A stretch of DNA of 64,000 bases from contig NZ_JAKVPE010000001.1 of the NCBI RefSeq assembly GCF_022482365.1, positions 806,001 through 870,000 of the forward strand, given 5' to 3'. A model generated the notes under the pieces. The model worked only from the letters and a program-made list of their open reading frames with translations. It was not told the origin of the DNA and did no database searches. Position numbers and translations under genes: made by a program. The stretch is from Limosilactobacillus sp. (lineage in GTDB: Bacteria; Bacillota; Bacilli; Lactobacillales; Lactobacillaceae). Every line of letters begins with the position of its first letter. Within the stretch, counting starts at the first letter, position 1. Below are positions 1 through 64,000 of this stretch, piece after piece.

Positions 1-1
1 C

Positions 2-373
2 TTCAAGCCAGAGTTTTTGAACCGGTTCGATGACATCGTTCAGTTCAACGCCCTGACCAAGCCGGACCTGATGAAGATCGTCAACCTGATGATCACCGAC
101 GTCAACAGCATGCTCAGCGACCGTGGCCTCCACATCGCCGTGCCGGATGACGTTGCCGAAAAGCTGGTCGACCTCGGCTACAACCCGAAGATGGGTGCCC
201 GGCCGCTGCGGCGGGTTATCCAAGAACAGATCGAAGACCGGATTGCCGACTACGTTCTCGACCACAACGACGTCAAGAACCTGGCCGCTAAGCTCGACGA
301 CGATGGCAACATCACCGTCGTTGCGGCAGCGCCGGTTGCGACCGCGGATGCCAGCGTTGACAGCGATAAGTAA
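2..373 (+). CDS. Clp ATPase (ClpE/ClpL/ClpC-type), C-terminal part
   Basis: The 5' end is cut by the window edge; the frame is open from base 2. The visible part starts with FKPEFLNRFDD, the sensor-2 region typical of class I Clp/Hsp100 AAA+ unfoldases, and continues through GYNPKMGARPLRRVIQ, the conserved C-terminal small-domain motif with the sensor-2 arginine. These ATPases unfold or disaggregate proteins in the cytoplasm, alone (ClpL) or with ClpP (ClpC, ClpE). The tail after the conserved domain is Ala/Val-rich (about 20 residues) and ends in SVDSDK; it shows no obvious ClpP-docking loop, but that loop would lie upstream. The ADYVLDH stretch resembles ClpE and ClpL. Which paralogue it is cannot be settled without the N-terminus. 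Confidence 0.85.
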   Translation, partial: FKPEFLNRFDDIVQFNALTKPDLMKIVNLMITDVNSMLSDRGLHIAVPDDVAEKLVDLGYNPKMGARPLRRVIQEQIEDRIADYVLDHNDVKNLAAKLDDDGNITVVAAAPVATADASVDSDK

Positions 374-378
374 TAAAC

Positions 379-417
379 AAGCTCACTCTAGCTTCAAGCC
401 ATGAGTGAGCTTTGGTT
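379..417 (+). terminator. Rho-independent terminator of the clp gene
   Basis: A 10-bp stem (AAGCTCACTC pairing with GAGTGAGCTT) closes a 14-nt loop six bases after the clp stop codon and is followed by a short T-containing tail. It overlaps the 3' end of the convergent ECF gene. Confidence 0.75.
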
Positions 418-1013
418 TACCGCATTCGCCGTCGTACCTCCAGCACCGGCAAGGCTACCAGCGGCACCACAATTACCGCCAAGGTTAGTTCGGCCACCCC
501 GTTCGTTGCCATGATCGTCTCCAGAGCAGGCAGGAGGTGGTCAACGTTGACCCCGTACGCATGAGCGACCGCCGGGGTCCGGTAGAAAAGCGCCACGAAA
601 CCGAGGACTAGGCCGGTATTGGTGACCGTCCCACCGATCGCCGCCACGATTGCCGCCGCCCGTTGCGAATGGGCATAACGGTTGACCAGGCGAAAGAGCC
701 AACCGGCGACCAGGCCGATCATGATCCGCGGCACGACCGAGACCAGGGGGTTCACGAATATCAACGGAGCTAGCGGGCTAGACGGCGCCACGAAGGCCCG
801 GACCCAGGTCAAGAGGCCCCAGACGCCACCGATGATGGCCCCCTCCCCCGGTCCTAGGGTAATTGCGGCAATGATGACCGTCACGTGTAGAGTCGTGATG
901 CTCAAGGGGCCCAGCGGGATGTTGCCAAAGAACGGCACAAAGTCCTGTAAGATGATGATTGCAATGAAGATGGCGCGCGTGGCGTTGCGCCGAATTCGTT
1001 GGTGGCGTGTCAT
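417..1013 (-). CDS. ECF transporter S component (substrate-binding membrane subunit)
   Basis: 198 residues, almost entirely hydrophobic, with about six membrane segments, as usual for S components of energy-coupling factor vitamin transporters. The N-terminal QDFVPFFGNIPLGPLS followed by HVTVIIAAITLGPGEGAIIGG is characteristic of the group annotated as PanT/HmpT-like in lactobacilli, so a B vitamin or precursor such as pantothenate is a plausible substrate. The shared EcfA/A'/T module is not in this window, as is normal for group II ECF systems. The start is supported by a GGGGGAAAC ribosome-binding site. The family call is firm; the substrate is a guess from resemblance. Confidence 0.8.
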   Translation of the reverse strand: MTRHQRIRRNATRAIFIAIIILQDFVPFFGNIPLGPLSITTLHVTVIIAAITLGPGEGAIIGGVWGLLTWVRAFVAPSSPLAPLIFVNPLVSVVPRIMIGLVAGWLFRLVNRYAHSQRAAAIVAAIGGTVTNTGLVLGFVALFYRTPAVAHAYGVNVDHLLPALETIMATNGVAELTLAVIVVPLVALPVLEVRRRMR

Positions 1014-1139
1014 GATGTTTCCCCCGTTTATTTGAATAAGTCGATTTTAACAGTCCTGGACAATTTTCACCACTATTCTTTCTTGTCCCCGAAAAGCGGT
1101 ATAATAAAGGTTAAAGATTAAATTTGACGGGGTGTAATT

Positions 1140-1859
1140 ATGTTTGAGCAATTTAAGACCGGCAACCCGATCTGGGTCTACTATGTCGATATCGATTCCG
1201 GCGCCAACCTGGTGGTTCCGCAGCTGCTGCGGGGCCGGCTCGGCCAGGCCTACCAGGTCGAAAAAAAGGAGTTTCCACACTATCGCTATGTTAAGACCGA
1301 GGGCCAGGCCGCGGGAACCTTTGACATGAGTCAGCACAGCGTTCGGATCTTCTACCGCAAGGAAAACTGGGGCGAGGTTCAGTCTATCGAGATGTTCCTC
1401 AAGCTCGATGCTCCGGCAGTCATTTACGATACGGTCAACGGAATGCCGGTTGGCCAGCCCCTGCCGGAGGACATCACCATCAAGGCCTTCAACCGGGTGG
1501 CCACCAAGGATGGCGAATTCTGGTACGAGATCGGTGCCGACCAGTGGATCAAGTACGATCAGATGCACGTGGTCGACAATCCCTTCGGCGGCCCGAACGA
1601 CAAGATCGATTCCCGCCTGGCCCAGCGCCTGACCGTCCTGCCCCTGCACGACATCCCGGCCACCGTCGACTACATCCCCGGCAAGTCGGTCGACGTTTAC
1701 GATTCACCGTATGGGGAAGCCGTCGACAAGCTGGCGGATGGTCAGGAGATCAAGCTGACTGGCAAACTCAGCGACAACAACGAGATCACCTGGTATCAGC
1801 TCGCCCCCGACCGCTACATCTCGGGCAACTACGTCCAAGTAAATGATGAGGATGAATAG
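1140..1859 (+). CDS. MucBP-like domain protein without signal peptide
   Basis: 239 residues, no signal peptide or membrane segment, acidic C-terminus. Residues about 10-75 (WVYYVDIDSGANLVVPQLL, then GRLGQAYQVE and VRIFYRK) look like a MucBP-type beta-grasp module (YVD..G......LxGxxGxxY), normally found in repeats on exported mucus-binding proteins. The remainder has two similar beta-rich segments: KLDAPAVIYDTVNGMPVGQPL with WYEIGADQWIKYDQMHVV, and KSVDVYDSPYGEAVDKL with WYQLAPDRYISGNYVQV. These read like two SH3-like or DUF5776-type modules. The start has a GGGGTG site upstream. Lacking any export signal it would be cytoplasmic. The function is unknown. Confidence 0.7.
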   Translation: MFEQFKTGNPIWVYYVDIDSGANLVVPQLLRGRLGQAYQVEKKEFPHYRYVKTEGQAAGTFDMSQHSVRIFYRKENWGEVQSIEMFLKLDAPAVIYDTVNGMPVGQPLPEDITIKAFNRVATKDGEFWYEIGADQWIKYDQMHVVDNPFGGPNDKIDSRLAQRLTVLPLHDIPATVDYIPGKSVDVYDSPYGEAVDKLADGQEIKLTGKLSDNNEITWYQLAPDRYISGNYVQVNDEDE

Positions 1860-1864
1860 AGTGA

Positions 1865-2017
1865 GTGGGAAATAACCAGCAAAGTGGGGCGAGAGGCTAC
1901 TAGGACGGGAGTCGGCGCTGAAGGCGTCGGCTTTCGTCCGTAGTCAAATAGACTTGCTTCGCTGCGCTAGACACTAGCCCCACGGTTACGACGCGAAGCT
2001 AGCCTTTGGTTTTCCAC
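1865..2017. repeat. Imperfect palindromic intergenic element
   Basis: About 150 bases with outer arms AGTGGGAAATAACC and GGTTTTCCAC and inner arms GTGGGGC and GCCCCAC, plus an internal GTCGGCG/CGTCGGC region. It contains no coding potential. This layout resembles the small palindromic intergenic repeats common in Limosilactobacillus genomes; the family identity is from memory and only a genome-wide search would prove it is multicopy. Confidence 0.4.
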
Positions 2018-2036
2018 GTTATCGTTTTAATAAAAG

Positions 2037-2070
2037 AATCGCTCAGCCATGGTTGGTTGAGCGATTTTTA
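2037..2070. terminator. Bidirectional terminator
   Basis: Stem AATCGCTCA(G)CC/GG(T)TGAGCGATT with a 6-nt loop and T-rich flank, between the convergent MucBP-like gene and the permease gene. Confidence 0.75.
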
Positions 2071-2078
2071 TTTTCAGA

Positions 2079-3188
2079 CTATTCTTCCTTTGCCGGATGT
2101 TCAATCCGGTAGATGTCAAAGAAGTATTCGGCGACCGTCTTGACGACCGCGTAGGCGGGGATGCAGAGAATCATGCCGCCGATTCCGGCGATGTGCCCCG
2201 CCGCCAGCAGGAGCAGGATGATCGTCAGCGGGTGGATCTTCAGGCTCCGGCCAATGATGTTCGGGTAGACGATGTTACCGTCAATCTGCTGAACGATTAT
2301 GACGACGATGATCACCGGAATGATCTTGTTCGGGGCCATTGTCAGTGCAACAAAGAGCGCCGGCGCAATCCCAATGTAGGGGCCGATGTAGGGGATGATG
2401 TTGCAGAGGCCGGCCGCGATCCCCAGCACCAGGGCCAGCGGTTGGTTGATGATCAGATAGCCGATCGAGGTAAAGATCCCGACGAAGAGGCATTCGATCA
2501 CCTGACCGGAGATGTAGGAGGACAGGGTGTCGTTCATCTTGGTCAGCAGCTGTCCCACTTCCTTGGCGTGGTGCGGCGACAACCACTTCTGGATACTAGG
2601 GGTCAGCTTCGAGCCGTCCTTGAGCATGTAAAAGAGCATCACTGGCACCGTGATCGTCACCACGGTAACGTTGGTGACGGCCCCAATGATGTCCCCGACC
2701 CGCGACGAGAGGCCCTTTAAGATCATCTGAGCGTATTTGGCCAGCTGGTGGTCAAACTGCCGGTAGTAGGACGTCAGGTCGACGCTCTTGAGGAACGAAT
2801 GCTGGATGGTGTTATTCAACAAGTGCTGGATCCCGCTAACCGTCTGCGGCAGGTGCGTGACCAAAGTGGTAATTTCCTTGATTACGGGCGGGATCAGCAA
2901 GAAGAGGCCCCAGACGATGATCAGGATTAGGGCCGCCACCAGGAGGAGGCTGGCCAAGCCCTTGTTAATCTGGTGACCGCGAATCTTGATCTTGAGCATT
3001 AATTTCAGGATTGGGCTCAGCATGTAATACAAAAAGCCCGAGAGGATCAGCGGCACGAAGACCACCGAGATAAAGGTTAGAAACGGTTTGAAAATGAACT
3101 GGATCTTGGTGCAGACAAAAATCAGCGTGGCCAAGATCAGCAGCAACAGCGGCCAAAACAGCCGCCGGTAGAATTTACGACTAGACAT
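2079..3188 (-). CDS. AI-2E family transporter (PerM/YtvI-like permease)
   Basis: 369 residues with the family pattern: paired N-terminal membrane helices (LFWPLLLLILATLIFV, FISVVFVPLILSGFLYYML), an extracellular helical region, then a C-terminal cluster of helices including NIIPYIGPYIGIAPALFVA and the charged ..QQIDGNIVYPNIIGRSLKIHPL segment that is diagnostic for the AI-2E/UPF0118 family. Members export autoinducer-2 or act as sodium/proton antiporters; the substrate here is unknown. A start at 3188 is preferred to 3197 because AAGGA lies eight bases before 3188 but directly abuts 3197. It is an ordinary core gene, not obviously linked to the surface-protein cluster. Confidence 0.85.
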   Translation of the reverse strand: MSSRKFYRRLFWPLLLLILATLIFVCTKIQFIFKPFLTFISVVFVPLILSGFLYYMLSPILKLMLKIKIRGHQINKGLASLLLVAALILIIVWGLFLLIPPVIKEITTLVTHLPQTVSGIQHLLNNTIQHSFLKSVDLTSYYRQFDHQLAKYAQMILKGLSSRVGDIIGAVTNVTVVTITVPVMLFYMLKDGSKLTPSIQKWLSPHHAKEVGQLLTKMNDTLSSYISGQVIECLFVGIFTSIGYLIINQPLALVLGIAAGLCNIIPYIGPYIGIAPALFVALTMAPNKIIPVIIVVIIVQQIDGNIVYPNIIGRSLKIHPLTIILLLLAAGHIAGIGGMILCIPAYAVVKTVAEYFFDIYRIEHPAKEE

Positions 3189-3313
3189 CTTTCTCATCCT
3201 TAAACTTTATTGAGTCTTTTCATATCATAAGCTAAATCGCCGCTGATTGATAGGTAGAATTTTACTTGCGCGAAGATTTATTTTACAAAAAATAACAAAT
3301 TCTTTCGATTGAG

Positions 3314-3342
3314 TTACATTAATATTTCAAACGTGTTACAAT
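3314..3342 (+). promoter_or_regulatory. Promoter of the lipoprotein gene, TTACAT-N17-TACAAT
   Basis: TTACAT (3314-3319) and TACAAT (3337-3342) are exactly 17 bases apart, 55 bases before the start codon. The same -35 and -10 hexamers at the same spacing precede the paralogous lipoprotein gene at 19298. The two TTACA words repeat with a 22-bp period in both. Confidence 0.6.
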
Positions 3343-3397
3343 TAATGTATCAAAAAGCTAACAATGTTGAAACATTGCGGAAGGGGTGCTATCTATT

Positions 3398-3970
3398 ATG
3401 AAGCTTAACAAGAAGATCTTAAACAGTTCGTTGGTAATCATGCTGGCATTGGGACTCGGCGGTTGCGCCGTTAGTTCCGCGCCAACGACCCACAAGGCAA
3501 GCGAGGCCACTAGTGCCAAGGTTGTCAAGCAGAGCAGCAAGAAGAATACCGATAAGTCGGCTAAAGCGGATAATAAGGCAGCCACCCAGAAGTCCGCAAG
3601 TCAAGCCACGAGCACGAGCAGCAGCGCCAGTTCAACTGCCGCAAGCTCCACGCAGGCAACAAACGTAAGCAGCGCTAGCGCCAAGGAAAGCCTGGCCGCA
3701 ACGACCAAGACGACCAGCGAGAACACTGCTACTACTGTTGCTACTAACAAGACGGCTCAGACGGCCACCAGCAAGGCCGCCAGTCAGCAAAAGCAAGAAG
3801 TTCAGCTCGGTCTCGGTGACGTTGCCAGCTGGACCGATGACAACGGTACGACCCACCACGTTGACAGCGATGGGATGGACCGTTACACCACCAAGGGCAG
3901 CCAGGACATCCAATACCAAGACTGGTCCGGCAGCCTGCCGCAGAATGTCGTTGTTAGCCACAACGATTAA
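3398..3970 (+). CDS. Lipoprotein with conserved C-terminal LGLGDV-HHVDSDGMDR domain
   Basis: 190 residues from the ATG at 3398, which has GGAAGGGG upstream; an in-frame GTG at 3386 overlaps that site and is rejected. The lipobox LALGLGGC marks a diacylglyceryl-modified, membrane-anchored protein. Residues about 25-130 are a low-complexity Ser/Thr/Ala/Lys stalk. Residues 134-190 form a compact domain: LGLGDVASWTDDNGTTHHV, then DSDGMDR and DWSGSLP. The same domain occurs twice in tandem in the lipoprotein encoded at 19298, whose signal peptide and stalk are also similar, so the two genes are paralogues. I do not recognise the domain. Conserved Trp, His, Asp and Gly residues suggest a small folded binding module, perhaps metal-binding (HHxDSDGMD), but this is inference. 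Confidence 0.8.
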   Translation: MKLNKKILNSSLVIMLALGLGGCAVSSAPTTHKASEATSAKVVKQSSKKNTDKSAKADNKAATQKSASQATSTSSSASSTAASSTQATNVSSASAKESLAATTKTTSENTATTVATNKTAQTATSKAASQQKQEVQLGLGDVASWTDDNGTTHHVDSDGMDRYTTKGSQDIQYQDWSGSLPQNVVVSHND

Positions 3971-4000
3971 TTGCTAATCAATAGCATCCCTACTAAAGAA

Positions 4001-4035
4001 GGAGTTACGTGTGATCGCGCGTAACTCCCTTTTTT
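4001..4035 (+). terminator. Rho-independent terminator
   Basis: Stem GGAGTTACG/CGTAACTCC followed by seven T residues, downstream of the lipoprotein gene and touching the end of the convergent LtaS-like gene. Confidence 0.85.
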
Positions 4036-6940
4036 ACTTTAAATATTTCAAAACGTAATGGTGACCGGCTGTAATGTCGTACTGGAGCAGCTGGTAGTCG
4101 TGCCACAGCTGCTTTTGGTGCTTGGTGAAGCTCTTCTTCTTGACGACCTTCCCCTGCTGGTTGACAAATTCGTTGCGGTCCGCCGTCTGGTCGCTGCTGG
4201 ACTGGTTAAAGTTCACCGCCACGGCCGGCAGCTGCTCGTACACCCGGGTCAGCAGCGCCTGGTACCAATTAACCCGCGAGTTGGTCTGCTTGGCAACCAT
4301 CGCTATGAAGTCGTTCGGATCAACGATCTTGCTGTTGGCCTTCAGGCTGTGGGCCCCGTGCCGGCGTGCATAGCGGTTCGAGTAGATAAAGTAGTCGGTC
4401 TCGTGGAGCTTCAGACCGTCGGTGGCCATGCTATTGCCGTAGATGCCCGGCAAGTGATCCCCGTAGAAGACCACGGTGATCGGCTTATTGATCCGGTCGA
4501 TCTGCTTGATGAACTGCTTGACGTAGTTGTCGGTGTAGTGAATCCCGGTGATGTAGTCGGTCAGCGAATTCTTATCCGTCCCGCTGGAAACGGTCTTGGC
4601 CTGGTATTGAGACAGATTGTTGTAATAATTCTGGTCAAACGGCAGGTGGTTCTGCATCGTGATCAGATTAATAAACTGACCGCCGGAATGGCCCTTGATC
4701 TGGTCCAGCGTGTTGGCATAGGCCGTTTTGTCCGACAGGTAGGGACTGCGGTCGATCTTGTGCTGGTGCTTGATCGGGTACTTGCTGCCGAGGTAGAGGA
4801 ACTTGTCAAAGCCAAACTTCTTGTAAACCGCGATCCGGCTGTAGAAAACGCCCTGGTATGGGTGGATGGCCACCGCGTGCTTGAAGCTGTCGACCACCGA
4901 CGGATCCTTGGCCAGCCGGGTTACCAGCTGGGTGTAAGGCACCGCCAGCGTCGGCAGGAAGTTGCTGAGGCTCAGCCCGGTCAGGGTCATGTATTCCATG
5001 TTCGCCGTTCCCCCACCGTAGCCGGAGCTGAGCATCAGGCCACCGGTCGTCTTTTTCTTGAGACTCGTGATGTAAGGAACCGGATTCTTCGTCAGGGTCA
5101 CGCCCGGCACTCGCTGTGGATTGGCAAAGCTCTCACTCAGGTTAAAGATCACCGTCTGGTCACCCAGCTTGTTGGTCCGGTGGCGATTAATCTGAGCCGC
5201 TTCCTTTTGATAGCGGCGAACAACCCGCTTCATTGTCGCTGCTGAGTAGCCACTGGGCTTTTTCATGACCTCGCTGTCGACGTTGTTTAAGAACTGCAGC
5301 GTCGGGCCGTTCCTCCGTGCCCCGTCCAGCTGACTGTAAAAGGTCGGTTGGTCGCCCAGCGAAGTCAGAAAGTTATTCAGCGGTCCCTGCTGGTTCCAGA
5401 AAAAGCTGGTTGCCAAAAGCAACGGCAAAACTAGCAGCCAGCTGATCCGGCGCCGCCAGGACCAGGTCAAGCGCAGCGGCATTTTCTTCTCGGCTAAAAC
5501 GACCAGGACCACCAGTATGAGAATCGCAATGCTCCCCATCAGCAGCGTTTTTGTGTCCACCATCTTGATCAGTTCAACGTTGAGCGCCGACAGGTCGGCC
5601 GGAAGCACCGGCTCGTTGCGGGACTGGATCTTAACCCGGCTCCCCACAATGAAAATCAGGTTGAAGATCACCACGATGGCGAGGCTGGTCCAGTAGCGCT
5701 TGGTCAGTGCCTGAAAGAACTTGACCCCGGAAAAGATGATCAGGGCCGTCATCAACAGGAGTGGTTCCCGTTGCCCGAGGGCGTAAGCAAGGGTGTTGTA
5801 GGTGGCGTTATCGATGTAGATCCGCCAGCCCTCGTTCATCAGCAGCATCGAGATCACCGCGATCAGGTAGGCCACCCCAAAGACGAGGAGGTTCGGCCCC
5901 AGGCGACGGCCCCAGCGCTTAATAACGGCCAGTTGATCGCGCGGTGTCCTGCTGCTAAAGCGGTGCAGGCGGTCATTGAAGCGGACCACTAGCGGCACGC
6001 GGGCCCAGAATTGCCAAAACACCGCCACCACCATTGCGAGCACTACGACCACCAGGGTCAGGAGGGCCACCCGTCCCGTGGACCGGTCCAGCGAACTCGC
6101 CAGGCTGGTGCAGACGTTCAGCGTCGCGGTCGCCTCCACCAGCGGCAAAAAGGCCCAGGTCAGTCGAACCGGTATCGTCGTTAAGGTCCCCTCGCCCAGC
6201 AGCTTAACCACGCTTAAAGCAATGAGCACCGTCAGAATATTCACCGGGGTGGAATAGCGGGTGATCGTGGCGCCGTTAATGCTAAACCAGGGCATCACCA
6301 CCTGGAGCCCGGTATTGAACAACAGGGCTCCGGCGCCAAGCAGCTCCCACCAGCGCTTCCCCCAGTTGAGGAGATGCTGATGACTCTCCAGCCAGCCGAG
6401 GAGGAACACTAGCGCGTAGAAAATGCTGGTGGTCTGTTCTCGCCAGCCAAAGATGCTAGGCGTAAAAATCGTCGAGGCGGTGATCATGGCCAGGCTCAGC
6501 CCACCAATCACTGCTTGCCAGCGTCGGGTAAGCTGATCGCTGATCCGGCCGAGCACTAGGCCGAGCAAGATCCCACTGATCAATGGGTACGAGTTCCGCA
6601 GGATCGGCAGGGCCGCATCATAGAAGGCCGTGGTCATTTCACTGGTGCTGAACAGGCTGATGATTAAACTGAGCAAGCAGCCGACAAACAGCGTATTCAG
6701 CCAGATCTTCACCAGCTGGGCCTTGGCATCGACGACCCGGCGTGCCAGGGAGGCCCCGAGCAGCAGAATTAAAATGTCCGGACCGATCATCGTCAAACCG
6801 CGGCTGACATTGAATATCACCGTTGCCAGGTCCCAGCCGTGGTTGCTAGTGATTTGCGGATTTAGCCGCCAGTAAAGCTGACTAAAACCCGCCCACCCCA
6901 AAATAATCAGGTAGGCGAGTCGTCCCCTAGTTTTCTTCAC
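4034..6940 (-). CDS. LTA synthase-like membrane phosphotransferase (sulfatase fold)
   Basis: 968 residues from a GTG at 6940 with GAGGTG eight bases upstream; a longer reading from 6991 lacks a ribosome-binding site. The N-terminal ~550 residues carry about 12-14 membrane helices, many more than the five of LtaS. The extracellular C-terminal ~400 residues are an LtaS/sulfatase-type alkaline-phosphatase domain: GGGTANMEYMTLTG with the probable nucleophile Thr645, LITMQNHLPFDQ, and the metal-binding FYGDHLPG with Asp828 and His829. Such enzymes transfer phosphoglycerol or similar groups from lipid donors to polymers or sugars at the outer membrane face. The gene may therefore make or modify teichoic-type polymers. 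It stands alone, flanked by terminators, so its link to the lic genes is only thematic. Confidence 0.8.
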   Translation of the reverse strand: MKKTRGRLAYLIILGWAGFSQLYWRLNPQITSNHGWDLATVIFNVSRGLTMIGPDILILLLGASLARRVVDAKAQLVKIWLNTLFVGCLLSLIISLFSTSEMTTAFYDAALPILRNSYPLISGILLGLVLGRISDQLTRRWQAVIGGLSLAMITASTIFTPSIFGWREQTTSIFYALVFLLGWLESHQHLLNWGKRWWELLGAGALLFNTGLQVVMPWFSINGATITRYSTPVNILTVLIALSVVKLLGEGTLTTIPVRLTWAFLPLVEATATLNVCTSLASSLDRSTGRVALLTLVVVVLAMVVAVFWQFWARVPLVVRFNDRLHRFSSRTPRDQLAVIKRWGRRLGPNLLVFGVAYLIAVISMLLMNEGWRIYIDNATYNTLAYALGQREPLLLMTALIIFSGVKFFQALTKRYWTSLAIVVIFNLIFIVGSRVKIQSRNEPVLPADLSALNVELIKMVDTKTLLMGSIAILILVVLVVLAEKKMPLRLTWSWRRRISWLLVLPLLLATSFFWNQQGPLNNFLTSLGDQPTFYSQLDGARRNGPTLQFLNNVDSEVMKKPSGYSAATMKRVVRRYQKEAAQINRHRTNKLGDQTVIFNLSESFANPQRVPGVTLTKNPVPYITSLKKKTTGGLMLSSGYGGGTANMEYMTLTGLSLSNFLPTLAVPYTQLVTRLAKDPSVVDSFKHAVAIHPYQGVFYSRIAVYKKFGFDKFLYLGSKYPIKHQHKIDRSPYLSDKTAYANTLDQIKGHSGGQFINLITMQNHLPFDQNYYNNLSQYQAKTVSSGTDKNSLTDYITGIHYTDNYVKQFIKQIDRINKPITVVFYGDHLPGIYGNSMATDGLKLHETDYFIYSNRYARRHGAHSLKANSKIVDPNDFIAMVAKQTNSRVNWYQALLTRVYEQLPAVAVNFNQSSSDQTADRNEFVNQQGKVVKKKSFTKHQKQLWHDYQLLQYDITAGHHYVLKYLK

Positions 6941-7006
6941 TGAAAAACACCTCGCTTCGTTGAAAACTATTATAGACGTTAAATATTGCAAATCTGTGAC
7001 ATATCG

Positions 7007-7047
7007 AAAAAACTAGCGATTGTCCTCAAAAAACAGTCGCTAGTTTT
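7007..7047 (-). terminator. Terminator of the GH43-like gene
   Basis: An 11-bp perfect stem, AAAACTAGCGA/TCGCTAGTTTT, with an 17-nt loop just after the GH43-like stop codon, with a T-run on the minus strand. Confidence 0.85.
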
Positions 7048-7049
7048 GC

Positions 7050-8138
7050 TTACTTATTCTTGATGATTTCACCATGACGAAGGACTATTGGGCTCTGCAG
7101 TGGTCGGACGGTTGACCAATGGCGACCGGCTAAGTCACTGGTTGCATAGTGTAGCCCATGGTAGACAACACCATTAGCTGCGGTTTGCTCCATTGTATCA
7201 AAATACAACCAAATCCGGTTGCCACTAACCAAGGCTTCAACCCCTTCTTTATAGCCCGGGCCAAGATCGAGGTGATGCATCTGATAGTTTCCCGTAGCAG
7301 TAGGTGCAGTCCCCATCATCAGTTGCTGGCGACTCTCATCCTTGCAAAACAAGTAGTACTTTCCGCGATAGTATTGAATATGCGGATCAATCACGTTTTC
7401 TGGAAAATTCCCTTGCAAACGCTTCCAACGTCTTCCAACCCGGTGATGGGTAAAAGTAGTGAGGTAAAGCTGGTGATGCAGATAAGAATCGTGGGTTTTC
7501 GACATCACTACCCATGTTCGTCCTTTGGAACCACTAACGAACTCGGGCGCCCAGTCCTGGGAATAACTGAAACCGTGATCAGCTGGCCATTTAATTTCTT
7601 GCCAGTGGCTAAAGTCAGTGGTCGACAGTAACCCCCGAGTATAAATAATGAAGTACCGTTTCCCTTGCCGCATAATACTGGGATCTCGCACACTGAGTGC
7701 CGGATAATTGGCACTGACCACCCGGTAGCGATTAAAGCGATCACCGACGATTAGTCGTAAGGTATCTCGGCCGCTGGTTGGTCGATTATAGCGCCGTTCC
7801 AAAATCGCCGGATCTGTCTGACCGCCGTGCTGAATGGGCACCGTCGTCGGCTGAAAGGTAACGCCAATGTATTTTGCATTATGAATCACCTTTCGCGGAT
7901 CCTGCCGTGGTACATAGGTTCCCACAATCATGTGCTGAGAATGGTGATAAGCAACCTTCTTTAAGCGGTACCCATTCTGATGACTAGCTTGCAGGATACG
8001 GACAAGTCGGGTAGACCGGTCTGGGGCAATCGACGCCCCATTTTGGTCCAGGTAACGAAAGGTTGTCCAATGCATCCCAAATACAATCAAGGCCACTAGC
8101 ACCCCCACTGTACAACCGAGTACAATCTTCTTTTTCAC
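7050..8138 (-). CDS. Membrane-anchored GH43-like five-bladed propeller protein
   Basis: 362 residues from GTG at 8138, chosen because GGGGAGA sits six bases upstream; the ATGs at 8153 and 8156 lack such a site. One N-terminal membrane helix (IVLGCTVGVLVALIVFGMHW) anchors it outside the cell. The rest reads as a glycoside hydrolase family 43-like beta-propeller: VRDPSIMRQGKRYFIIYTR (candidate catalytic Asp), YSQDWAPEFV and NVIDPHIQYYRGKYYLF, and VEALVSGNRIWLYFD (candidate acid Glu). GH43 enzymes release arabinose or xylose from polysaccharides. Here a membrane anchor and the single-domain format could mean trimming of a surface polymer, or an inactive binding propeller. The family call is moderately sure; the substrate is unknown. 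Confidence 0.65.
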   Translation of the reverse strand: MKKKIVLGCTVGVLVALIVFGMHWTTFRYLDQNGASIAPDRSTRLVRILQASHQNGYRLKKVAYHHSQHMIVGTYVPRQDPRKVIHNAKYIGVTFQPTTVPIQHGGQTDPAILERRYNRPTSGRDTLRLIVGDRFNRYRVVSANYPALSVRDPSIMRQGKRYFIIYTRGLLSTTDFSHWQEIKWPADHGFSYSQDWAPEFVSGSKGRTWVVMSKTHDSYLHHQLYLTTFTHHRVGRRWKRLQGNFPENVIDPHIQYYRGKYYLFCKDESRQQLMMGTAPTATGNYQMHHLDLGPGYKEGVEALVSGNRIWLYFDTMEQTAANGVVYHGLHYATSDLAGRHWSTVRPLQSPIVLRHGEIIKNK

Positions 8139-8154
8139 AATAAATCTCCCCATC

Positions 8155-8184
8155 AAAAAAGAGGTTGGGAATTCACCCAGCCTC
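8155..8184 (-). terminator. Terminator of the lipoprotein gene
   Basis: Stem GAGGCTGGG/CCCAACCTC with one mismatch, 6-nt loop, followed on the minus strand by six T residues. It lies between the lipoprotein stop and the GTG of the next gene. Confidence 0.75.
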
Positions 8185-8192
8185 AGCTAAAT

Positions 8193-8753
8193 TTATTCTT
8201 CAGTTACTGACGTGGCGGTCACGTGGTAGGTGTGGCCATTCCCGCTGACCGTCCAATCGTTAACCCCATTCTGAGTGGCCGTGTAGCCATCGATCTCATC
8301 CATTGACGGAACGTCCGGCCGTGCTTGACCGTTGACACCGGCCTCGTTGAGCTTATTTAAGATGTGTTCCTTAACGATGTTCTTGGCGTCGGTGGCCGTC
8401 ATCTGGACCTGACTTGTGGAATCACTATTCGCCTTAACGGCACTGGAATGGTCGCCGGTCTTGATAACGCTGTACTGCCCCTGTGTCTTCTGGGAGCTGC
8501 TTGCCTGGCTCGCGCCGGATTGAGAATTAGTCGTCACCTGGGAGCTAGCGGACTGGGCAGTCGAACTGCTGTCTTGCTTGCTCTCACTCTTCGCGGTGGT
8601 GTTCTTCTTGGTCGTTGAACTCGAAGGCTTCACAACCTTGGCTGACCGCGCCTCACTATCCTTGCTTGAATTTGTCGAAGTCGAATTGCCACATGCGGCA
8701 AGGGTCAACACCAGCGAACCAGCAGCGAATAAAGTCACAAATTTTTTATACAT
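8193..8753 (-). CDS. Ser/Thr-rich lipoprotein with small C-terminal PepSY-like domain
   Basis: 186 residues. The signal ends in the lipobox LTLAAC, so the protein is expected to be lipid-anchored at Cys21. A low-complexity Ser/Thr/Gln/Lys stalk (roughly residues 25-95) follows. The C-terminal ~75 residues begin TATDAKNIVKEHILNKLNEA and end in NDWTVSGNGHTYHVTATSV, a helix-plus-strands pattern similar to PepSY or uncharacterised Lactobacillus lipoprotein domains. The stalk start RSAKVVKPSSSTTKKNT resembles that of the lipoproteins at 3398 and 19298, but the C-terminal domain is different. A GAGGAG site lies upstream. The function is unknown. Confidence 0.75.
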   Translation of the reverse strand: MYKKFVTLFAAGSLVLTLAACGNSTSTNSSKDSEARSAKVVKPSSSTTKKNTTAKSESKQDSSSTAQSASSQVTTNSQSGASQASSSQKTQGQYSVIKTGDHSSAVKANSDSTSQVQMTATDAKNIVKEHILNKLNEAGVNGQARPDVPSMDEIDGYTATQNGVNDWTVSGNGHTYHVTATSVTEE

Positions 8754-8781
8754 ATAGATTTAGACACTCCTCAATACGGTA

Positions 8782-9969
8782 TTACAGAGTTACGTAATAA
8801 CTAGCGTTGTAGTACTTGTTGTAGCCGATCTTGACAACGTCACCCGGCTCTGGGGCGTGAACGTAGGCACCGTTCCCCAGGGAGATGGCAACATGGTATG
8901 GAGCACTGTCGCTACCGAAGAAGAGCAGGGCACCCTTTGGAGCGTTAGCAACGTCGTAGTGGTGCTTGCCCAGGGTCTGCTGCTGACTAGTCGTCCGGTA
9001 GTTGCTGCCCAGGCCGTAAGCCCATTGTACTAAACCGGAACAGTCAAAGCCAGTGGATGGCTTGTTGCCACCCCAAACGTAGGCGGTACCACGCACGGAC
9101 AGGGCCTTGTTGACGGCGGCACTGTGATCGTCAACCCAGGAACCATCGCTGTTGAAGTGGTAGCTCTGGCCGTTGATGGTCTGGTCGCCGGTGGCCATCC
9201 AGGCGTTCGTCGTGTCGAAGTAGTACCACTTGTTGTTGATCTTCTGCCAGCCGGTCAGAGCGTTGGCGTTGTTATTATCAAAGTAGTACCAGTTGCCGGC
9301 ACCAGACTTGTACCAACCAGTGTTGGCCCAAGCGTTGGTTTCGTCGAAGTGGTACCAGTTGTTGTTGATCTTCTGCCAGCCAGTATCGGCCCAGGCGTTG
9401 GTCTGGTCAAAGTTGTACCAGTTGTTGTTGATCTTCTGCCAACCGGTGTCTGCCCAAGCGTTGTTGTTATCAAAGTAGTACCAGTTGCCGGCATCGGACT
9501 TGTACCAGCCGGTCTTGGCGGAACCGTCGTCGTTGAAGAGGTACCAGTTGGAATTAGATTGGTACCAACCGGTCTTGGCGGCGCCGTTGTCGCCAAAGTA
9601 GTACCAGCTGTTGTTGACATTTTCCCAGGTGTTGGTAGCGTAATTGTTGGCGTCCTTGTTGTAGTAGTAAGTCCCGCCATCGCGCTGAACCAGGCCGGAT
9701 TCACTCGGCTGAGCAGCGTCATCATTGGTAGCGGCGGCGTTCTTCATCGTCCCGGTCAGCTGAACGGTCGTGGTCTGGCCATCCGTCGTCAGCTGGTCGC
9801 TGGAAGTTGCTTGGTTAGTCTGCGCAGTCACTGCAGTGTCGGTGGTGGTATCCGCCTGACCATCAACAGTTGCCATCGTCATACCGAGCGTCAGGGAAGC
9901 CAAAGCAACCATTGCCATGCTGAACCACTGCTTGCCACTCTTATATAACTTGAACCGTTTCTTAACCAT
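8782..9969 (-). CDS. Repeat protein with NlpC/P60 peptidoglycan endopeptidase domain
   Basis: 395 residues. The N-terminus FKLYKSGKQW is a KxYKxGKxW signal, removed after an Ala-rich segment near residue 39. A Thr/Gln-rich linker leads into about nine GW...WYYFD...NAWA repeats (residues ~95-285) of the cell-wall/choline-binding class. The C-terminal ~110 residues are NlpC/P60: catalytic Cys310 in GFDCSGLVQWAYGL and His359 in PYHVAISLGNGAYVH. These enzymes cut D-Glu-diamino-acid bonds in wall peptides. The repeats would hold the enzyme on the wall. The spacing from AAAGGAG to the ATG is long (about 15 bases). A WalR-like box lies about 115 bases upstream, suggesting cell-wall-stress control. 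Confidence 0.9.
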   Translation of the reverse strand: MVKKRFKLYKSGKQWFSMAMVALASLTLGMTMATVDGQADTTTDTAVTAQTNQATSSDQLTTDGQTTTVQLTGTMKNAAATNDDAAQPSESGLVQRDGGTYYYNKDANNYATNTWENVNNSWYYFGDNGAAKTGWYQSNSNWYLFNDDGSAKTGWYKSDAGNWYYFDNNNAWADTGWQKINNNWYNFDQTNAWADTGWQKINNNWYHFDETNAWANTGWYKSGAGNWYYFDNNNANALTGWQKINNKWYYFDTTNAWMATGDQTINGQSYHFNSDGSWVDDHSAAVNKALSVRGTAYVWGGNKPSTGFDCSGLVQWAYGLGSNYRTTSQQQTLGKHHYDVANAPKGALLFFGSDSAPYHVAISLGNGAYVHAPEPGDVVKIGYNKYYNASYYVTL

Positions 9970-10081
9970 AGATTAAAATTACAACTCCTTTATTTTTCCC
10001 GTTTCACAACAGTTATTACTATACACCGCGAAATGAGAAAATCCGGGAATGTCGTCGCTTTGTTATTAATTGTGTTGGTCC

Positions 10082-10098
10082 TGTAATATTCGTGTAAT
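10082..10098. promoter_or_regulatory. Candidate WalR (YycF) box, TGTAAT-N5-TGTAAT
   Basis: TGTAAT ATTCG TGTAAT matches exactly the WalR consensus TGTWAH-N5-TGTWAH known from B. subtilis and S. aureus; a third TGTAAA follows four bases later. It lies upstream of the NlpC/P60 gene, a class of gene often under WalRK control. Its position (about 115 bp from the start codon) and single occurrence make this a candidate only. Confidence 0.45.
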
Positions 10099-10105
10099 TT
10101 CTTGT

Positions 10106-10146
10106 AAAAAAAGTGGGACAGAACTCGCTTGCGCGTTCTGTCCCAC
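10106..10146 (-). terminator. Terminator of the first PgrA-like gene
   Basis: A perfect 12-bp stem GTGGGACAGAAC/GTTCTGTCCCAC with a 10-nt loop, followed on the minus strand by a run of seven T residues. Confidence 0.9.
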
Positions 10147-10159
10147 CGTCTCATTACTA

Positions 10160-12082
10160 CTAGTCGGCGTAACCGAGCCAGTAACCATTATTATCAAAAT
10201 TGCTGTAACGACCGTCAACCTTTACGTGACCGGTCTGCATCTTGCCCTGGTCGTCAAAGTAGAACCAGTGACCCAGGTACTGCCAGCCGGTGTCGGCCCA
10301 AGCGTTCGTCGGGTCGAAGTAGTACCAGCTGTCGCCAATCTTTTGCCAGCCGGTCAGGGCCCAGGCGTTGGTGCTATCGAAGTAGTAGCGGTGGCCGTTA
10401 ATCGTCTGCCAGCCACTGAGTGAAGCACCATCGCTGCCGAAGTAGTACCAGTTACCGGCACCGGACTTGTACCAGCCAGTGACTGCGGCGCCACTGCCGT
10501 TGAAGAGGTACCAGTGACCATTGACCTTTTTCCAGCCAGTCTGCATGGCACCACTGCCGTTCAGCAGGTAGGTTGCACCGTTGATCTTTTGCAGCCCCGT
10601 TGCCATCTGGCCGTTAGACTGCAGGTAGTACCAGGCACCGTTGATCCACTGCCAGCCCGTCAACATCCAATCGTTGGTTGGATCCAGGTAGTACCAGCTG
10701 TTGCCGAGCTTTAGCCAACCGGCATCCGCCCAGGCGTTGTTGTTGTCAAAGTAGTACCAGTGACCGTTAATCCACTGCCAGCCGCTGGCAGAAGCGCCGT
10801 CGCTGCCAAAGTAGTACCAGTTGCCGGCACCGGACTTGTACCAGCCAGTGACTGCGGCGCCACTGCCGTTGAAGAGGTACCAGTGACCATTGACCTTTTG
10901 CCAGCCAGTCTGCATGGCCCCGCTGTTGTTCAGCAGGTAGGTTGCGCCATTGATCTTCTGCAGCCCCGTTGCCATCTGACCGTTGGATGAATTCAGATAG
11001 TACCAGGCACCGTTGATCTTCTGCCAGCCGGTTTGAAGCTTGCCGTTATTGTCGTAGTGATACCAGACACCGTTAACCTGACTCCAGCCAGGCTGGTGGG
11101 TCGTAGTGGTCTGCTGGCTACCGTTGTTCAGCTGCTCAGCCTTTGGCCAGATAAAGTGCATGTCGACCCGCTGAACGTTGAAGTTGAAGTGCCCCACCAC
11201 GTTGCCGTTGCTGTCGGTCGTGGTCCCGCTGTTCGTCGCGCTGGTGATGGATGGGTAAACCCCCATCACGGTGCCGTGCGTATTAGTCAGGAAGTTCTGG
11301 GCGTGGCCAAAGTTATCATTAGCATCCTGGAAGAGCATCCCCATGACCCCGTAGTAGATCATCGCCTGCAGGTCGTCCATATTGGTGACGACAATCAGTG
11401 GCAGATGGCTGCTGTCGGTCAGTTCGCTGCCCCGGACGGCCGCGAAGTGCTCGTAGCCGAGGTTGGCGATGTTGTCGTGGTAGAGGCCATAGGCACTGAT
11501 GTTTTCAGATGCCCCCTGCAGAATGCTCTGGTCGTGCCAGCCGTTATTCAACAGTGAAATCTGCTTGTTCTGGTACTGACCGGCCATGTTCTTGGCCACG
11601 TCAATGCTGCCCGCCGTCTGGGTAAAGCCGCTCTCGCCGAACTTGCTCCGGACCTGGTTGACCAGGTTTAAGGCAAAGTTGTTCATCTGGCTGGTTTGGT
11701 CCGCATTCAGGTTCGATACGTCAACGCTCTCGCTAGCGGTCTGTGGATCAGAGGTGTAGTTGTTCATCCGCATACCCTGGCCCGCGGTGTTGTTCTGGAA
11801 ATTAACGGCCGCCGTGTTGTCGTGGATGCTGCCCACCGCATTCAGCGTGTAGCCGTTCGGAATGTTGACCTGCTGGTTGTACTGGCTAGCGGCCGCCTTG
11901 GCAGTCGCAGCGTGCAGGTCGGTTGCCGAAATCGTGGCCGAGCTAATTGCCTGCTGCGTCGGCGTGGTCGTTGCCGTCGGGTCAACCTGAGTGTCGGCCT
12001 TGACGTTGCTGTCGATCGCCACTAACCCCATCGTCGTGGTCAGGGCTGCGACCATCGTCCATCGAGCAATTTTTCTATTCAT
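10160..12082 (-). CDS. SEC10/PgrA-type surface protein with C-terminal wall-binding repeats
   Basis: 640 residues from ATG 12082, which has GGGGGGAG upstream; the ORF extends to 12106 but without a site. An ordinary signal peptide (cleaved near VKADT) is followed by a ~300-residue domain of the SEC10/PgrA surface-exclusion family, related to CAP/SCP folds: NNFALNLVNQVRSKFGESGF, HDQSILQGASENISAYG, MIYYGVMGMLFQDANDNFGHAQNFL, MGVYPS and VDMHFIW. About 15 wall-binding repeats follow (residues ~330-640). Inside them a block of six repeats is nearly duplicated, 369 bp apart. The family is named after enterococcal aggregation/exclusion proteins; its role in lactobacilli is not established. It is paralogous to the gene at 14624. 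Confidence 0.85.
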   Translation of the reverse strand: MNRKIARWTMVAALTTTMGLVAIDSNVKADTQVDPTATTTPTQQAISSATISATDLHAATAKAAASQYNQQVNIPNGYTLNAVGSIHDNTAAVNFQNNTAGQGMRMNNYTSDPQTASESVDVSNLNADQTSQMNNFALNLVNQVRSKFGESGFTQTAGSIDVAKNMAGQYQNKQISLLNNGWHDQSILQGASENISAYGLYHDNIANLGYEHFAAVRGSELTDSSHLPLIVVTNMDDLQAMIYYGVMGMLFQDANDNFGHAQNFLTNTHGTVMGVYPSITSATNSGTTTDSNGNVVGHFNFNVQRVDMHFIWPKAEQLNNGSQQTTTTHQPGWSQVNGVWYHYDNNGKLQTGWQKINGAWYYLNSSNGQMATGLQKINGATYLLNNSGAMQTGWQKVNGHWYLFNGSGAAVTGWYKSGAGNWYYFGSDGASASGWQWINGHWYYFDNNNAWADAGWLKLGNSWYYLDPTNDWMLTGWQWINGAWYYLQSNGQMATGLQKINGATYLLNGSGAMQTGWKKVNGHWYLFNGSGAAVTGWYKSGAGNWYYFGSDGASLSGWQTINGHRYYFDSTNAWALTGWQKIGDSWYYFDPTNAWADTGWQYLGHWFYFDDQGKMQTGHVKVDGRYSNFDNNGYWLGYAD

Positions 12083-12170
12083 GTTACTCCCCCCACAATA
12101 AATCAATGATATTCAATACATATCAATTGTATCACTTTCGTCCACTGACAGCCGCCCACATTTGGCAATG

Positions 12171-12209
12171 AAAAAGGAACTTCCACGGGAAATCTTCCCA
12201 GAAGTTCCT
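12171..12209 (-). terminator. Terminator of the M23 gene at 12223
   Basis: Stem AGGAACTTC/GAAGTTCCT with an inner GGGAA/TTCCC extension and a T-run on the minus strand. Confidence 0.8.
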
Positions 12210-12222
12210 CTCTTCTTAATGC

Positions 12223-14493
12223 TTAGCCGTGGTTGCGAATAACGGTCTCCGGGTTGAGCCAGGTTCCACCACCCGTTGGCTGCGACGAATCGGACCAGCT
12301 TGGCTGGAAGGAGTGGGCCAGGTCCTCACCATAGTTCGGGCTGGTGTTAATGCCGAGGTGCAGATGCCCCAGGTCCCGGTAGCCGATTACCTGACCAGGG
12401 TAGACGATGTCGTTGCGGCTAACCGTGATCTTGTTCCGGTTGCTGAAGGCCTCCTGGTAGACGTAGAGGTACTTGCCGTCGTAGATCGTGACGAACCACC
12501 AGAGGGTCTTGCCCTGGTCGTCACGAACCGTGTTGACGTCCAGCACCTTCCCACCGTGGACGGCGTGGACCGCTGAGCCAGGGTGATCGGAGGAGCCGAA
12601 GTCAAGCCCGTCGTGGTAGCCGTTCTCCCGTGGATAGCTCGAGTAGCCAAAGCGTTGGCCTGGCAGGAAGTAACCTTCCCCAGCCTGTGGGAACGGCCAG
12701 CTCCAGCCATCGTTCCATGGCTCGGCCGTCTCGGCGCCACTCGTGCCGAAGTTGTAGCAGTGACCGTCGACCCATTGAACGCCGGTGTACATCTGGCCAT
12801 AGGTATCATCGGAGTAAACCCAGTGTTCGTCGGGCTGGCTGGCGTAATAGCCGTCGGCGAAGTAGTACCAGTGACCATTGATGTACTGCCAGCCGGTCAT
12901 TGCCCAAGCGTTGGTTGGGTCAAAGTAGTACCAGAAGCCGGCCGCACTCTGGTACCAACCGGTCGTGGCCGTCCCGTTGTCGGCGAAGTGGTACCAATTG
13001 CCGGCCGTTGACTTGTACCAGCCGGTCGTGGCCGCACCCTGGTCACCGAAGTAGTACCAGCTGCCGTTGATCTTTTGCCATTGGTTGCTGAGGAAGCGAT
13101 CGGCACCGCGGTTGTAATAGTAATAGCTGCCGTTGATCTTAATCAGGCCGTCAGCAAGTGTGGACGTGTCGATATCCCCGCTGTTCGCATCAAAATTAAA
13201 GGTCCGCCCATCGCTGGTCAGCTGGGTTTGCCGACTGCCCGTCTGTGAATCGTAGTAGATCAGCTTGCCGGTGGCCGGGTCGAGGATCAGCCCCCGCTCC
13301 TGGTGGCCGGTAGCGGGATCAAAGTAGTAGTGGTAGCCATCGATCTCCGTGTCCCCGGTTGCCATCCGAGCCTGTGAATCGAAGTGGTACTCGTTGCCGT
13401 TGATGTTGCTCCAACCAAAGACGGCGGAACCATCAGCGTTGAAGTAGGACCAGGCGCCGTCGATCCACTGCCAACCAGTCTTCATTGCGCCGTACGTGCC
13501 GTCATGGTCTTCATTCAGGTAGTAACGCTTTTGGTTGATCGTCTGCCAGCCGGTCTTCATTTGATCCTGGTTGGCCGGGTCAAAGTAGAACCAGTTATTG
13601 TCGATCCACTGCCAGCCACTGAGCGCGGCCCCGCTGCCATTCAGGTAGCGCCAGGCACCGTCAGCCCACTGCCAGCCGGTCTTCATCGCGCCGTACGTGC
13701 CGTCGTGACTTTCGTTCAGGTAGTAGAGCTGGTTGTTGATCGTCTGCAGGCCAGTTTCCATCTGACCATGAGCTGCCGAATTGAAGTAGTACCAGTTGCC
13801 GTCGATCTTTTGCCAGCCGGTGTCGGCCCAGGTCTGACTCGGGTCGAAATAGTACCAGCTGTTGTTGAGGTTCTGCCAGCCCCGCAGCGTCCAGGCATTG
13901 GCGTTGTCACCGTAATACCACTTGCCGCTCGCAGTCTGGAACCAACCGGTCTTGGCCTTGCCGGTGTTGTCAAAGTAGTACCAGTTGGTGGCCGGGCTCT
14001 GGTACCAGCCGGTCCGAGCGGCGCCGTTGTCGGCAAAGTCGTACCAGCTGCCGTTCAGGTTCTGCCAGCCAGTCTTCATCGCCCCATAGGTTCCGTCGTG
14101 CTGCTCGTTCAGGTAATAGGTGGCGTTATTGATCGTCTGCAAGCCGGTCTCCATGGCGTTACTCTGCTGGTTCAGGTAGTACCAGTTATTGCTGATGCTC
14201 TGCCAGCCGGTCTGACTGTTACCGTTAGTGAAATAGTACCAGTTGCCGTTGTCAGTCTGCCAACCATTGGCTGCCTGACCCTCGGCATTCTTCCAGGTGC
14301 CATCGGCCTGCTTGGTGTAGCCGGCAACGCTCTGCTGCGTCGTCACCGTGGTGGTCGTGGTGCCCGCAGTCGTCGTGGTATTAGCGTCATCCGCCTGCGC
14401 CGGTGCGGCCATGGTCAGGCCGAGTCCGGCCGTCAGCAGGCAGGCAATTAACCACTTTTTCCCCGCTTTGTACAGCTTAAAGTGTGTCTTCAT
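12223..14493 (-). CDS. Repeat protein with M23 (LytM-type) endopeptidase domain
   Basis: 756 residues. Signal FKLYKAGKKW (KxYKxGKxW type), a short Thr-rich linker, then about 20 wall-binding repeats. The array includes extended repeats containing DGTYGAMKTGW and, around residues 385-475, a non-canonical module (GHQERGLILDPATGK, TGSRQTQL, DGRTFNF, FLSNQWQKINGSW) that is shared with three other proteins here. The C-terminal 130 residues are a zinc M23 peptidase: His627 and Asp631 in HDGLDFG, His710 and His712 in LGHLHLG. Such enzymes cut peptide bonds of peptidoglycan cross-links or stems. The start has GGGGAG upstream. The closest relative in the window is the gene at 59785, which has the same WPFPQ-GEG lead-in and domain order. 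Confidence 0.9.
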   Translation of the reverse strand: MKTHFKLYKAGKKWLIACLLTAGLGLTMAAPAQADDANTTTTAGTTTTTVTTQQSVAGYTKQADGTWKNAEGQAANGWQTDNGNWYYFTNGNSQTGWQSISNNWYYLNQQSNAMETGLQTINNATYYLNEQHDGTYGAMKTGWQNLNGSWYDFADNGAARTGWYQSPATNWYYFDNTGKAKTGWFQTASGKWYYGDNANAWTLRGWQNLNNSWYYFDPSQTWADTGWQKIDGNWYYFNSAAHGQMETGLQTINNQLYYLNESHDGTYGAMKTGWQWADGAWRYLNGSGAALSGWQWIDNNWFYFDPANQDQMKTGWQTINQKRYYLNEDHDGTYGAMKTGWQWIDGAWSYFNADGSAVFGWSNINGNEYHFDSQARMATGDTEIDGYHYYFDPATGHQERGLILDPATGKLIYYDSQTGSRQTQLTSDGRTFNFDANSGDIDTSTLADGLIKINGSYYYYNRGADRFLSNQWQKINGSWYYFGDQGAATTGWYKSTAGNWYHFADNGTATTGWYQSAAGFWYYFDPTNAWAMTGWQYINGHWYYFADGYYASQPDEHWVYSDDTYGQMYTGVQWVDGHCYNFGTSGAETAEPWNDGWSWPFPQAGEGYFLPGQRFGYSSYPRENGYHDGLDFGSSDHPGSAVHAVHGGKVLDVNTVRDDQGKTLWWFVTIYDGKYLYVYQEAFSNRNKITVSRNDIVYPGQVIGYRDLGHLHLGINTSPNYGEDLAHSFQPSWSDSSQPTGGGTWLNPETVIRNHG

Positions 14494-14573
14494 TGCTTCA
14501 TTACTCCCCTTTGAAATCAGTCGTTACAGGAACATTCTACCACCACTGTCACTTTTCCTTAAGGGGTGATAAA

Positions 14574-14611
14574 TAAAAAACGCCTTAGGACGGTGAAGCC
14601 CCAAAGCGTTT
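14574..14611 (-). terminator. Terminator of the second PgrA-like gene
   Basis: Stem AAACGC(C)TT/AAAGCGTTT followed on the minus strand by a T-run of six. Confidence 0.7.
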
Positions 14612-14623
14612 CAAAATTAATAT

Positions 14624-16597
14624 TTAGTAGCCAAGCCAGTGGCCATTATTGGCGAAGTGGTAGAGGCGGCCGTTGATCCGCACGCTGCCGGTTTCCATCT
14701 TGCCGTTGGCGTCGAAGTAGTACCACTGACCGTTGATGTAGTGCCAGCCGGTCAGGGCCCAGGCGTTGGTTGGGTCGAAGTAGTACCAGTTGCCGTTAAC
14801 GGTCTTAAACCAGCCCTTCACTGCCCAGGCATTGTCCAGGTCAAAGAAGTACCAGTGACCGTTGATCCGTTGCCAGCCGGTGTCGGCCCAGGCGTTCGTC
14901 GGATCGAAGTAGTACCAGTTACCGGCGGCCGTCTGGAACCAGCCCTTCATTGCCCAGACGTTCTGGGTGTCGAAGTAGTACCAGCGGTTGTTGATCTTCT
15001 GCCAGCCCTTCAGCGCCCACGCATTCGTCGGGTCAAAGTAGAACCAGTTGCCCGCCGCGGATTGGAACCAACCAGTGTCGGCCCAAGCGTTCGTTGGATC
15101 GAAGTAGTACCAGTTCTGGGCGGCCGTCTGGAACCAGCCCTTCAGCGCCCAGGCGTTGTTGTCGTCGAAGTAGTACCAACGACCATTAATCTTCTGCCAG
15201 TTAGTGGCTGTCTGTGCCGTGTCCGGGTTAAAGTAGTACCAATTGCCTGCCCCAGACTTATACCAGCCGGTCTGTGCAGCCCCATCGGTATTGAAGTAGT
15301 ACCAGTGGGAATTGATCGACTGCCAGCCGGTCAGGAACTTACTGTTCTCAAAGCGGTACAGCTTGCCGTTGATCGTCCGCCAGCCGGTTACCGTGCCGGA
15401 CGTGTTTGAGCTCGACGGCTGCGTCGGCTGAGCTGGCTGCTTTGGCGTGACCGTTTCACCAGTCGTTGTCGATTGCGCAGGAGTCGACGGCTGCTGGGCC
15501 GGCGTCGATGGCTGAGCAGCGGGAGTAGTTGGCTGCACAGGAGTGGTCGGCTGCGCGGGAGTGGTTGGCTGGGTTGACGGTGCCGAGGACTGAGTCTCGT
15601 TGGAAGTCCCCTGAGCCCAAATGAAGTGCATGTCGACGTTCTTCAGCTTGTACTGGAAGTGCGTCCCATTCGAATAGAGGCCGGTGCCGTAGCCATCAAG
15701 GATGGACGGGTAAACCGCCATCGTCGGGATCGGCTGGTAGTTCGTCAGGAAGTTCTGAGCATGGCCGTAGATGTCACTGGCGTCGTCAAAGAGCATCGTC
15801 GTGACACCGTAGTAAATCATGGCACGCAGGTCATCCATCGTGGTCACCGTGAACAGGGGAATACTGTTTTCGTTGACGAAGTCGCTGCCCTTGGCGGTCG
15901 CAAACGGCCGCACGAGGGTCCCCCACTGGTTATCGGCGTAGATTTGCATGGCGGAGATGTTTTCACTGTCATTCAACAGGATGGTCTCGTCATGCCAGTA
16001 ACCAGTCAGCAGTGACTCCTTCTTGTTCTGGTACTGCAGAGCCTTATTCCGGACTTCGGCAATCGTTCCGGCGTCCTGGCTGTAGGCGGACTCGCCAAAG
16101 GCCGCCCGAGCGTTGTTAACCAAGTTCAGGGCATACTGGTTCATCTCGCGAACCTGCTGGTCGGTTAACTGGTCGATGTTGATCGACTCGGCCGCCGCCG
16201 CACTGTTGGATTGGTAGTTGTTGCTGGTCAATCCCGGCAGGGCCTTCTTGTTGAATTCATTGGCCGCCGACAGGTTATTGATACTGCGCAGGTCACTCAA
16301 GTTATAACCACTCGGGAAATTGATCTGCTGGGCTGCGGTTACATCGTTGGAATAGGCCGCAGCATTAGAATAGCTAGCCGCCTTGGCCGTAGCAGCGCTG
16401 GCTGTTGCCCCACTGACTGCGACGGAACTGCTCGCCACCTGCTGACTTCCGGCAGCGGATTGGTTCAGCGTCGTTGCAACGTTAGTGGTCTCACCGGTCG
16501 GTGCATCATCGGCCCGGACGTTGTTGACCATTGAGACGGTACCAAATGCCATCGTCAGGGCCGTCAGCGCCGTTAACTTTAGTACTTTCTTATCCAT
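14624..16597 (-). CDS. SEC10/PgrA-type surface protein with wall-binding repeats (second copy)
   Basis: 657 residues from ATG 16597, supported by GGGGG upstream. Same plan as the protein encoded at 10160: conventional signal, PgrA-type domain (MNQYALNLVNNARAAFGES, HDETILLNDSENISAMQIY, MIYYGVTTMLFDDASDIYGH, VDMHFIWAQ) and C-terminal repeats. It differs by a Pro/Thr/Gln-rich spacer of about 70 residues (PTTPAQPTTPVQ type) between domain and repeats, which would hold the domain further from the wall, and by only ~12 repeats, mostly of the DPTNAWA type. The two paralogues alternate with peptidoglycan hydrolase genes. The function is unknown beyond family naming; attachment to the surface through the repeats is inferred. 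Confidence 0.85.
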   Translation of the reverse strand: MDKKVLKLTALTALTMAFGTVSMVNNVRADDAPTGETTNVATTLNQSAAGSQQVASSSVAVSGATASAATAKAASYSNAAAYSNDVTAAQQINFPSGYNLSDLRSINNLSAANEFNKKALPGLTSNNYQSNSAAAAESINIDQLTDQQVREMNQYALNLVNNARAAFGESAYSQDAGTIAEVRNKALQYQNKKESLLTGYWHDETILLNDSENISAMQIYADNQWGTLVRPFATAKGSDFVNENSIPLFTVTTMDDLRAMIYYGVTTMLFDDASDIYGHAQNFLTNYQPIPTMAVYPSILDGYGTGLYSNGTHFQYKLKNVDMHFIWAQGTSNETQSSAPSTQPTTPAQPTTPVQPTTPAAQPSTPAQQPSTPAQSTTTGETVTPKQPAQPTQPSSSNTSGTVTGWRTINGKLYRFENSKFLTGWQSINSHWYYFNTDGAAQTGWYKSGAGNWYYFNPDTAQTATNWQKINGRWYYFDDNNAWALKGWFQTAAQNWYYFDPTNAWADTGWFQSAAGNWFYFDPTNAWALKGWQKINNRWYYFDTQNVWAMKGWFQTAAGNWYYFDPTNAWADTGWQRINGHWYFFDLDNAWAVKGWFKTVNGNWYYFDPTNAWALTGWHYINGQWYYFDANGKMETGSVRINGRLYHFANNGHWLGY

Positions 16598-16638
16598 TAC
16601 TAACCCCCACTCTCGCGACAAATATCTTTATATTAATG

Positions 16639-16667
16639 ATTATAATAGACATTTGTGTCTTTATAAA
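16639..16667 (-). promoter_or_regulatory. Possible promoter of the second PgrA-like gene
   Basis: On the minus strand TATAAT at 16644-16639 is preceded at 17 bases by a weak TTTATA. It fills the 77-bp gap after the amidase gene and gives the PgrA-like gene its own start. Confidence 0.4.
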
Positions 16668-16674
16668 GCTTTAT

Positions 16675-19020
16675 TTAAGCCCAGTAGAAGTTTGGCCGGT
16701 AGACCATCTGGTAAGGACAGTCATCCTGCTGCCAGTACCACTGGTAGTTGAATTCCTGAACCGCCATGTTCGGGTTACCGTGGCCCCATGGTGCTTGATC
16801 ACCGTAGTAGGCGTTGGTTGAAATACACATTGGGTCGCTGCCACCAGTTGAAACTACCGAAACGTGGCCGGCGCCACCAGCAGAGTGTCCTGGGTTCCCC
16901 CAGATGACGATGTCCCCGTAGCGAACGTCCTGAACGCCACGGCCAGAGCCAGCAACGTAGTAACCGTTGGACAGGAGATAATTGCCAAGGGTCTCAGTCG
17001 AGTAAATCATCGATGGCCGGGAACCACCGGCAGACCAAACGGCCATCGTCATCGAACCGGAACAGTCGGCGGTCCCGTCACGACCGGTCCGTGAGCCGTA
17101 GAGGGAGTAGGTCAGCTTGCCTTCCCGGTCCAGGAACCAGTTAATGACCCGCTGACTGAAGCCGACGAAGCCACCCCAGCTCTGCAGAGTTACCTTGTGG
17201 CCGTCGATCCAGTGCGTCCCGGTGTACATGTAGGCATTGACAGGATCGAAGTAGTACCAGTTGTGACCAATGAAGCCCCAGCCGCGGTCGGCCCAGGCAT
17301 TGTCAGGATCGAAGTAGTACCAGTTGTTGTTGATCTTCTGCCAACCGGTCAGTGCCCAGGCGTTAGTATCGTCAAAGTAGTACCAGTTGCCGGCGGCCGT
17401 CTTGTACCAGCCGGTCCGGGCACTGCCGTTGTCATTGAAGCAGTACCAGCGACCATTAATCTTCTGCCAGCCAGTCTGCATGGCGGCATTGTCACCGAAG
17501 TAGTACCAGCTATTAGCATACTTGTACCAGTAATCGTGGGCAAAGGTGTTAGCCGCCCGGTTGAAGAAGTACCAAGTATTGCCGATCTGGTTGAAGCCGT
17601 CCGCCAGATCAGTGGTGATCATGTCGCCACTTGCCTGGTCAAACGTGTAGGTCTTGCCGTTAAGGATTACCTGACTCTGCCGGCTGCCGTTCGTTTGGTC
17701 AAAGTACTGGAGCAGGCTGGTCGCTGGGTTAAATACCAGGCCCTTCTCCTGCTTGCCGGACGTTGGGTCAAAGGCGTAGTAGTAGTCACCGATCTTCGTG
17801 ATGCCGGTCGCCATCTGGGCCGTCTCCGGATCGAGGTAGTACTCGCTGCCGTTGATCGACTGCCAGCCTAGCGCGGCCGCACCATTGCCCTGGAAGTAGT
17901 ACCAGGAACCGTCGACCTGCTGCCAACCGGTCTGCATGGCACCGTAAGTTCCGTCGTGGTTTTCATTCAGGTAGTAGGTCGTGTCACCGAGCTTTTGCAC
18001 CCCGATCAGCATGGCGCCCGTCTCCGGGTTCAGGTAGTACCAGTGGCCGCCAATGTTCTGCCAGTTGGTCTCCAGCCAGGCGTTGACCGTGTCAAAGTAA
18101 TACCAGGAGTCACCCAGCGTCTGCCAGCCGGTCAGGGCCCAGGCGTTATTATTGTCGAAGTAGTAACGATGGCCGTTGATCGTCGACCAGCCGGTTTGCC
18201 CCTGGCCGTCCTTTAAGAAGTAGTACCAGTGGCCATTGATATAGTGCCAGTCGTTATAAGCTGCACCATCGTCGGGGCCGCCAAAGCCGTACCACTTGCC
18301 GTTGATCTTCTGCCAGCCACTCTTCATCGCACCGTACGTGCCGTCGTGCTGGTCATTTAAGTAGTAGGTCCGGTTGTTAATCGACTGCAGCCCCGCCAGC
18401 ATCTGGCCCTGGTTGGCCGGGTCGAAGTAGTACCACTGCCCGTCCAGCTTGCCCCAGCCGGTGTGGGCGGCACCGTTGCCTTCGAAGTAGTACCAGTGAC
18501 CACCGACGTTTTGCCAGCCGGTCTTCATGGCGCCATAGGTACCGTCGTGTTGCTCATTCAAGTAGTATGTGGCGTTGTTGATCGTCTGCAGGCCGGTCTC
18601 CATGGCACTGCTGTCGTTGTTCATGTAATACCAATTGTTATCGATCTGCTGCCAGCCGGTGGTGTTGGTCCCGTCCTTGAAGTAGTACCAGTCGGAACCC
18701 TCGGTCTGCCAGCCGCTTGGCGTTTGGCCGTCAGCGTTCTTCCAGCTGTTGTCCGACTGGTGCGTGTAACCGTTGATGGTCGTCGGCACCGTCGACGTGG
18801 ACTGCTGATCCTGCTGACTGTTCTGCTGCTGGGTGGCGGCCGTGGTCGTCTGACCGGTAGTCGTAGTCGTCGTGTTCTTGACAACTGCTACCGTGGTCGT
18901 GGCGTCATCCGCATGGGCAGCTTCGGGCGCAGCTACCGTCGTCAGGCCAATCCCCAAGGCCACGAGGCACGCCGTCAGCCACAGTTTCCCTGCTTTATAC
19001 AGCTTAAAATGTGTCTTCAT
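16675..19020 (-). CDS. Repeat protein with Pal-like amidase (Amidase_5) domain
   Basis: 781 residues. Signal FKLYKAGKLW, a Thr/Gln linker, about 21 wall-binding repeats with the extended DGTYGAM type and the non-canonical GKQEKGLVF...NGSRQSQV module also found in the genes at 12223, 53508 and 59785. The C-terminal ~140 residues match bacteriophage peptidoglycan hydrolases of the Amidase_5 family (pneumococcal phage Dp-1 Pal): Cys653 in GTADCSGSMTMAVW and His719 in GAGHVSVVS, followed by a NAYYGDQAPWGHG segment. Pal cuts the MurNAc-L-Ala bond and is targeted by choline-binding repeats, the same pairing seen here. No phage structural genes are nearby, so it acts as a host autolysin or was captured from a phage. 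Confidence 0.85.
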   Translation of the reverse strand: MKTHFKLYKAGKLWLTACLVALGIGLTTVAAPEAAHADDATTTVAVVKNTTTTTTGQTTTAATQQQNSQQDQQSTSTVPTTINGYTHQSDNSWKNADGQTPSGWQTEGSDWYYFKDGTNTTGWQQIDNNWYYMNNDSSAMETGLQTINNATYYLNEQHDGTYGAMKTGWQNVGGHWYYFEGNGAAHTGWGKLDGQWYYFDPANQGQMLAGLQSINNRTYYLNDQHDGTYGAMKSGWQKINGKWYGFGGPDDGAAYNDWHYINGHWYYFLKDGQGQTGWSTINGHRYYFDNNNAWALTGWQTLGDSWYYFDTVNAWLETNWQNIGGHWYYLNPETGAMLIGVQKLGDTTYYLNENHDGTYGAMQTGWQQVDGSWYYFQGNGAAALGWQSINGSEYYLDPETAQMATGITKIGDYYYAFDPTSGKQEKGLVFNPATSLLQYFDQTNGSRQSQVILNGKTYTFDQASGDMITTDLADGFNQIGNTWYFFNRAANTFAHDYWYKYANSWYYFGDNAAMQTGWQKINGRWYCFNDNGSARTGWYKTAAGNWYYFDDTNAWALTGWQKINNNWYYFDPDNAWADRGWGFIGHNWYYFDPVNAYMYTGTHWIDGHKVTLQSWGGFVGFSQRVINWFLDREGKLTYSLYGSRTGRDGTADCSGSMTMAVWSAGGSRPSMIYSTETLGNYLLSNGYYVAGSGRGVQDVRYGDIVIWGNPGHSAGGAGHVSVVSTGGSDPMCISTNAYYGDQAPWGHGNPNMAVQEFNYQWYWQQDDCPYQMVYRPNFYWA

Positions 19021-19215
19021 AAATTACTCGATCCCTTCAAAATTTATAGAATCCAACATTATAATACTAACATTGTTTAGCCGTGAATAAAGGCCTTGTC
19101 AGCGAACGGTCAAACTTTTCAGTTAGCTGAATTTGCACCGCCACGAATCAATGGTTAATAATAGGTAGCTATTTCAGACAATTGGCTAATAATATTCAAT
19201 GATGTATCAACTATC

Positions 19216-19244
19216 TTACATCTATATTGCAAAAATGTTACAAT
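19216..19244 (+). promoter_or_regulatory. Promoter of the two-domain lipoprotein gene, TTACAT-N17-TACAAT
   Basis: TTACAT (19216-19221) and TACAAT (19239-19244) are separated by 17 bases, identical hexamers and spacing to the promoter at 3314. The spacer sequences themselves differ. Confidence 0.6.
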
Positions 19245-19297
19245 ATAAATAGAAGGAGTGGTTAAATTAGATGTTCGATAGAGGGGAGCGCTAAATC

Positions 19298-20128
19298 ATG
19301 ATTAAAGTTACAAAAAAATTATTAAACACCTCGTTAGCTTTACTATTAGCGTTAGGGCTTGGTGGCTGTGCGGCCACTAATCAGGCTTACACCCACAAGA
19401 CTTCCAACGAACCAACAAGCGCAAAGACCGTTAAGCAAAGTACTGCCCAGCATAAGGCAGTGACCAAAGAGAGTAAGCAAGCAACTAAGAAGAGCGCCAA
19501 GGCGGAATCGACGAGCGCAGCCAGCGAGAGCAGCAGCGCAGCTAGTTCGACCAGCGCACCGGTAAGTTCCACGACCGCACCGAGCCAAGGCACGACGGCT
19601 AGTCAGCAGCCAGCCACGACGAATCAGGCAACTCAGGCAGCTACAACGACCACCTACCAGCAGAACAACGCTGACACCACCGCGGCAACTACTAGCCAAG
19701 CCCCGGCAGCTGCAACGACCACGCCAAAGGCAACCAGTAACCAGCAGCAGGGCGAAATCCAGCTTGGCCTTGGTGACGTTGCCGTCTGGACCGACTCCTA
19801 CGGCATCACCCACCATGTCGACAGTGACGGGATGGATCGTCAGACGATCGCCGGCAGCACCCAGGTAAACTACGAAGACTGGTCTGGTTCACTGCCAGCC
19901 GACGCCCAGGTGATTCACAATGGTGACGAACAGCACGAAGAGATTCAGCTCGGCCTCGGTGACGTCGCCGTCTGGACCGACTCCTACGGCATCACCCACC
20001 ACGTCGACAGCGACGGGATGGATCGTCAGACGATTGACGGCAGTTCCGAGATTCACTACGAGGATTGGTACGGATCACTGCCGACCAACGCCCAAGTTAT
20101 CCACAACGAAACGTCAATTGGTAACTAA
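19298..20128 (+). CDS. Lipoprotein with two tandem LGLGDV-HHVDSDGMDR domains
   Basis: 276 residues; GAGGGGAGCG precedes the ATG. The lipobox is LALGLGGC, identical to that of the lipoprotein at 3398. A long Ser/Thr/Ala/Gln stalk reaches residue ~150. Two copies of a ~57-residue domain follow, at about 153-210 and 215-271, each with LGLGDVAVWTDSYGITHHV, DSDGMDRQT, DW(S/Y)GSLP and QVIHN. The copies are almost identical in DNA (19754-19922 and 19940-20108), suggesting recent duplication. The gene shares promoter hexamers with its one-domain paralogue. I do not know the domain. Because the stalk carries the domains through the wall, a role as a surface binding or sensing module is possible but unproven. 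Confidence 0.8.
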   Translation: MIKVTKKLLNTSLALLLALGLGGCAATNQAYTHKTSNEPTSAKTVKQSTAQHKAVTKESKQATKKSAKAESTSAASESSSAASSTSAPVSSTTAPSQGTTASQQPATTNQATQAATTTTYQQNNADTTAATTSQAPAAATTTPKATSNQQQGEIQLGLGDVAVWTDSYGITHHVDSDGMDRQTIAGSTQVNYEDWSGSLPADAQVIHNGDEQHEEIQLGLGDVAVWTDSYGITHHVDSDGMDRQTIDGSSEIHYEDWYGSLPTNAQVIHNETSIGN

Positions 20129-20140
20129 ATGGTTAAGATT

Positions 20141-20170
20141 GGGATCATCCGTCATGGATTGGTCCCTTTT
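20141..20170 (+). terminator. Terminator after the two-domain lipoprotein gene
   Basis: Stem GGGAT(C)ATCC/GGAT(TG)GTCCC with a 5-nt loop and four T residues. Confidence 0.65.
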
Positions 20171-20239
20171 CTATGTTATTTTCCCGCTAGATGAACTAGA
20201 ATGATTCTGTACAGAGGTTCAAAGAAAGGGGCTTTTTTA

Positions 20240-21853
20240 ATGCGCAATCAGCACATCTATTCTCACAAACTTAGAAATACCTTGTTAGTTGCCGGCGCAG
20301 CACTGACACTGGGCTTCACGCTCAACACCACCGCTAACGCCGCAACTACTACCACGCAGGAGCCGGCAACCACCCAGACAACGGCCGTTAAGAGCACCGC
20401 AACGAGCAGTGCCAGTCAAGCAACGTCATCCGCAGCAAGCAGTGCCGCAGCAACGAGCTCGGCCGCTTCCAGCAGCGCGGCAACCAGCACGGCCAACACC
20501 AGTGCCGCTTCTTCATCGGCAGCATCGACGAGCGCCGCAAGCAGTTCAGCCGCCGAGAGTGGCAGCACGAGCAGCGCCACGACGCCAAGCGAAACGCCAT
20601 CCACCACTACCCTGCCGACGGGCAAGCCTGGCTGGCAGCAGGAAAATGACAGCTGGTACTACTTCAATGAAGACGGAACCGCAACTACCGGCTGGAAGAA
20701 GATCAACCAGTGGTACTACTTCGACACGACTAATGGTCAGATGCAGACCGGCCTGAAGGAAATCAACGGCCACTACTACTACCTGAATACCCAGCACGAC
20801 GGCACTTACGGGGCCATGCAGAATGGCTGGCAAAAGATTGATGGCCAGTGGTACGGCTTTGGTGGTGCGAATGACGGTGCGGCTTACACCGGCTGGCACA
20901 AGATCAACAGCCGCTGGTACTACTTCCAAGAAAACGGGAAGGCCCAGACCGGCTGGTTCCAAACTACTGCTCAGAACTGGTACTACTTCGATACCCAAAA
21001 CGCCTGGGCACTGACCGGCTGGCAAAAGATTAACGGCAACTGGTACTACTTCGATGCCCAAAACGCTTGGGCACTCAAGGGCTGGCAGAAGCTCAACAAC
21101 AACTGGTACTACTTCGACACCACCAACACCTGGGCCGACACCGGTTGGCAAAAGATTAACAACCGCTGGTACTACTTCGATACCCAAAACGCCTGGGCAC
21201 TCAAGGGTTGGCAGAAGATTAACGGCAACTGGTACTACTTCGATCCAACCAATGCCTGGGCACTGACCGGTTGGCAGACCATCAACGGCACCCGCTACTA
21301 CTTTGACCCGACGAACGCCTGGGCCGTAACTGGTTGGGAAAAGATCAATGGTTCCTGGTACTACTTCGATGCCAATAACCACGTCGTCACCGGCTGGAAG
21401 ACCATCAACGGTCACCGCTACTGCTTCAACTGGACGACCGGTGAAGCCATGACCGGTTGGCACCAGCTTGGCGGCTACTGGTACTACTTTGACCCAACCA
21501 ATGCTTGGGCACTGACGGGGCTTCAGGAAATTAACGGCAACATCTACTACTTTGACCCTGGCTACGACAGCGCAGCTCAAGGCTGGCGGTGGCTGAACAA
21601 GCAGTGGTACTACTTCGACCCAACCAACGCCTGGGCAAGTCGGGAAACCTCGGCTGAACAGGAAAACGGCTGGCAGAAGATCAACGGCAACTGGTACTAC
21701 TTCAACGCCAAGGGCCAGGCCGTTACCGGTTGGAAGCAGTTCAAGAACGGTGATTGGTACTACTTCAACCCGCAAACTGCCGCAATGGTAACTGGCAGCC
21801 AAAAGATTAACGGCAAGACTTACAACTTCTCTAACAGCGGTAAGCTGCTGTAA
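20240..21853 (+). CDS. Secreted protein made only of a Ser/Ala stalk and wall-binding repeats
   Basis: 537 residues from ATG 20240, preceded by AAAGGGG; the longer ORF from 20201 has no site. The signal peptide starts MRNQHIYSHKLRN and is shared in style with the proteins at 23302 and 56083. Residues ~35-120 are a Ser/Ala/Thr-rich low-complexity stalk. From about residue 125 to the end there are about 19 repeats (GW-K-NG-WYYFDTQNAWALT type), including an extended DGTYGAM repeat and a FGGANDGAAYTGW variant. No catalytic domain is visible. It could be an adhesin, a spacer or a competitor for wall binding sites. The promoter and ribosome-binding site are its own; the upstream terminator separates it from the lipoprotein gene. 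Confidence 0.85.
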   Translation: MRNQHIYSHKLRNTLLVAGAALTLGFTLNTTANAATTTTQEPATTQTTAVKSTATSSASQATSSAASSAAATSSAASSSAATSTANTSAASSSAASTSAASSSAAESGSTSSATTPSETPSTTTLPTGKPGWQQENDSWYYFNEDGTATTGWKKINQWYYFDTTNGQMQTGLKEINGHYYYLNTQHDGTYGAMQNGWQKIDGQWYGFGGANDGAAYTGWHKINSRWYYFQENGKAQTGWFQTTAQNWYYFDTQNAWALTGWQKINGNWYYFDAQNAWALKGWQKLNNNWYYFDTTNTWADTGWQKINNRWYYFDTQNAWALKGWQKINGNWYYFDPTNAWALTGWQTINGTRYYFDPTNAWAVTGWEKINGSWYYFDANNHVVTGWKTINGHRYCFNWTTGEAMTGWHQLGGYWYYFDPTNAWALTGLQEINGNIYYFDPGYDSAAQGWRWLNKQWYYFDPTNAWASRETSAEQENGWQKINGNWYYFNAKGQAVTGWKQFKNGDWYYFNPQTAAMVTGSQKINGKTYNFSNSGKLL

Positions 21854-21872
21854 TGAAATTTAATAAACAATC

Positions 21873-21917
21873 AAGAGCGGACAGTCGCGTACAGATGACG
21901 AATGCCCGCTCTTTTTG
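21873..21917 (+). terminator. Terminator of the repeat-only protein gene
   Basis: Stem AAGAGCGG/CCGCTCTT with a loop of about 24 bases and a T-run. Confidence 0.65.
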
Positions 21918-22014
21918 CTTCTCTATAACTATTAATTATTGGCGGAATGGGTTAGAATTAAGGGTATAATCTAATTTTTGACTAGTAACCAATAAGGAGA
22001 TTATTTTTAATGAC

Positions 22015-23293
22015 CCTAAATTTCAAGAATAAGTTAGCCACTGGACTCAAATAAATAATACTGACCAATTGATTATTGGTTGATGGAGCTGTGATATCTC
22101 TTGGTAGAAGGCCTTACGATAGATATCCATTGACGAATGTCCATTAAACATAGCTCGTGGATAGTGATTCATCCAATCATTAGTCGCTATGATCTGAGCA
22201 CTACTATAGTTATTTATAGCTTCACCTTTGGTAATCTCCTTGCGGAGAAACCGGTTATTGATCTCATTGGATCCACGTTCCCAAGGGGAATACGGATCAG
22301 CATAGAAAACATGATCGTGAACTTGTGTTAACTCACTAAATTCTGAACCGTTGTCAGAGGTTATTGTCTTAAAAATGCGATAGTAAGCATCTGTGCCCAT
22401 TTTCTGGCGCAAATTTATAAAGAACTGATTTACTGCATGCGCAGTTTTACCAGCAATTTTACTCGTGATATTAACTCGTGAAAGGCGATCAGTCATTACT
22501 AGTACAACACTGTCATTACCGTTTTTCTGTCCCTGAACTGTATCCAGTTCCCAATGGCCAATTTCGGACCGTTGGTCCGCAGTTTGAGGTCGTTGAGCAA
22601 TATTAGGCCCTAAGCACCTTTTAGCTTGCGGATGAGTTTGATGATGCTTACGTTTAGGTTTTTCAAAGAGGTCTAAATTGGACGTACGAAGCACACCCTC
22701 ATTAATCCATTGATATAAAGTTACAACCGACTTTGGGATCAGGGTGCCATCATTCATTAAATCTCGAGCCTTATAAATAACCGCTTGTGGGGAGTAATGG
22801 TGGTCGTCAAACTCACCAAGCATTAGCTGATCAGCTAATCGTAAAAATTGCTTTGAAGAATAATATAAGCGACGACGACCAGAATGGCGGTGATGTTCAA
22901 GATATGTGGCCTGACCAGCTTCATAACTATAGATGTAGTAAGAATATTCGTAAATCTTACCATTAGATTTTTGACGACGAAGTTGGCGGACCGTACCACG
23001 GTTGAGCTCGTTATTAATTGTTTGATGATTAACTCCTAATTGGCGACCAATTGCGCGATTGGAAAGTCCTTGCGACTTTAAAGTCGCAATCATCACACGT
23101 TCTTCTTTAGTAAGATGAGCATTCTTTTTATGAGTAGTCAATAAAATAGTAGACATGGTATCATTTAAGTGCGTCATTTGACGGACATCCTTTCATATAG
23201 GTTTGGTTCACTTAATATGATACCTGATGTCACGCCGAATGGCGTTTTTTATTTACCACCAACTGGGTGGCTAACTTCATTCTATAATCTACC
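22015..23293 (-). mobile_element. IS30-family element, copy 1
   Basis: 1,279 bp, apparently the same sequence as the copies at 39849 and 42905. The ends are imperfect inverted repeats (TAAATTTCAAGAATAAGTTA and TAGATTATAGAATGAAGTTA read inward, then GCCAC in both), with CC outside each end on this strand. It is flanked by a 13-bp direct repeat, TATTTTTAATGAC (22002-22014 and 23294-23306), that includes the start codon of the downstream gene. The right end carries an outward-facing small hairpin ACGCC-GAAT-GGCGT with a T-run (23232-23250) and a TATAAT at 23283-23288 pointing at the neighbouring gene. Confidence 0.9.
22047..23177 (-). CDS. IS30-family transposase (copy 1)
   Basis: 376 residues, full length. 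It has the IS30 layout: N-terminal helix-turn-helix (HLTKEERVMIATLKSQGLSN, then RAIGRQLGVNHQTINNELNR) followed by a DDE integrase core, with Asp in GHWELDTVQG, Asp in TITSDNGSEF and Glu in SPWERGSNEINNRFLRK. The translation is identical in all three copies, which implies recent spread and probable activity. It runs opposite to the gene at 23302. Confidence 0.95.
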   Translation of the reverse strand: MTHLNDTMSTILLTTHKKNAHLTKEERVMIATLKSQGLSNRAIGRQLGVNHQTINNELNRGTVRQLRRQKSNGKIYEYSYYIYSYEAGQATYLEHHRHSGRRRLYYSSKQFLRLADQLMLGEFDDHHYSPQAVIYKARDLMNDGTLIPKSVVTLYQWINEGVLRTSNLDLFEKPKRKHHQTHPQAKRCLGPNIAQRPQTADQRSEIGHWELDTVQGQKNGNDSVVLVMTDRLSRVNITSKIAGKTAHAVNQFFINLRQKMGTDAYYRIFKTITSDNGSEFSELTQVHDHVFYADPYSPWERGSNEINNRFLRKEITKGEAINNYSSAQIIATNDWMNHYPRAMFNGHSSMDIYRKAFYQEISQLHQPIINWSVLFI

Positions 23294-23301
23294 TATTTTT
23301 A

Positions 23302-25731
23302 ATGACTAATAAACATATCTATTCGCACAAAATTAAAAATTGTGTCCTCTTAGCCGGCGCCGCCCTCGCCTTTGGCGTCTTCGCTAACACGAATAATCAG
23401 GTCCACGCCGACACGACTGTCCAGGCAACGACCGTCAACCAGACGAGTGCCCAAAGCAGCGCCCTGGCCGGCAGCCTCAATTCGGCCGCAGCCAGCACGG
23501 TTGAAGTAAAGGCCGCTACCAGCATCGCCCCGGTCGAGGCAATCAAGAGCGCCCAGACACCGACTGCCGCCTCCGCCGCGGCCAGCGAGGCAATTAACAG
23601 CCAGACGGCCGCAATCAATTCCGAATACCAGAAGAAGATCAGTGACCAGAAGTCTGCCAACGCCGCTGCCGAAAAGAAGCTTGCTTCAGATAACTCCGCG
23701 GCTTACAACTCGGCTTCAACGGCAATCGCCAATCACGATTACAGCTCCCTACCGACGATCTCCTCTGCCGTATCCAGCGCCGCTACCAAGCGTGACGACG
23801 CAATCAAGGCGGCCAGCGAGGCAAAGACCAAGGCCGACTCAGAGGCGAACAGCAGCTACAATACGGTTGCCAGTGCCGCAAACAAGGCAGCAGATGATCT
23901 GAAGAGTGCTCAAGCAAACGAAAAGAGCGCCCAAAGCACGGCTGCTGCGGACAGTACTGCTGCTAGCAGCGCAAAGTCTGCCGCTGCCAAGGCGGCAGAT
24001 GACCTGAAGAAGGCCAGTGAAGCAGCCAGCACTGCTTCCGCTGCCGTTGTGACAAACAGCACTGCCTTGGCCACTGCCAACACGGCTGCTAGTGACGCTA
24101 AAGAGGGTTATGCCAGCGCTTCAACCGCAGTTACTGAAGCACAGGCGGCATACGATGCAGCCAGTGCTGCCGCTAAGAATTTGGCCAGCGACGCAACTCC
24201 TGAGGCTCAAGCTTCTGCTTCTAATGCTGTAACCGAGACTGCAAAAAAGCTGTCTACGGCTAAGGCAAATGCTTCCTCAGCTAAATCTGCAGTTGACCAA
24301 ACCGAAGCGGCGCTTACAGAAGCACAAACCAACTCAGATAACGCGGAAGCCGCATTTCAAAAGGCACAAAAAGATCTTAAGAACGCTACCGCTGACAATA
24401 AAAAGGCACAAGACGCTGTCGCTCCAGCCAACAAACAAGCACAGAAGTCCCAAGATGCCTTAGAGAAGGCGCAGGAGGCTACCAAGAAGGCCCAGGCGGC
24501 CAACGATCAGGCGGTCAAGGACCAGCAGGCCGCCAAGAAAAAGCTTGACAAGGCCCTGGCTGATAACGAAAAGGCCTATAACGATAAGGAGCAAGAGGCT
24601 CGCAACCAGTACGATATCGACCTCATCGGTACCAATCCAGGTGCTTACCTCACCGAACTGCAGAAGGAACAGCAAGAAGCCTACAACAAGCTGGTTGCCG
24701 ACGACAATAAGAAGGTATCTGACCTGCAGACTGAACAGACCAACGCCATCAAGACGATGACGGAAGCCATCAACCAGCAGCGGGACGACCGGATCAAGGA
24801 ACTCGGCGTTCACCCTGACCTGCCAACTGGCACCAAGAACACCTGGAAGCAGGATGGCGACAACTGGTACTACTTCGGTGATAATGGCGTTGCCGTAACC
24901 GGCTGGAACAAAATTGGCAACCAATGGTTCTACTTTGCTTCATACACTGGTGCTATGGAGTCCGGCTTCCAAACCATCGATAACAAGACATACTATCTGA
25001 ACCCGAACCACGATGGTTCATTCGGTGCCATGAAGACTGGTTGGCAAAAGATCGACGGTAATTGGTACGGCTTCGGTGGAGACGGTGCCGCGTATACCGA
25101 CTGGCACTTCATCAATGGTCGTTGGTACTACTTCCAGAAGGATGGCAAAGCGCAAACCGGCTGGTTCAAGTCACAGGCAGGCAACTGGTACTATTTCGAC
25201 ACCACCAATGCCTGGGCACTGACCGGTTGGCAACATATCAACAACAACTGGTACTACTTCGACCCAACTAATGCTTGGGCACTCAAGGGCTGGTTCAAGA
25301 CGGCCGCCGGCAACTGGTACTACTTTGACCCAGATAACGCCTGGGCACTCAAGGGCTGGCAGCAGATCAACGGTCGCTGGTACTACTTTGACTGGAACAA
25401 TTGCTGGGCAATCACCGGCTGGCAATACATTAACCACCACTGGTACCACTTTGACCCAGCAAATGCCTGGGCCGACACCGGTTGGCACATGTTCAACGGT
25501 CGCTGGTACTACTTCGACCCACAAAACGCTTGGGCCGATACCGGTTGGCTGCAGGTCAATGGCCACTGGTACTACTTCGACCTGAACAACGCCTGGGCAA
25601 TCACCGGCTGGCAATACACCTCCAACGGTGGTTGGTACTACTTCGACCCGACGAACGCCTGGGCCGTAACCGGCTGGCACAAGATCAACGGTAAATGGTA
25701 CCAATTCGACGGTAACGGTCGGATGATCTAA
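23302..25731 (+). CDS. PspA-like protein: long coiled coil plus wall-binding repeats
   Basis: 809 residues. The signal peptide starts MTNKHIYSHKIKN and ends near VHADT. Residues about 100-500 are Ala/Lys/Glu/Asp/Gln-rich with heptad-like spacing (KAADDLKSAQANEKSAQST, QDALEKAQEATKKAQAAND), predicted as a long alpha-helical coiled coil. From ~510 onward there are about 14 wall-binding repeats. This coiled coil plus choline-binding-repeat plan is that of pneumococcal PspA/PspC, although no sequence relationship is claimed. The start ATG lies inside a 13-bp duplication made by IS copy 1, so the native AAGGAG site (21994-21999) is now 1.3 kb away. The ORF is intact, but translation in the new context may be poor. 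Confidence 0.85.
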   Translation: MTNKHIYSHKIKNCVLLAGAALAFGVFANTNNQVHADTTVQATTVNQTSAQSSALAGSLNSAAASTVEVKAATSIAPVEAIKSAQTPTAASAAASEAINSQTAAINSEYQKKISDQKSANAAAEKKLASDNSAAYNSASTAIANHDYSSLPTISSAVSSAATKRDDAIKAASEAKTKADSEANSSYNTVASAANKAADDLKSAQANEKSAQSTAAADSTAASSAKSAAAKAADDLKKASEAASTASAAVVTNSTALATANTAASDAKEGYASASTAVTEAQAAYDAASAAAKNLASDATPEAQASASNAVTETAKKLSTAKANASSAKSAVDQTEAALTEAQTNSDNAEAAFQKAQKDLKNATADNKKAQDAVAPANKQAQKSQDALEKAQEATKKAQAANDQAVKDQQAAKKKLDKALADNEKAYNDKEQEARNQYDIDLIGTNPGAYLTELQKEQQEAYNKLVADDNKKVSDLQTEQTNAIKTMTEAINQQRDDRIKELGVHPDLPTGTKNTWKQDGDNWYYFGDNGVAVTGWNKIGNQWFYFASYTGAMESGFQTIDNKTYYLNPNHDGSFGAMKTGWQKIDGNWYGFGGDGAAYTDWHFINGRWYYFQKDGKAQTGWFKSQAGNWYYFDTTNAWALTGWQHINNNWYYFDPTNAWALKGWFKTAAGNWYYFDPDNAWALKGWQQINGRWYYFDWNNCWAITGWQYINHHWYHFDPANAWADTGWHMFNGRWYYFDPQNAWADTGWLQVNGHWYYFDLNNAWAITGWQYTSNGGWYYFDPTNAWAVTGWHKINGKWYQFDGNGRMI

Positions 25732-25744
25732 CCATAATTTTCTA

Positions 25745-25794
25745 AACAAAAGAAGCAGGATTTCGCAATTGAAATCCTGCTTCTTTGTTGTTTT
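25745..25794. terminator. Bidirectional terminator between convergent genes
   Basis: A long near-perfect stem AACAAAAGAAGCAGGATTTC / GAAATCCTGCTTCTTTGTT with a 6-nt loop serves the coiled-coil gene and prfC. Confidence 0.9.
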
Positions 25795-25801
25795 AAATGG
25801 T

Positions 25802-27382
25802 TTACAATTTCGCCGTCAACTTTACATCCGGGTACTTCTGCTTGAACCAGTTCTCAGCAAACTGGTTTTCAAACAGGAAGAGTGGCTGGTCGTGAATGTC
25901 CTTTACCAGGATGTTACGGGATGAGGACATCTTCTCATCCAGCTGTTCGGGATCGATCCACCGTGCCGTCTTGTGGCCCATCGGCTCCATGATGACGTCC
26001 GAGTTGTACTCGTTCTTCATCCGGAACTTGAAGACTTCAAACTGCAACTGACCGACCGCCCCGAGGATGTAGTCGTTCGTCGTGTAGGACCGGTAGAGCT
26101 GCACAGCCCCCTCTTGAACCAGCTGGTTAATCCCCTTGTGGAAGGACTTCTGCTTCATGACGTTCTTGGCGGAAACGCGGACGAAGAGCTCCGGCGTGAA
26201 TTGCGGCAGCTTCTCGAACTGCACGGCTTGCTTGCCGGTGTAAATCGAGTCGCCAATCTGGAAGTTCCCGGTGTCGTAGAGTCCGATGATGTCCCCGGCC
26301 ACGGCTGTCTCGACATTCTCACGAGTATCGGCCATGAATTCCGTCACGTTCGACAGGCGCAGCGGCTTCTGCGTCCGCGCCAGGGTGACGTCCATCCCCC
26401 GGTCAAACTCGCCGGAACAAATCCGCACGAAGGCGATTCGGTCCCGGTGCCGCGGGTTCATGTTGGCCTGAATTTTGAAGACGAAGCCGGAGAATTCTGG
26501 ATCCAGCGGCTTAACGGTCTGACCGTCCTCGGTCTTGTGGTCGCCCGGTGCCGGTGCGAACTGGAGATAGTTCTCCAGGAAGGTCCGGACCCCGAAGTTC
26601 GTCAGGGCCGAGCCGAAGAAGACCGGCGTCTGGTCACCACTGGCGATCTTGTCCCGATCCAGCTGGTTGCCGGCCACTTCGACCAGTTCCATCCCGTCCA
26701 GGGCATCCTGCCACTCGCCATCACCGGCCAATGGGTTCTCCCCCTCGACGTCCCCGTCGTCATTCAGCGGCAGGTAGGGATTATCCGGATCAGCCGGGTG
26801 GGTCAGGGCAACCCGGTGGTTAAAGCGGTCGTAGATCCCCTTGAACTGGTGGCCGGAACCGATCGGCCAGTTCATCGGGTAGGTCTCGATGCCCAGCACG
26901 TCCTCGACCTCGTTCAGGAGATCCAGGGGTTCGCGGGCGTCCCGGTCGAACTTGTTCATGAAGGTGAAGATCGGAATGCCCCGCATCTTACAGATCTGGA
27001 AGAGCTTCTTGGTCTGAGGCTCGATCCCCTTGGCGGAGTCGATCACCATCACCGCGGAGTCGACGGCCATCAGGGTCCGGTAGGTGTCTTCGGAGAAATC
27101 CTCGTGCCCCGGGGTGTCCAGGATGTTGATCCGCTTGCCCTGGAAGTCGAACTGCATGACGGAAGAAGTAACGGAGATTCCCCGCTTCTTTTCGATTTCC
27201 ATCCAGTCGGACTTGGCGAAGTTCCCGGTCTTCCGTGCCTTGACGGTTCCGGCTTCCCGGACGACGCCCCCGAAGAGGAGGAGCTGTTCGGTGATCGTGG
27301 TCTTCCCGGCGTCAGGGTGGGAAATGATGGCGAAGGTCCGCCGCTTATTAACTGCTTCAGCTAATTCTTTAGTTGATTTCAT
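25802..27382 (-). CDS. prfC: Peptide chain release factor 3
   Basis: 526 residues, the usual length of RF3. It is a translational GTPase that removes RF1/RF2 from the ribosome after termination. The G-domain motifs are clear: G1 [10 protein letters not shown]3 [15 protein letters not shown]4 [10 protein letters not shown], plus the RF3-typical [20 protein letters not shown] and SVTSS switch region. Domain II and III sequences follow ([21 protein letters not shown]-like region, [19 protein letters not shown]). It is an ordinary housekeeping gene lying between surface-protein genes. It is divergently placed from the LCP gene. Confidence 0.97.
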
Positions 27383-27496
27383 CGATAAAATCCTTTCATA
27401 TTATTTCGCGCAATATCCTTACTATATTAATATAATTTTCCGCCAAAGTCTAACTTTCCAAATTCTTACGGAAAGGTTAAACTATATGATGTTACG

Positions 27497-27526
27497 TTGA
27501 ATTGTACTAGCAATTTTTGCTATATT
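27497..27526 (+). promoter_or_regulatory. Probable promoter of the LCP gene
   Basis: TTGAAT and TATATT are separated by 18 bases, 41 bases before the ATG at 27567, in the divergent gap with prfC. Confidence 0.5.
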
Positions 27527-27566
27527 AGTAGAGTGTTAGAATTTTTTGGTCGAGGTATTAATCTTT

Positions 27567-28928
27567 ATGGATAACAACAATCATCGCGAATCACGCGAAG
27601 AATACCGGAAACGGATGGAGGAGCGGATTCGTAAACAGGTTAACGAAAACCGCCAGCAAGAAGAGGCCGAGGAGCAGCCACAGCCGCGCCATTTTAGACC
27701 ACGCCGCAATGGCCGCCGTCAGCCGAACAATGATTACGATCGTCCAGTCAAGCATCACTACCAGATGCCGAAATGGATGAAGGCACTGATCTGGTTCTTG
27801 ATTATCATCGTGGCTCTGGGGGGCTTCTATGAGTATCACAAGATCCACTCCGCCACGAACAAGATGTTTGCCAACGGAAACGGGCAGATCAGCAAGAAGC
27901 TGCAAAAGGGTGAGCCTGTCTCCGTCCTGGCGATGGGGACCGACGTCGGCGCTCTGAACCGGGGGAACAAGGGTGGAAACACCGACTCGATGGAGCTCTT
28001 CACCATCAACCCGAAGAAGAAGACGATCACGATGACCAGTATCCCACGGGACATCCTGGTCCGGGTCAACACCAAGGAGGGTCCGGACTACGTCAAGCTG
28101 AACGCCGCTTACTCGATCGGCGGTCCAAAACAGTCGGTCAAGCAGGTCAAGGAGTTGCTGGGCGTCCCGATTGACTACTACGCGGTCATCAACATGGGTG
28201 TCCTCGAGAAGGTCGTTAATTCCGTCGGCGGGGTCACTGTTGACAACCCGTTCGCCTTCACCTACGAAGGGCACCACTTCAAGAAGGGTAAGCAGCACCT
28301 GAACGGCGCCAACGCCCTGAAGTACTCGCGGATGCGGTATGAAGACCCGAACAACGACTACGGTCGGCAAAAGCGGCAGCAACAGATCCTGACGAGCGTC
28401 ATTGAGAAGTTCAAGAGCTCCGGTTCCATCGCCGCCGCCAACAAGATCCTTGATGCCGTCGGTGACGGGGTCAAGACCAACATCCCGATTGACGACATCG
28501 CCACCCTCTACGGTAACTACCACGGGGCAATGGAAAACATCAAGACCTACCACTTCCAGGGTCAGGACGCTACGATCGACGGCGTTTCCTTCCAGATCGC
28601 CAGTCCAAAGGAAATCAACCGGGTTTCCAAGCTGATCCGCAAGCAACTCGGTCTGAAGCCGAAGAAGATCGTCAACCACGAAACCAAGATGTACAAGTCA
28701 CAGCCAAACTACGATGGCTACAATAACACCGACTTCATCCTGCCGGGTGGCGCTTCTTACAACGACCCGGGCAGCGGTAACGGCAGCGACTATGTAACCG
28801 GTGGTCGGACTTCCTCATCGAAGTCCTCATCCACGAGAAGCTCACGGCGGTCGTCCAGCAGCTACGGTGGTGTCTCGTCATCGTACGGCTATGGCTACGG
28901 CAGCACCGGTGCCTACTCGATGTACTAA
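27567..28928 (+). CDS. LytR-CpsA-Psr (LCP) family wall-polymer ligase
   Basis: 453 residues from ATG 27567. The cytoplasmic N-terminal ~75 residues are rich in Arg, Glu and Gln, then one membrane helix (ALIWFLIIIVALGGFYEY) and an extracellular LCP domain: SVLAMGTDVG, GGNTDSMELFTINP, TSIPRDILVRV, KLNAAYSIGG, VNSVGGVTVDNPF and ALKYSRMRYEDPNNDYGRQK with the conserved Arg residues that bind the polyprenyl pyrophosphate donor. LCP enzymes attach teichoic acids or capsule-like polymers to peptidoglycan. The C-terminal ~70 residues are Ser/Gly/Tyr-rich and disordered. A surface polymer decorated by the lic genes would need such a ligase, but this gene may equally serve other wall polymers. Confidence 0.9.
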   Translation: MDNNNHRESREEYRKRMEERIRKQVNENRQQEEAEEQPQPRHFRPRRNGRRQPNNDYDRPVKHHYQMPKWMKALIWFLIIIVALGGFYEYHKIHSATNKMFANGNGQISKKLQKGEPVSVLAMGTDVGALNRGNKGGNTDSMELFTINPKKKTITMTSIPRDILVRVNTKEGPDYVKLNAAYSIGGPKQSVKQVKELLGVPIDYYAVINMGVLEKVVNSVGGVTVDNPFAFTYEGHHFKKGKQHLNGANALKYSRMRYEDPNNDYGRQKRQQQILTSVIEKFKSSGSIAAANKILDAVGDGVKTNIPIDDIATLYGNYHGAMENIKTYHFQGQDATIDGVSFQIASPKEINRVSKLIRKQLGLKPKKIVNHETKMYKSQPNYDGYNNTDFILPGGASYNDPGSGNGSDYVTGGRTSSSKSSSTRSSRRSSSSYGGVSSSYGYGYGSTGAYSMY

Positions 28929-28942
28929 ATACTGATAAGACT

Positions 28943-28970
28943 AAATCATCTCCGCTTGGGGATGATTTTT
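28943..28970 (+). terminator. Terminator of the LCP gene
   Basis: Stem AATCATC(T)CC/GG(G)GATGATT with a four-base loop and a T-run. Confidence 0.8.
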
Positions 28971-28987
28971 TATTTCCGAATACCAAA

Positions 28988-29035
28988 AAAGAGCCGGAGA
29001 ACGATGAACCAATATTCATCGTTCTCCGGCTCTTT
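28988..29035 (-). terminator. Terminator of the GH53 gene, 21-bp perfect stem
   Basis: A perfect 21-bp inverted repeat (28988-29008 with 29015-29035, core GAGCCGGAGAACGATG) with a 6-nt loop and flanking A/T runs ends the galactanase locus. Its position beyond the frameshifted 3' part supports that part as belonging to the same transcription unit. Confidence 0.9.
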
Positions 29036-29048
29036 GCTTTAAGCCTTA

Positions 29049-29426
29049 TTATTTATTTGGATCGATCCACTTCAGGGAAGCTGAGTAGGTCAGGTTGATT
29101 GGATCACCATACTTGGCGCCCTGGTTAGCCGCCTGGACGTCCTTAGTGGTCAGCCAGTACTCGTAGTGGTACTGGTTGCCATCTGCCATGGTGTAGACCT
29201 TAGAGCCAACCAGCGGACCAGTAACCCCCGGCAGGGCATTGGTCAGATTCTGGAAGGCCTGGGCACTGATGGCCGTGCCCTTCTCACCGGTCAGAATGTC
29301 CTTGACGGCTTTCTGAACCGTGGCCAGCTCATCAGCAGGCATGTCGTCATTGGCCTTGAGCGGATCATCGATGGTAACCCCATCGAGTCCCCAGGTCTCA
29401 CTTAACTTGACGTTGACGTGGCCAGC
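29049..29426 (-). pseudogene. Frameshifted 3' end of the GH53 galactanase gene
   Basis: After the upstream frame stops at 29402, another frame continues without interruption from about 29426 to 29049: AGHVNVKLSETWGLDGVTID, DDPLKANDDMPADEL, then a domain with ILTGEKGTAISAQAFQNL, NQYHYEYWL and GAKYGDPINLTYSASL. This domain repeats the pattern of the two similar domains inside the 1308-residue protein (EGTEISQDVL..YHYQFWL..GAKYGDQL and GTTISQSSL..YHYEYWL..GATYGTSL). The simplest reading is one gene broken by a single-base change near 29420. Alternatives are a sequencing error or, less likely, programmed frameshifting. No ribosome-binding site supports separate translation from the ATG at 29342. 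Confidence 0.75.
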
Positions 29427-32400
29427 TGGTCTTCGGACGGGTTGGCAACCAGTACTGCCCGGTAGTGGGCCCGCAGAGAGGTGCCGTAGGTTGCGCCCTG
29501 GTTGAGGGCCAGGAAGTTGGCCAGCTTGTCGCTTGCGCTGTCGCCGTCCAGCCAGTATTCGTAGTGGTACTGGTTGACCTGAGCATCGGTGTAGGTCGCG
29601 CTCTTCAGGCCATCCTGCAGCTCGTGGAAGAGCGCCGTCAGTGAGGACTGACTGATGGTCGTCCCGGCGATCCCGTTCAGGTATTCCCGACCGCTCTTGC
29701 TCAGGACGCTGAAGAAGTCGACGTCGTCACCAATCTTCACTGGATTAAGAACCTGGACACCATTATTGTCGATCGACGTTACCACGGCACGGAATTCGGA
29801 GGTGGTATTAGCCGGTGACTCGTAGCCGTTCAGGAAGCCGTTGTACATCTTCAGTGACTGCAGCGGGTGTCCCTGGTCATCGAAGAAGGCGTTGTTGTCC
29901 CATGAGGAACCACCGGATGCCGGCTTGCCTTCCCACATGATCTTGCTGTCTGGGTAGTAGCCACGGGAGTTGATGGAGGCCCAACCGGTCCCCTCAACGT
30001 CACCCATCAGGCGGTTGTATTCCCAGTTGTCCCAACCGGCCTTGGCAGGAATCCAGCTTGGCTCCCAGTAGAAGACCCCGAGACCGTTATCGTTGCTCAG
30101 CACGGCCTTGTAGGCGTCGGCGAGCTCATCGACCTGTCCCTGAGGGCTAACTTCGTACAGGTTGCTTGGCACGGAACTAATGTTGTTCGGCGTTCCGTCG
30201 GAGTTCTGGAGCGTGAACGGCCAGCCGGTTTCGGCAATCATAAACTTCTTGCCGTACTTGTCCTTGACCATCTTTTCGATCTTGGCAACGTTCGTCGGGT
30301 TATTGGTCCCGGTCCCCCAGAATGGGTAGTAGGACGAAGCCAGGATATCGTAGTCGACGTTGTTCGTCTTCAGAGTGTTCATGATGGAGTCGTATTTATT
30401 GTATTCTGGCGTTTCGATGTGAATGGCCAGCTGAGTGCTTGGACTTGCTTCACGGAAGCCCCGGGAGATTGACCGCAGGTAGCCGGTCAGCCGTGCGGAG
30501 TCGGTTGGGTTGTCCCAAACGCCCCAGTAGCGAATACCGAGCATCCCGGCCGTGATCTCGTTCCCCATCTGAGCCATGTCGACGGTGACACCGGCCTTGG
30601 TGAAGTCGTTGGCGATCTTCTTGGTGTAGAGGTAGAGTTCCTCGTTCAGGTCGGTATCGCTCAGGTTCTTCCATTGCTTTGGCAGCAATTGAACACCCGG
30701 GTCAGCCCAGAAGTCGGAGTAGTGAAGGGCCAGCAGCACCTTCATGTTGTACTTCTTGGCTTGACGGGCCATCTCTAAGACGTTGGCCTCGTCATCGTTA
30801 CCCCCACCATAGGTCAGGCCTTGGGCGTTGTAAGGGTCCACCCACATCCGCAGCCGGACGTAGTTGACACCCGCGTCGGAGAGCACCTTCAGCAGGTCGG
30901 CCGGCTGACCATTGAAGTCGTAGAACTGCACGCCGTTTTGAACCAGTGCCAGGTAGCTGGACAGGTCGACACCCCGGATGGTGTCCTGCTTCATTCCATC
31001 GATTGGCTCAACCTTGACGGTCTCATAGCGGGAGCCGGATTCTGTCCCCTTCTGGTAGGCCAGTTCGATCTCGGTAGAGGACTTAAGGCTTGCCGGGGTC
31101 TCATTGACGGCCGGGGTCGCGGTCCCCTGCTCCTCGCCGTAAACCAGGGTGGCCGTGTAGTTGACCTTCAGCTGGTCGCCGTACTTAGCGCCCTTGTTCA
31201 GGGTCAGGAAGTTGTTCAGCTTGTCATCGGCATTCTGCCCGGCCAGCCAGAATTGGTAGTGGTAGGCATCGTTGCCGTTGTAGTAGTTCTTGGTCCCTGC
31301 GATTGCCGCGGTGTTGCCCGGCAGGCCGGCAAAGATCGTCTTCAAGACGTCCTGACTGATCTCGGTGCCCTCTTCACCCTTCAGCAGGGCTGGACTCAGT
31401 TTGCTCAGGACTTCGCCGAGGTCCGCGCTGCTCAGCGTGGTCCCCTTCTCCAGGCCATTCTGAACGTCGGCGGTAACCCCGCTGTTCTTGTAAACATCCG
31501 AGATGACGCCGCTGATGGTTGAGGTGGCATCATGCAGTGCCGAAGCACCCGGCCGGAAGAGCAGCATGGCGAAGCGGTTATTGGTCGTGTCGTAGCCGAC
31601 ACCCAGGACGGTGTTGGTCAGATCGCCGGACGGCAGACTGTTGACGAAATTCTGGGTCAGGCTGTTGACGTTCAGGTTGTCCAGGGTGGTGTTGATCACG
31701 CTCGAAGCCACGACTTCCCCGTTCAGGAGATCGTTTTGCTTCAGCAGCGATTCGATCACCGTCTTGTCGTTGTCCATATCGCCCTGGGCCAGGAGCTGGG
31801 CGTTGTCATGCAGTGCCAGTTCCTGGTAGTCATGATCCTGACTCGTCCAGTCGTAGAGAATGGTGTTGTTGCGCTGCTGGTTGACCAGGGTGGCGATCTT
31901 CTGGGCAATCCCTTCCCGGATCGTCCGTTCGGCGTTTGGAATCAGCCCATCGGCGTCCGCGTGGAGGGTCAGGCCGTTGAGGTCAACGTCCTGGCCGGTT
32001 GCCGGGTGACCATTCTTGTCCAGGTAGGCCAGGTTGCCGTTGATCCACTGCCAGCCGGTTGCCTCTACCCAGGCGTTCGAGTCGTTGAAGTGGTACCAGT
32101 TGCCATCGATCTTCTGCCAGCCCGGATCGGCGGCCTTACCGTTCTGATCGAAGTAGTACCAGGCGTTGTTAACCTTATGCCAACCACCGGTCAGGGCCCA
32201 GGCGTTGGTTGGGTCAAAGTAGTACCACTTGCCGGAATGGGTCTGCAGCCAGCCCTTATGTGCCCAGACGTTGGTTGGATCGAAGTAGTACCAGTGATTG
32301 TTGATGTACTGCCAATCCTTCAGGGCCCAGGCATTCTGGTTATCAAAGTAGTACCAGTTGTCATTGATGTGCTGCCAACCGGTCAGGGCCCAGGCATTCT

Positions 32401-33328
32401 GGTTGTCGAAGTAGTACCAGTTGTTATTGATGTGCTGCCAACCGGTGTCGGCCCAGGTATTCTCGGGATCGAAGTGGTACCAATTGTTGTTGATCTTTTG
32501 CCAGTTCTTCAGGGCCCAGGCGTTCTGGTTGTCAAAGTAGTACCAACGACCGGCGCCGGACTTATACCAGCCGGTCTGTGCCCAGGCGTTTTGTGGGTCG
32601 AAGTAGTACCAATTGTTGTTGATGTGCTGCCAGTCGGTTACGGCGTGGCCATTCTGTTCAAAGTAGTACCAGCGGTTGTTGATGTAGTGCCAGCCGGTGT
32701 AGGCCGCACCATCACTGGCACCGCCAAAGCCGTACCACTGGCCGTTGATCTGCTGCCAGCCGGTCAGCATGGCCCCGAAGCTACCGTTGTGGTTTGGGTT
32801 CAAGTAGTAGTACTTGTTATTGATGGGCTGCAGTCCCGACTGCATCTGGCCGTTAGTCGGGTCGAAGTAGTACCAACTGCCCAGCTGCTGCCAACCGGTG
32901 CTGGCCGTTCCCTGGGCGTTGAAGTAATACCAGTTGCCATTCTGCTGGCTCCAGCCTGGCCGTCCCGTCGGCAGGCTGACCTGGTTTACGTCGGCGGCCA
33001 GCTTCATGGTTGTGGTGGCAGTCGCCTCGTCGGTTGACTTCGTCGAATTTGAAGTCGTTTGTGAGTCCGCACTCTTACTGTCGCTAGTAGAAGCAGCCGT
33101 CTGCTCGGTTGAACTGGTCTCCTGAGCAGCTTGGCTATTCCCCTGCGTGGTGGCGTCCTTATCAGTCGTCACCGTCTGAGCAACAGTGCTCTCCTGAGTT
33201 ACCGCCGGCGTTGCGTCATCAGCGGATGCAACGCCTGCAAGGCCGGCTACAACGGCAACGGTGGCGATTGCCGCCACACACCATTGTTTACCAGCCTTAT
33301 ATAACTTGTAGTGTTTCTTAACAGACAT
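29402..33328 (-). CDS. Multidomain GH53 endo-beta-1,4-galactanase with wall-binding repeats (3' frameshift)
   Basis: 1308 residues from ATG 33328, with GGAGGT five bases upstream. Order: KxYKxGKxW signal (YKLYKAGKQW), Thr/Ser-rich linker, about 15 wall-binding repeats (~120-440), a CAP/SCP-like helical segment (EGIAQKIATLVNQQRNN), a ~100-residue accessory domain ending YGDQLKVNYTATLV, then the GH53 barrel (~775-1140) and a second accessory domain. GH53 motifs: RGVDLSSYLALVQNG, VRLRMWVDPY, acid/base Glu924 in MGNEITAGML and nucleophile Glu1033 in IAETGWPF. The enzyme would cut beta-1,4-galactan in plant type I arabinogalactan or pectin side chains at the cell surface. The reading frame ends early; a third accessory domain continues in another frame to 29049. 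The GH53 part is complete, so activity may survive. Confidence 0.88.
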   Translation of the reverse strand: MSVKKHYKLYKAGKQWCVAAIATVAVVAGLAGVASADDATPAVTQESTVAQTVTTDKDATTQGNSQAAQETSSTEQTAASTSDSKSADSQTTSNSTKSTDEATATTTMKLAADVNQVSLPTGRPGWSQQNGNWYYFNAQGTASTGWQQLGSWYYFDPTNGQMQSGLQPINNKYYYLNPNHNGSFGAMLTGWQQINGQWYGFGGASDGAAYTGWHYINNRWYYFEQNGHAVTDWQHINNNWYYFDPQNAWAQTGWYKSGAGRWYYFDNQNAWALKNWQKINNNWYHFDPENTWADTGWQHINNNWYYFDNQNAWALTGWQHINDNWYYFDNQNAWALKDWQYINNHWYYFDPTNVWAHKGWLQTHSGKWYYFDPTNAWALTGGWHKVNNAWYYFDQNGKAADPGWQKIDGNWYHFNDSNAWVEATGWQWINGNLAYLDKNGHPATGQDVDLNGLTLHADADGLIPNAERTIREGIAQKIATLVNQQRNNTILYDWTSQDHDYQELALHDNAQLLAQGDMDNDKTVIESLLKQNDLLNGEVVASSVINTTLDNLNVNSLTQNFVNSLPSGDLTNTVLGVGYDTTNNRFAMLLFRPGASALHDATSTISGVISDVYKNSGVTADVQNGLEKGTTLSSADLGEVLSKLSPALLKGEEGTEISQDVLKTIFAGLPGNTAAIAGTKNYYNGNDAYHYQFWLAGQNADDKLNNFLTLNKGAKYGDQLKVNYTATLVYGEEQGTATPAVNETPASLKSSTEIELAYQKGTESGSRYETVKVEPIDGMKQDTIRGVDLSSYLALVQNGVQFYDFNGQPADLLKVLSDAGVNYVRLRMWVDPYNAQGLTYGGGNDDEANVLEMARQAKKYNMKVLLALHYSDFWADPGVQLLPKQWKNLSDTDLNEELYLYTKKIANDFTKAGVTVDMAQMGNEITAGMLGIRYWGVWDNPTDSARLTGYLRSISRGFREASPSTQLAIHIETPEYNKYDSIMNTLKTNNVDYDILASSYYPFWGTGTNNPTNVAKIEKMVKDKYGKKFMIAETGWPFTLQNSDGTPNNISSVPSNLYEVSPQGQVDELADAYKAVLSNDNGLGVFYWEPSWIPAKAGWDNWEYNRLMGDVEGTGWASINSRGYYPDSKIMWEGKPASGGSSWDNNAFFDDQGHPLQSLKMYNGFLNGYESPANTTSEFRAVVTSIDNNGVQVLNPVKIGDDVDFFSVLSKSGREYLNGIAGTTISQSSLTALFHELQDGLKSATYTDAQVNQYHYEYWLDGDSASDKLANFLALNQGATYGTSLRAHYRAVLVANPSEDQLATSTSS

Positions 33329-33411
33329 AGTAACCTCCAAAATAATTCGTAACACTATCCTTGATAACATACCCATTATACACCTGTCAAGGGCAAGTAA
33401 AACGATTACAG

Positions 33412-33447
33412 AAAAAGCGGCGCCAGGCTGAAAACTTGGCGTCGCTT
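33412..33447 (-). terminator. Terminator of the glucansucrase gene
   Basis: Stem AAGCGGCGCCA/TTGGCGTCGCTT with one bulge or mismatch and a T-rich minus-strand tail. Confidence 0.7.
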
Positions 33448-33462
33448 CCTTAATTCTTAAGT

Positions 33463-36400
33463 TTACAGTGATTGATTAGCGTAGTAGTCGAGCGAGGAGA
33501 TTGCTTCCGGCAGGTAGGTGGTGTATGCCTGGTTGCCGTTGCCATTCAGGTAGGCGTAGTCGCCATTCGCCAGCTTGACTGCTAAGCCGATCCCAAGGTT
33601 CTGCAGTGAGGTCCCGTTCTGGTACTTCGCTGACCATTCCGTGATCCGGGTGTTCGGATCCGGTGCCACCCCGGTCGAGGCTGCCTTGGTCGTGAAGAGG
33701 TCTGGGTACTTGGCCTTCAGTTCGGCCAGGTACTTCCCACCGTATTCCTTCTGGCCTTCGCCACCACCACGGGTGTAAGCGAAGTAGATCTTGTTAGCGA
33801 AGGTCTGGCCATCGACATTCATCTGGTGACCACTCGAGTTGACCCGGGTAACCGTGACGGCTTCCTGACTGCTGAAACCGATCATCTGATTCATAACCAG
33901 GTCCTCCTGAACCTTCAGTCCGGCCTTGTGGAGGGCGGCGATCGCATCGCTCAGCTCCTGGCCGCTACCGTACTTGGTTGGGTTGCTGGTCGTCCCCAGG
34001 GTGTAGCGGTCGGTCATCGAGTAGCCTTCGTGGTAACGGCTCATGCCAAACGGCGTGTAGGCAGGAGCCATCCAGAAGTCGGTGATGCCAAGGTCACTAA
34101 AGAGGTTGGCATTCTGGGCGATGATGTTGTAGGCGTGATTTACCTGCGAGGTTGGTTCCGGCTGGTAGAGGCTGAAGTCCTCGTAGATCATGTGGGAATC
34201 AAGGGCCGCGTTGGATTCGAAGTACTTGTCCTTGTTAGCCGCGGTCGTGGATGCAGCAGTTGCGGCGCTCTGGGTCCCGTCAATGACTGGTGCCCAGACA
34301 CTCAGGTATCCACTGACGTATGGGTTGCTGAAGCCCTGGACGCGGACGTGAAGGATCCCGTCGGCGTCAGTCATCAGGACGGCCGGGTTCAATGAGCCGG
34401 TGCCGTCGTAGGTCAAGCCCTGCGTGGACGTGTCCATGATGTTTTGATACTGCTGGTTGGCGTGGGCCTTCCCCATGTTGATGGCAACCGTCTGCTCGGT
34501 CATCGACGGGTCGTTACCGACGAGGACGGCCAGGCCAGTGGTCCGACTCAGCGGATCGTTCCCCAGACTGTTGGCATCCTTGACGCCCTTCCCGTAACGA
34601 ACGCTCGCCAGGAGGCCGTCGTTCAGCTTGGTCATCGTTTGACCACCGCTGACGTAGGTCTTCCGTGCCTTCATCAGAGTCGTGATGGCGTCGTAGTACA
34701 TCGACTTGGTCTGCATGTACTGGTCGGTCTCATCGTAAAGGTCACCGTAGTAAACCTGTGGGACGGTGTCCTTGTTGGTCAGGAGCACTGCGTATTGAGC
34801 CGGCACGTTGTACTGAGCGTAGAGCTTGTTCGTCCGAGCCTGGTCGGCATAGAATTCTTTCCAAGCCTGCTCAGCGTACTCGGCCTTGTAGCCGTTAGCC
34901 ATGATATCAGGAATACCAGGATGATCGTTCATGATGATCCAGTTGATCAGGTTCTTCCGCTGGTCATGGTTAGTAACGAAGGACCAGTTTGGCGTTGCCT
35001 CGTTCTCCGTAGTGTCGTTGGCCCGGTTGACCACGCTGTTGGTGATCAGGTTGGCCACGCTGTCCCGGCCATTGAGTCTGCCGAGGACGTTCTGGAGGGT
35101 GTTGAAGTAGGTAGCATCCATGAAGAGCTCAGAGTTATTCTTCTTGTTGAGCATCGTGGAGGCACTGCCGTGGTAGCCTTCGTTGTAGAGCAGGTGGTCA
35201 TTGGCGTTCTGCGGGTTGCCCTTGGTGTGGTAGAGGTCGTTGACCAGCTGAGCTACCTGGTCGAGCACGTCGGCATCGGTGTTGTCGGCCGCGTCGATCC
35301 GGAAGCCGTCGAAGTTGCCATCGGCATTGTAACCCATCAGGTTCCCGTAGTTCAGCAGGAAGTACTCCCAGTTCAGGTTCTCAGCCTGGACGACCGGGTT
35401 GGAGTTGTCGATGTCGTTACCGACTAACAGCTCCGGACTCTCGTTGCTGGTGCTCGAACCGGTCTGGTTGTTGATGGTCCGGTTGATCAGACGGTAGTTG
35501 CTGTCAGCATAGCTGGTGTCACCAGCCGCCTGGTTCCGGGAATTGTTGTTGACGAAGAGCAGCTGGTCGTTATCAGTCGTCCCGTCCACGGTCGGCTGGA
35601 AGCCCTTGCTGTAAACAACGGACAGTTCAGAAGCAGCGGACAGTTCCGGCACGGTGGCCATGAAGCCGTTGACGTCGTTGGCCAGCTGGCCGGTGCTCTT
35701 GTTGGCAGCGATATGCTGCTCGATGACGTAGCGCAGGTTCTGGGCAGCGTCGTTAAGCGTCTTGGTGTCGGTATCCTTGGTCAGCTTGGCAACGCTGTCC
35801 TTGGTCAGGCCGTAGTCGGCGCTCTCGTAGCCGTGGTTGACGAAGTACTTGATGAATTGGGCTTGAACGTCCTTGCTTGGCCAGACGTACATCAGCATCG
35901 GCCGCCAGTCACCAGCGCCAGTCTTGTACCAGGTCTTGCCATCCTGGCTGGTCCCGTATGGACGGTACCAACCCGTGTAACTGAGGTAGCCGTCGATATT
36001 GTTGATGGAGTTGGTGTCGAGGCTGTAAGCGACGTTCTCCCAGGTGCCGGAGTCCAGCGTCTTAACGACTGAATTATCAGCTGCCTTGTAGATCACAAAC
36101 TTGCCATTTTCGATCTTGGCGTAGGTCTCGGACATCCGACCATAGTCATCGAAGTAGTAGGACTTGCCGTCGATCTGCTGGTGACCGGTCAAGGCCCAGG
36201 CGTTCGTCGGGTCGAAGTAGTACTGGTGACCATCAAGGGTCTGCCAGCCGGTCAGCGCCCAAGCGTTGGTTGGGTCGAAGTAGTAGGTATGGTTGTTGAT
36301 CCGCTGGAAACCACTCAGTGCCCAGACATTTTCTTCGTCGAAGTAGTACCAGTGATTGTTGATTTGTTGCCAACCGGTCTGGGCCTTGCCGTTCTGATCG

Positions 36401-37575
36401 AAGTAGTACCAGTGACCGTTGAGCTGCAGCCAACCAGTCTGGGCCCAGGCGTTCTCCGGATCGAAGTAGTACCAGTTGCCGGACTGGGTCCGCAGCCAGC
36501 CCTTCTGTGCCCAGACGTTCACTGGGTCGAAGTAGTACCAGTTGTTATTGATCCGTTGCCAACCCTTGAGTGCCCACGCATTCTGGTTGTCGAAGTAGTA
36601 CCAGTTATTGTTGATGCGCTGCCAACCGGTCAGCGCCCAGGCATTCTCCGGATCGAAGTAGTACCAATTACCATCCGCGGTATTCAGCCACCCCTTCTGT
36701 GCCCAGACGTTTACCGGGTCGAAGTAGTACCAGTTGTTGTTGATCCGTTGCCAGCCCTTGAGTGCCCACGCATTCTGGCTATCAAAGTAATACCAGTTAT
36801 TGTTGATCCGTTGCCAACCAGTCTGGGCCCAGGCGTTCGTCGGGTCGAAGTAGTACCAGTTGTTGTTAACCTGCTGCCAGCCGGTGTCGGCCTGGCCGGT
36901 CTGTTGGAAGTAGTACCAGCGACCGTTAATCTTGTGCCAGCCGGTCAGGGCCGCACCGTCGTTGGCACCGCCGAAGCCGTACCACTGGCCGTCAATCTGT
37001 TGCCAGCCGGTCAGCATGGCGCCAAAGGTCCCGTCGTGGTTCGGGTTCAGATAGTAGTAGCGACTGTTGATCGACTTCAGTCCCGACTGCATTTGGCCGT
37101 TGCTTGGATCAAAGTAGTACCAGTGGCCAAGCTGCTTCCAGCCGGTAACGGCATTCCCCTGGTTATTGAAATAGTACCAGCTGCCAGCCTGCTGGCCCCA
37201 ACCCGGGGTACCGGTCGGCAGGCTAGTCTTTGCGGCGTCCCGCATGGTTGCGGTGGCCGATTGAACCGTTGCCTGGTCAGTCAGTTGAGCAGCTGCAGTG
37301 CTGCCAGTCGTGTTCGTGGACTGCGTGTCGGCCGTGGCGGTAGCATCATCCTTCGTAGCCTGGGTAGTCGTAGTGGCATCATCAGTAGTCCTCTGACTCT
37401 GAGAATCAGTGGTGGTGACGAGAGTCGAGTTAGCGGCCCCCGTGCTGGTCGTGTCATCCGCAGAAACCGTTCCCTGAAGAGCGAGCATCCCGCCGGTCAT
37501 GGCGATGGTGGCAATTGCCGCCACGCACCATTGTTTACCAGCTTTATAGAGCTTATAGTGCTTTTTTAGTGACAT
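33463..37575 (-). CDS. GH70 glucansucrase with N-terminal wall-binding repeats
   Basis: 1370 residues from ATG 37575, GGGAGG upstream. KxYKxGKxW signal, Thr/Ala linker, about 17 repeats (~125-480), then the GH70 core. Catalytic residues: nucleophile Asp761 in FDGFRIDAADN, acid/base Glu799 in LLYNEGYHGS, transition-state Asp871 in FVTNHDQRKN. The 38-residue gap between the first two equals that in L. reuteri GTF180, and the C-terminal part (NAALDSHMIYEDFSLYQPEP, ITDFWMAPAYTPFGMSRY) is closely similar. These enzymes build alpha-glucan (dextran/reuteran-like exopolysaccharide) from sucrose outside the cell. The linkage type cannot be told by eye. The repeats look like those of the neighbouring hydrolases rather than dedicated YG glucan-binding units, so wall rather than glucan anchoring is possible. 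Confidence 0.93.
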   Translation of the reverse strand: MSLKKHYKLYKAGKQWCVAAIATIAMTGGMLALQGTVSADDTTSTGAANSTLVTTTDSQSQRTTDDATTTTQATKDDATATADTQSTNTTGSTAAAQLTDQATVQSATATMRDAAKTSLPTGTPGWGQQAGSWYYFNNQGNAVTGWKQLGHWYYFDPSNGQMQSGLKSINSRYYYLNPNHDGTFGAMLTGWQQIDGQWYGFGGANDGAALTGWHKINGRWYYFQQTGQADTGWQQVNNNWYYFDPTNAWAQTGWQRINNNWYYFDSQNAWALKGWQRINNNWYYFDPVNVWAQKGWLNTADGNWYYFDPENAWALTGWQRINNNWYYFDNQNAWALKGWQRINNNWYYFDPVNVWAQKGWLRTQSGNWYYFDPENAWAQTGWLQLNGHWYYFDQNGKAQTGWQQINNHWYYFDEENVWALSGFQRINNHTYYFDPTNAWALTGWQTLDGHQYYFDPTNAWALTGHQQIDGKSYYFDDYGRMSETYAKIENGKFVIYKAADNSVVKTLDSGTWENVAYSLDTNSINNIDGYLSYTGWYRPYGTSQDGKTWYKTGAGDWRPMLMYVWPSKDVQAQFIKYFVNHGYESADYGLTKDSVAKLTKDTDTKTLNDAAQNLRYVIEQHIAANKSTGQLANDVNGFMATVPELSAASELSVVYSKGFQPTVDGTTDNDQLLFVNNNSRNQAAGDTSYADSNYRLINRTINNQTGSSTSNESPELLVGNDIDNSNPVVQAENLNWEYFLLNYGNLMGYNADGNFDGFRIDAADNTDADVLDQVAQLVNDLYHTKGNPQNANDHLLYNEGYHGSASTMLNKKNNSELFMDATYFNTLQNVLGRLNGRDSVANLITNSVVNRANDTTENEATPNWSFVTNHDQRKNLINWIIMNDHPGIPDIMANGYKAEYAEQAWKEFYADQARTNKLYAQYNVPAQYAVLLTNKDTVPQVYYGDLYDETDQYMQTKSMYYDAITTLMKARKTYVSGGQTMTKLNDGLLASVRYGKGVKDANSLGNDPLSRTTGLAVLVGNDPSMTEQTVAINMGKAHANQQYQNIMDTSTQGLTYDGTGSLNPAVLMTDADGILHVRVQGFSNPYVSGYLSVWAPVIDGTQSAATAASTTAANKDKYFESNAALDSHMIYEDFSLYQPEPTSQVNHAYNIIAQNANLFSDLGITDFWMAPAYTPFGMSRYHEGYSMTDRYTLGTTSNPTKYGSGQELSDAIAALHKAGLKVQEDLVMNQMIGFSSQEAVTVTRVNSSGHQMNVDGQTFANKIYFAYTRGGGEGQKEYGGKYLAELKAKYPDLFTTKAASTGVAPDPNTRITEWSAKYQNGTSLQNLGIGLAVKLANGDYAYLNGNGNQAYTTYLPEAISSLDYYANQSL

Positions 37576-37610
37576 AGTAATCCTCCCAATAATTTTCACA
37601 TTACAGTTCC

Positions 37611-37638
37611 AGTATTACATAGTTTATAACTTTGTCAA
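37611..37638 (-). promoter_or_regulatory. Probable glucansucrase promoter
   Basis: On the minus strand TTGACA (37638-37633) is followed 16 bases later by TGT-AATACT, an extended -10 form, 36 bases before the start codon. Confidence 0.5.
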
Positions 37639-37660
37639 TCTTTTTCGAAAGCGCTTTAGT

Positions 37661-37718
37661 AAAATGCAGTAAAAAAATCGCACTGGCTGAAGCCAATGCG
37701 ATTTTTTTACTGCATTTT
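37661..37718 (-). terminator. Long-stem terminator of the GH73 gene
   Basis: A hairpin of about 27 bp with one mismatch (AAAATGCAGTAAAAAAATCG pairing with the mirror half) and a TGAA loop, three bases after the GH73 stop. Both strands carry a seven-base T-run. Confidence 0.9.
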
Positions 37719-37720
37719 AA

Positions 37721-39109
37721 TTAAATTTCACGATCCCAGGAATCCAGGCCATACGTCTGAATGACGTTGTTAAGGCTGGTCGTGTAGGTTGGGGCCGTAG
37801 CATAACCATCGAGCCGGATCTTGTAGGTAACGTCCTTGTAATTCCGGTCCCACAGCAGGTTGTGGTAACGAGAATTCTGGGCCAGGAAGCGACCGTGGTC
37901 AACCACGCTCTCGTAGTTGGATGGGTAGCGACGGAAGGCGGCGTTGATGTAATAGTAGCCGCCATTACCGTACTCAGCGGTCCGCATTGTGATTGACTGA
38001 CCGTTGTAGCTACCTTTGATCCCGAAGAGGTTGTGCCCTTCGGTGGCCAGCTTGGATTGGCCCCAAGCACTTTCCAAGATGGCTTGGGCGGCGGTCAGCG
38101 ATGGCAGAACCCCGTACTGCTTCCAACCGTCTAGGGCCGCCTGCTTAATGCTGGCGAGGAAGGCCGAGTGACCAGTCAGCTGACTGGTCTTACCGCTGGC
38201 GTCTGCCCAGTAGCTGTTGTAACCGTCACTGAAGGACTCGTTAGCGGCCATGGCACAGGAACTCTTGAAGTAGTACCAGGTACCGTTGATCTTCTGCCAG
38301 CCCTTCTCGGCCCAAGCATTATTGTTGTCAAAGTAGTACCAAACACCGTTGATCTTTTGCCAACCGGTATCGGCCCAGGCGTTGTTGTTGTCGAAGTAGA
38401 ACCAGTTACCAGCACCGGACCGGTACCAGCCCTTGTTTGCCCAAGTGTTAGTTGGGTCGAAGTAGTACCAACGGTTGTTGATCTTTTGCCAGTCTTTTTC
38501 TGCCCAAGCATTCTGGTTGTCGAAGTAGTACCAGTTGCCAGCAGAGGACTTGAACCAGCCCTTATCGGCCCAGGCATTGTTGTTATCAAAGTAATACCAG
38601 TTGCCAGCATTAGATTGGTACCAGCCTTTATTAGCCCAAGCATTAGTTGTATCAAAATGGAACCAATTACCAGCATTAGACTGGTACCAGCCAGTCTTGG
38701 CACTACCATCATCATTAAGATAGAACCAATTTTGCGCTGGCGACTGATACCAACCAGTATCAGCAGCACCGTTATCATTGAAATGGTACCATTGATTGTT
38801 GATGTTTTGCCAACCAGTCTGGACAGCGCCATCCTGATCGGGACTCAGATAATAGGTCGAACCATCAATGTTTTGTAAACCGGTCTCTTTCTGGCCGTTA
38901 TTGTAGTAATACTTATTATTGTTGTTGCTTTGCCAGCCATTCTGGGTCTGACTAGTAGAATTATTATCAGCCACTGTAACGGATGAACCACCGCTAGTTA
39001 AGCCATCGTCAGCATTCGCAACACTGCCACCAAAGGTAACCCCGGCGGCTAATGCTAGAAGAGTTAATAATTTAAAATGGATATTTTTATTTTTACCCTG
39101 ATTGCTCAA
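37721..39109 (-). CDS. Repeat protein with GH73 endo-N-acetylglucosaminidase domain
   Basis: 462 residues from a TTG start at 39109, with AGGGAGG 11 bases upstream and no better ATG. The signal peptide is conventional (FKLLTLLALAAGVTFGGSVANA). About 11 wall-binding repeats follow, the first ones preceded by an extended PDQDGAVQ repeat. The C-terminal ~165 residues are a GH73/FlgJ-like glucosaminidase: LPSLTAAQAILESAWGQSKL with catalytic Glu346, HNLFGIKGSYNG and the YATAPTYTTSLNNVIQTYGL end. This class separates daughter cells by cutting the glycan backbone; pneumococcal LytB is the same class of enzyme fused to choline-binding repeats. Codon use becomes AT-richer towards the 5' end, close to the AT-rich island. 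Confidence 0.92.
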   Translation of the reverse strand: MSNQGKNKNIHFKLLTLLALAAGVTFGGSVANADDGLTSGGSSVTVADNNSTSQTQNGWQSNNNNKYYYNNGQKETGLQNIDGSTYYLSPDQDGAVQTGWQNINNQWYHFNDNGAADTGWYQSPAQNWFYLNDDGSAKTGWYQSNAGNWFHFDTTNAWANKGWYQSNAGNWYYFDNNNAWADKGWFKSSAGNWYYFDNQNAWAEKDWQKINNRWYYFDPTNTWANKGWYRSGAGNWFYFDNNNAWADTGWQKINGVWYYFDNNNAWAEKGWQKINGTWYYFKSSCAMAANESFSDGYNSYWADASGKTSQLTGHSAFLASIKQAALDGWKQYGVLPSLTAAQAILESAWGQSKLATEGHNLFGIKGSYNGQSITMRTAEYGNGGYYYINAAFRRYPSNYESVVDHGRFLAQNSRYHNLLWDRNYKDVTYKIRLDGYATAPTYTTSLNNVIQTYGLDSWDREI

Positions 39110-39170
39110 AATCGTTAATTCCTCCCTATTAAAGTTAATAACAGAACTTTAATATCCATTAAATAGTATA

Positions 39171-39208
39171 AAAAATAGCAGGCCCGACCTCAAGTCATCC
39201 TGCTATTT
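39171..39208 (-). terminator. Terminator of the broken operon end
   Basis: A 10-bp perfect stem AAATAGCAGG/CCTGCTATTT with a 16-nt loop and minus-strand T-run. It lies 155 bp beyond the truncated glycosyltransferase gene; the rest of the 39110-39362 gap shows nothing recognisable. Confidence 0.75.
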
Positions 39209-39848
39209 GTAATTGAATTGTTAAGTTGGCGTAATCAAGCTCATCATGTTAGATTATGTCGTACAAGATTTGATAAAGATTTCGACCCAGATTTACACTT
39301 TAAAGTGCAGTGCCATCATAAATTAACAAACATCCTATGAAGGCATCACACATAATATTGCACTAATCCTTTATTGCCTTATGTCTAATATTTCCATAAC
39401 CAATCCCACTAAGTAATACCATCAACGGTAAGAATTGAATAAGATATCTACTTCGACCTGATTCAAAAATCAATAAGAAGGCAAAGAAGCCGACAATCGC
39501 ATATTTTAAGAATTGTGAATCATAATCAGAATTCTCAAAAGTAAAAAGAAGACAGATTAATACAATTATCCAGCACGCTTGAATTACTATTGCAAAAAGT
39601 TCTTGATATTTTCTGGCAACACCATCATTGTCTAAAAATAATTTTCTAGTGAGTAAGTATTGGCTCCCACTAAAACTATTGCTTCGTATAAACTCTCCTT
39701 CTTTTCCCCAGTTAAAACTACTATCTTCCGTATTAGCAACTTGTTTCCTTACTAAAAACAATTGATACTTTAGAGGGCCCATGTTATTAAACCTTTTCAT
39801 CCATATTCTCTTATCAGATTTCAATCGATTTTTAGGATCTTTTATCTT

Positions 39849-41127
39849 CCTAAATTTCAAGAATAAGTTAGCCACTGGACTCAAATAAATAATACTGACC
39901 AATTGATTATTGGTTGATGGAGCTGTGATATCTCTTGGTAGAAGGCCTTACGATAGATATCCATTGACGAATGTCCATTAAACATAGCTCGTGGATAGTG
40001 ATTCATCCAATCATTAGTCGCTATGATCTGAGCACTACTATAGTTATTTATAGCTTCACCTTTGGTAATCTCCTTGCGGAGAAACCGGTTATTGATCTCA
40101 TTGGATCCACGTTCCCAAGGGGAATACGGATCAGCATAGAAAACATGATCGTGAACTTGTGTTAACTCACTAAATTCTGAACCGTTGTCAGAGGTTATTG
40201 TCTTAAAAATGCGATAGTAAGCATCTGTGCCCATTTTCTGGCGCAAATTTATAAAGAACTGATTTACTGCATGCGCAGTTTTACCAGCAATTTTACTCGT
40301 GATATTAACTCGTGAAAGGCGATCAGTCATTACTAGTACAACACTGTCATTACCGTTTTTCTGTCCCTGAACTGTATCCAGTTCCCAATGGCCAATTTCG
40401 GACCGTTGGTCCGCAGTTTGAGGTCGTTGAGCAATATTAGGCCCTAAGCACCTTTTAGCTTGCGGATGAGTTTGATGATGCTTACGTTTAGGTTTTTCAA
40501 AGAGGTCTAAATTGGACGTACGAAGCACACCCTCATTAATCCATTGATATAAAGTTACAACCGACTTTGGGATCAGGGTGCCATCATTCATTAAATCTCG
40601 AGCCTTATAAATAACCGCTTGTGGGGAGTAATGGTGGTCGTCAAACTCACCAAGCATTAGCTGATCAGCTAATCGTAAAAATTGCTTTGAAGAATAATAT
40701 AAGCGACGACGACCAGAATGGCGGTGATGTTCAAGATATGTGGCCTGACCAGCTTCATAACTATAGATGTAGTAAGAATATTCGTAAATCTTACCATTAG
40801 ATTTTTGACGACGAAGTTGGCGGACCGTACCACGGTTGAGCTCGTTATTAATTGTTTGATGATTAACTCCTAATTGGCGACCAATTGCGCGATTGGAAAG
40901 TCCTTGCGACTTTAAAGTCGCAATCATCACACGTTCTTCTTTAGTAAGATGAGCATTCTTTTTATGAGTAGTCAATAAAATAGTAGACATGGTATCATTT
41001 AAGTGCGTCATTTGACGGACATCCTTTCATATAGGTTTGGTTCACTTAATATGATACCTGATGTCACGCCGAATGGCGTTTTTTATTTACCACCAACTGG
41101 GTGGCTAACTTCATTCTATAATCTACC
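39849..41127 (-). mobile_element. IS30-family element, copy 2
   Basis: 1,279 bp, same ends and sequence as copy 1 and in the same orientation. The flanks are ...TTTTATCTT on the left and AATGTAATCT... on the right; no direct repeat is visible, in contrast to the other two copies. Confidence 0.9.
39881..41011 (-). CDS. IS30-family transposase (copy 2)
   Basis: 376 residues, translation identical to copies 1 and 3: N-terminal helix-turn-helix and intact DDE core (GHWELDTVQG, TITSDNGSEF, SPWERGSNEI). Full length and presumably functional. Confidence 0.95.
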   Translation of the reverse strand: MTHLNDTMSTILLTTHKKNAHLTKEERVMIATLKSQGLSNRAIGRQLGVNHQTINNELNRGTVRQLRRQKSNGKIYEYSYYIYSYEAGQATYLEHHRHSGRRRLYYSSKQFLRLADQLMLGEFDDHHYSPQAVIYKARDLMNDGTLIPKSVVTLYQWINEGVLRTSNLDLFEKPKRKHHQTHPQAKRCLGPNIAQRPQTADQRSEIGHWELDTVQGQKNGNDSVVLVMTDRLSRVNITSKIAGKTAHAVNQFFINLRQKMGTDAYYRIFKTITSDNGSEFSELTQVHDHVFYADPYSPWERGSNEINNRFLRKEITKGEAINNYSSAQIIATNDWMNHYPRAMFNGHSSMDIYRKAFYQEISQLHQPIINWSVLFI

Positions 41128-42904
41128 AATGTAATCTTTTTTTCATTCGTTTCTCCCATATTCAATTTCTATATCTACCAATTTTTTCATTAAACTTTCT
41201 CTTTAAAAATTATCTACTTTAATACCTTTCTTATATCTAGCAATCACACCGAAAGCAAACAATGTTAAAAGGGATACTAATGATATAGTTCTTGCAACAA
41301 TAAATAAATGTGGCGTGATAAATTCAATTTTAGCTTTTATAACATTTGAATTTTGCATAGCTCTAAATTGAACACACGAAGACTGATTAACCTTTATTTT
41401 TGTCCTTTTGCCATTTACATATAATTTATAATCGTTCTCATTGTAAATTAGGAACGGTAGTTCAATCTGCATTCCCTTTTTTATTTGTCCCTGGTTCAAA
41501 GTAAATGTTGCACTTTGATAACCTGATTTTATTTTATTCCGATTTAGTTTAAATTTTTTGTCTCCAATCACTACGTAGTGTTCATATATTGAGTTCAAAT
41601 CTTTCTTTGATTTTTGAGGTACATAATCAGCAAATCGAGCACTATATGATTGGCTCCTGTTTTTAGACAGAACACTAGTATAATTTTGTGAGTTAATAAA
41701 TGTTCCCCATGGATTTTCCTTATCACTGATACTAGATGCTACATGGTACTGACTATTTTCAGTAATTTTTAACTGCGATTGTGCACCCAATACCAGGGTT
41801 AATGAGAGCAAAGCAACAACCAGATAGCTGTACCGGCTATTAAAATTACATTCAAATACACTAGTTAGATACAATGATAAAAACAACGTACCGAAGATTA
41901 GCAGGCGCCACGGGAACTGAAGCATATCAACTGGAGTACCGCTCAATAATTTCCAAGGGAATAGATTCGTAGAAAGAATCGTAAAAAGCCATCCTAATAA
42001 AAAATAACTTTTCGTAAGGGACTTCTGTCCTCGGTAGCTTACTATTCCCAAAAGAAGTGTAAGTACTAATACTAACCCAATATTATGATCACCCCATTGT
42101 GTTGAGTTTGATAGTGAGTAACTGATTAATTTGGAAAAAGTCAGACTATAGTTAGACAACTGGGAAATCGAGGGAGTTACAATCCCAGCCTTTGACATAT
42201 GTAGTATTGGGACAAAAATAGCTAGACAAGTTATAAAGTAGATTAATGCAGCCAGCAGTACTGCAAGAATAACCTTTCTTTTTTCTTTTTGAATACTTAA
42301 ACTTACCAGATAAAAGATAAACAGCATAACCACCGTTGTGACAGGAGTCAGAATATGACAGTAAGTCTGTAATGTTAAGCCAATTGTCATATTTAAAATA
42401 CCGTTAATATATTCATTCTTTACGGTAATAAGGTATAAGCCGCAAAAAGTTAACGGAAGGAATACTAATGCCCAGCTTTCCCCAATATCCATTCTCATGA
42501 AATCGTTGTAACAGACATATGAACTAAGCCTAAACACAATTGCAAAAACGAAAGCGCGACGTTCTATCCCATCAAAAATTTTCATTCCTGCATAAAAAGC
42601 TATTATTAATCCCAAGAATTGTTCCAAAAAGATTAAAAGATAGAGTGATAAGATAGGTGATTTAACTATTATCCTTAAAATGGCATATAAACATAAAATA
42701 AAGGAAGGATAAAAGCTATTAATAGCCTGTCCTATTCTCAAAAAGCTATACGTAGAAACATATGCAGGGAACAAATGTCCGCTTTTCATATCCTCGTAAG
42801 CTTCTTCTAATCTTTCCAAATGAAATATTCTATCATCGGCTACGTACAACTGTTTTGTTTTAAGAAAAAGAAAAATATATATAAACGATACAAGAAAGAA
42901 AAAT

Positions 42905-44183
42905 GGTAGATTATAGAATGAAGTTAGCCACCCAGTTGGTGGTAAATAAAAAACGCCATTCGGCGTGACATCAGGTATCATATTAAGTGAACCAAACCTA
43001 TATGAAAGGATGTCCGTCAAATGACGCACTTAAATGATACCATGTCTACTATTTTATTGACTACTCATAAAAAGAATGCTCATCTTACTAAAGAAGAACG
43101 TGTGATGATTGCGACTTTAAAGTCGCAAGGACTTTCCAATCGCGCAATTGGTCGCCAATTAGGAGTTAATCATCAAACAATTAATAACGAGCTCAACCGT
43201 GGTACGGTCCGCCAACTTCGTCGTCAAAAATCTAATGGTAAGATTTACGAATATTCTTACTACATCTATAGTTATGAAGCTGGTCAGGCCACATATCTTG
43301 AACATCACCGCCATTCTGGTCGTCGTCGCTTATATTATTCTTCAAAGCAATTTTTACGATTAGCTGATCAGCTAATGCTTGGTGAGTTTGACGACCACCA
43401 TTACTCCCCACAAGCGGTTATTTATAAGGCTCGAGATTTAATGAATGATGGCACCCTGATCCCAAAGTCGGTTGTAACTTTATATCAATGGATTAATGAG
43501 GGTGTGCTTCGTACGTCCAATTTAGACCTCTTTGAAAAACCTAAACGTAAGCATCATCAAACTCATCCGCAAGCTAAAAGGTGCTTAGGGCCTAATATTG
43601 CTCAACGACCTCAAACTGCGGACCAACGGTCCGAAATTGGCCATTGGGAACTGGATACAGTTCAGGGACAGAAAAACGGTAATGACAGTGTTGTACTAGT
43701 AATGACTGATCGCCTTTCACGAGTTAATATCACGAGTAAAATTGCTGGTAAAACTGCGCATGCAGTAAATCAGTTCTTTATAAATTTGCGCCAGAAAATG
43801 GGCACAGATGCTTACTATCGCATTTTTAAGACAATAACCTCTGACAACGGTTCAGAATTTAGTGAGTTAACACAAGTTCACGATCATGTTTTCTATGCTG
43901 ATCCGTATTCCCCTTGGGAACGTGGATCCAATGAGATCAATAACCGGTTTCTCCGCAAGGAGATTACCAAAGGTGAAGCTATAAATAACTATAGTAGTGC
44001 TCAGATCATAGCGACTAATGATTGGATGAATCACTATCCACGAGCTATGTTTAATGGACATTCGTCAATGGATATCTATCGTAAGGCCTTCTACCAAGAG
44101 ATATCACAGCTCCATCAACCAATAATCAATTGGTCAGTATTATTTATTTGAGTCCAGTGGCTAACTTATTCTTGAAATTTAGG
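42905..44183 (+). mobile_element. IS30-family element, copy 3
   Basis: 1,279 bp, opposite orientation to copies 1 and 2. It is flanked by the 13-bp direct repeat AAGAAAGAAAAAT at 42892-42904 and 44184-44196, with GG next to both ends on this strand (the CC seen in copy 1). The intact duplication shows a simple recent insertion. Confidence 0.93.
43021..44151 (+). CDS. IS30-family transposase (copy 3)
   Basis: 376 residues, identical to the other two copies, with the full HTH and DDE core. Its direction opposes the host gene it interrupts, and its 5' end overlaps by nine bases an IS-initiated reading of that gene. Confidence 0.95.
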   Translation: MTHLNDTMSTILLTTHKKNAHLTKEERVMIATLKSQGLSNRAIGRQLGVNHQTINNELNRGTVRQLRRQKSNGKIYEYSYYIYSYEAGQATYLEHHRHSGRRRLYYSSKQFLRLADQLMLGEFDDHHYSPQAVIYKARDLMNDGTLIPKSVVTLYQWINEGVLRTSNLDLFEKPKRKHHQTHPQAKRCLGPNIAQRPQTADQRSEIGHWELDTVQGQKNGNDSVVLVMTDRLSRVNITSKIAGKTAHAVNQFFINLRQKMGTDAYYRIFKTITSDNGSEFSELTQVHDHVFYADPYSPWERGSNEINNRFLRKEITKGEAINNYSSAQIIATNDWMNHYPRAMFNGHSSMDIYRKAFYQEISQLHQPIINWSVLFI

Positions 44184-44272
44184 AAGAAAGAAAAATAACA
44201 AAATCAGAATTTTTTTTACAAGTTGTTCATTATTTTTCTTTTTTAATAAATCTGACATAATATCTCCCTGTC

Positions 44273-45766
44273 TTATTCTCCCCGTACAAGATTATGTAAG
44301 AAGCTAATCACAATCAATACCATCACAATCATCGTTGGAAAAGCCGCGATAATCGCGACCGATTGAATGTTGTACATCGTGCTGTCATTAATCAGTAGCG
44401 ATAATGGCAAGACAATAAAGACAACCGCCCAAAAGCCCCGCAGAATTCGGCTGGGTTCCTCGTTAATTGCCAGATGGTGGTATGAGTATTTGGAAATCAC
44501 CATCGTAATCGAATCAAAGACCGTCGAATACAGGCCGATCATCGCAACTGCCAGTAGCACTAGGGCTATCCGGTACTGTGGCAGTGTCTCCATGATTTTT
44601 AGGATTACCTGTGAATAAGTAGCACCATTTTGCAGGTCAGCCAGCGCGTTCACCAGATGATTGATTTGCCGCGAGATTCCGAAGTTGCTCAGGACGATAA
44701 AGGAAAGGTAGGTTCCGCCGAGCCCCCAGGCAAATCCTCTCAGCACCACGTCCTTAATCGTCCGTCCCTTGCTGATGCTGCCAATAAAGAACGGGGTAGC
44801 CACGCACCACACGATCCAGTACGACCAGTAATAGATCGTCCACTTTTGCGTAAAGCCCTGACTTCGCGTCGTCGTCGCCATCCCCACGAAATTCTGTAAG
44901 AGATTCCCCGTAGCTTGCACGCCAGAATCAATAATAAAGCTAAACTCGCCACTGAACAATAGGACGTATACCATTAGTCCAATGAAAAAGGTATAGCAAA
45001 TAGTGCTCAAGCGTGACATCACCTTCATCCCCAGCACGGATGCAATGAGGTAAATAGACACCACGACCACCATCAGAAGAAGCGACAGGGTCTTAACATT
45101 CGTTACGCCAATCAGATTGCCAACCGTCGTCGCCAATAAAGGCATCGACATTGAGAAGGTAGTCGCTGTCGCCGCAATCAGGGCAAAGATGGCTACCAGG
45201 TCAATTATTTTACCGACCCAGCCATCAATCCGCCTTCCCAGCAACGGCCGGCACGCCTCCGAAAACTTTTGTCGCTTGTTTTTCGTGACGTAAAGCATGT
45301 AGCCAAAGGCAACCGCCAGGACAATGTAGAACGACCAAACGATTGGCCCCCAGTGGAAAAGCGAATAGGTCAGCGACCATTCCATCACGTCAGATTTTGC
45401 CTTAATAAACGGCTCCTGGGCGTACATAGTCCACTCACTGAGCGAATAAAAGATAATGTCCGCCGACATCGTTGACGTAAAGACCATCATCCCCCACCGC
45501 AAATTGGAGTATTCTGGCTGATCATTGTCAGCGCCCAGCTTTACCTTTCCATAACGGGAGAAGGCAAAGTAAAAGCTGCTGCATAGGAAAAAGATGGCAA
45601 TCAGGATGTAAGCGAAGGTGAAATGCTGGTCCAAGCCCCCGCGAATTGCCGAAAGGATTCGGTGAGACTGCTTCGGCGATCGATCAAAAAGAAAGCTGAG
45701 GCTAAATACTCCCAGTATTGGGATAATGATCAATGGCCAATCAATTTTTCTCGTATGATTTTTCAA
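44273..45766 (-). CDS. BCCT-family choline/betaine transporter
   Basis: 497 residues, 12 membrane helices, usual BCCT length. The family signature is clear: WTIYYWSYWIVWCVATPFFI followed by GSISKGRTIKDVVLRG; the aromatic WGPIVWSFY segment lies where substrate-box tryptophans occur. The start is a TTG at 45766; its AAAGGA site is formed by the last codons of licC, so translation is coupled. BCCT carriers import choline, betaine or carnitine using Na+ or H+ gradients. The position directly after licA/licC argues for choline uptake feeding phosphocholine synthesis, replacing the unrelated LicB permease of pneumococcus and Haemophilus. It lacks a long charged C-terminal osmosensing tail, which also fits a metabolic rather than osmotic role. 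Confidence 0.92.
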   Translation of the reverse strand: MKNHTRKIDWPLIIIPILGVFSLSFLFDRSPKQSHRILSAIRGGLDQHFTFAYILIAIFFLCSSFYFAFSRYGKVKLGADNDQPEYSNLRWGMMVFTSTMSADIIFYSLSEWTMYAQEPFIKAKSDVMEWSLTYSLFHWGPIVWSFYIVLAVAFGYMLYVTKNKRQKFSEACRPLLGRRIDGWVGKIIDLVAIFALIAATATTFSMSMPLLATTVGNLIGVTNVKTLSLLLMVVVVSIYLIASVLGMKVMSRLSTICYTFFIGLMVYVLLFSGEFSFIIDSGVQATGNLLQNFVGMATTTRSQGFTQKWTIYYWSYWIVWCVATPFFIGSISKGRTIKDVVLRGFAWGLGGTYLSFIVLSNFGISRQINHLVNALADLQNGATYSQVILKIMETLPQYRIALVLLAVAMIGLYSTVFDSITMVISKYSYHHLAINEEPSRILRGFWAVVFIVLPLSLLINDSTMYNIQSVAIIAAFPTMIVMVLIVISFLHNLVRGE

Positions 45767-45771
45767 TGCTG

Positions 45772-46479
45772 TTATCCTTTCAGACGCCGCTCAACTTCCT
45801 TTAGTTGATCTAGGCTGTCAATCTCGATGATATCGTTTCTCTTAATTGGCATCATCGCAAGTTCAAACTGGTCAAAGTACTTAAACATAGCAACGTCGTC
45901 CCAGTACAGATCATAGTGATGGAGGTCCTCAAATTCGTGGGTAAGCAGTCGTTTCAGTCGCTCACTATCTACTGCACGCCACTTGGACAGGCTGTAGAGC
46001 CGCCACCCCTGATCGTCACCATCGCGGCTGCAGGAAATGATTTTATTCTCATCATCGACGTGCATAATCCATTCGTCAGACCATTGATTGATTTTTACTC
46101 CGGCATAACCTGAATGTTCAAAATGACGGTCTAAGATCTGAGGATTGGTGATCACTTGGTCACCATCTAAAATCACCGTGTTCTTCAATTCGTTCCGGGC
46201 AACGTAAAGCGAGGAGATGTTGTTGTACTGATCATAGTATGGATTGTTGATCAACTTTAATCCCGCATACTTGTCAGTCAAGTAGCTAAAATGTTCCCCG
46301 AGGTAGCCAATGACAACCGTGATGTCTTTGATGCCGTTCTGATGCAAGCCATCAATCACCGACTCAATCATCGGCTTCCCGTTAACTTCAATCAGGGGCT
46401 TTGGCGTCTGGTAAGTCAGCGGACGCATCCGGGTTCCCTTTCCCGCCGCCATAATAATGGCATTATCAATTAGTGGCAT
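45772..46479 (-). CDS. licC: LicC-type CTP:phosphocholine cytidylyltransferase
   Basis: 235 residues, the size of LicC. It would make CDP-choline from phosphocholine and CTP in the cytoplasm. Motifs: MAAGKGTRMRPLTYQTPKPL (nucleotide-binding loop), ILDGDQVITN (metal-binding Asp), SDEWIMHVDD, HHYDLYWDDVAMF and DIIEIDSLDQLKEVE; these align by eye with pneumococcal LicC (DLYWDNMVK, YEIDSVQDYRKLEE). The start ATG overlaps the end of the licA-fusion gene by 14 bases, with GGAGAG upstream, and the BCCT gene follows after five bases, so the three form one tight operon. A general sugar-phosphate nucleotidyltransferase is the alternative, but the choline-kinase partner makes LicC much more likely. Confidence 0.88.
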   Translation of the reverse strand: MPLIDNAIIMAAGKGTRMRPLTYQTPKPLIEVNGKPMIESVIDGLHQNGIKDITVVIGYLGEHFSYLTDKYAGLKLINNPYYDQYNNISSLYVARNELKNTVILDGDQVITNPQILDRHFEHSGYAGVKINQWSDEWIMHVDDENKIISCSRDGDDQGWRLYSLSKWRAVDSERLKRLLTHEFEDLHHYDLYWDDVAMFKYFDQFELAMMPIKRNDIIEIDSLDQLKEVERRLKG

Positions 46480-48220
46480 CTTTCTCTCCTTTTAAGTAGC
46501 TAAGAACCTTGCGGCTGTACTCCTTCGCGTATCGATACTGGGCAAGCGAATATTCGCCAAAGTCCAGGCCCAGTGACTGCTTATACTCACACCAGTTGCT
46601 CCACAAGAGCCCACAAATGGCAATGTAAGCATAGATCTTGTAGCGAACCTGCTGGCTGATGGCATGACCGAAGTAGGCATCGATTAGGCGGTCAACCTGT
46701 TTTTGATCATACATTGCATAGATGGCAAACATTGCGATATCGACGTGGGCATCCTGCATTCCGGCATACTCCCAGTCGATCAAATACAGATCCTCTTGAT
46801 CATCAAAGACGAAGTTATCTGGATTGGCGTCAATGTGGCAGAGCGTCCACTCCTTGTCCTGGCGATCGATGAACTTTCGCAAACGCATAATATTGGCGTG
46901 CACCTGGTCGTAGTCGCGGTAGGCAGATGCACCGTTGCGCAACTGTTCATAAAGCGCAATCTGCTTATACAGGTTAAATTCATGGTTAACCTGTAGATGG
47001 CTGGCGTGCATCTTCTTCAGGAGTTGCATACACCGACCAACCTCTTCCCAATTATTAGCATCACAGTTATGTGAATGCTCGATGAAGCGGGTTAATTTGT
47101 ACCCATTCTCTGGATTCAAGTATAGTGTTTGCTCTACATATGGCAGATCCTTCACCTGCTGGTAAACGTCATATTCACCCTGGCGGTCAATTAGCTTTGC
47201 CGTGCCGGCACCGGGGATTCGCATAATGTAATGCCGATCGTGACACTCAAAGATGAAGGAGCGATTAGTCATCCCCTTCTTCAGCACGCGAATATTGTGA
47301 ATTTCATCGTTGGAGACGTTCAATGCCTTTGTAATGACATCAATCGCGTCGTTTTTCAAGTGGTCAGAACTGCCATCCAGATCACGGAGCTCCTCGTAGG
47401 AGTTAATTTCCGCGTATCGATCGCTAGAAATCAGTTTACCACTGAGAGCAAACCGGTTACCTTGAATCAAAGCCGACTCCCAGAATTCGCTGAGGCCTTC
47501 GTGCTTGTCAACACGTTGGTTTAAGCGATCGGCAAGGCGGTCAGCGTCTTCTTGGTTAAGGTAGGCAACCCCGATCATTCTATTTCCGGGTTGCTTCGTC
47601 CTTACAACCCGATTCTTGGCGTTTACCCGCCACATGGACTGGTCTGTCGTTTGAGTGCTGAATGAGTACCAGGATTCATCTTCAATGCTCGAGAATGGAT
47701 TGTCCTTAAACCAGACATCCGACGGTACCACATAGCCATTTGCAAACTGACTTTTTGCCAGGTAGAGTGAATATAAATTATTCCAATCGGAGTAGTGGGA
47801 ATTAACAAGGAGCTTAACGTTGTACTTGTCGATCAAGTATTCATAGTGCTCCTTCATGAAACCGACAACGACTTGAATATCGTTAACATTGATGGCACGA
47901 AGCTGCTTGATAAGCCGTTCAATCAGAGGCTCACCCTGCACCTCTAGCAGTCCCTTTGGCTCCTCGGTGTTAATTGGAACCATCCGCATCCCGTAGCCAG
48001 CAGCTAGGATCACCGCACGTTGGGGATGGTGAGTGTCGATATATTTTTTGCCCTGCAAGCTTACCTGACTGCTCTCGTCTAACAGGCCCTGCTTCTTCAA
48101 CTCGTCCAGGGACTGGTTAATTTTGCCGAGTGAAAAGTTTGTCTCAGCAGCTAAAGTTCGCTGGGTGCTCTGTGGCTTTTGGGCCTTGAGCTTGAATACT
48201 TTAAGTAATTGACTGTTCAT
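46466..48220 (-). CDS. Fusion of winged-helix, LicC-like nucleotidyltransferase and LicA-like choline kinase
   Basis: 584 residues from ATG 48220 (AAGGAG upstream); a longer ORF to 48289 overlaps the promoter and is rejected. Residues 1-65 are a winged-helix DNA-binding-like domain (QRTLAAETNFSLGKINQSLD). Residues ~68-285 are a nucleotidyltransferase: VILAAGYGMRMVPINTEEPK, VVGFMKEHYEYLIDKYNV, and SDRYAEINSYEELRDL. Residues ~300-580 are a choline/ethanolamine kinase of the APH fold: Brenner motif LCHIDANPDN with His462, Asp464 and Asn469, and metal-binding Asp482 in LYLIDWEYAG. It would phosphorylate choline and perhaps activate it to CDP-choline. In the first nucleotidyltransferase domain the segment after VVPSDVWFKDN differs from LicC, so its substrate could be another. 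The N-terminal domain could make it self-regulating. Confidence 0.88.
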   Translation of the reverse strand: MNSQLLKVFKLKAQKPQSTQRTLAAETNFSLGKINQSLDELKKQGLLDESSQVSLQGKKYIDTHHPQRAVILAAGYGMRMVPINTEEPKGLLEVQGEPLIERLIKQLRAINVNDIQVVVGFMKEHYEYLIDKYNVKLLVNSHYSDWNNLYSLYLAKSQFANGYVVPSDVWFKDNPFSSIEDESWYSFSTQTTDQSMWRVNAKNRVVRTKQPGNRMIGVAYLNQEDADRLADRLNQRVDKHEGLSEFWESALIQGNRFALSGKLISSDRYAEINSYEELRDLDGSSDHLKNDAIDVITKALNVSNDEIHNIRVLKKGMTNRSFIFECHDRHYIMRIPGAGTAKLIDRQGEYDVYQQVKDLPYVEQTLYLNPENGYKLTRFIEHSHNCDANNWEEVGRCMQLLKKMHASHLQVNHEFNLYKQIALYEQLRNGASAYRDYDQVHANIMRLRKFIDRQDKEWTLCHIDANPDNFVFDDQEDLYLIDWEYAGMQDAHVDIAMFAIYAMYDQKQVDRLIDAYFGHAISQQVRYKIYAYIAICGLLWSNWCEYKQSLGLDFGEYSLAQYRYAKEYSRKVLSYLKGEKDATN

Positions 48221-48254
48221 AAAATTAAGCTCCTTGTATTTCTTGAACATTTGT

Positions 48255-48283
48255 ATTTTACCACTTACTGGCTGGGCTAACAA
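48255..48283 (-). promoter_or_regulatory. Promoter of the lic operon
   Basis: On the minus strand TTGTTA (48283-48278), 17-base spacer, TAAAAT (48260-48255), 34 bases before the licA-fusion start. It follows a strong terminator, so the lic operon starts here. Confidence 0.65.
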
Positions 48284-48304
48284 TCCCATTCATCTCCCTA
48301 ACAT

Positions 48305-48351
48305 AAAAAGCCTTCTTAGTATCACTGCTCCACTTTGATACTTAAGAAGGC
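48305..48351 (-). terminator. Terminator of the licD/glycosyltransferase operon
   Basis: Stem GCCTTCTTAGTATCA/TGATACTTAAGAAGGC with one bulge, 11-nt loop, five T residues on the minus strand. Confidence 0.85.
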
Positions 48352-48378
48352 ACTATGTTTTTATGAAATTTTTTCTTC

Positions 48379-49491
48379 TTATACTAATAACTGCTGAAGT
48401 TTCTCGGACTGAAAATCAACACTAAATTCTTGTAAAGCTGGGTCTAAATGGTTCCGATCTGGAGAATGATCTAGCATTGTTGCTAACTCTTTTCCCCAAC
48501 TTATCGGATCCAAATTATTCATCTTTTTAATATTTTTGGTAGCAAAAATCTTCTCTATATTGGTATTCGATGCTAACACGGGCAAATTGCTGATTTGGGC
48601 TTCCAGAGCAACTAAACCAAATCCTTCATATTTGCTTGGAAACAGGAAGGCATCCATGGCAGAATACCACTCATTAACATTAGGAGCAAAATCGATTTGA
48701 ATCACATCATCAGCTAATCCCAATTCTTTGATTCTATTATCAATGCTTTCTTTTAGCGGCCCCTTCCCTAACATTACAAACTTACTATCCGAATTAATTT
48801 CATGGTACTTTGCAAAAACTTCTAAAGCAAAAAGTGGATTTTTCCGCTCCTGCAAAACGCCCACAAAGCCAATTAGTTTGATCTGATCAGCTAAGTCAAG
48901 CCTATTTCGAATATGCGAACGCTTCTGCTTATCATATTGAAACTTAGGAAGGTCAAGCCCATTCACACTAATGTAAACATCTTTTGTATTTTCTTCACCA
49001 AACATCCAAGACGCGGCTTCATCGGATGTTGCCACCTTGACATTGGCATAATGATTAAAAATTTTCTTACCATTGTTATTCAACGCGGTTAATGCTCTCA
49101 TCAGAACTGGATTAGAAAATTCATGACTGAAATACGCGTTATGGGAATGGCAAACAATAGTTGGAACGTGCCCATAACGTTTAGCATAAACCACTGGTAA
49201 GTAATTCCAGGAAGAGGAGTAATTGAAATAGGCGATGTCATAGCTATGCTGCTTAAAGTATTGCTTCCACCAACGCCAGTGCTCAACTGGATTTTTCGTA
49301 ACTGGAATCACTCGGTGTAAAGGCCACCCAAGCTCAGTACACTTTTTATCCGTATATTGACTAGGATCCTGTCCATAGCCAACTGCTTGAATCTTAAACT
49401 GCTCAGCCGGAAAGCGGCTAAATACGTTGAAAATCACCTGAGTTAATCCACTGCCGCTAATGAAGTCGCCAACAATCAGTAGTTTTTTCAT
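48379..49491 (-). CDS. GT4-family glycosyltransferase
   Basis: 370 residues, a GT-B fold retaining glycosyltransferase, no signal peptide. N-terminal GDFISGSGLTQVIFNVFSRF is the acceptor-side glycine-rich loop; the donor-binding half contains IGFVGVLQERKNPLFALEVF, VMLGKGPLKESI and AFLFPSKYEGFGLVALEAQ, the E-x7-E motif of GT4. It adds a sugar to a lipid-linked intermediate at the inner face of the membrane; donor and acceptor are unknown. It is the last gene of an operon with the GT14-like, licD, acyltransferase and GT113-like genes, so it most likely helps to assemble the glycan that LicD modifies. AT-rich codon use like its neighbours. Confidence 0.88.
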   Translation of the reverse strand: MKKLLIVGDFISGSGLTQVIFNVFSRFPAEQFKIQAVGYGQDPSQYTDKKCTELGWPLHRVIPVTKNPVEHWRWWKQYFKQHSYDIAYFNYSSSWNYLPVVYAKRYGHVPTIVCHSHNAYFSHEFSNPVLMRALTALNNNGKKIFNHYANVKVATSDEAASWMFGEENTKDVYISVNGLDLPKFQYDKQKRSHIRNRLDLADQIKLIGFVGVLQERKNPLFALEVFAKYHEINSDSKFVMLGKGPLKESIDNRIKELGLADDVIQIDFAPNVNEWYSAMDAFLFPSKYEGFGLVALEAQISNLPVLASNTNIEKIFATKNIKKMNNLDPISWGKELATMLDHSPDRNHLDPALQEFSVDFQSEKLQQLLV

Positions 49492-49502
49492 TCCTAACTC
49501 CC

Positions 49503-50375
49503 CTACGGTAATAATTCCTTTAGCTTATCCGAATATGGACTTTCAAATTTACGGCCAAACATTGCATCACTTTGTTTGATTTCATCATAGTAGCGTTCAT
49601 CCAATATTGCGGGAAAACTGTTATGAACGTGTTCCCACTTAACAAAGCGGTAATAGTTGTCAACTAATCTCGATTTATATTGTGGGGCATTGCAAATTAT
49701 TGTTTGTACCCAAAATTCGTCAGAAAAGCAGCCAGTTTGCAACATTTTGCGGAGATTAGCATGGTGGTCAAAGTAATCAAGACAATATTCCACAACATCA
49801 CGCGGTAAATCACACCAATTAGCACCACTATAAATTTCTAAATCGATCTCTAACCGCCTAAATTTATTAACACCTAAAATAGTCTGTGCCCATGTGCTTA
49901 ACCGATTATAGACTTTCCCAAAGAATGAACGTCGATTAATAAGATCATAGTGGTAATAAAATTGCTGCCAGTGAATAATGTTGTCATGACCCTTATGATA
50001 GTCCTTAGCTTTGTAATAACGTAGGTAGATTTTATTATTATTTTCAAAAAAATCATAAATTGAAGATACTGGTTTGAGTGGCCAGTCTTGACCTGAAATT
50101 AGATGAACGTAGGTAATGTTTGGATCTTCCATTGCCTTTTTCATCAACTCAACCGCAGCTTGACCAATTGACCATCCTCCCCAGTGAACACTGATTTTGG
50201 AAAAGAATTGCACCCCTATTTTCCGCAATTCTTCCTTTTGCTGGTCAGTAACCATTGCTTTTTTGTCAAAATGAATAATGACCTTAAAAGTTGGGGAAAG
50301 CTTTTGAGAAAGCTCAACCACCTGGTCAATATCTTTATGAGCAATAATTAATACTGCTTGCATCTTACCCACCAT
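49503..50375 (-). CDS. GT14 core-2/I-branching-type glycosyltransferase
   Basis: 290 residues from ATG 50375, chosen because AAGG inside the licD stop region lies seven bases upstream; a TTG at 50393 would overlap licD. The sequence has the GT14 pattern: LIIAHKDIDQVVELSQKL, VIIHFDKKAMV, VHWGGWSIGQAAVELMKKA, YVHLISGQDWPLKP, SGANWCDLPRDVVEYC and GCFSDEFWVQTII. In animals this family makes beta-1,6-GlcNAc branches; bacterial members add hexose or GlcNAc branches to surface glycans. Translation is probably coupled with licD (five-base gap), suggesting the branch sugar and phosphocholine belong to the same repeat unit. The substrate is inferred only. Confidence 0.85.
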   Translation of the reverse strand: MVGKMQAVLIIAHKDIDQVVELSQKLSPTFKVIIHFDKKAMVTDQQKEELRKIGVQFFSKISVHWGGWSIGQAAVELMKKAMEDPNITYVHLISGQDWPLKPVSSIYDFFENNNKIYLRYYKAKDYHKGHDNIIHWQQFYYHYDLINRRSFFGKVYNRLSTWAQTILGVNKFRRLEIDLEIYSGANWCDLPRDVVEYCLDYFDHHANLRKMLQTGCFSDEFWVQTIICNAPQYKSRLVDNYYRFVKWEHVHNSFPAILDERYYDEIKQSDAMFGRKFESPYSDKLKELLP

Positions 50376-50380
50376 CCTAT

Positions 50381-51184
50381 CTACCTTAGCCAAGCCGTCA
50401 AGCGATGATCAACTCGTTTGCTCTTTGGTGGAATGGCCATGTAATCAATTCCATAAAGCATCGTTAAATATTTGTCCCAGCAAGCCATTGTTTCAAACTT
50501 GTGACCCTCGAAACTCATTGTTGTTGATTGGAAATATTCTTTAACTGATAATGTTTCTTTGCCAAACTCTCCCCACAAAACATCACCAATCCAACCTGTT
50601 TGTCTGTAATCATATGTTTGAGCCAATTTATTTAATCGTTTATTTGCCCGTTTTAATCCATATATCTTGGCAAGTGGGATTATCAGTGGCTTAACGAGCT
50701 TTTTGACAAGCGTTCGTCCATTTGCCTTTGCAAAACTTAGCATTTGAACTTCACGAACAAAAGTAACTCTTCGATAAAGCCTCTTTTGCTTGTTGACGTC
50801 AGCCGGAAGTCCATCCATTGGGAAAACATCAATCCATAAATAATCGGCCTCGTCATTTTCAAATTCTTGACTCATCTTTGTTTCTAAATCAACAATTTTA
50901 ATAAAAGGGTAACTGGAATTTTCAAAACGAAAATCAACAATCTTGTAATGCCCATTGAACGTATCGCCCTTTTTCGCAATCCGCATTAATTTCTCGTAGC
51001 TTACTCGATCTAGGCAGGTATCAATGTCATCATCCCATGGAATAAAGCCTCCATGCCGCACGGCTCCTAATAAAGTCCCCGCGCATAAATACGGATTTAA
51101 TCCGTTTTGATGGCAAAAATCATAAAAATTCAAGAGAATGTCTAATAATCGTTGTCGTATATCTTGACGTGATAATTGTTTCAT
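50381..51184 (-). CDS. licD: LicD-family phosphocholine transferase
   Basis: 267 residues, the usual LicD length. LicD moves phosphocholine from CDP-choline to a sugar of a teichoic-acid or lipopolysaccharide precursor. Motifs: NPYLCAGTLLGAVRHGGFIP followed by WDDDIDTCLDR (Asp51-Asp55, metal-binding), DYLWIDVFPMDGLP, and the C-terminal YGIDYMAIPPKSKRVDHR. AAGGAATTAATT precedes the ATG. It sits between the acyltransferase and GT14-like genes in the operon that runs from 53299 to 48379, next to the lic operon. Some LicD-like (fukutin-related) proteins transfer other phospho-alcohols such as ribitol or glycerol phosphate; the neighbouring licA/licC make phosphocholine the best guess. Confidence 0.9.
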   Translation of the reverse strand: MKQLSRQDIRQRLLDILLNFYDFCHQNGLNPYLCAGTLLGAVRHGGFIPWDDDIDTCLDRVSYEKLMRIAKKGDTFNGHYKIVDFRFENSSYPFIKIVDLETKMSQEFENDEADYLWIDVFPMDGLPADVNKQKRLYRRVTFVREVQMLSFAKANGRTLVKKLVKPLIIPLAKIYGLKRANKRLNKLAQTYDYRQTGWIGDVLWGEFGKETLSVKEYFQSTTMSFEGHKFETMACWDKYLTMLYGIDYMAIPPKSKRVDHRLTAWLR

Positions 51185-51268
51185 AATTAATTCCTTCTAT
51201 TTTTACTTTTCTCCCTACAGCTTACCAATAGCAAAAACAACTTTTCCCACTGAAAGGATTCAAAATAT

Positions 51269-52270
51269 TTAATTACTTTCAATAAATCTCGCTAATTTTG
51301 AGCTCAATACAGAACATAGTTTGAGTCCACCAAATTTACGCTCAATAATCAAGTATATCTGGTCAATAGCAACTGTTACTATAAGCAACAATAAAGCTGA
51401 TAATATGCCAGCAATCACTAGATTAAAATGTGCCTCTGCTCTAAACATCAGGTTCCCCCACAATACAGGTACAACCAGCGGATGAGTTGTTATCAAATAT
51501 GTTGCAAATACTGACATAGCAAGTCTATTAATGATTGGACTAAAGAAACTCTTCGATCTAACGATAATGGGGAAAAGAGCGGCCGCACTAACATATGGTA
51601 ATGCCCCATAAGTCACCATCTGATTTTTAAAAAAGTATATGGAAATGTACTGTATACTAAGTCCCAGCAAAAACACGGAAATAAACAGCCAAATTGAAAA
51701 ATCTTTCAAATAAATTCTTGTATATCCAGCAAACATATAGGACGCAATCATTATTCCAATATTTAGGTACCCTCCAAATGGTGTAAATCCAACATACAAA
51801 GGCATAACACCACTAATAAATACCAAAACAATAATAGAGGCAATTATTTGTCTCGGACTTAAATGGATCAAAACCTGATTCAAAACTGGTACTAGTATCA
51901 TTAAAAGAATGAAATCAGTGATAAACCAGTACTCATTAAAAGATACTGGTAATAATGCACTTAGTATATTCCAAATATTTAATTTGCTAATCTTGAATAC
52001 AACAAAAATTAGCAGTATCAACCACGAATAAAATATGGTCCTTAACCATATTCTTGAAACTCTAAAAAAAGTTTTCTCTATGGTTGGTCTTTGCTTACAT
52101 AGAAAGTATCCAGAAATCATAACAAAGATGTCTGTTCCTATTTCTCCATATGGTTGAAAAATCATAGTATGAAAATTTCTTACAGTTCCAGTACCCCATA
52201 TAGAAATATGACTAAGAATTATTAAAAACATTGCGATGATTCGCCATAGTTCGAATTTTGAATCTCTCAT
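51269..52270 (-). CDS. Acyltransferase 3 family membrane protein
   Basis: 333 residues with about 10 membrane helices. The start has GAGGAAATTAA upstream. Family marks of acyltransferase-3/OafA-type proteins: FELWRIIAMFLIILSHISIW (Arg and the catalytic His), EIGTDIFVMISGYFLC, RVSRIWLRTIFYS, and FNEYWFITDFILLMILVPVL. These proteins move acetyl or other acyl groups across the membrane onto surface sugars. Here it probably O-acetylates the glycan made by the same operon; a gap of 84 bases separates it from licD. Strongly AT-rich. Confidence 0.88.
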   Translation of the reverse strand: MRDSKFELWRIIAMFLIILSHISIWGTGTVRNFHTMIFQPYGEIGTDIFVMISGYFLCKQRPTIEKTFFRVSRIWLRTIFYSWLILLIFVVFKISKLNIWNILSALLPVSFNEYWFITDFILLMILVPVLNQVLIHLSPRQIIASIIVLVFISGVMPLYVGFTPFGGYLNIGIMIASYMFAGYTRIYLKDFSIWLFISVFLLGLSIQYISIYFFKNQMVTYGALPYVSAAALFPIIVRSKSFFSPIINRLAMSVFATYLITTHPLVVPVLWGNLMFRAEAHFNLVIAGILSALLLLIVTVAIDQIYLIIERKFGGLKLCSVLSSKLARFIESN

Positions 52271-52300
52271 TTAATTTCCTCACTCTTCCCAAGCTAAAAG

Positions 52301-53299
52301 CTAAATTTGAGTTAAATGTTGAAAGGCATCTTTAATATAGTAACCCTGGCGAATTTTTTTGCCAACATTAATTGCATTTTTCTTCATAATTGCAAACTCA
52401 TCTTGCGAAATAGAAGCCAATAAATTATCAAGATCCCCAAGCCTGCTAATGGTTTTACCAACTCCATTATTTACTACAAAGTCTGCAATAGCTGCTTGTT
52501 CCCAAACAATAATTGGCAAGCCACTACTTAAATATAACGATGCTTTGTGAGGGGCATTATATCTAAGATATTGGCCGTAGTTACCCGCACACGTATCAAC
52601 CGATACACCATCCCAGATTAAGCCAAAGTTATAATCAAGATGAGCAGGTAATTCAGTTGGCGTGTACTCCCCTTCATATATAACATTCACAGGTAATTTT
52701 TTATCGCAATTTGGCCCAAAAACATGCAATTGATTTTCAATTTTTAATTTGGTTAGAAATTCTGATTTAGTTAAATTACCTGCATAGCAAATCGATGATC
52801 GGTAACTATAATCGGTATTAAAGTCCTGAACATTATGATAATCCCATATTTTTAAGGAAACAATTGGAGCTTGTACCCCTTCTTGAGTCAAGAGACTCTT
52901 CATCTTGTCATTTAATGCTATAAGTCCGTCTGCTTGATCAAGAAATCGGATCTCTTCTTTGCGTTTTTTTTCATGATCAGCATCATTATGAAAACGTAAT
53001 ACCTCCAGATCATGGATCAGCAAAAAGGTTTTAAGACTTTTGTTATGCTTAGCAGCGTTCAACCATAATCTTCGCAATAATGGTTTCCCAGACGGATACT
53101 GAATTAATAGATTTCCATTGAGTGATGACAATCTATACTTTGCAGTTAAAGAGGCATATACTTTACCCCAATTATTGTAAGGGGTATCAATGGCTTTCAC
53201 GCCATCCTGTGTTAAAAAGTAAACTGTATCCTGTTTTGCTTTGCTTCCACCAGTATTCTTCTCACTATCATGCCATGCTAATACATAATTATTAGACAT
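52301..53299 (-). CDS. Galactofuranosyltransferase-like glycosyltransferase (Gtf3/GT113-like)
   Basis: 332 residues, no membrane segments. The sequence follows the pattern of Gtf3-like or galactofuranosyl transferases: early WHDSEKNTGGSKAKQD, LLIQYPSGKPL, TFLLIHDLEVLR, ADGLIALNDKMKSLL, GEYTPTELPAHL, NFGLIWDGVSVDTCAGNYG, YLRYNAPHKASLYLSSGLPI and IVWEQAAIADFVVNNGVG. The presence of UDP-galactopyranose mutase at the window end makes UDP-Galf available, supporting a galactofuranose donor. First gene of the five-gene operon; GAGGAG upstream of the ATG and a promoter about 90 bases before it. A UDP-Glc donor, as for streptococcal Gtf3, is the alternative. Confidence 0.78.
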   Translation of the reverse strand: MSNNYVLAWHDSEKNTGGSKAKQDTVYFLTQDGVKAIDTPYNNWGKVYASLTAKYRLSSLNGNLLIQYPSGKPLLRRLWLNAAKHNKSLKTFLLIHDLEVLRFHNDADHEKKRKEEIRFLDQADGLIALNDKMKSLLTQEGVQAPIVSLKIWDYHNVQDFNTDYSYRSSICYAGNLTKSEFLTKLKIENQLHVFGPNCDKKLPVNVIYEGEYTPTELPAHLDYNFGLIWDGVSVDTCAGNYGQYLRYNAPHKASLYLSSGLPIIVWEQAAIADFVVNNGVGKTISRLGDLDNLLASISQDEFAIMKKNAINVGKKIRQGYYIKDAFQHLTQI

Positions 53300-53390
53300 T
53301 TTTATTTTCTCCTCATTCTAAGTTGTGTCTAACTCAATTAATATTTCTTACTTAAACTTTCATATATTAAAAATGAAGGCTGATTCTAAA

Positions 53391-53419
53391 ATTATATCAG
53401 TTTATATATTTACCAACAA
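53391..53419 (-). promoter_or_regulatory. Promoter of the licD/glycosyltransferase operon
   Basis: On the minus strand TTGTTG (53419-53414), 17-base spacer, TATAAT (53396-53391); 91 bases before the first start codon. Confidence 0.6.
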
Positions 53420-53450
53420 CACATACTATATTCTGCTTTTATGATCTTAA

Positions 53451-53486
53451 AAGTAAAGGAAGCTAAAGCGAACCCTTTAGCTTCCT
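53451..53486 (-). terminator. Terminator of the C39-like gene
   Basis: A perfect 12-bp stem AGGAAGCTAAAG/CTTTAGCTTCCT with a 6-nt loop and T-rich minus-strand tail. Confidence 0.85.
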
Positions 53487-53507
53487 AATTCAAAAAATAT
53501 TTATTGG

Positions 53508-55904
53508 TTAGTTAACAGTAATAGCTTGTCCAGCATATTCACGTGCAAATTGAGCTGTTGTAATCCAAGCCATAGCACCATAATCAAAACTGTTTCTACC
53601 AGAGGAATGACTACCAGACCAGCCATAACATGGATCGTAAACTCTAAGCCAACCATTCCGATATCCAACAATCACCTTGCAGTGGTTCCTATGAGCAAAG
53701 CTTGACTCAAATTGTGAATAACCATAATACTCAACTGGTCGACCAGAATTAACCACATTTATAATATCCTGAACAGAGCTACCCGAGATATTAGTGACTG
53801 ATGAATCAAAATGTCTTGCTAAGTCAACAAGAGAGTTAGGCTGAATTACTATACTGAATCCTGCACCTGTATAGATATTTCCACCCTGTCTCTGCTGTAG
53901 CAGCGCCAAAGCATAAGGAATATTTATGTATTCTTTAGGGCTTAACAACATGGCTAGTGAGAATACAGAACAGCCTTCTGCTACCCATGGAGAGCCAAAC
54001 TGTCCATACCACTTAGGGAACCAAAGTCGTCCAGAATTATCTGCATGATAAGTCCATCCATTAACGTTTACCCATCTGTTCGAATACATGTATGCATTTG
54101 TCGGATCAAAATAATATTCAATTCCATTAATTACATTGTAGCCTTCATCAGCCCATGCATTCGTTGGATCAAAGTAATACCAGTAACCATTTATATTTCG
54201 CCAGCCAGTTAGTGCCCAGGCATTTTGATTATCAAAGTAATACCAGAAGCCGTTAGGTGATTTAAACCATCCCGTTATTGCCCAGGCGTTTGTTGGATCC
54301 AGGTAGAACCAATTACCAGCATTTGACTTAAACCAACCGGTGTTTGCCCAGGTATTTACTGGGTCAAAGTGGTACCAATGACCATTAATCTTTTGCCAGT
54401 CCTTTAAGGCCCAGGCATTTTGATCATCAAAGTAGTACCAGAAGCCATTAGCTGACTTAAACCAACCGGTCTTGGCAGAACCGTCATTATTAAAGTAGAA
54501 CCAGTTAGCTGCTGGTGATTTATACCAGCCAATATTCGCGGCACCTTCATTGCCAAAGTGATACCACTTATTGTTAATCTTCTTCCATTCATTTGCAATA
54601 AAGCGCTGTGCTGCCTTATTGAAATAGTAGACATGGTTGGCAATCGTGTTCAAACCATCGATCAGATTGCTTGTGTCGATATCACCCGTCGTTGAGTTAA
54701 AGGTATAGGTCTTGCCATTAGCGGTAAGTTGGTTTTCCCGCACACCATTACTCTCATTGTAGTACTTCAGAAGGCCATTCGTATCCAGAACCATTCCCTT
54801 GATTTGGTGACCAGAAGTGGTGTCAAAGTAGTAGTGGCTTCCGTTAATCACCGTGTCGCCAGTTGCCATCTGACCGTTCTCAGGATCGAAGTAGTACTCA
54901 CTGCCGTTCAAATTCTGCCAACCGGTGTAGGCCGCACCGTTACCCTGCAGGCCGTACCAGTGACCGTTGATGTACTGCCAGCCGGTCTTCATTGCCCCGT
55001 AGGTACCGTCGTGCTTCTCGTTTAAGTAGTACAGACTCTGGCCGACCTTCTGGAAGCCAACCAGCATCTTGCCGTGATCGTTCGGGTCAAAGTAGTACCA
55101 GTTGCCATCAATCTTTTGCCAACCGGTGTCCGCCCAGGTCTGAGTTGTATCGAAGTGGTACCAGCTATTGTTCAATACCTGCCAACCACGCAACGTCCAG
55201 GCGTTAGTTGGGTCGGCGTAGTACCAACTGCCCGACGTGGTATCGAACCAGCCGGTCTTAGCCTTGCCGTCGTTGTCGAAGTAGTACCAGTTGCCCGCTT
55301 GGGATTCAAACCAACCAGTGTGAGCAGCACCGTTGCTTTCGAAGTAGTACCAACTGTTGTTGACGTTTTGCCAACCAGTCTGCATTGCTCCGTATGTACC
55401 ATTATTTTGCCGGTCATTCAGGTAGTAAGTATTATTGTTAATCTTCTGAATGCCGGTCTCCATAGCTGAGTTCTGCTCATTCATGTAGAACCAGTCATTG
55501 CCAACCTTTTGCCAGCCGGTCTGGGCACTGCCATCCTTGAACTGGTACCAGTTGTTATTAGCACTCTGCCAACCGTTCAGGGTCTGGCCACTGTTGTTCT
55601 TCCAAACGGCATTGCCGGACTGATCCTGCTGCTTGGTGTAGCCATTGATATTCTCTGGAACACTGTCCTTGTCAGTTGAGGTCGTTGCACTCGTATCAGT
55701 GTTTGCCTTAGCAATCGTGACCGTCGTGCCTTCCTCGCTTACTGGTGACTGGACGGTTTGGACCTGGGTGGTCTGAACGTCATCCGCAGCAGTTGAGACC
55801 TGGTCGGCATTAGCACTGGTAGTGGCAACCGCAATCCCCATCGCAGCGACTAATGCCGTCACCCAGAGCTTACCGGCCTTATAAAGCTTCACATGATTCT
55901 TCAT
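53508..55904 (-). CDS. Repeat protein with C39-like cysteine peptidase domain
   Basis: 798 residues. Signal VKLYKAGKLW (KxYKxGKxW type), Thr/Ser/Val linker, about 21 wall-binding repeats. The first half has the same order as the genes at 12223, 16675 and 59785, including an INGYTKQ lead and the non-canonical GHQIKGMVLDTNG...ANGKTYTFNS module. The C-terminal ~160 residues are a papain-like C39_2-type domain: Cys645 in WVAEGCSVFSLAMLL, His741 in RNHCKVIVGYRNGW and Asp757 in RVYDPCYGWSG. Such domains cleave peptides or wall cross-links; the target is unknown. The DNA of the last ~900 bases is AT-rich like the adjacent island, whereas the 5' half is GC-rich, so the catalytic end may have been acquired separately. 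Confidence 0.87.
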   Translation of the reverse strand: MKNHVKLYKAGKLWVTALVAAMGIAVATTSANADQVSTAADDVQTTQVQTVQSPVSEEGTTVTIAKANTDTSATTSTDKDSVPENINGYTKQQDQSGNAVWKNNSGQTLNGWQSANNNWYQFKDGSAQTGWQKVGNDWFYMNEQNSAMETGIQKINNNTYYLNDRQNNGTYGAMQTGWQNVNNSWYYFESNGAAHTGWFESQAGNWYYFDNDGKAKTGWFDTTSGSWYYADPTNAWTLRGWQVLNNSWYHFDTTQTWADTGWQKIDGNWYYFDPNDHGKMLVGFQKVGQSLYYLNEKHDGTYGAMKTGWQYINGHWYGLQGNGAAYTGWQNLNGSEYYFDPENGQMATGDTVINGSHYYFDTTSGHQIKGMVLDTNGLLKYYNESNGVRENQLTANGKTYTFNSTTGDIDTSNLIDGLNTIANHVYYFNKAAQRFIANEWKKINNKWYHFGNEGAANIGWYKSPAANWFYFNNDGSAKTGWFKSANGFWYYFDDQNAWALKDWQKINGHWYHFDPVNTWANTGWFKSNAGNWFYLDPTNAWAITGWFKSPNGFWYYFDNQNAWALTGWRNINGYWYYFDPTNAWADEGYNVINGIEYYFDPTNAYMYSNRWVNVNGWTYHADNSGRLWFPKWYGQFGSPWVAEGCSVFSLAMLLSPKEYINIPYALALLQQRQGGNIYTGAGFSIVIQPNSLVDLARHFDSSVTNISGSSVQDIINVVNSGRPVEYYGYSQFESSFAHRNHCKVIVGYRNGWLRVYDPCYGWSGSHSSGRNSFDYGAMAWITTAQFAREYAGQAITVN

Positions 55905-56082
55905 TACTCTATCCTTCCCAAAAGTTTTTATTCTGTAATCTAACCGTTATGATACTCCGATTTTCGTGCTTTGAAAATATTAACTTAAGGGATTCTTCAC
56001 AGTTTCTTCAACAAGTTATTAAAAGAACTTAAATAGATGTTGATATAGTAGTATTTGACTTATCTACATTAGGAGGATTAAT

Positions 56083-58266
56083 GTGAATCATCACAAACAC
56101 ATCTATTTAGCATCTACTCTAGCATTACTCACCTTTTCCGCCCTTACCTTCGCTGATAATGCTTCGGCTCAGGCGGATATTAACACTAATTCTCAAGCAA
56201 CCATCACTGCTTCTGCAAGCAGCAGTGACGCTAATAATTCAGCAAATTCAGAGCAAATCGCATCTACCAGCGCCGAGGCAGCAACAATCGTTACCAGCAC
56301 GGCCGACACTGCTTCATCAGCAAGTCAACAGTCCACTCCCGCGATCTCATCGGCTGCCCAAAGCACGGTCGTTAATTCAGCAACGAGTACTCCATCTCCA
56401 TCTGCTTCGGCCAGTGATCAAGCGCGGGTTGCAGCAGCATATACTGTTTCAAAGGCTGCCGCCCAAACCGCATACGACGGTACACCGATCATTAATATCG
56501 GTGATTCCCAGTACCCACGGGTAGACGCAGTCGATATCTCCGCCTATCAGGCCGCACTGACTTACGACAATTTCGTTACACTAAAGAATCGCGGGGTCAA
56601 GACGATCATCGTCAAGCTTACGGAAGGAACCAGCTACACGAACCAGTACGCCTGGCAACAGATCAGTAACGCTCGTAAAGCCGGCCTGAATATCCAGGTC
56701 TACCACTACGCCCACTTCGGTAGCTACAGTGCAGCTGTCAGTGAAGCTAACCACCTGGCCGATGTCATGAGCTCCCTTGGACTGGCGGCCACAACCCGAA
56801 TCTACGCGGATATGGAAGACAGTACAACTAAATATTCAGGCGTTGCCAGTGATCTAAACGGCTTCTGGGCCCAGTTAAACAACCGTGGCTACACCAACCA
56901 CGCCGTCTACGCCTCGCTTTCTTACGATGCCACCTACAACGTCAGTTCTACGGTCGGCAAGAGCAAGACCTGGATTGCCCAATACCTTTACAGCCCCTCT
57001 TCTAGCAATTTAATAAATCAGAGCTATGGTGCCTGGCAATTTAATGCGCACGGGACAATTCCTGGCTATAGCGGTGAGCTTGACCTCTCAATCGATTATC
57101 AAAATTTGCTCACCGATACTGGCCAGTGGAGCTACACCAATGGCAAATGGTACTACAGTGTCGGGAGTCAAAATGATACCGGATGGGAAAAGATTAATGG
57201 AAAATGGTATTATTTCAATTCTAATGGCGCCGCACAGACCGGTTGGTTCAAATCTGGCGCTGGTAACTGGTACTACTTTGACCAGAACAACGCCTGGGCA
57301 CTAACTGGCTGGCAAAAGATTAACGGCAATTGGTACTATTTCGATAATCAGAACGCCTGGGCCTTAAAGGGCTGGCAATCCATCAACAATCACTGGTACT
57401 ACTTCGACCCAACCAACACTTGGGCCGACAAGGGCTGGTTCAAATCCGGGGCTGGCAATTGGTATTACTTCGACTGGAACAACGCTTGGGCGCTTACTGG
57501 CTGGCAGGGTATCAATGGCAACTGGTACTACTTTGATCCGACTAATGCCTGGGCACTGACTGGCTGGCAGTACATGTATGACAATTGGCTCTACTTTGAT
57601 CCGACCAATGCCTGGCAGGACAAGGGCTGGGCGAAGATCGACGGCCGCTGGTTCTACTTTGACAACAAGGGCCACATGCTGAAGGGCCTGCAGACCATTA
57701 ACGGTAAGATTTACGACCTGCAGACCGAGCATGACGGCCACTTCGGCGCCATGAAGACCGGCTGGCAGAAGATCAATGGTTTCTGGTACTACTTCAATGG
57801 CGGTGGCGACGCGGCGATTGGCTGGTTCCGCTCCGGTGCTGGCAACTGGTTCTACTTCGACAACAATGGCCAAGCACTGACCAGTTGGCGGGAAATCAAC
57901 AACCGTTGGTACTACTTTGATCCAACCAATGCCTGGGCACTACGAGGCTGGCAATACATGTACAACAACTGGTACTACTTCGATCCCGTTAATGCTTGGC
58001 AATACAAGGGGTGGACAAAGATCAACGATCAGTGGTTCTACCTTGATGACAAGGGGCAACTAAAATCCGGTCTGCAGACCATTGATGGCAAGATTTACTA
58101 CCTAAACCCCAATCATGACGGTTCCTACGGTGCCATGAAGACTGGTTGGCAAACCATCGACGGTCACCAGTACTACTTCGACAGCAATGGTCAGGCAATG
58201 ACCGGCTCGCTGTACATCGGCGGCAAGCTCTATATATTTGATAACACTACTGGACAATTGAAATGA
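56083..58266 (+). CDS. Repeat protein with GH25 lysozyme domain
   Basis: 727 residues from a GTG at 56083, with AGGAGG six bases upstream. The signal peptide (MNHHKHIYLASTLALLTF) shares the HIY motif with the proteins at 20240 and 23302. A Ser/Thr/Ala stalk (~30-140) leads to a GH25 muramidase: Asp151 in AVDISAYQ, KTIIVKLTEGTSYTN, VYHYAHFGS, Asp243 and Glu245 in IYADMED, and GELDLSIDYQ. About 18 repeats fill residues ~350-727. GH25 cuts the MurNAc-GlcNAc bond. Pneumococcal LytC and phage Cpl-1 pair the same enzyme with choline-binding repeats. A block of about 100 residues in the repeat array is nearly the same as one in the oppositely oriented gene at 59785. Confidence 0.92.
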   Translation: MNHHKHIYLASTLALLTFSALTFADNASAQADINTNSQATITASASSSDANNSANSEQIASTSAEAATIVTSTADTASSASQQSTPAISSAAQSTVVNSATSTPSPSASASDQARVAAAYTVSKAAAQTAYDGTPIINIGDSQYPRVDAVDISAYQAALTYDNFVTLKNRGVKTIIVKLTEGTSYTNQYAWQQISNARKAGLNIQVYHYAHFGSYSAAVSEANHLADVMSSLGLAATTRIYADMEDSTTKYSGVASDLNGFWAQLNNRGYTNHAVYASLSYDATYNVSSTVGKSKTWIAQYLYSPSSSNLINQSYGAWQFNAHGTIPGYSGELDLSIDYQNLLTDTGQWSYTNGKWYYSVGSQNDTGWEKINGKWYYFNSNGAAQTGWFKSGAGNWYYFDQNNAWALTGWQKINGNWYYFDNQNAWALKGWQSINNHWYYFDPTNTWADKGWFKSGAGNWYYFDWNNAWALTGWQGINGNWYYFDPTNAWALTGWQYMYDNWLYFDPTNAWQDKGWAKIDGRWFYFDNKGHMLKGLQTINGKIYDLQTEHDGHFGAMKTGWQKINGFWYYFNGGGDAAIGWFRSGAGNWFYFDNNGQALTSWREINNRWYYFDPTNAWALRGWQYMYNNWYYFDPVNAWQYKGWTKINDQWFYLDDKGQLKSGLQTIDGKIYYLNPNHDGSYGAMKTGWQTIDGHQYYFDSNGQAMTGSLYIGGKLYIFDNTTGQLK

Positions 58267-58271
58267 TAAAC

Positions 58272-58313
58272 AAAATCAGCTTATTGCCGTTTAATTGACA
58301 ATAAGCTGATTTT
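58272..58313. terminator. Bidirectional terminator between convergent genes
   Basis: A perfect 15-bp stem AAAATCAGCTTATTG/CAATAAGCTGATTTT with a 12-nt loop. Confidence 0.85.
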
Positions 58314-58328
58314 CCTTTACCAAATGCT

Positions 58329-59714
58329 TTACGCATTATACTTCTTATCCGGTTTACATATAAGGGACAAACTTCCAAATGCACTAATACCACTAGCCAA
58401 AATTATCCAGCCAAGCAAAGCATGATGATCATTCCCAGTTTGCGGTAACCGTTTATTATCCTCATGTGATTTTGAACCAATTATCCTAGTGTCCGTTCCT
58501 GCTGGCAAAATTTTGCTTGCTTGAAATGGACTAACTAATGAGTATTCAGGACTTTTAATATCATTGTTCTTTTGAACCATTGACCCTTGTTTTGCTACCA
58601 CTTGATTGCGCCCAGTTGTAGATGCTTTTTGATCCTTATTAACCGTGGCTGGCCTCTCAACCGTTTCCCCCATTAACACAGCATCCCAGATCCGGTTAAT
58701 CGCAATCCGGTCCGCATCAGAGAAATACTCCTGCCCCGTCTGGTGATTGACGTTATCCAGCCCCTCAAAGTCCCAGGTTACGTACCAGTGATTGGGGCTT
58801 ACCAGCTGAAAGCCCATCGCCACGTGGGTGAACAGGGGGTTCAAGGCGTTAGCAAGGTGCTCATTTGCCCCCTCCAGCTTGCCATTCAAGTCGGTGGCTT
58901 CACCCCAGAGCATGTCCTCCATCCGGTTGAAGAGGTTAACTTCCGCCTCCAGCATCGTGCTGCCGCTCAGTTTGAAGAGGTTCTCCCCCACCGTAAAGCC
59001 GGTCCCGGTCGCGTCCGGTGCAACCGAACGAACGACCTCTTCCGATGGGGTGAGATCGGCTTGGACAATGTATTGGCCATAGGCCGTGTTGCCAGCCGCA
59101 TTCAGGACGGTACGCTCATCCCCGGTGTGATCGTACCCGTAATTGACCCGGGTCCGGTCCACGGCCATCTCACTGATCGCGTTGAACAGCGCCGGCGGAG
59201 TAACCAGATCGTTCGGCGCCTGATAGGCCTGGCCGTGGTAGCTGTACTGGCTTGGAGAGGACTGCCAGATGTGCCGTAGGCTGTTCATCCACCGGTTGGA
59301 ATAGTCGTTCAGCGTCTGCATCTGCTGGGTTGTCAGTTGACCGTTGATCTTCTCAGAATGATCATTCTGCTGGTCATACTGAATAATCCCCGGCGTAAAG
59401 GTTGTCGGCAACTGCTGCTCGCTGCTGACGACGTTGCTGTTGCTATTGAATAGTCCCCGGTCGGGTGTGATGGTCTGATCGACCGCTCCAAGACCGGTTG
59501 CCGCTAGCCGTGTACTGGCGCTCGGTGCCAGCCGACTGACCGCCTGCCCCGCCGGGCTAAGGTCAGTCGACGGCGTCACTGGCTGTGCGGTTACGCTGGC
59601 TGTGACGGCTCCTGAGGCATCATTAGTGCTGACGTCGGCAAGGGCCCCAGCCGGCAGCATCAGCATGAATAAGACGCTGAGGATCAGTACCCTCCGAATT
59701 TGTTTTTTTCTCAT
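58329..59714 (-). CDS. LPxTG-anchored SEC10/PgrA-like surface protein
   Basis: 461 residues; GAGGTTG precedes the ATG. A signal peptide (VLILSVLFMLMLPAGALA) is followed by a CAP/SEC10-like domain related in pattern to the two PgrA-like proteins: LNDYSNRWMNSLRHIW, LFNAISEMAVDRTRVNYG, HTGDERTVLNAAGN, GFTVGENLFKLSG, VNLFNRMEDMLWGE, FTHVAMGFQLVSPNHWYVTW. The C-terminus has a sortase signal: LPQTGN, a hydrophobic helix and KPDKKYNA. It is the only protein in this cluster that uses covalent anchoring instead of repeats. The last ~250 bases are AT-rich compared with the rest, suggesting that the anchor was joined from another source. The function is unknown; a surface interaction role is likely. Confidence 0.82.
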   Translation of the reverse strand: MRKKQIRRVLILSVLFMLMLPAGALADVSTNDASGAVTASVTAQPVTPSTDLSPAGQAVSRLAPSASTRLAATGLGAVDQTITPDRGLFNSNSNVVSSEQQLPTTFTPGIIQYDQQNDHSEKINGQLTTQQMQTLNDYSNRWMNSLRHIWQSSPSQYSYHGQAYQAPNDLVTPPALFNAISEMAVDRTRVNYGYDHTGDERTVLNAAGNTAYGQYIVQADLTPSEEVVRSVAPDATGTGFTVGENLFKLSGSTMLEAEVNLFNRMEDMLWGEATDLNGKLEGANEHLANALNPLFTHVAMGFQLVSPNHWYVTWDFEGLDNVNHQTGQEYFSDADRIAINRIWDAVLMGETVERPATVNKDQKASTTGRNQVVAKQGSMVQKNNDIKSPEYSLVSPFQASKILPAGTDTRIIGSKSHEDNKRLPQTGNDHHALLGWIILASGISAFGSLSLICKPDKKYNA

Positions 59715-59730
59715 AGATTAATCAACCTCA

Positions 59731-59775
59731 AAAAATGGCGATGTTAGAAAGAATTTCTGAACATCGCCATTTGCT
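59731..59775 (-). terminator. Terminator of the M23 gene at 59785
   Basis: A perfect 13-bp stem AAATGGCGATGTT/AACATCGCCATTT with a 14-nt loop and minus-strand T-run. Confidence 0.85.
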
Positions 59776-59784
59776 TAATTATTA

Positions 59785-61854
59785 TTAACCATTAATACCG
59801 TTCCGGATGACCTGCAGTGGATCCAGCCAAGTACCGTTGTTGGTGAATGAGTACTTCAGTGCCTGGTTGAAGTTGTGGTTCCGGGTAATCCCGATGTGAA
59901 CGTGGGAGGTGTTCCGGTAGCCAATCACGTCACCGGTGCTGATCTGCTGTCCTTCGTGAACGTAGATGTTAGACTTGTTGGCAAAGGCTTCCTGGTAGAC
60001 AACCAGGTATTCACCGGTGTCAACGACACAGTACCAGTCCAGGCCCGCGGTGTAGCCAACGATCTTGACCGTCCCACCGTGGATGGCGTGAACTTCGCTG
60101 CCCGGGTGGTCGACGGAACCGAAGTCCAGGCCGTCATGGAAGCCATTCTGCCGGAATTGACCACCAGCATGAACACCGAACAGTTGGGCACCGGAGAAGT
60201 GACCCTCACCGTCCTGTGGGAATGGCCATGCCCAGCCATCAGCCCAGGAACCGTCGGAATTAAATTTGTAGGTCTTGCCATTGATCTGCTGGCTGCCGGT
60301 CAGCATCCAGGCGTTGGTTGGGTCCATGTAGTACCACTTGCCGTTGATCTTCTGCCAACCGGTATCAGCCCAGGTATTGGATGGGTCAAAGTAGTACCAG
60401 TGACTATTGATGTACTGCCAGCCCTTTAGTGCCCAAGCATTGTTCTGATCAAAGTAGTACCAGAGACCAGCGTTAGACTTGAACCAACCGGTCTTGGCAG
60501 AACCATCGTTATTGAAGTAGAACCAGTTGCCGGCACCGGACTTAAACCAACCGGTAGCGGCATCGCCACCACCATTGAAGTAGTACCAGGAGCCGTTGAC
60601 CTTTTGCCAACCGGTCTTCATGGCACCGTAGGAACCGTCGTGTTCGGTCCGCAGGTCGTAGCGCTTGCCGTTGATGGTCTGCAGGCCCGTCAGCATGTGG
60701 CCCTTGTCATCGAAGTAGTACCACTGACCGTCAATCTTTGCCCAGCCCTTGTCCTGCCAGGCGTTGGTTGGGTCAAAGTGGAGCCAGTTGTTGTCCATGT
60801 ACTGCCAACCGCGTAATGCCCAGGCATTGGTGGTGTCAAAGTAGTACCAGCGATTGTTGATTCCCTGCCAGCCGGTCTTAGCGGAACCGTCATTATCAAA
60901 GTAGAACCAGTTGCCGGCACCGGACTTGTACCAGCCGGTTACGGCACTGCCGTTGTCACCGAAGTAATACCACTTGTTGTTGACCTGTTCCCATGCGTTG
61001 CTAGCAAAGGTGTTGCTGCTGGCGTTGAAGAAATAGGTCCGCCCAGCAATCCAGTTCAGGCCGTCGCTCAGGTTGCTGGTGTTCATGCTGCCAGTCTGGG
61101 CATCAAAGGTGTAGGTCTGGCCGTTGCTGTACATAACGTTCTGCCGGGAACCGGAGTTGGTGTCGTAGTACTTCAGCGTGTGGGTATTCTGATCGAGGAT
61201 CAGACCCTTTTCCTGGTGGCCGGAGTTAACATCGAAGTAGAAGTTGTAGCCGTCGATGTTGGTGTCACCGGTGGCCATCTTGGCACTGCTCTGATCGAAG
61301 TAGTATTCGTTGCCATCGATGTTGTTCCAGCCGGTATTGGCTGCGCCGTTATTCTGGAAGTGGTACCAGCTGTTGTCAACGTACTGCCAACCGGTCTTCA
61401 TCGCACCATACGTCCCGTCGTGCTGTTCATTCAGGTAGTAAGTGTTGTTGTCGATCTTTTGAATCCCGGTCTCCATGGCGGCATTGCTCTGGTTCATGTA
61501 GTACCAGTTGTTGTCGATGCTCTGCCAGCCGGTAGCGGCGGAACCATTGTTGAAGCGGTACCAGTTGCTGCCGGTCGACTCCCAGCCGTTCAGCGTCTGA
61601 CCACTGTTGTTCTTCCAGACGTTGTTGCCGTTCTGGTCTTGCTGCTTAGTGTAGCCGTTGATGTTGCTAGGAATGCCAGCAATTGCGGACTGGTTGTTGA
61701 TAACCACCGTGGTCTGGCCACTGGTCGTAGTGTCCGCCTGGGCCTGCTGCACCTGAACCCCAGCAAAAAAGCCAAGAGAAACGATCGCTGCTGTCAGCCA
61801 TTGCTTCCCGGCCTTGTATAACTTCACTCTTTTTGTCTGTTTGTGACTACTCAA
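59785..61854 (-). CDS. Repeat protein with M23 (LytM-type) endopeptidase domain (second copy)
   Basis: 689 residues from a TTG start at 61854, with AGGAGG upstream; no ATG is available before the KxYKxGKxW motif (VKLYKAGKQW). A short linker, INGYTKQ lead, about 18 wall-binding repeats and the non-canonical GHQEKGLILDQNT...SGSRQNV module precede the C-terminal zinc peptidase: His573 and Asp577 in HDGLDFG, His651 and His653 in SHVHIG. The lead-in WPFPQDGEGHF matches the paralogue at 12223 (WPFPQAGEGYF). It would cut peptidoglycan peptides. Its repeat block with KGHMLTGLQTINGKRYDL is shared with the GH25 gene on the other strand, a sign of exchange between genes. Confidence 0.9.
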   Translation of the reverse strand: MSSHKQTKRVKLYKAGKQWLTAAIVSLGFFAGVQVQQAQADTTTSGQTTVVINNQSAIAGIPSNINGYTKQQDQNGNNVWKNNSGQTLNGWESTGSNWYRFNNGSAATGWQSIDNNWYYMNQSNAAMETGIQKIDNNTYYLNEQHDGTYGAMKTGWQYVDNSWYHFQNNGAANTGWNNIDGNEYYFDQSSAKMATGDTNIDGYNFYFDVNSGHQEKGLILDQNTHTLKYYDTNSGSRQNVMYSNGQTYTFDAQTGSMNTSNLSDGLNWIAGRTYFFNASSNTFASNAWEQVNNKWYYFGDNGSAVTGWYKSGAGNWFYFDNDGSAKTGWQGINNRWYYFDTTNAWALRGWQYMDNNWLHFDPTNAWQDKGWAKIDGQWYYFDDKGHMLTGLQTINGKRYDLRTEHDGSYGAMKTGWQKVNGSWYYFNGGGDAATGWFKSGAGNWFYFNNDGSAKTGWFKSNAGLWYYFDQNNAWALKGWQYINSHWYYFDPSNTWADTGWQKINGKWYYMDPTNAWMLTGSQQINGKTYKFNSDGSWADGWAWPFPQDGEGHFSGAQLFGVHAGGQFRQNGFHDGLDFGSVDHPGSEVHAIHGGTVKIVGYTAGLDWYCVVDTGEYLVVYQEAFANKSNIYVHEGQQISTGDVIGYRNTSHVHIGITRNHNFNQALKYSFTNNGTWLDPLQVIRNGING

Positions 61855-61935
61855 AATGTCTTAATCCTCCTAAAGTGATTGGGACGAGTAATTCTTAGCT
61901 TTTATAATTTTATTTTAAATTTTAACCTATCAAAT

Positions 61936-61964
61936 AGTATAGGAGATCGATCTTTTCAAAACAA
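61936..61964 (-). promoter_or_regulatory. Probable promoter of the M23 gene at 59785
   Basis: On the minus strand TTGTTT (61964-61959), 17-base spacer, TATACT (61941-61936), about 80 bases before the TTG start. Confidence 0.55.
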
Positions 61965-61992
61965 CTCTCTTGTTTATTTATTAGCAAAATGT

Positions 61993-62026
61993 AAAAGCCA
62001 TGTTACATAAATGTAACATAGCTTTT
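61993..62026 (-). terminator. Terminator of the flippase gene
   Basis: Stem AAAAGCCATGTTACAT/ATGTAACATAGCTTTT with one mismatch and a two-base loop, just after the flippase stop. Confidence 0.8.
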
Positions 62027-62033
62027 AACGAAT

Positions 62034-63461
62034 TTATTTGCGGCTTTCCTTAACGATGTCAATCGCCTTGTTTAAGATCTTGGCCTTCAGCAGGATCAGC
62101 CCCAGACCGTAAATAATGACCCCAAGGGCCACCTCGAGAATCAGGTTGGCGATCGTCATCTGAATCACCTGGCAGATCCGGCTGACCACGATGAACATCA
62201 CGAGCCCGCTGAGGAAGTACTTCCACACCTCGCGGAACATCACCCGCCGCTTAATCGTCTTGCGGATCATGAACATCTGACTGGCCGTCACCAGGAATTC
62301 CGAGCCGACGGTGGCCAGGGCCGCCCCGTTGGCCCCCCAGAGGACGATCAAGAAAAGGTTGAAGAAGACGTTGCTGACCGCCCCGATCGTCACCGAGGTC
62401 GTGTACTCCTTCACCCGGTTGACCGGCATCAGGTACTGGGTCCCGGTGACGTTGCTCCAGGCAATCAGGACAATGATCGGCGATTCGAGAAACATGATCT
62501 GACCGGAAGGAACGAAGTCACTGCCCAAAAACCAGGGGGCAAACTTATAGGCAATCGCCATCAGACCGAACATCATCGGAATCGAGATGGACGAGACGAA
62601 GTCGAAGGAGGCGTAGAGACTATTGCGCACCCCTTCGATGTCCCCCTTGGCAAACTTATTGGCAACGTGCGGCAGCATGACCGTCCCCGTTGCCGTCACA
62701 ATCGCCAGGACGAACTTGACGATCTTGTCCGACTGGCCGAAGTTCCCCAGGGCCGCCTGAGTCGACATGTGCCCCAGCATCAGTCGGTTCAGGACCAGGT
62801 AGACCTGGGTAGTGATGGTCGGAATGAACAGCAAGAGCGACGGGTAGAAGTGCTTGAACGGGTGCCACTCGCGCACGTTCACCCAGATCAGGTTGCCCCG
62901 CAGATACGGCCACAGGGTCAGGTTACCGGCTACCTGTGCACCACCAAGGATCAGGATGTAGAGCCCCAGATCCGCGTTCGTCTTGACGAAAGTGAAGATC
63001 AGGATCACCGACGCCAGCTTCACCAGGGCGTTTCGGGCCACCGTGACCTTGAAATTCTCCAGGCCCATGAAGTACCAGGAGACGTCAAGCCCGGTCGCAA
63101 CGATCCAGAGAGTCTGCATCAGGAAGTAGTACTTGAAGGTCGTACTGAACAGGAAGACGGCCGAAAGGTAGGCGATCAAGGCCAGACCAATGGTCATCAC
63201 CTGAAGACTCTCCACGCCCCAGAAGGTCCGCGACCGCTCGTAGAGGTCATCGCGGTGGTAGGCGACCTCCCGATTACCGTAGAGAGTGATCCCCATCTGA
63301 CCGATCAGGTAGAAGAAGGAAACCCAGCTGTTGGTATACTCGTTGATCCCGACGTTGTGCGCACCCAACACCCGTGAAATGTAGGGAACGGTGATCAGCG
63401 GGATCAGCATGTTCAGGATCTGGTAGCCCGCATTATAGAGATAATTCCTAATTACCTTCAT
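62034..63461 (-). CDS. MOP-superfamily polysaccharide flippase (Wzx/TacF-like)
   Basis: 475 residues with about 14 membrane helices, the usual Wzx/RfbX size. N-terminal NAGYQILNMLIPLITVPYIS and RVLGAHNVGINEYTNSWVSF is typical of the family. Flippases of this group turn lipid-linked oligosaccharide or teichoic-acid units across the membrane; pneumococcal TacF does so for phosphocholine-bearing chains. Its start follows the glf stop by two bases, so the genes form one operon that continues beyond the window and probably belongs to an exopolysaccharide or teichoic cluster. Whether it carries the product of the licD operon is unknown; no other flippase gene is visible here. GC-rich codon use, unlike the AT-rich glycosyltransferase island. 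Confidence 0.92.
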   Translation of the reverse strand: MKVIRNYLYNAGYQILNMLIPLITVPYISRVLGAHNVGINEYTNSWVSFFYLIGQMGITLYGNREVAYHRDDLYERSRTFWGVESLQVMTIGLALIAYLSAVFLFSTTFKYYFLMQTLWIVATGLDVSWYFMGLENFKVTVARNALVKLASVILIFTFVKTNADLGLYILILGGAQVAGNLTLWPYLRGNLIWVNVREWHPFKHFYPSLLLFIPTITTQVYLVLNRLMLGHMSTQAALGNFGQSDKIVKFVLAIVTATGTVMLPHVANKFAKGDIEGVRNSLYASFDFVSSISIPMMFGLMAIAYKFAPWFLGSDFVPSGQIMFLESPIIVLIAWSNVTGTQYLMPVNRVKEYTTSVTIGAVSNVFFNLFLIVLWGANGAALATVGSEFLVTASQMFMIRKTIKRRVMFREVWKYFLSGLVMFIVVSRICQVIQMTIANLILEVALGVIIYGLGLILLKAKILNKAIDIVKESRK

Positions 63462-63463
63462 GG

Positions 63464-64000
63464 TTAGTTATCGAACTCCTCATCCACGGTCTTCAGGGCC
63501 GCCGCAATCACCTGGTCCATGTTGTAGTAGCGATACTGGCCGAGGCGGCCGCCGAAGATGACCTTCGGCTGCTGCTGGGCCAGCTGCTGATACTTGGTGT
63601 AGAGCTGGTTGTTGCGTTGGTTGTTGACCGGGTAGTAGGGCTCATCCCCACGGTGCCAGTCGGCGGGATACTCACGGGTAATCACGGTCTTGCCCTTGTC
63701 GCCCTTGCCGAACTCGAAGTGCTTGTGCTCGATGACCCGGGTGTAGGGCGTCTCCGCGTCGGTGTAATTGATCACCGCGTTCCCCTGGTGGTTATCTTCA
63801 TCCAGCAGCTCGGTCTCGAAGCGCAGGCTGCGGTACTGGAGTTCGCCCAACTGGTAATCGAAGAACTGGTCGATCGTCCCGGTGAAGACGATCTTCGGGT
63901 AATCACTCAGGTACTGGTCCTTGTGATCAAAGAAGTCAACGCCCGTCTCGACGTCGATCAGGTCGCTGGCCAGCATCTTCTCGACGATCTGGGTGTAACC
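63464..64000 (-). CDS. glf: UDP-galactopyranose mutase, C-terminal part
   Basis: The C-terminal ~178 residues; the start lies beyond the window end and the frame is open to base 64000. Motifs match UDP-galactopyranose mutase: VFTGTIDQFFDYQLGELQYR followed by SLRFETELL, YTDAETPYTRVIEHKHFE, TVITREYPADW and the C-terminal FAD-side FGGRLGQYRYYNMDQVIAAA. The flavoenzyme converts UDP-galactopyranose to UDP-galactofuranose. This makes the Galf donor available for the galactofuranosyltransferase-like protein encoded at 52301. It is directly upstream of the flippase gene in the same direction. Confidence 0.95.
   Translation of the reverse strand, partial: GYTQIVEKMLASDLIDVETGVDFFDHKDQYLSDYPKIVFTGTIDQFFDYQLGELQYRSLRFETELLDEDNHQGNAVINYTDAETPYTRVIEHKHFEFGKGDKGKTVITREYPADWHRGDEPYYPVNNQRNNQLYTKYQQLAQQQPKVIFGGRLGQYRYYNMDQVIAAALKTVDEEFDN

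Follow-up and report, generated by a model that had tools for sequence, protein, structure and literature searches.

Two lipoproteins encoded in the window, by which we mean the whole 64,000-nucleotide stretch of Limosilactobacillus DNA analyzed here, end in a 57-residue domain that is confidently predicted to be five-stranded and all-β, has no match over cut-off in the family and structure collections searched, and at most of its loci is encoded close to repeat-bearing surface proteins. The reading we favor, and hold tentatively, is that the domain is an envelope-binding head displayed by stalked, wall-spanning lipoproteins, with phased promoter repeats under an OmpR-type regulator. The relevant features are listed in Table 1.

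Table 1. Positions of the lipoproteins, domain copies, promoter elements, and neighboring repeat proteins in the window
Feature	Position	Strand	Remarks
Promoter element TTACAT-N-AAT-R-TTTCAAA..TGTTACAAT	3314..3342	+	three 5-6-base repeats in 11-bp phase, before lipoprotein A
Lipoprotein A, 190 aa	3398..3970	+	signal peptide, lipobox Cys, stalk with SAKVVK motif, one domain copy
Module 1 (head domain), single copy	3803..3967	+	C-terminal in lipoprotein A
Terminator-like hairpin	4001..4028	+	3' of lipoprotein A; consensus match only
Third stalked lipoprotein	8193..8753	-	similar N-terminus (SAKVVK), C-terminal module 3; no phased repeat within 120 bp upstream
Choline-binding-repeat protein with NlpC/P60 domain	8782..9969	-	weak phased repeat upstream
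Choline-binding-repeat protein with SEC10/PgrA domain	10160..12106	-	
Choline-binding-repeat protein with SEC10/PgrA domain	14624..16621	-	
Choline-binding-repeat protein with Amidase_5 domain	16675..19020	-	divergent neighbor of lipoprotein B
Promoter element, second copy	19216..19244	+	before lipoprotein B
Lipoprotein B, 276 aa	19298..20128	+	signal peptide, lipobox Cys, stalk with SAKTVK motif, two domain copies
Module 1, tandem copy 1	19754..19921	+	lipoprotein B
Module 1, tandem copy 2	19940..20107	+	lipoprotein B; subject of the AlphaFold model
Choline-binding-repeat protein	20201..21853	+	directly 3' of lipoprotein B

As the original prediction held, the domain occurs once in lipoprotein A and twice in lipoprotein B, and both open reading frames have the signal peptide, lipobox Cys, and stalk of a lipoprotein together with the described motif (LGLGDV-x-WTD...THHVDSDGMDR...DWxGSLP). 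The lipobox reads LALGLGG followed by Cys in each, and lipoboxes are listed for 47 proteins of the window and related loci. If lipidated as predicted, the head proteins should sit on the membrane's external surface. The stalk is a low-complexity segment of 60-130 residues. In the 45 proteins that were parsed, it has 59 residues or more (63-90% Ser, Thr, Ala, Gln, Asn, and Lys), 43 of them have a KVVK-like motif after the Cys, and the head, measured from its final LP, ends 8-16 residues before the stop; the parse makes the L070 stalk too long and leaves out L085. A signal peptide, lipobox Cys, disordered-looking stalk, and small C-terminal domain are also common to other low-complexity-stalk bacterial lipoproteins, which form no single family. 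Unlike these, the Limosilactobacillus proteins carry a head that lacks a curated family match, and they exchange the C-terminal module between species at one syntenic locus.

A fourth head copy lies about 1.2 kb beyond the end of the window (contig positions 871196-871360), and profile search of the genome recovers all four with E-values of 2.6e-36 to 3.8e-20, which excludes chance. The DNA of the tandem copies had been called near-identical, which is too strong: identity is 84% over 168 nt, with about 19 synonymous and 8 nonsynonymous differences and a longest exact run of 35 nt. His21, Asp24, and Asp29 are invariant among 48 copies, and Asp9, Asp15, and Asp26 are nearly so. Over the first 30 codons of the domain, 1176 pairs from 49 copies give a mean pN of 0.144 and a mean pS of 0.752, a ratio of about 0.19 with pS near saturation. 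The conservation, the pN/pS ratio, and the confident β model all support the proposal that conserved residues joined to variable stalks reflect a selected fold.

The AlphaFold2 model of tandem copy 2 (48 copies) has five strands in an all-β arrangement with pLDDT 90.8 and pTM 0.75. In the model of the tandem (pLDDT 73.1, pTM 0.44), the strand pattern appears twice and the linker is of low confidence. The head had been described as not assignable to a known family, and our searches agree. Pfam and NCBIfam give no match over any cut-off, the best hit among PDB sequences has an E-value of 0.78, and Foldseek with the head model returns nothing below E 0.9 in PDB or 0.16 in BFVD. The missing fold match is not proof of a new fold. 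In the comparison with Sm-like and small-barrel structures, the best VIA-align Z of 4.1 (rmsd 3.0, 50 residues aligned) is tied with WD-blade matches, and middling Z-scores are common with this method. Rfam gives no match, nor does PADLOC at E ≤ 0.01.

Two partial matches count weakly against non-assignability. DUF4124 (PF13511) is matched by 14 of the 48 copies, the best scoring 19.7 bits against a gathering cut-off of 22; it has a W-T-D-x-x-G-x-x-H hairpin in common with the head, but this covers only 11 of 56 profile positions. The phage protein family phrog_37928 (unknown function, profile without a cut-off) is matched by the doubled domain over about 37 residues with an E-value of 6.1e-5, and by 7 of 48 single copies at 0.063 or worse. 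In addition, a WTLxDGVVHDLDxDG stretch in periplasmic proteins of three genomes, which we take to be LptF/LptG-like, matches head positions 4-26 (E 0.002-0.008). The match spans only half of the domain, and the proteins are large membrane proteins from other classes; we read it as a similar hairpin rather than as kinship.

Profile searches place the head in 26 of 50 Limosilactobacillus genomes (54 matches at E ≤ 0.01), with no credible match outside the genus in partly overlapping samples of 301 family, 395 order, and 398 phylum genomes. Five family hits (E 0.04-0.1) and four phylum hits (E 0.002-0.008) were inspected and read as partial hairpins or reversed-strand ORFs. A pattern scan of one genome per species over 84,980 species, which reaches close relatives only, yields 44 loci, all in Limosilactobacillus, [Lactobacillus] timonensis, or Lactobacillus sp. 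Searches of phages, plasmids, and viral contigs with the head find no match, and tblastn against phage records gives nothing at E ≤ 1. We found no paper on the motif string or the lipoprotein in the open-access library searched. On a tree built from 56 columns, in which many forks are unresolved, the copies cluster by locus type (5 changes, all groups together, versus a shuffled mean of 24.9), and this grouping suggests old paralogous loci. The ORF at 2667 of L117 (G043:C6) encodes a divergent copy with the motif HHVNWDGTD and a 23-residue extension. It lies between enolase-like and amino-acid-permease-like ORFs, with a triosephosphate-isomerase-like gene also adjoining and no surface genes.

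Repeat proteins, for which initial neighbor clustering had pointed the way and which were found with home-made profiles, are encoded within 5 kb of the head gene at 38 of 44 loci (25 genomes). The repeats are of the choline-binding type at 21 loci and of the RDV type at 17, and both types are found together at none of the 44. According to an excerpt of PMC11299179, RDV repeats are an FNIII-type domain. In five of the genomes, 9 of 12 head loci, partly overlapping the 44, have a repeat protein, compared with 0 of 20 random 10-kb loci; none of the eight loci of lipoproteins ending in a different C-terminal module (module 2, below) has one, one of these loci being cut to 6 kb. The head loci without a repeat protein are L078, L079, L083, L086, L089, and L106, of which L078 and L083 are cut by contig ends just past the gene. 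The copies at L089/L150 and L151 likewise have no repeat protein nearby, and the 5 kb around lipoprotein A (L143) are also free of them, the NlpC/P60 protein being the closest. The repeats of SEC10/PgrA proteins are of the choline type in the window (10160-12106) and of the RDV type in L. panis (L070:5232-7682), so the head domain is kept although the part that binds the wall differs.

The association extends to whole genomes when both repeat types are added. Choline and RDV repeats taken together are more numerous in the 26 domain-bearing than in the 24 domain-free genomes (Mann-Whitney p 3.1e-6), and 23 of the former versus 9 of the latter have at least 20 repeats; this combined measure was adopted once the locus result was in hand, the choline count of a repeat-rich genome is a minimum, and kinship is uncorrected. 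Choline repeats alone do not differ between the two groups (p 0.33). A genome-level link to choline metabolism was also considered and dropped, licD being present in 8 of 26 versus 2 of 24 genomes (p 0.077, not significant). Across the 50 genomes, choline and RDV/FNIII repeats are nearly exclusive, and only G025 has at least 10 of both. The window itself encodes 13 choline-repeat proteins and, at 44273-51184, a lic-type choline-decoration set consisting of a BCCT transporter, a LicC-like nucleotidyltransferase, a 607-aa nucleotidyltransferase/choline-kinase fusion, and LicD. It also contains three 376-aa ORFs of identical protein sequence (22047-23177, 39881-41011, and 43021-44151), presumably IS30-like transposases, two of which flank a low-GC gene at 41203-43029.

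The 29-bp promoter element is found as an exact copy at two sites in the 2.34-Mb genome, before lipoproteins A and B, and nowhere else with up to 2 mismatches; a further eight sites have 3 mismatches, compared with 2 in the control. Its copy at 3314-3342 overlaps a sigma-70-like promoter with TG preceding the second hexamer. Within 3 mismatches the element is present at 21 of 44 head loci and absent from 23, and the best of 20 control loci has 7 mismatches. Exact RTTWCA-N5-RTTWCA sites occur within 120 bp upstream of 6/8 module-2, 21/49 module-1, and 0/3 module-3 genes, and of 0/137 controls; one module-2 miss has only 41 bp upstream and another is in a record without intergenic DNA. Within 200 bp, such a site precedes 1 of 44 choline-repeat genes (8782-9969 in the window) and 0 of 10 RDV genes, so promoter control shared with the repeat-protein genes is unsupported beyond that single gene. 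A phased site, GTTACATTTATGTAACATGGCTTTTACATT, is seen on the reverse strand at 61990-62016 before the choline-repeat gene 59785-61854 and is nearly unchanged in L107.

The promoters of EPS-type, reuteri-type, and mucosae-type loci are different. Module-1 genes beside glf/wzx (L093-L107, L145) have a conserved TATAATTATACTATTAA some 60 bp upstream of the start codon, in most cases with AGTATAG after it, which is possibly an operator of a second kind. The element of lipoproteins A and B resembles OmpR-type operators in its 11-bp direct-repeat spacing, a likeness of layout only, for which the WalR and PhoP consensus sequences serve as comparators. The hexamer-N5-hexamer arrangement appears as the consensus of an OmpR/PhoB-family regulator in an excerpt of PMC4938410.

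Other C-terminal modules are carried on the same kind of lipoprotein. Module 3 of the third window lipoprotein (NDWTVSGNGHTYHV) has relatives in L071 and L176, and neither it nor module 2 matches anything in Pfam over cut-off. A search of ten repeat-rich domain-free genomes with lipoprotein A finds matches in nine, mostly through the N-terminus and stalk; the C-terminal ends of these relatives are the 70-residue module 2 at eight loci, module 3 at one, and others at two. At a syntenic locus marked by a transporter pair, which we presume to be of the ABC type (63-73% identity to L151), the lipoprotein ends in head 1 in L. timonensis and in head 2 in four other species (G006, G010, G040, and G016). 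This difference may reflect a single replacement, recombination between paralogs, or convergence. When the N-terminus of lipoprotein A is compared with those of four module-2 and both module-3 proteins, every one of the six comparisons scores above all 300 shuffles, and head-1 and head-2 N-termini likewise exceed 300 shuffles in their similarity in the comparisons made with L151 and lipoprotein A. N-terminal kinship is uneven, and some module-2 pairs do not rise clearly above the shuffles (L168/L173, 25 of 300; L168/L171, 26 of 300). In L172 (G035:C1:514200-524800), unlike the related L171, most called genes abut without intergenic DNA and all are on a single strand, and with this layout the record may consist of joined coding sequences rather than real genome order.

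These proteins could form a genus-level display system, in which one chassis (signal peptide, KVVK-type motif, and stalk) and one phased-repeat operator serve exchangeable, unrelated small heads. Head 1 follows choline- and RDV/FNIII-anchored surface proteins alike, so on this account it would recognize something common in the envelope that persists when the repeat type changes. We regard this broader scheme as possible, and hold it a little less firmly than the role proposed for the head itself.

For that role, the lipobox would anchor the protein at the external membrane surface, and the stalk would bring the exposed C-terminal head as far as the wall or across it. The conserved Trp/His/Asp/Tyr surface may there bind some component of the envelope, the likeliest candidates being a glycopolymer and a part common to the adjoining, non-covalently held surface proteins. 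An OmpR-type response regulator would govern part of the family through the 11-bp-phased promoter repeats. Sequence and prediction give good support to lipidation, display, and the fold of the head; binding of an envelope component is suggested by the neighbors and by the aromatic and acidic conservation. As the head is constant while its neighbors use choline or RDV/FNIII repeats, it probably does not recognize the repeats themselves. Counting against the reading as a whole are the six repeat-free head loci, the repeat-free surroundings of lipoprotein A, the nine repeat-rich domain-free genomes, the divergent copy beside an enolase-like gene, the non-significant choline-only and licD genome tests, and the absence of the element from 23 of 44 loci.

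A somewhat unlikely competitor is an assembly or docking factor, whose head would capture neighboring surface proteins at or after export, by a SEC10/PgrA-type N-terminal domain or signal region, and aid their folding or placement. Close linkage to two unrelated kinds of repeat protein would suit such a factor, as would the lipoprotein's presence whether SEC10/PgrA proteins carry choline or RDV repeats. However, no single domain is common to the nearby surface proteins (a PgrA-like probe finds 10 of 44 loci and the KxYKxGKxW signal 22 of 44), and the genes of many repeat proteins are distant from every head copy. We think it less probable still that the protein is a host- or mucus-facing adhesin, with the stalk lifting the head above the wall to bind a host glycan or protein and the clustering being that of a mere surface-gene island. 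Surface and polysaccharide genes abound at the head loci, SEC10/PgrA domains are linked to adhesion in an excerpt of PMC4667477, and exchange of C-terminal modules suits a changing ligand; yet module 1 is strongly conserved across species from different hosts, unlike a typical host-specific adhesin, and a stalk of 60-130 residues may be too short for a thick wall.

The invariant and near-invariant His and Asp residues, clustered in HHVDSDGMD, could alternatively act as ligands in a metal- or small-ligand-sensing head. This is improbable, given that the adjoining His varies to Asn, the divergent copy has a changed cluster, Cys is lacking, and the neighbors are not metal genes. Descent from a choline repeat with retained choline binding is very improbable: NGVTHHVDSDGM resembles NGKWYYFDSDGxM by eye over a short stretch, and the head genes lie beside those for Choline_bind_3/Choline_bind_1 proteins (PF19127, PF01473) in a window with lic genes, but none of the 48 copies matches these models at E ≤ 1, hhalign aligns two columns with a probability of 0.1 (a weak test at Neff 1.8), and most domain-bearing genomes lack licD.

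Little is known about the surface lipoproteins of gut lactobacilli. If the envelope-binding reading is true, the head would be both a marker of and a handle on the way surface proteins without a covalent attachment are retained. The genus would then offer a natural experiment in which some species use choline repeats and others RDV/FNIII repeats while the head stays constant. The exchanged C-terminal modules under a common promoter element would add a new example of a constant chassis on which heads are swapped.
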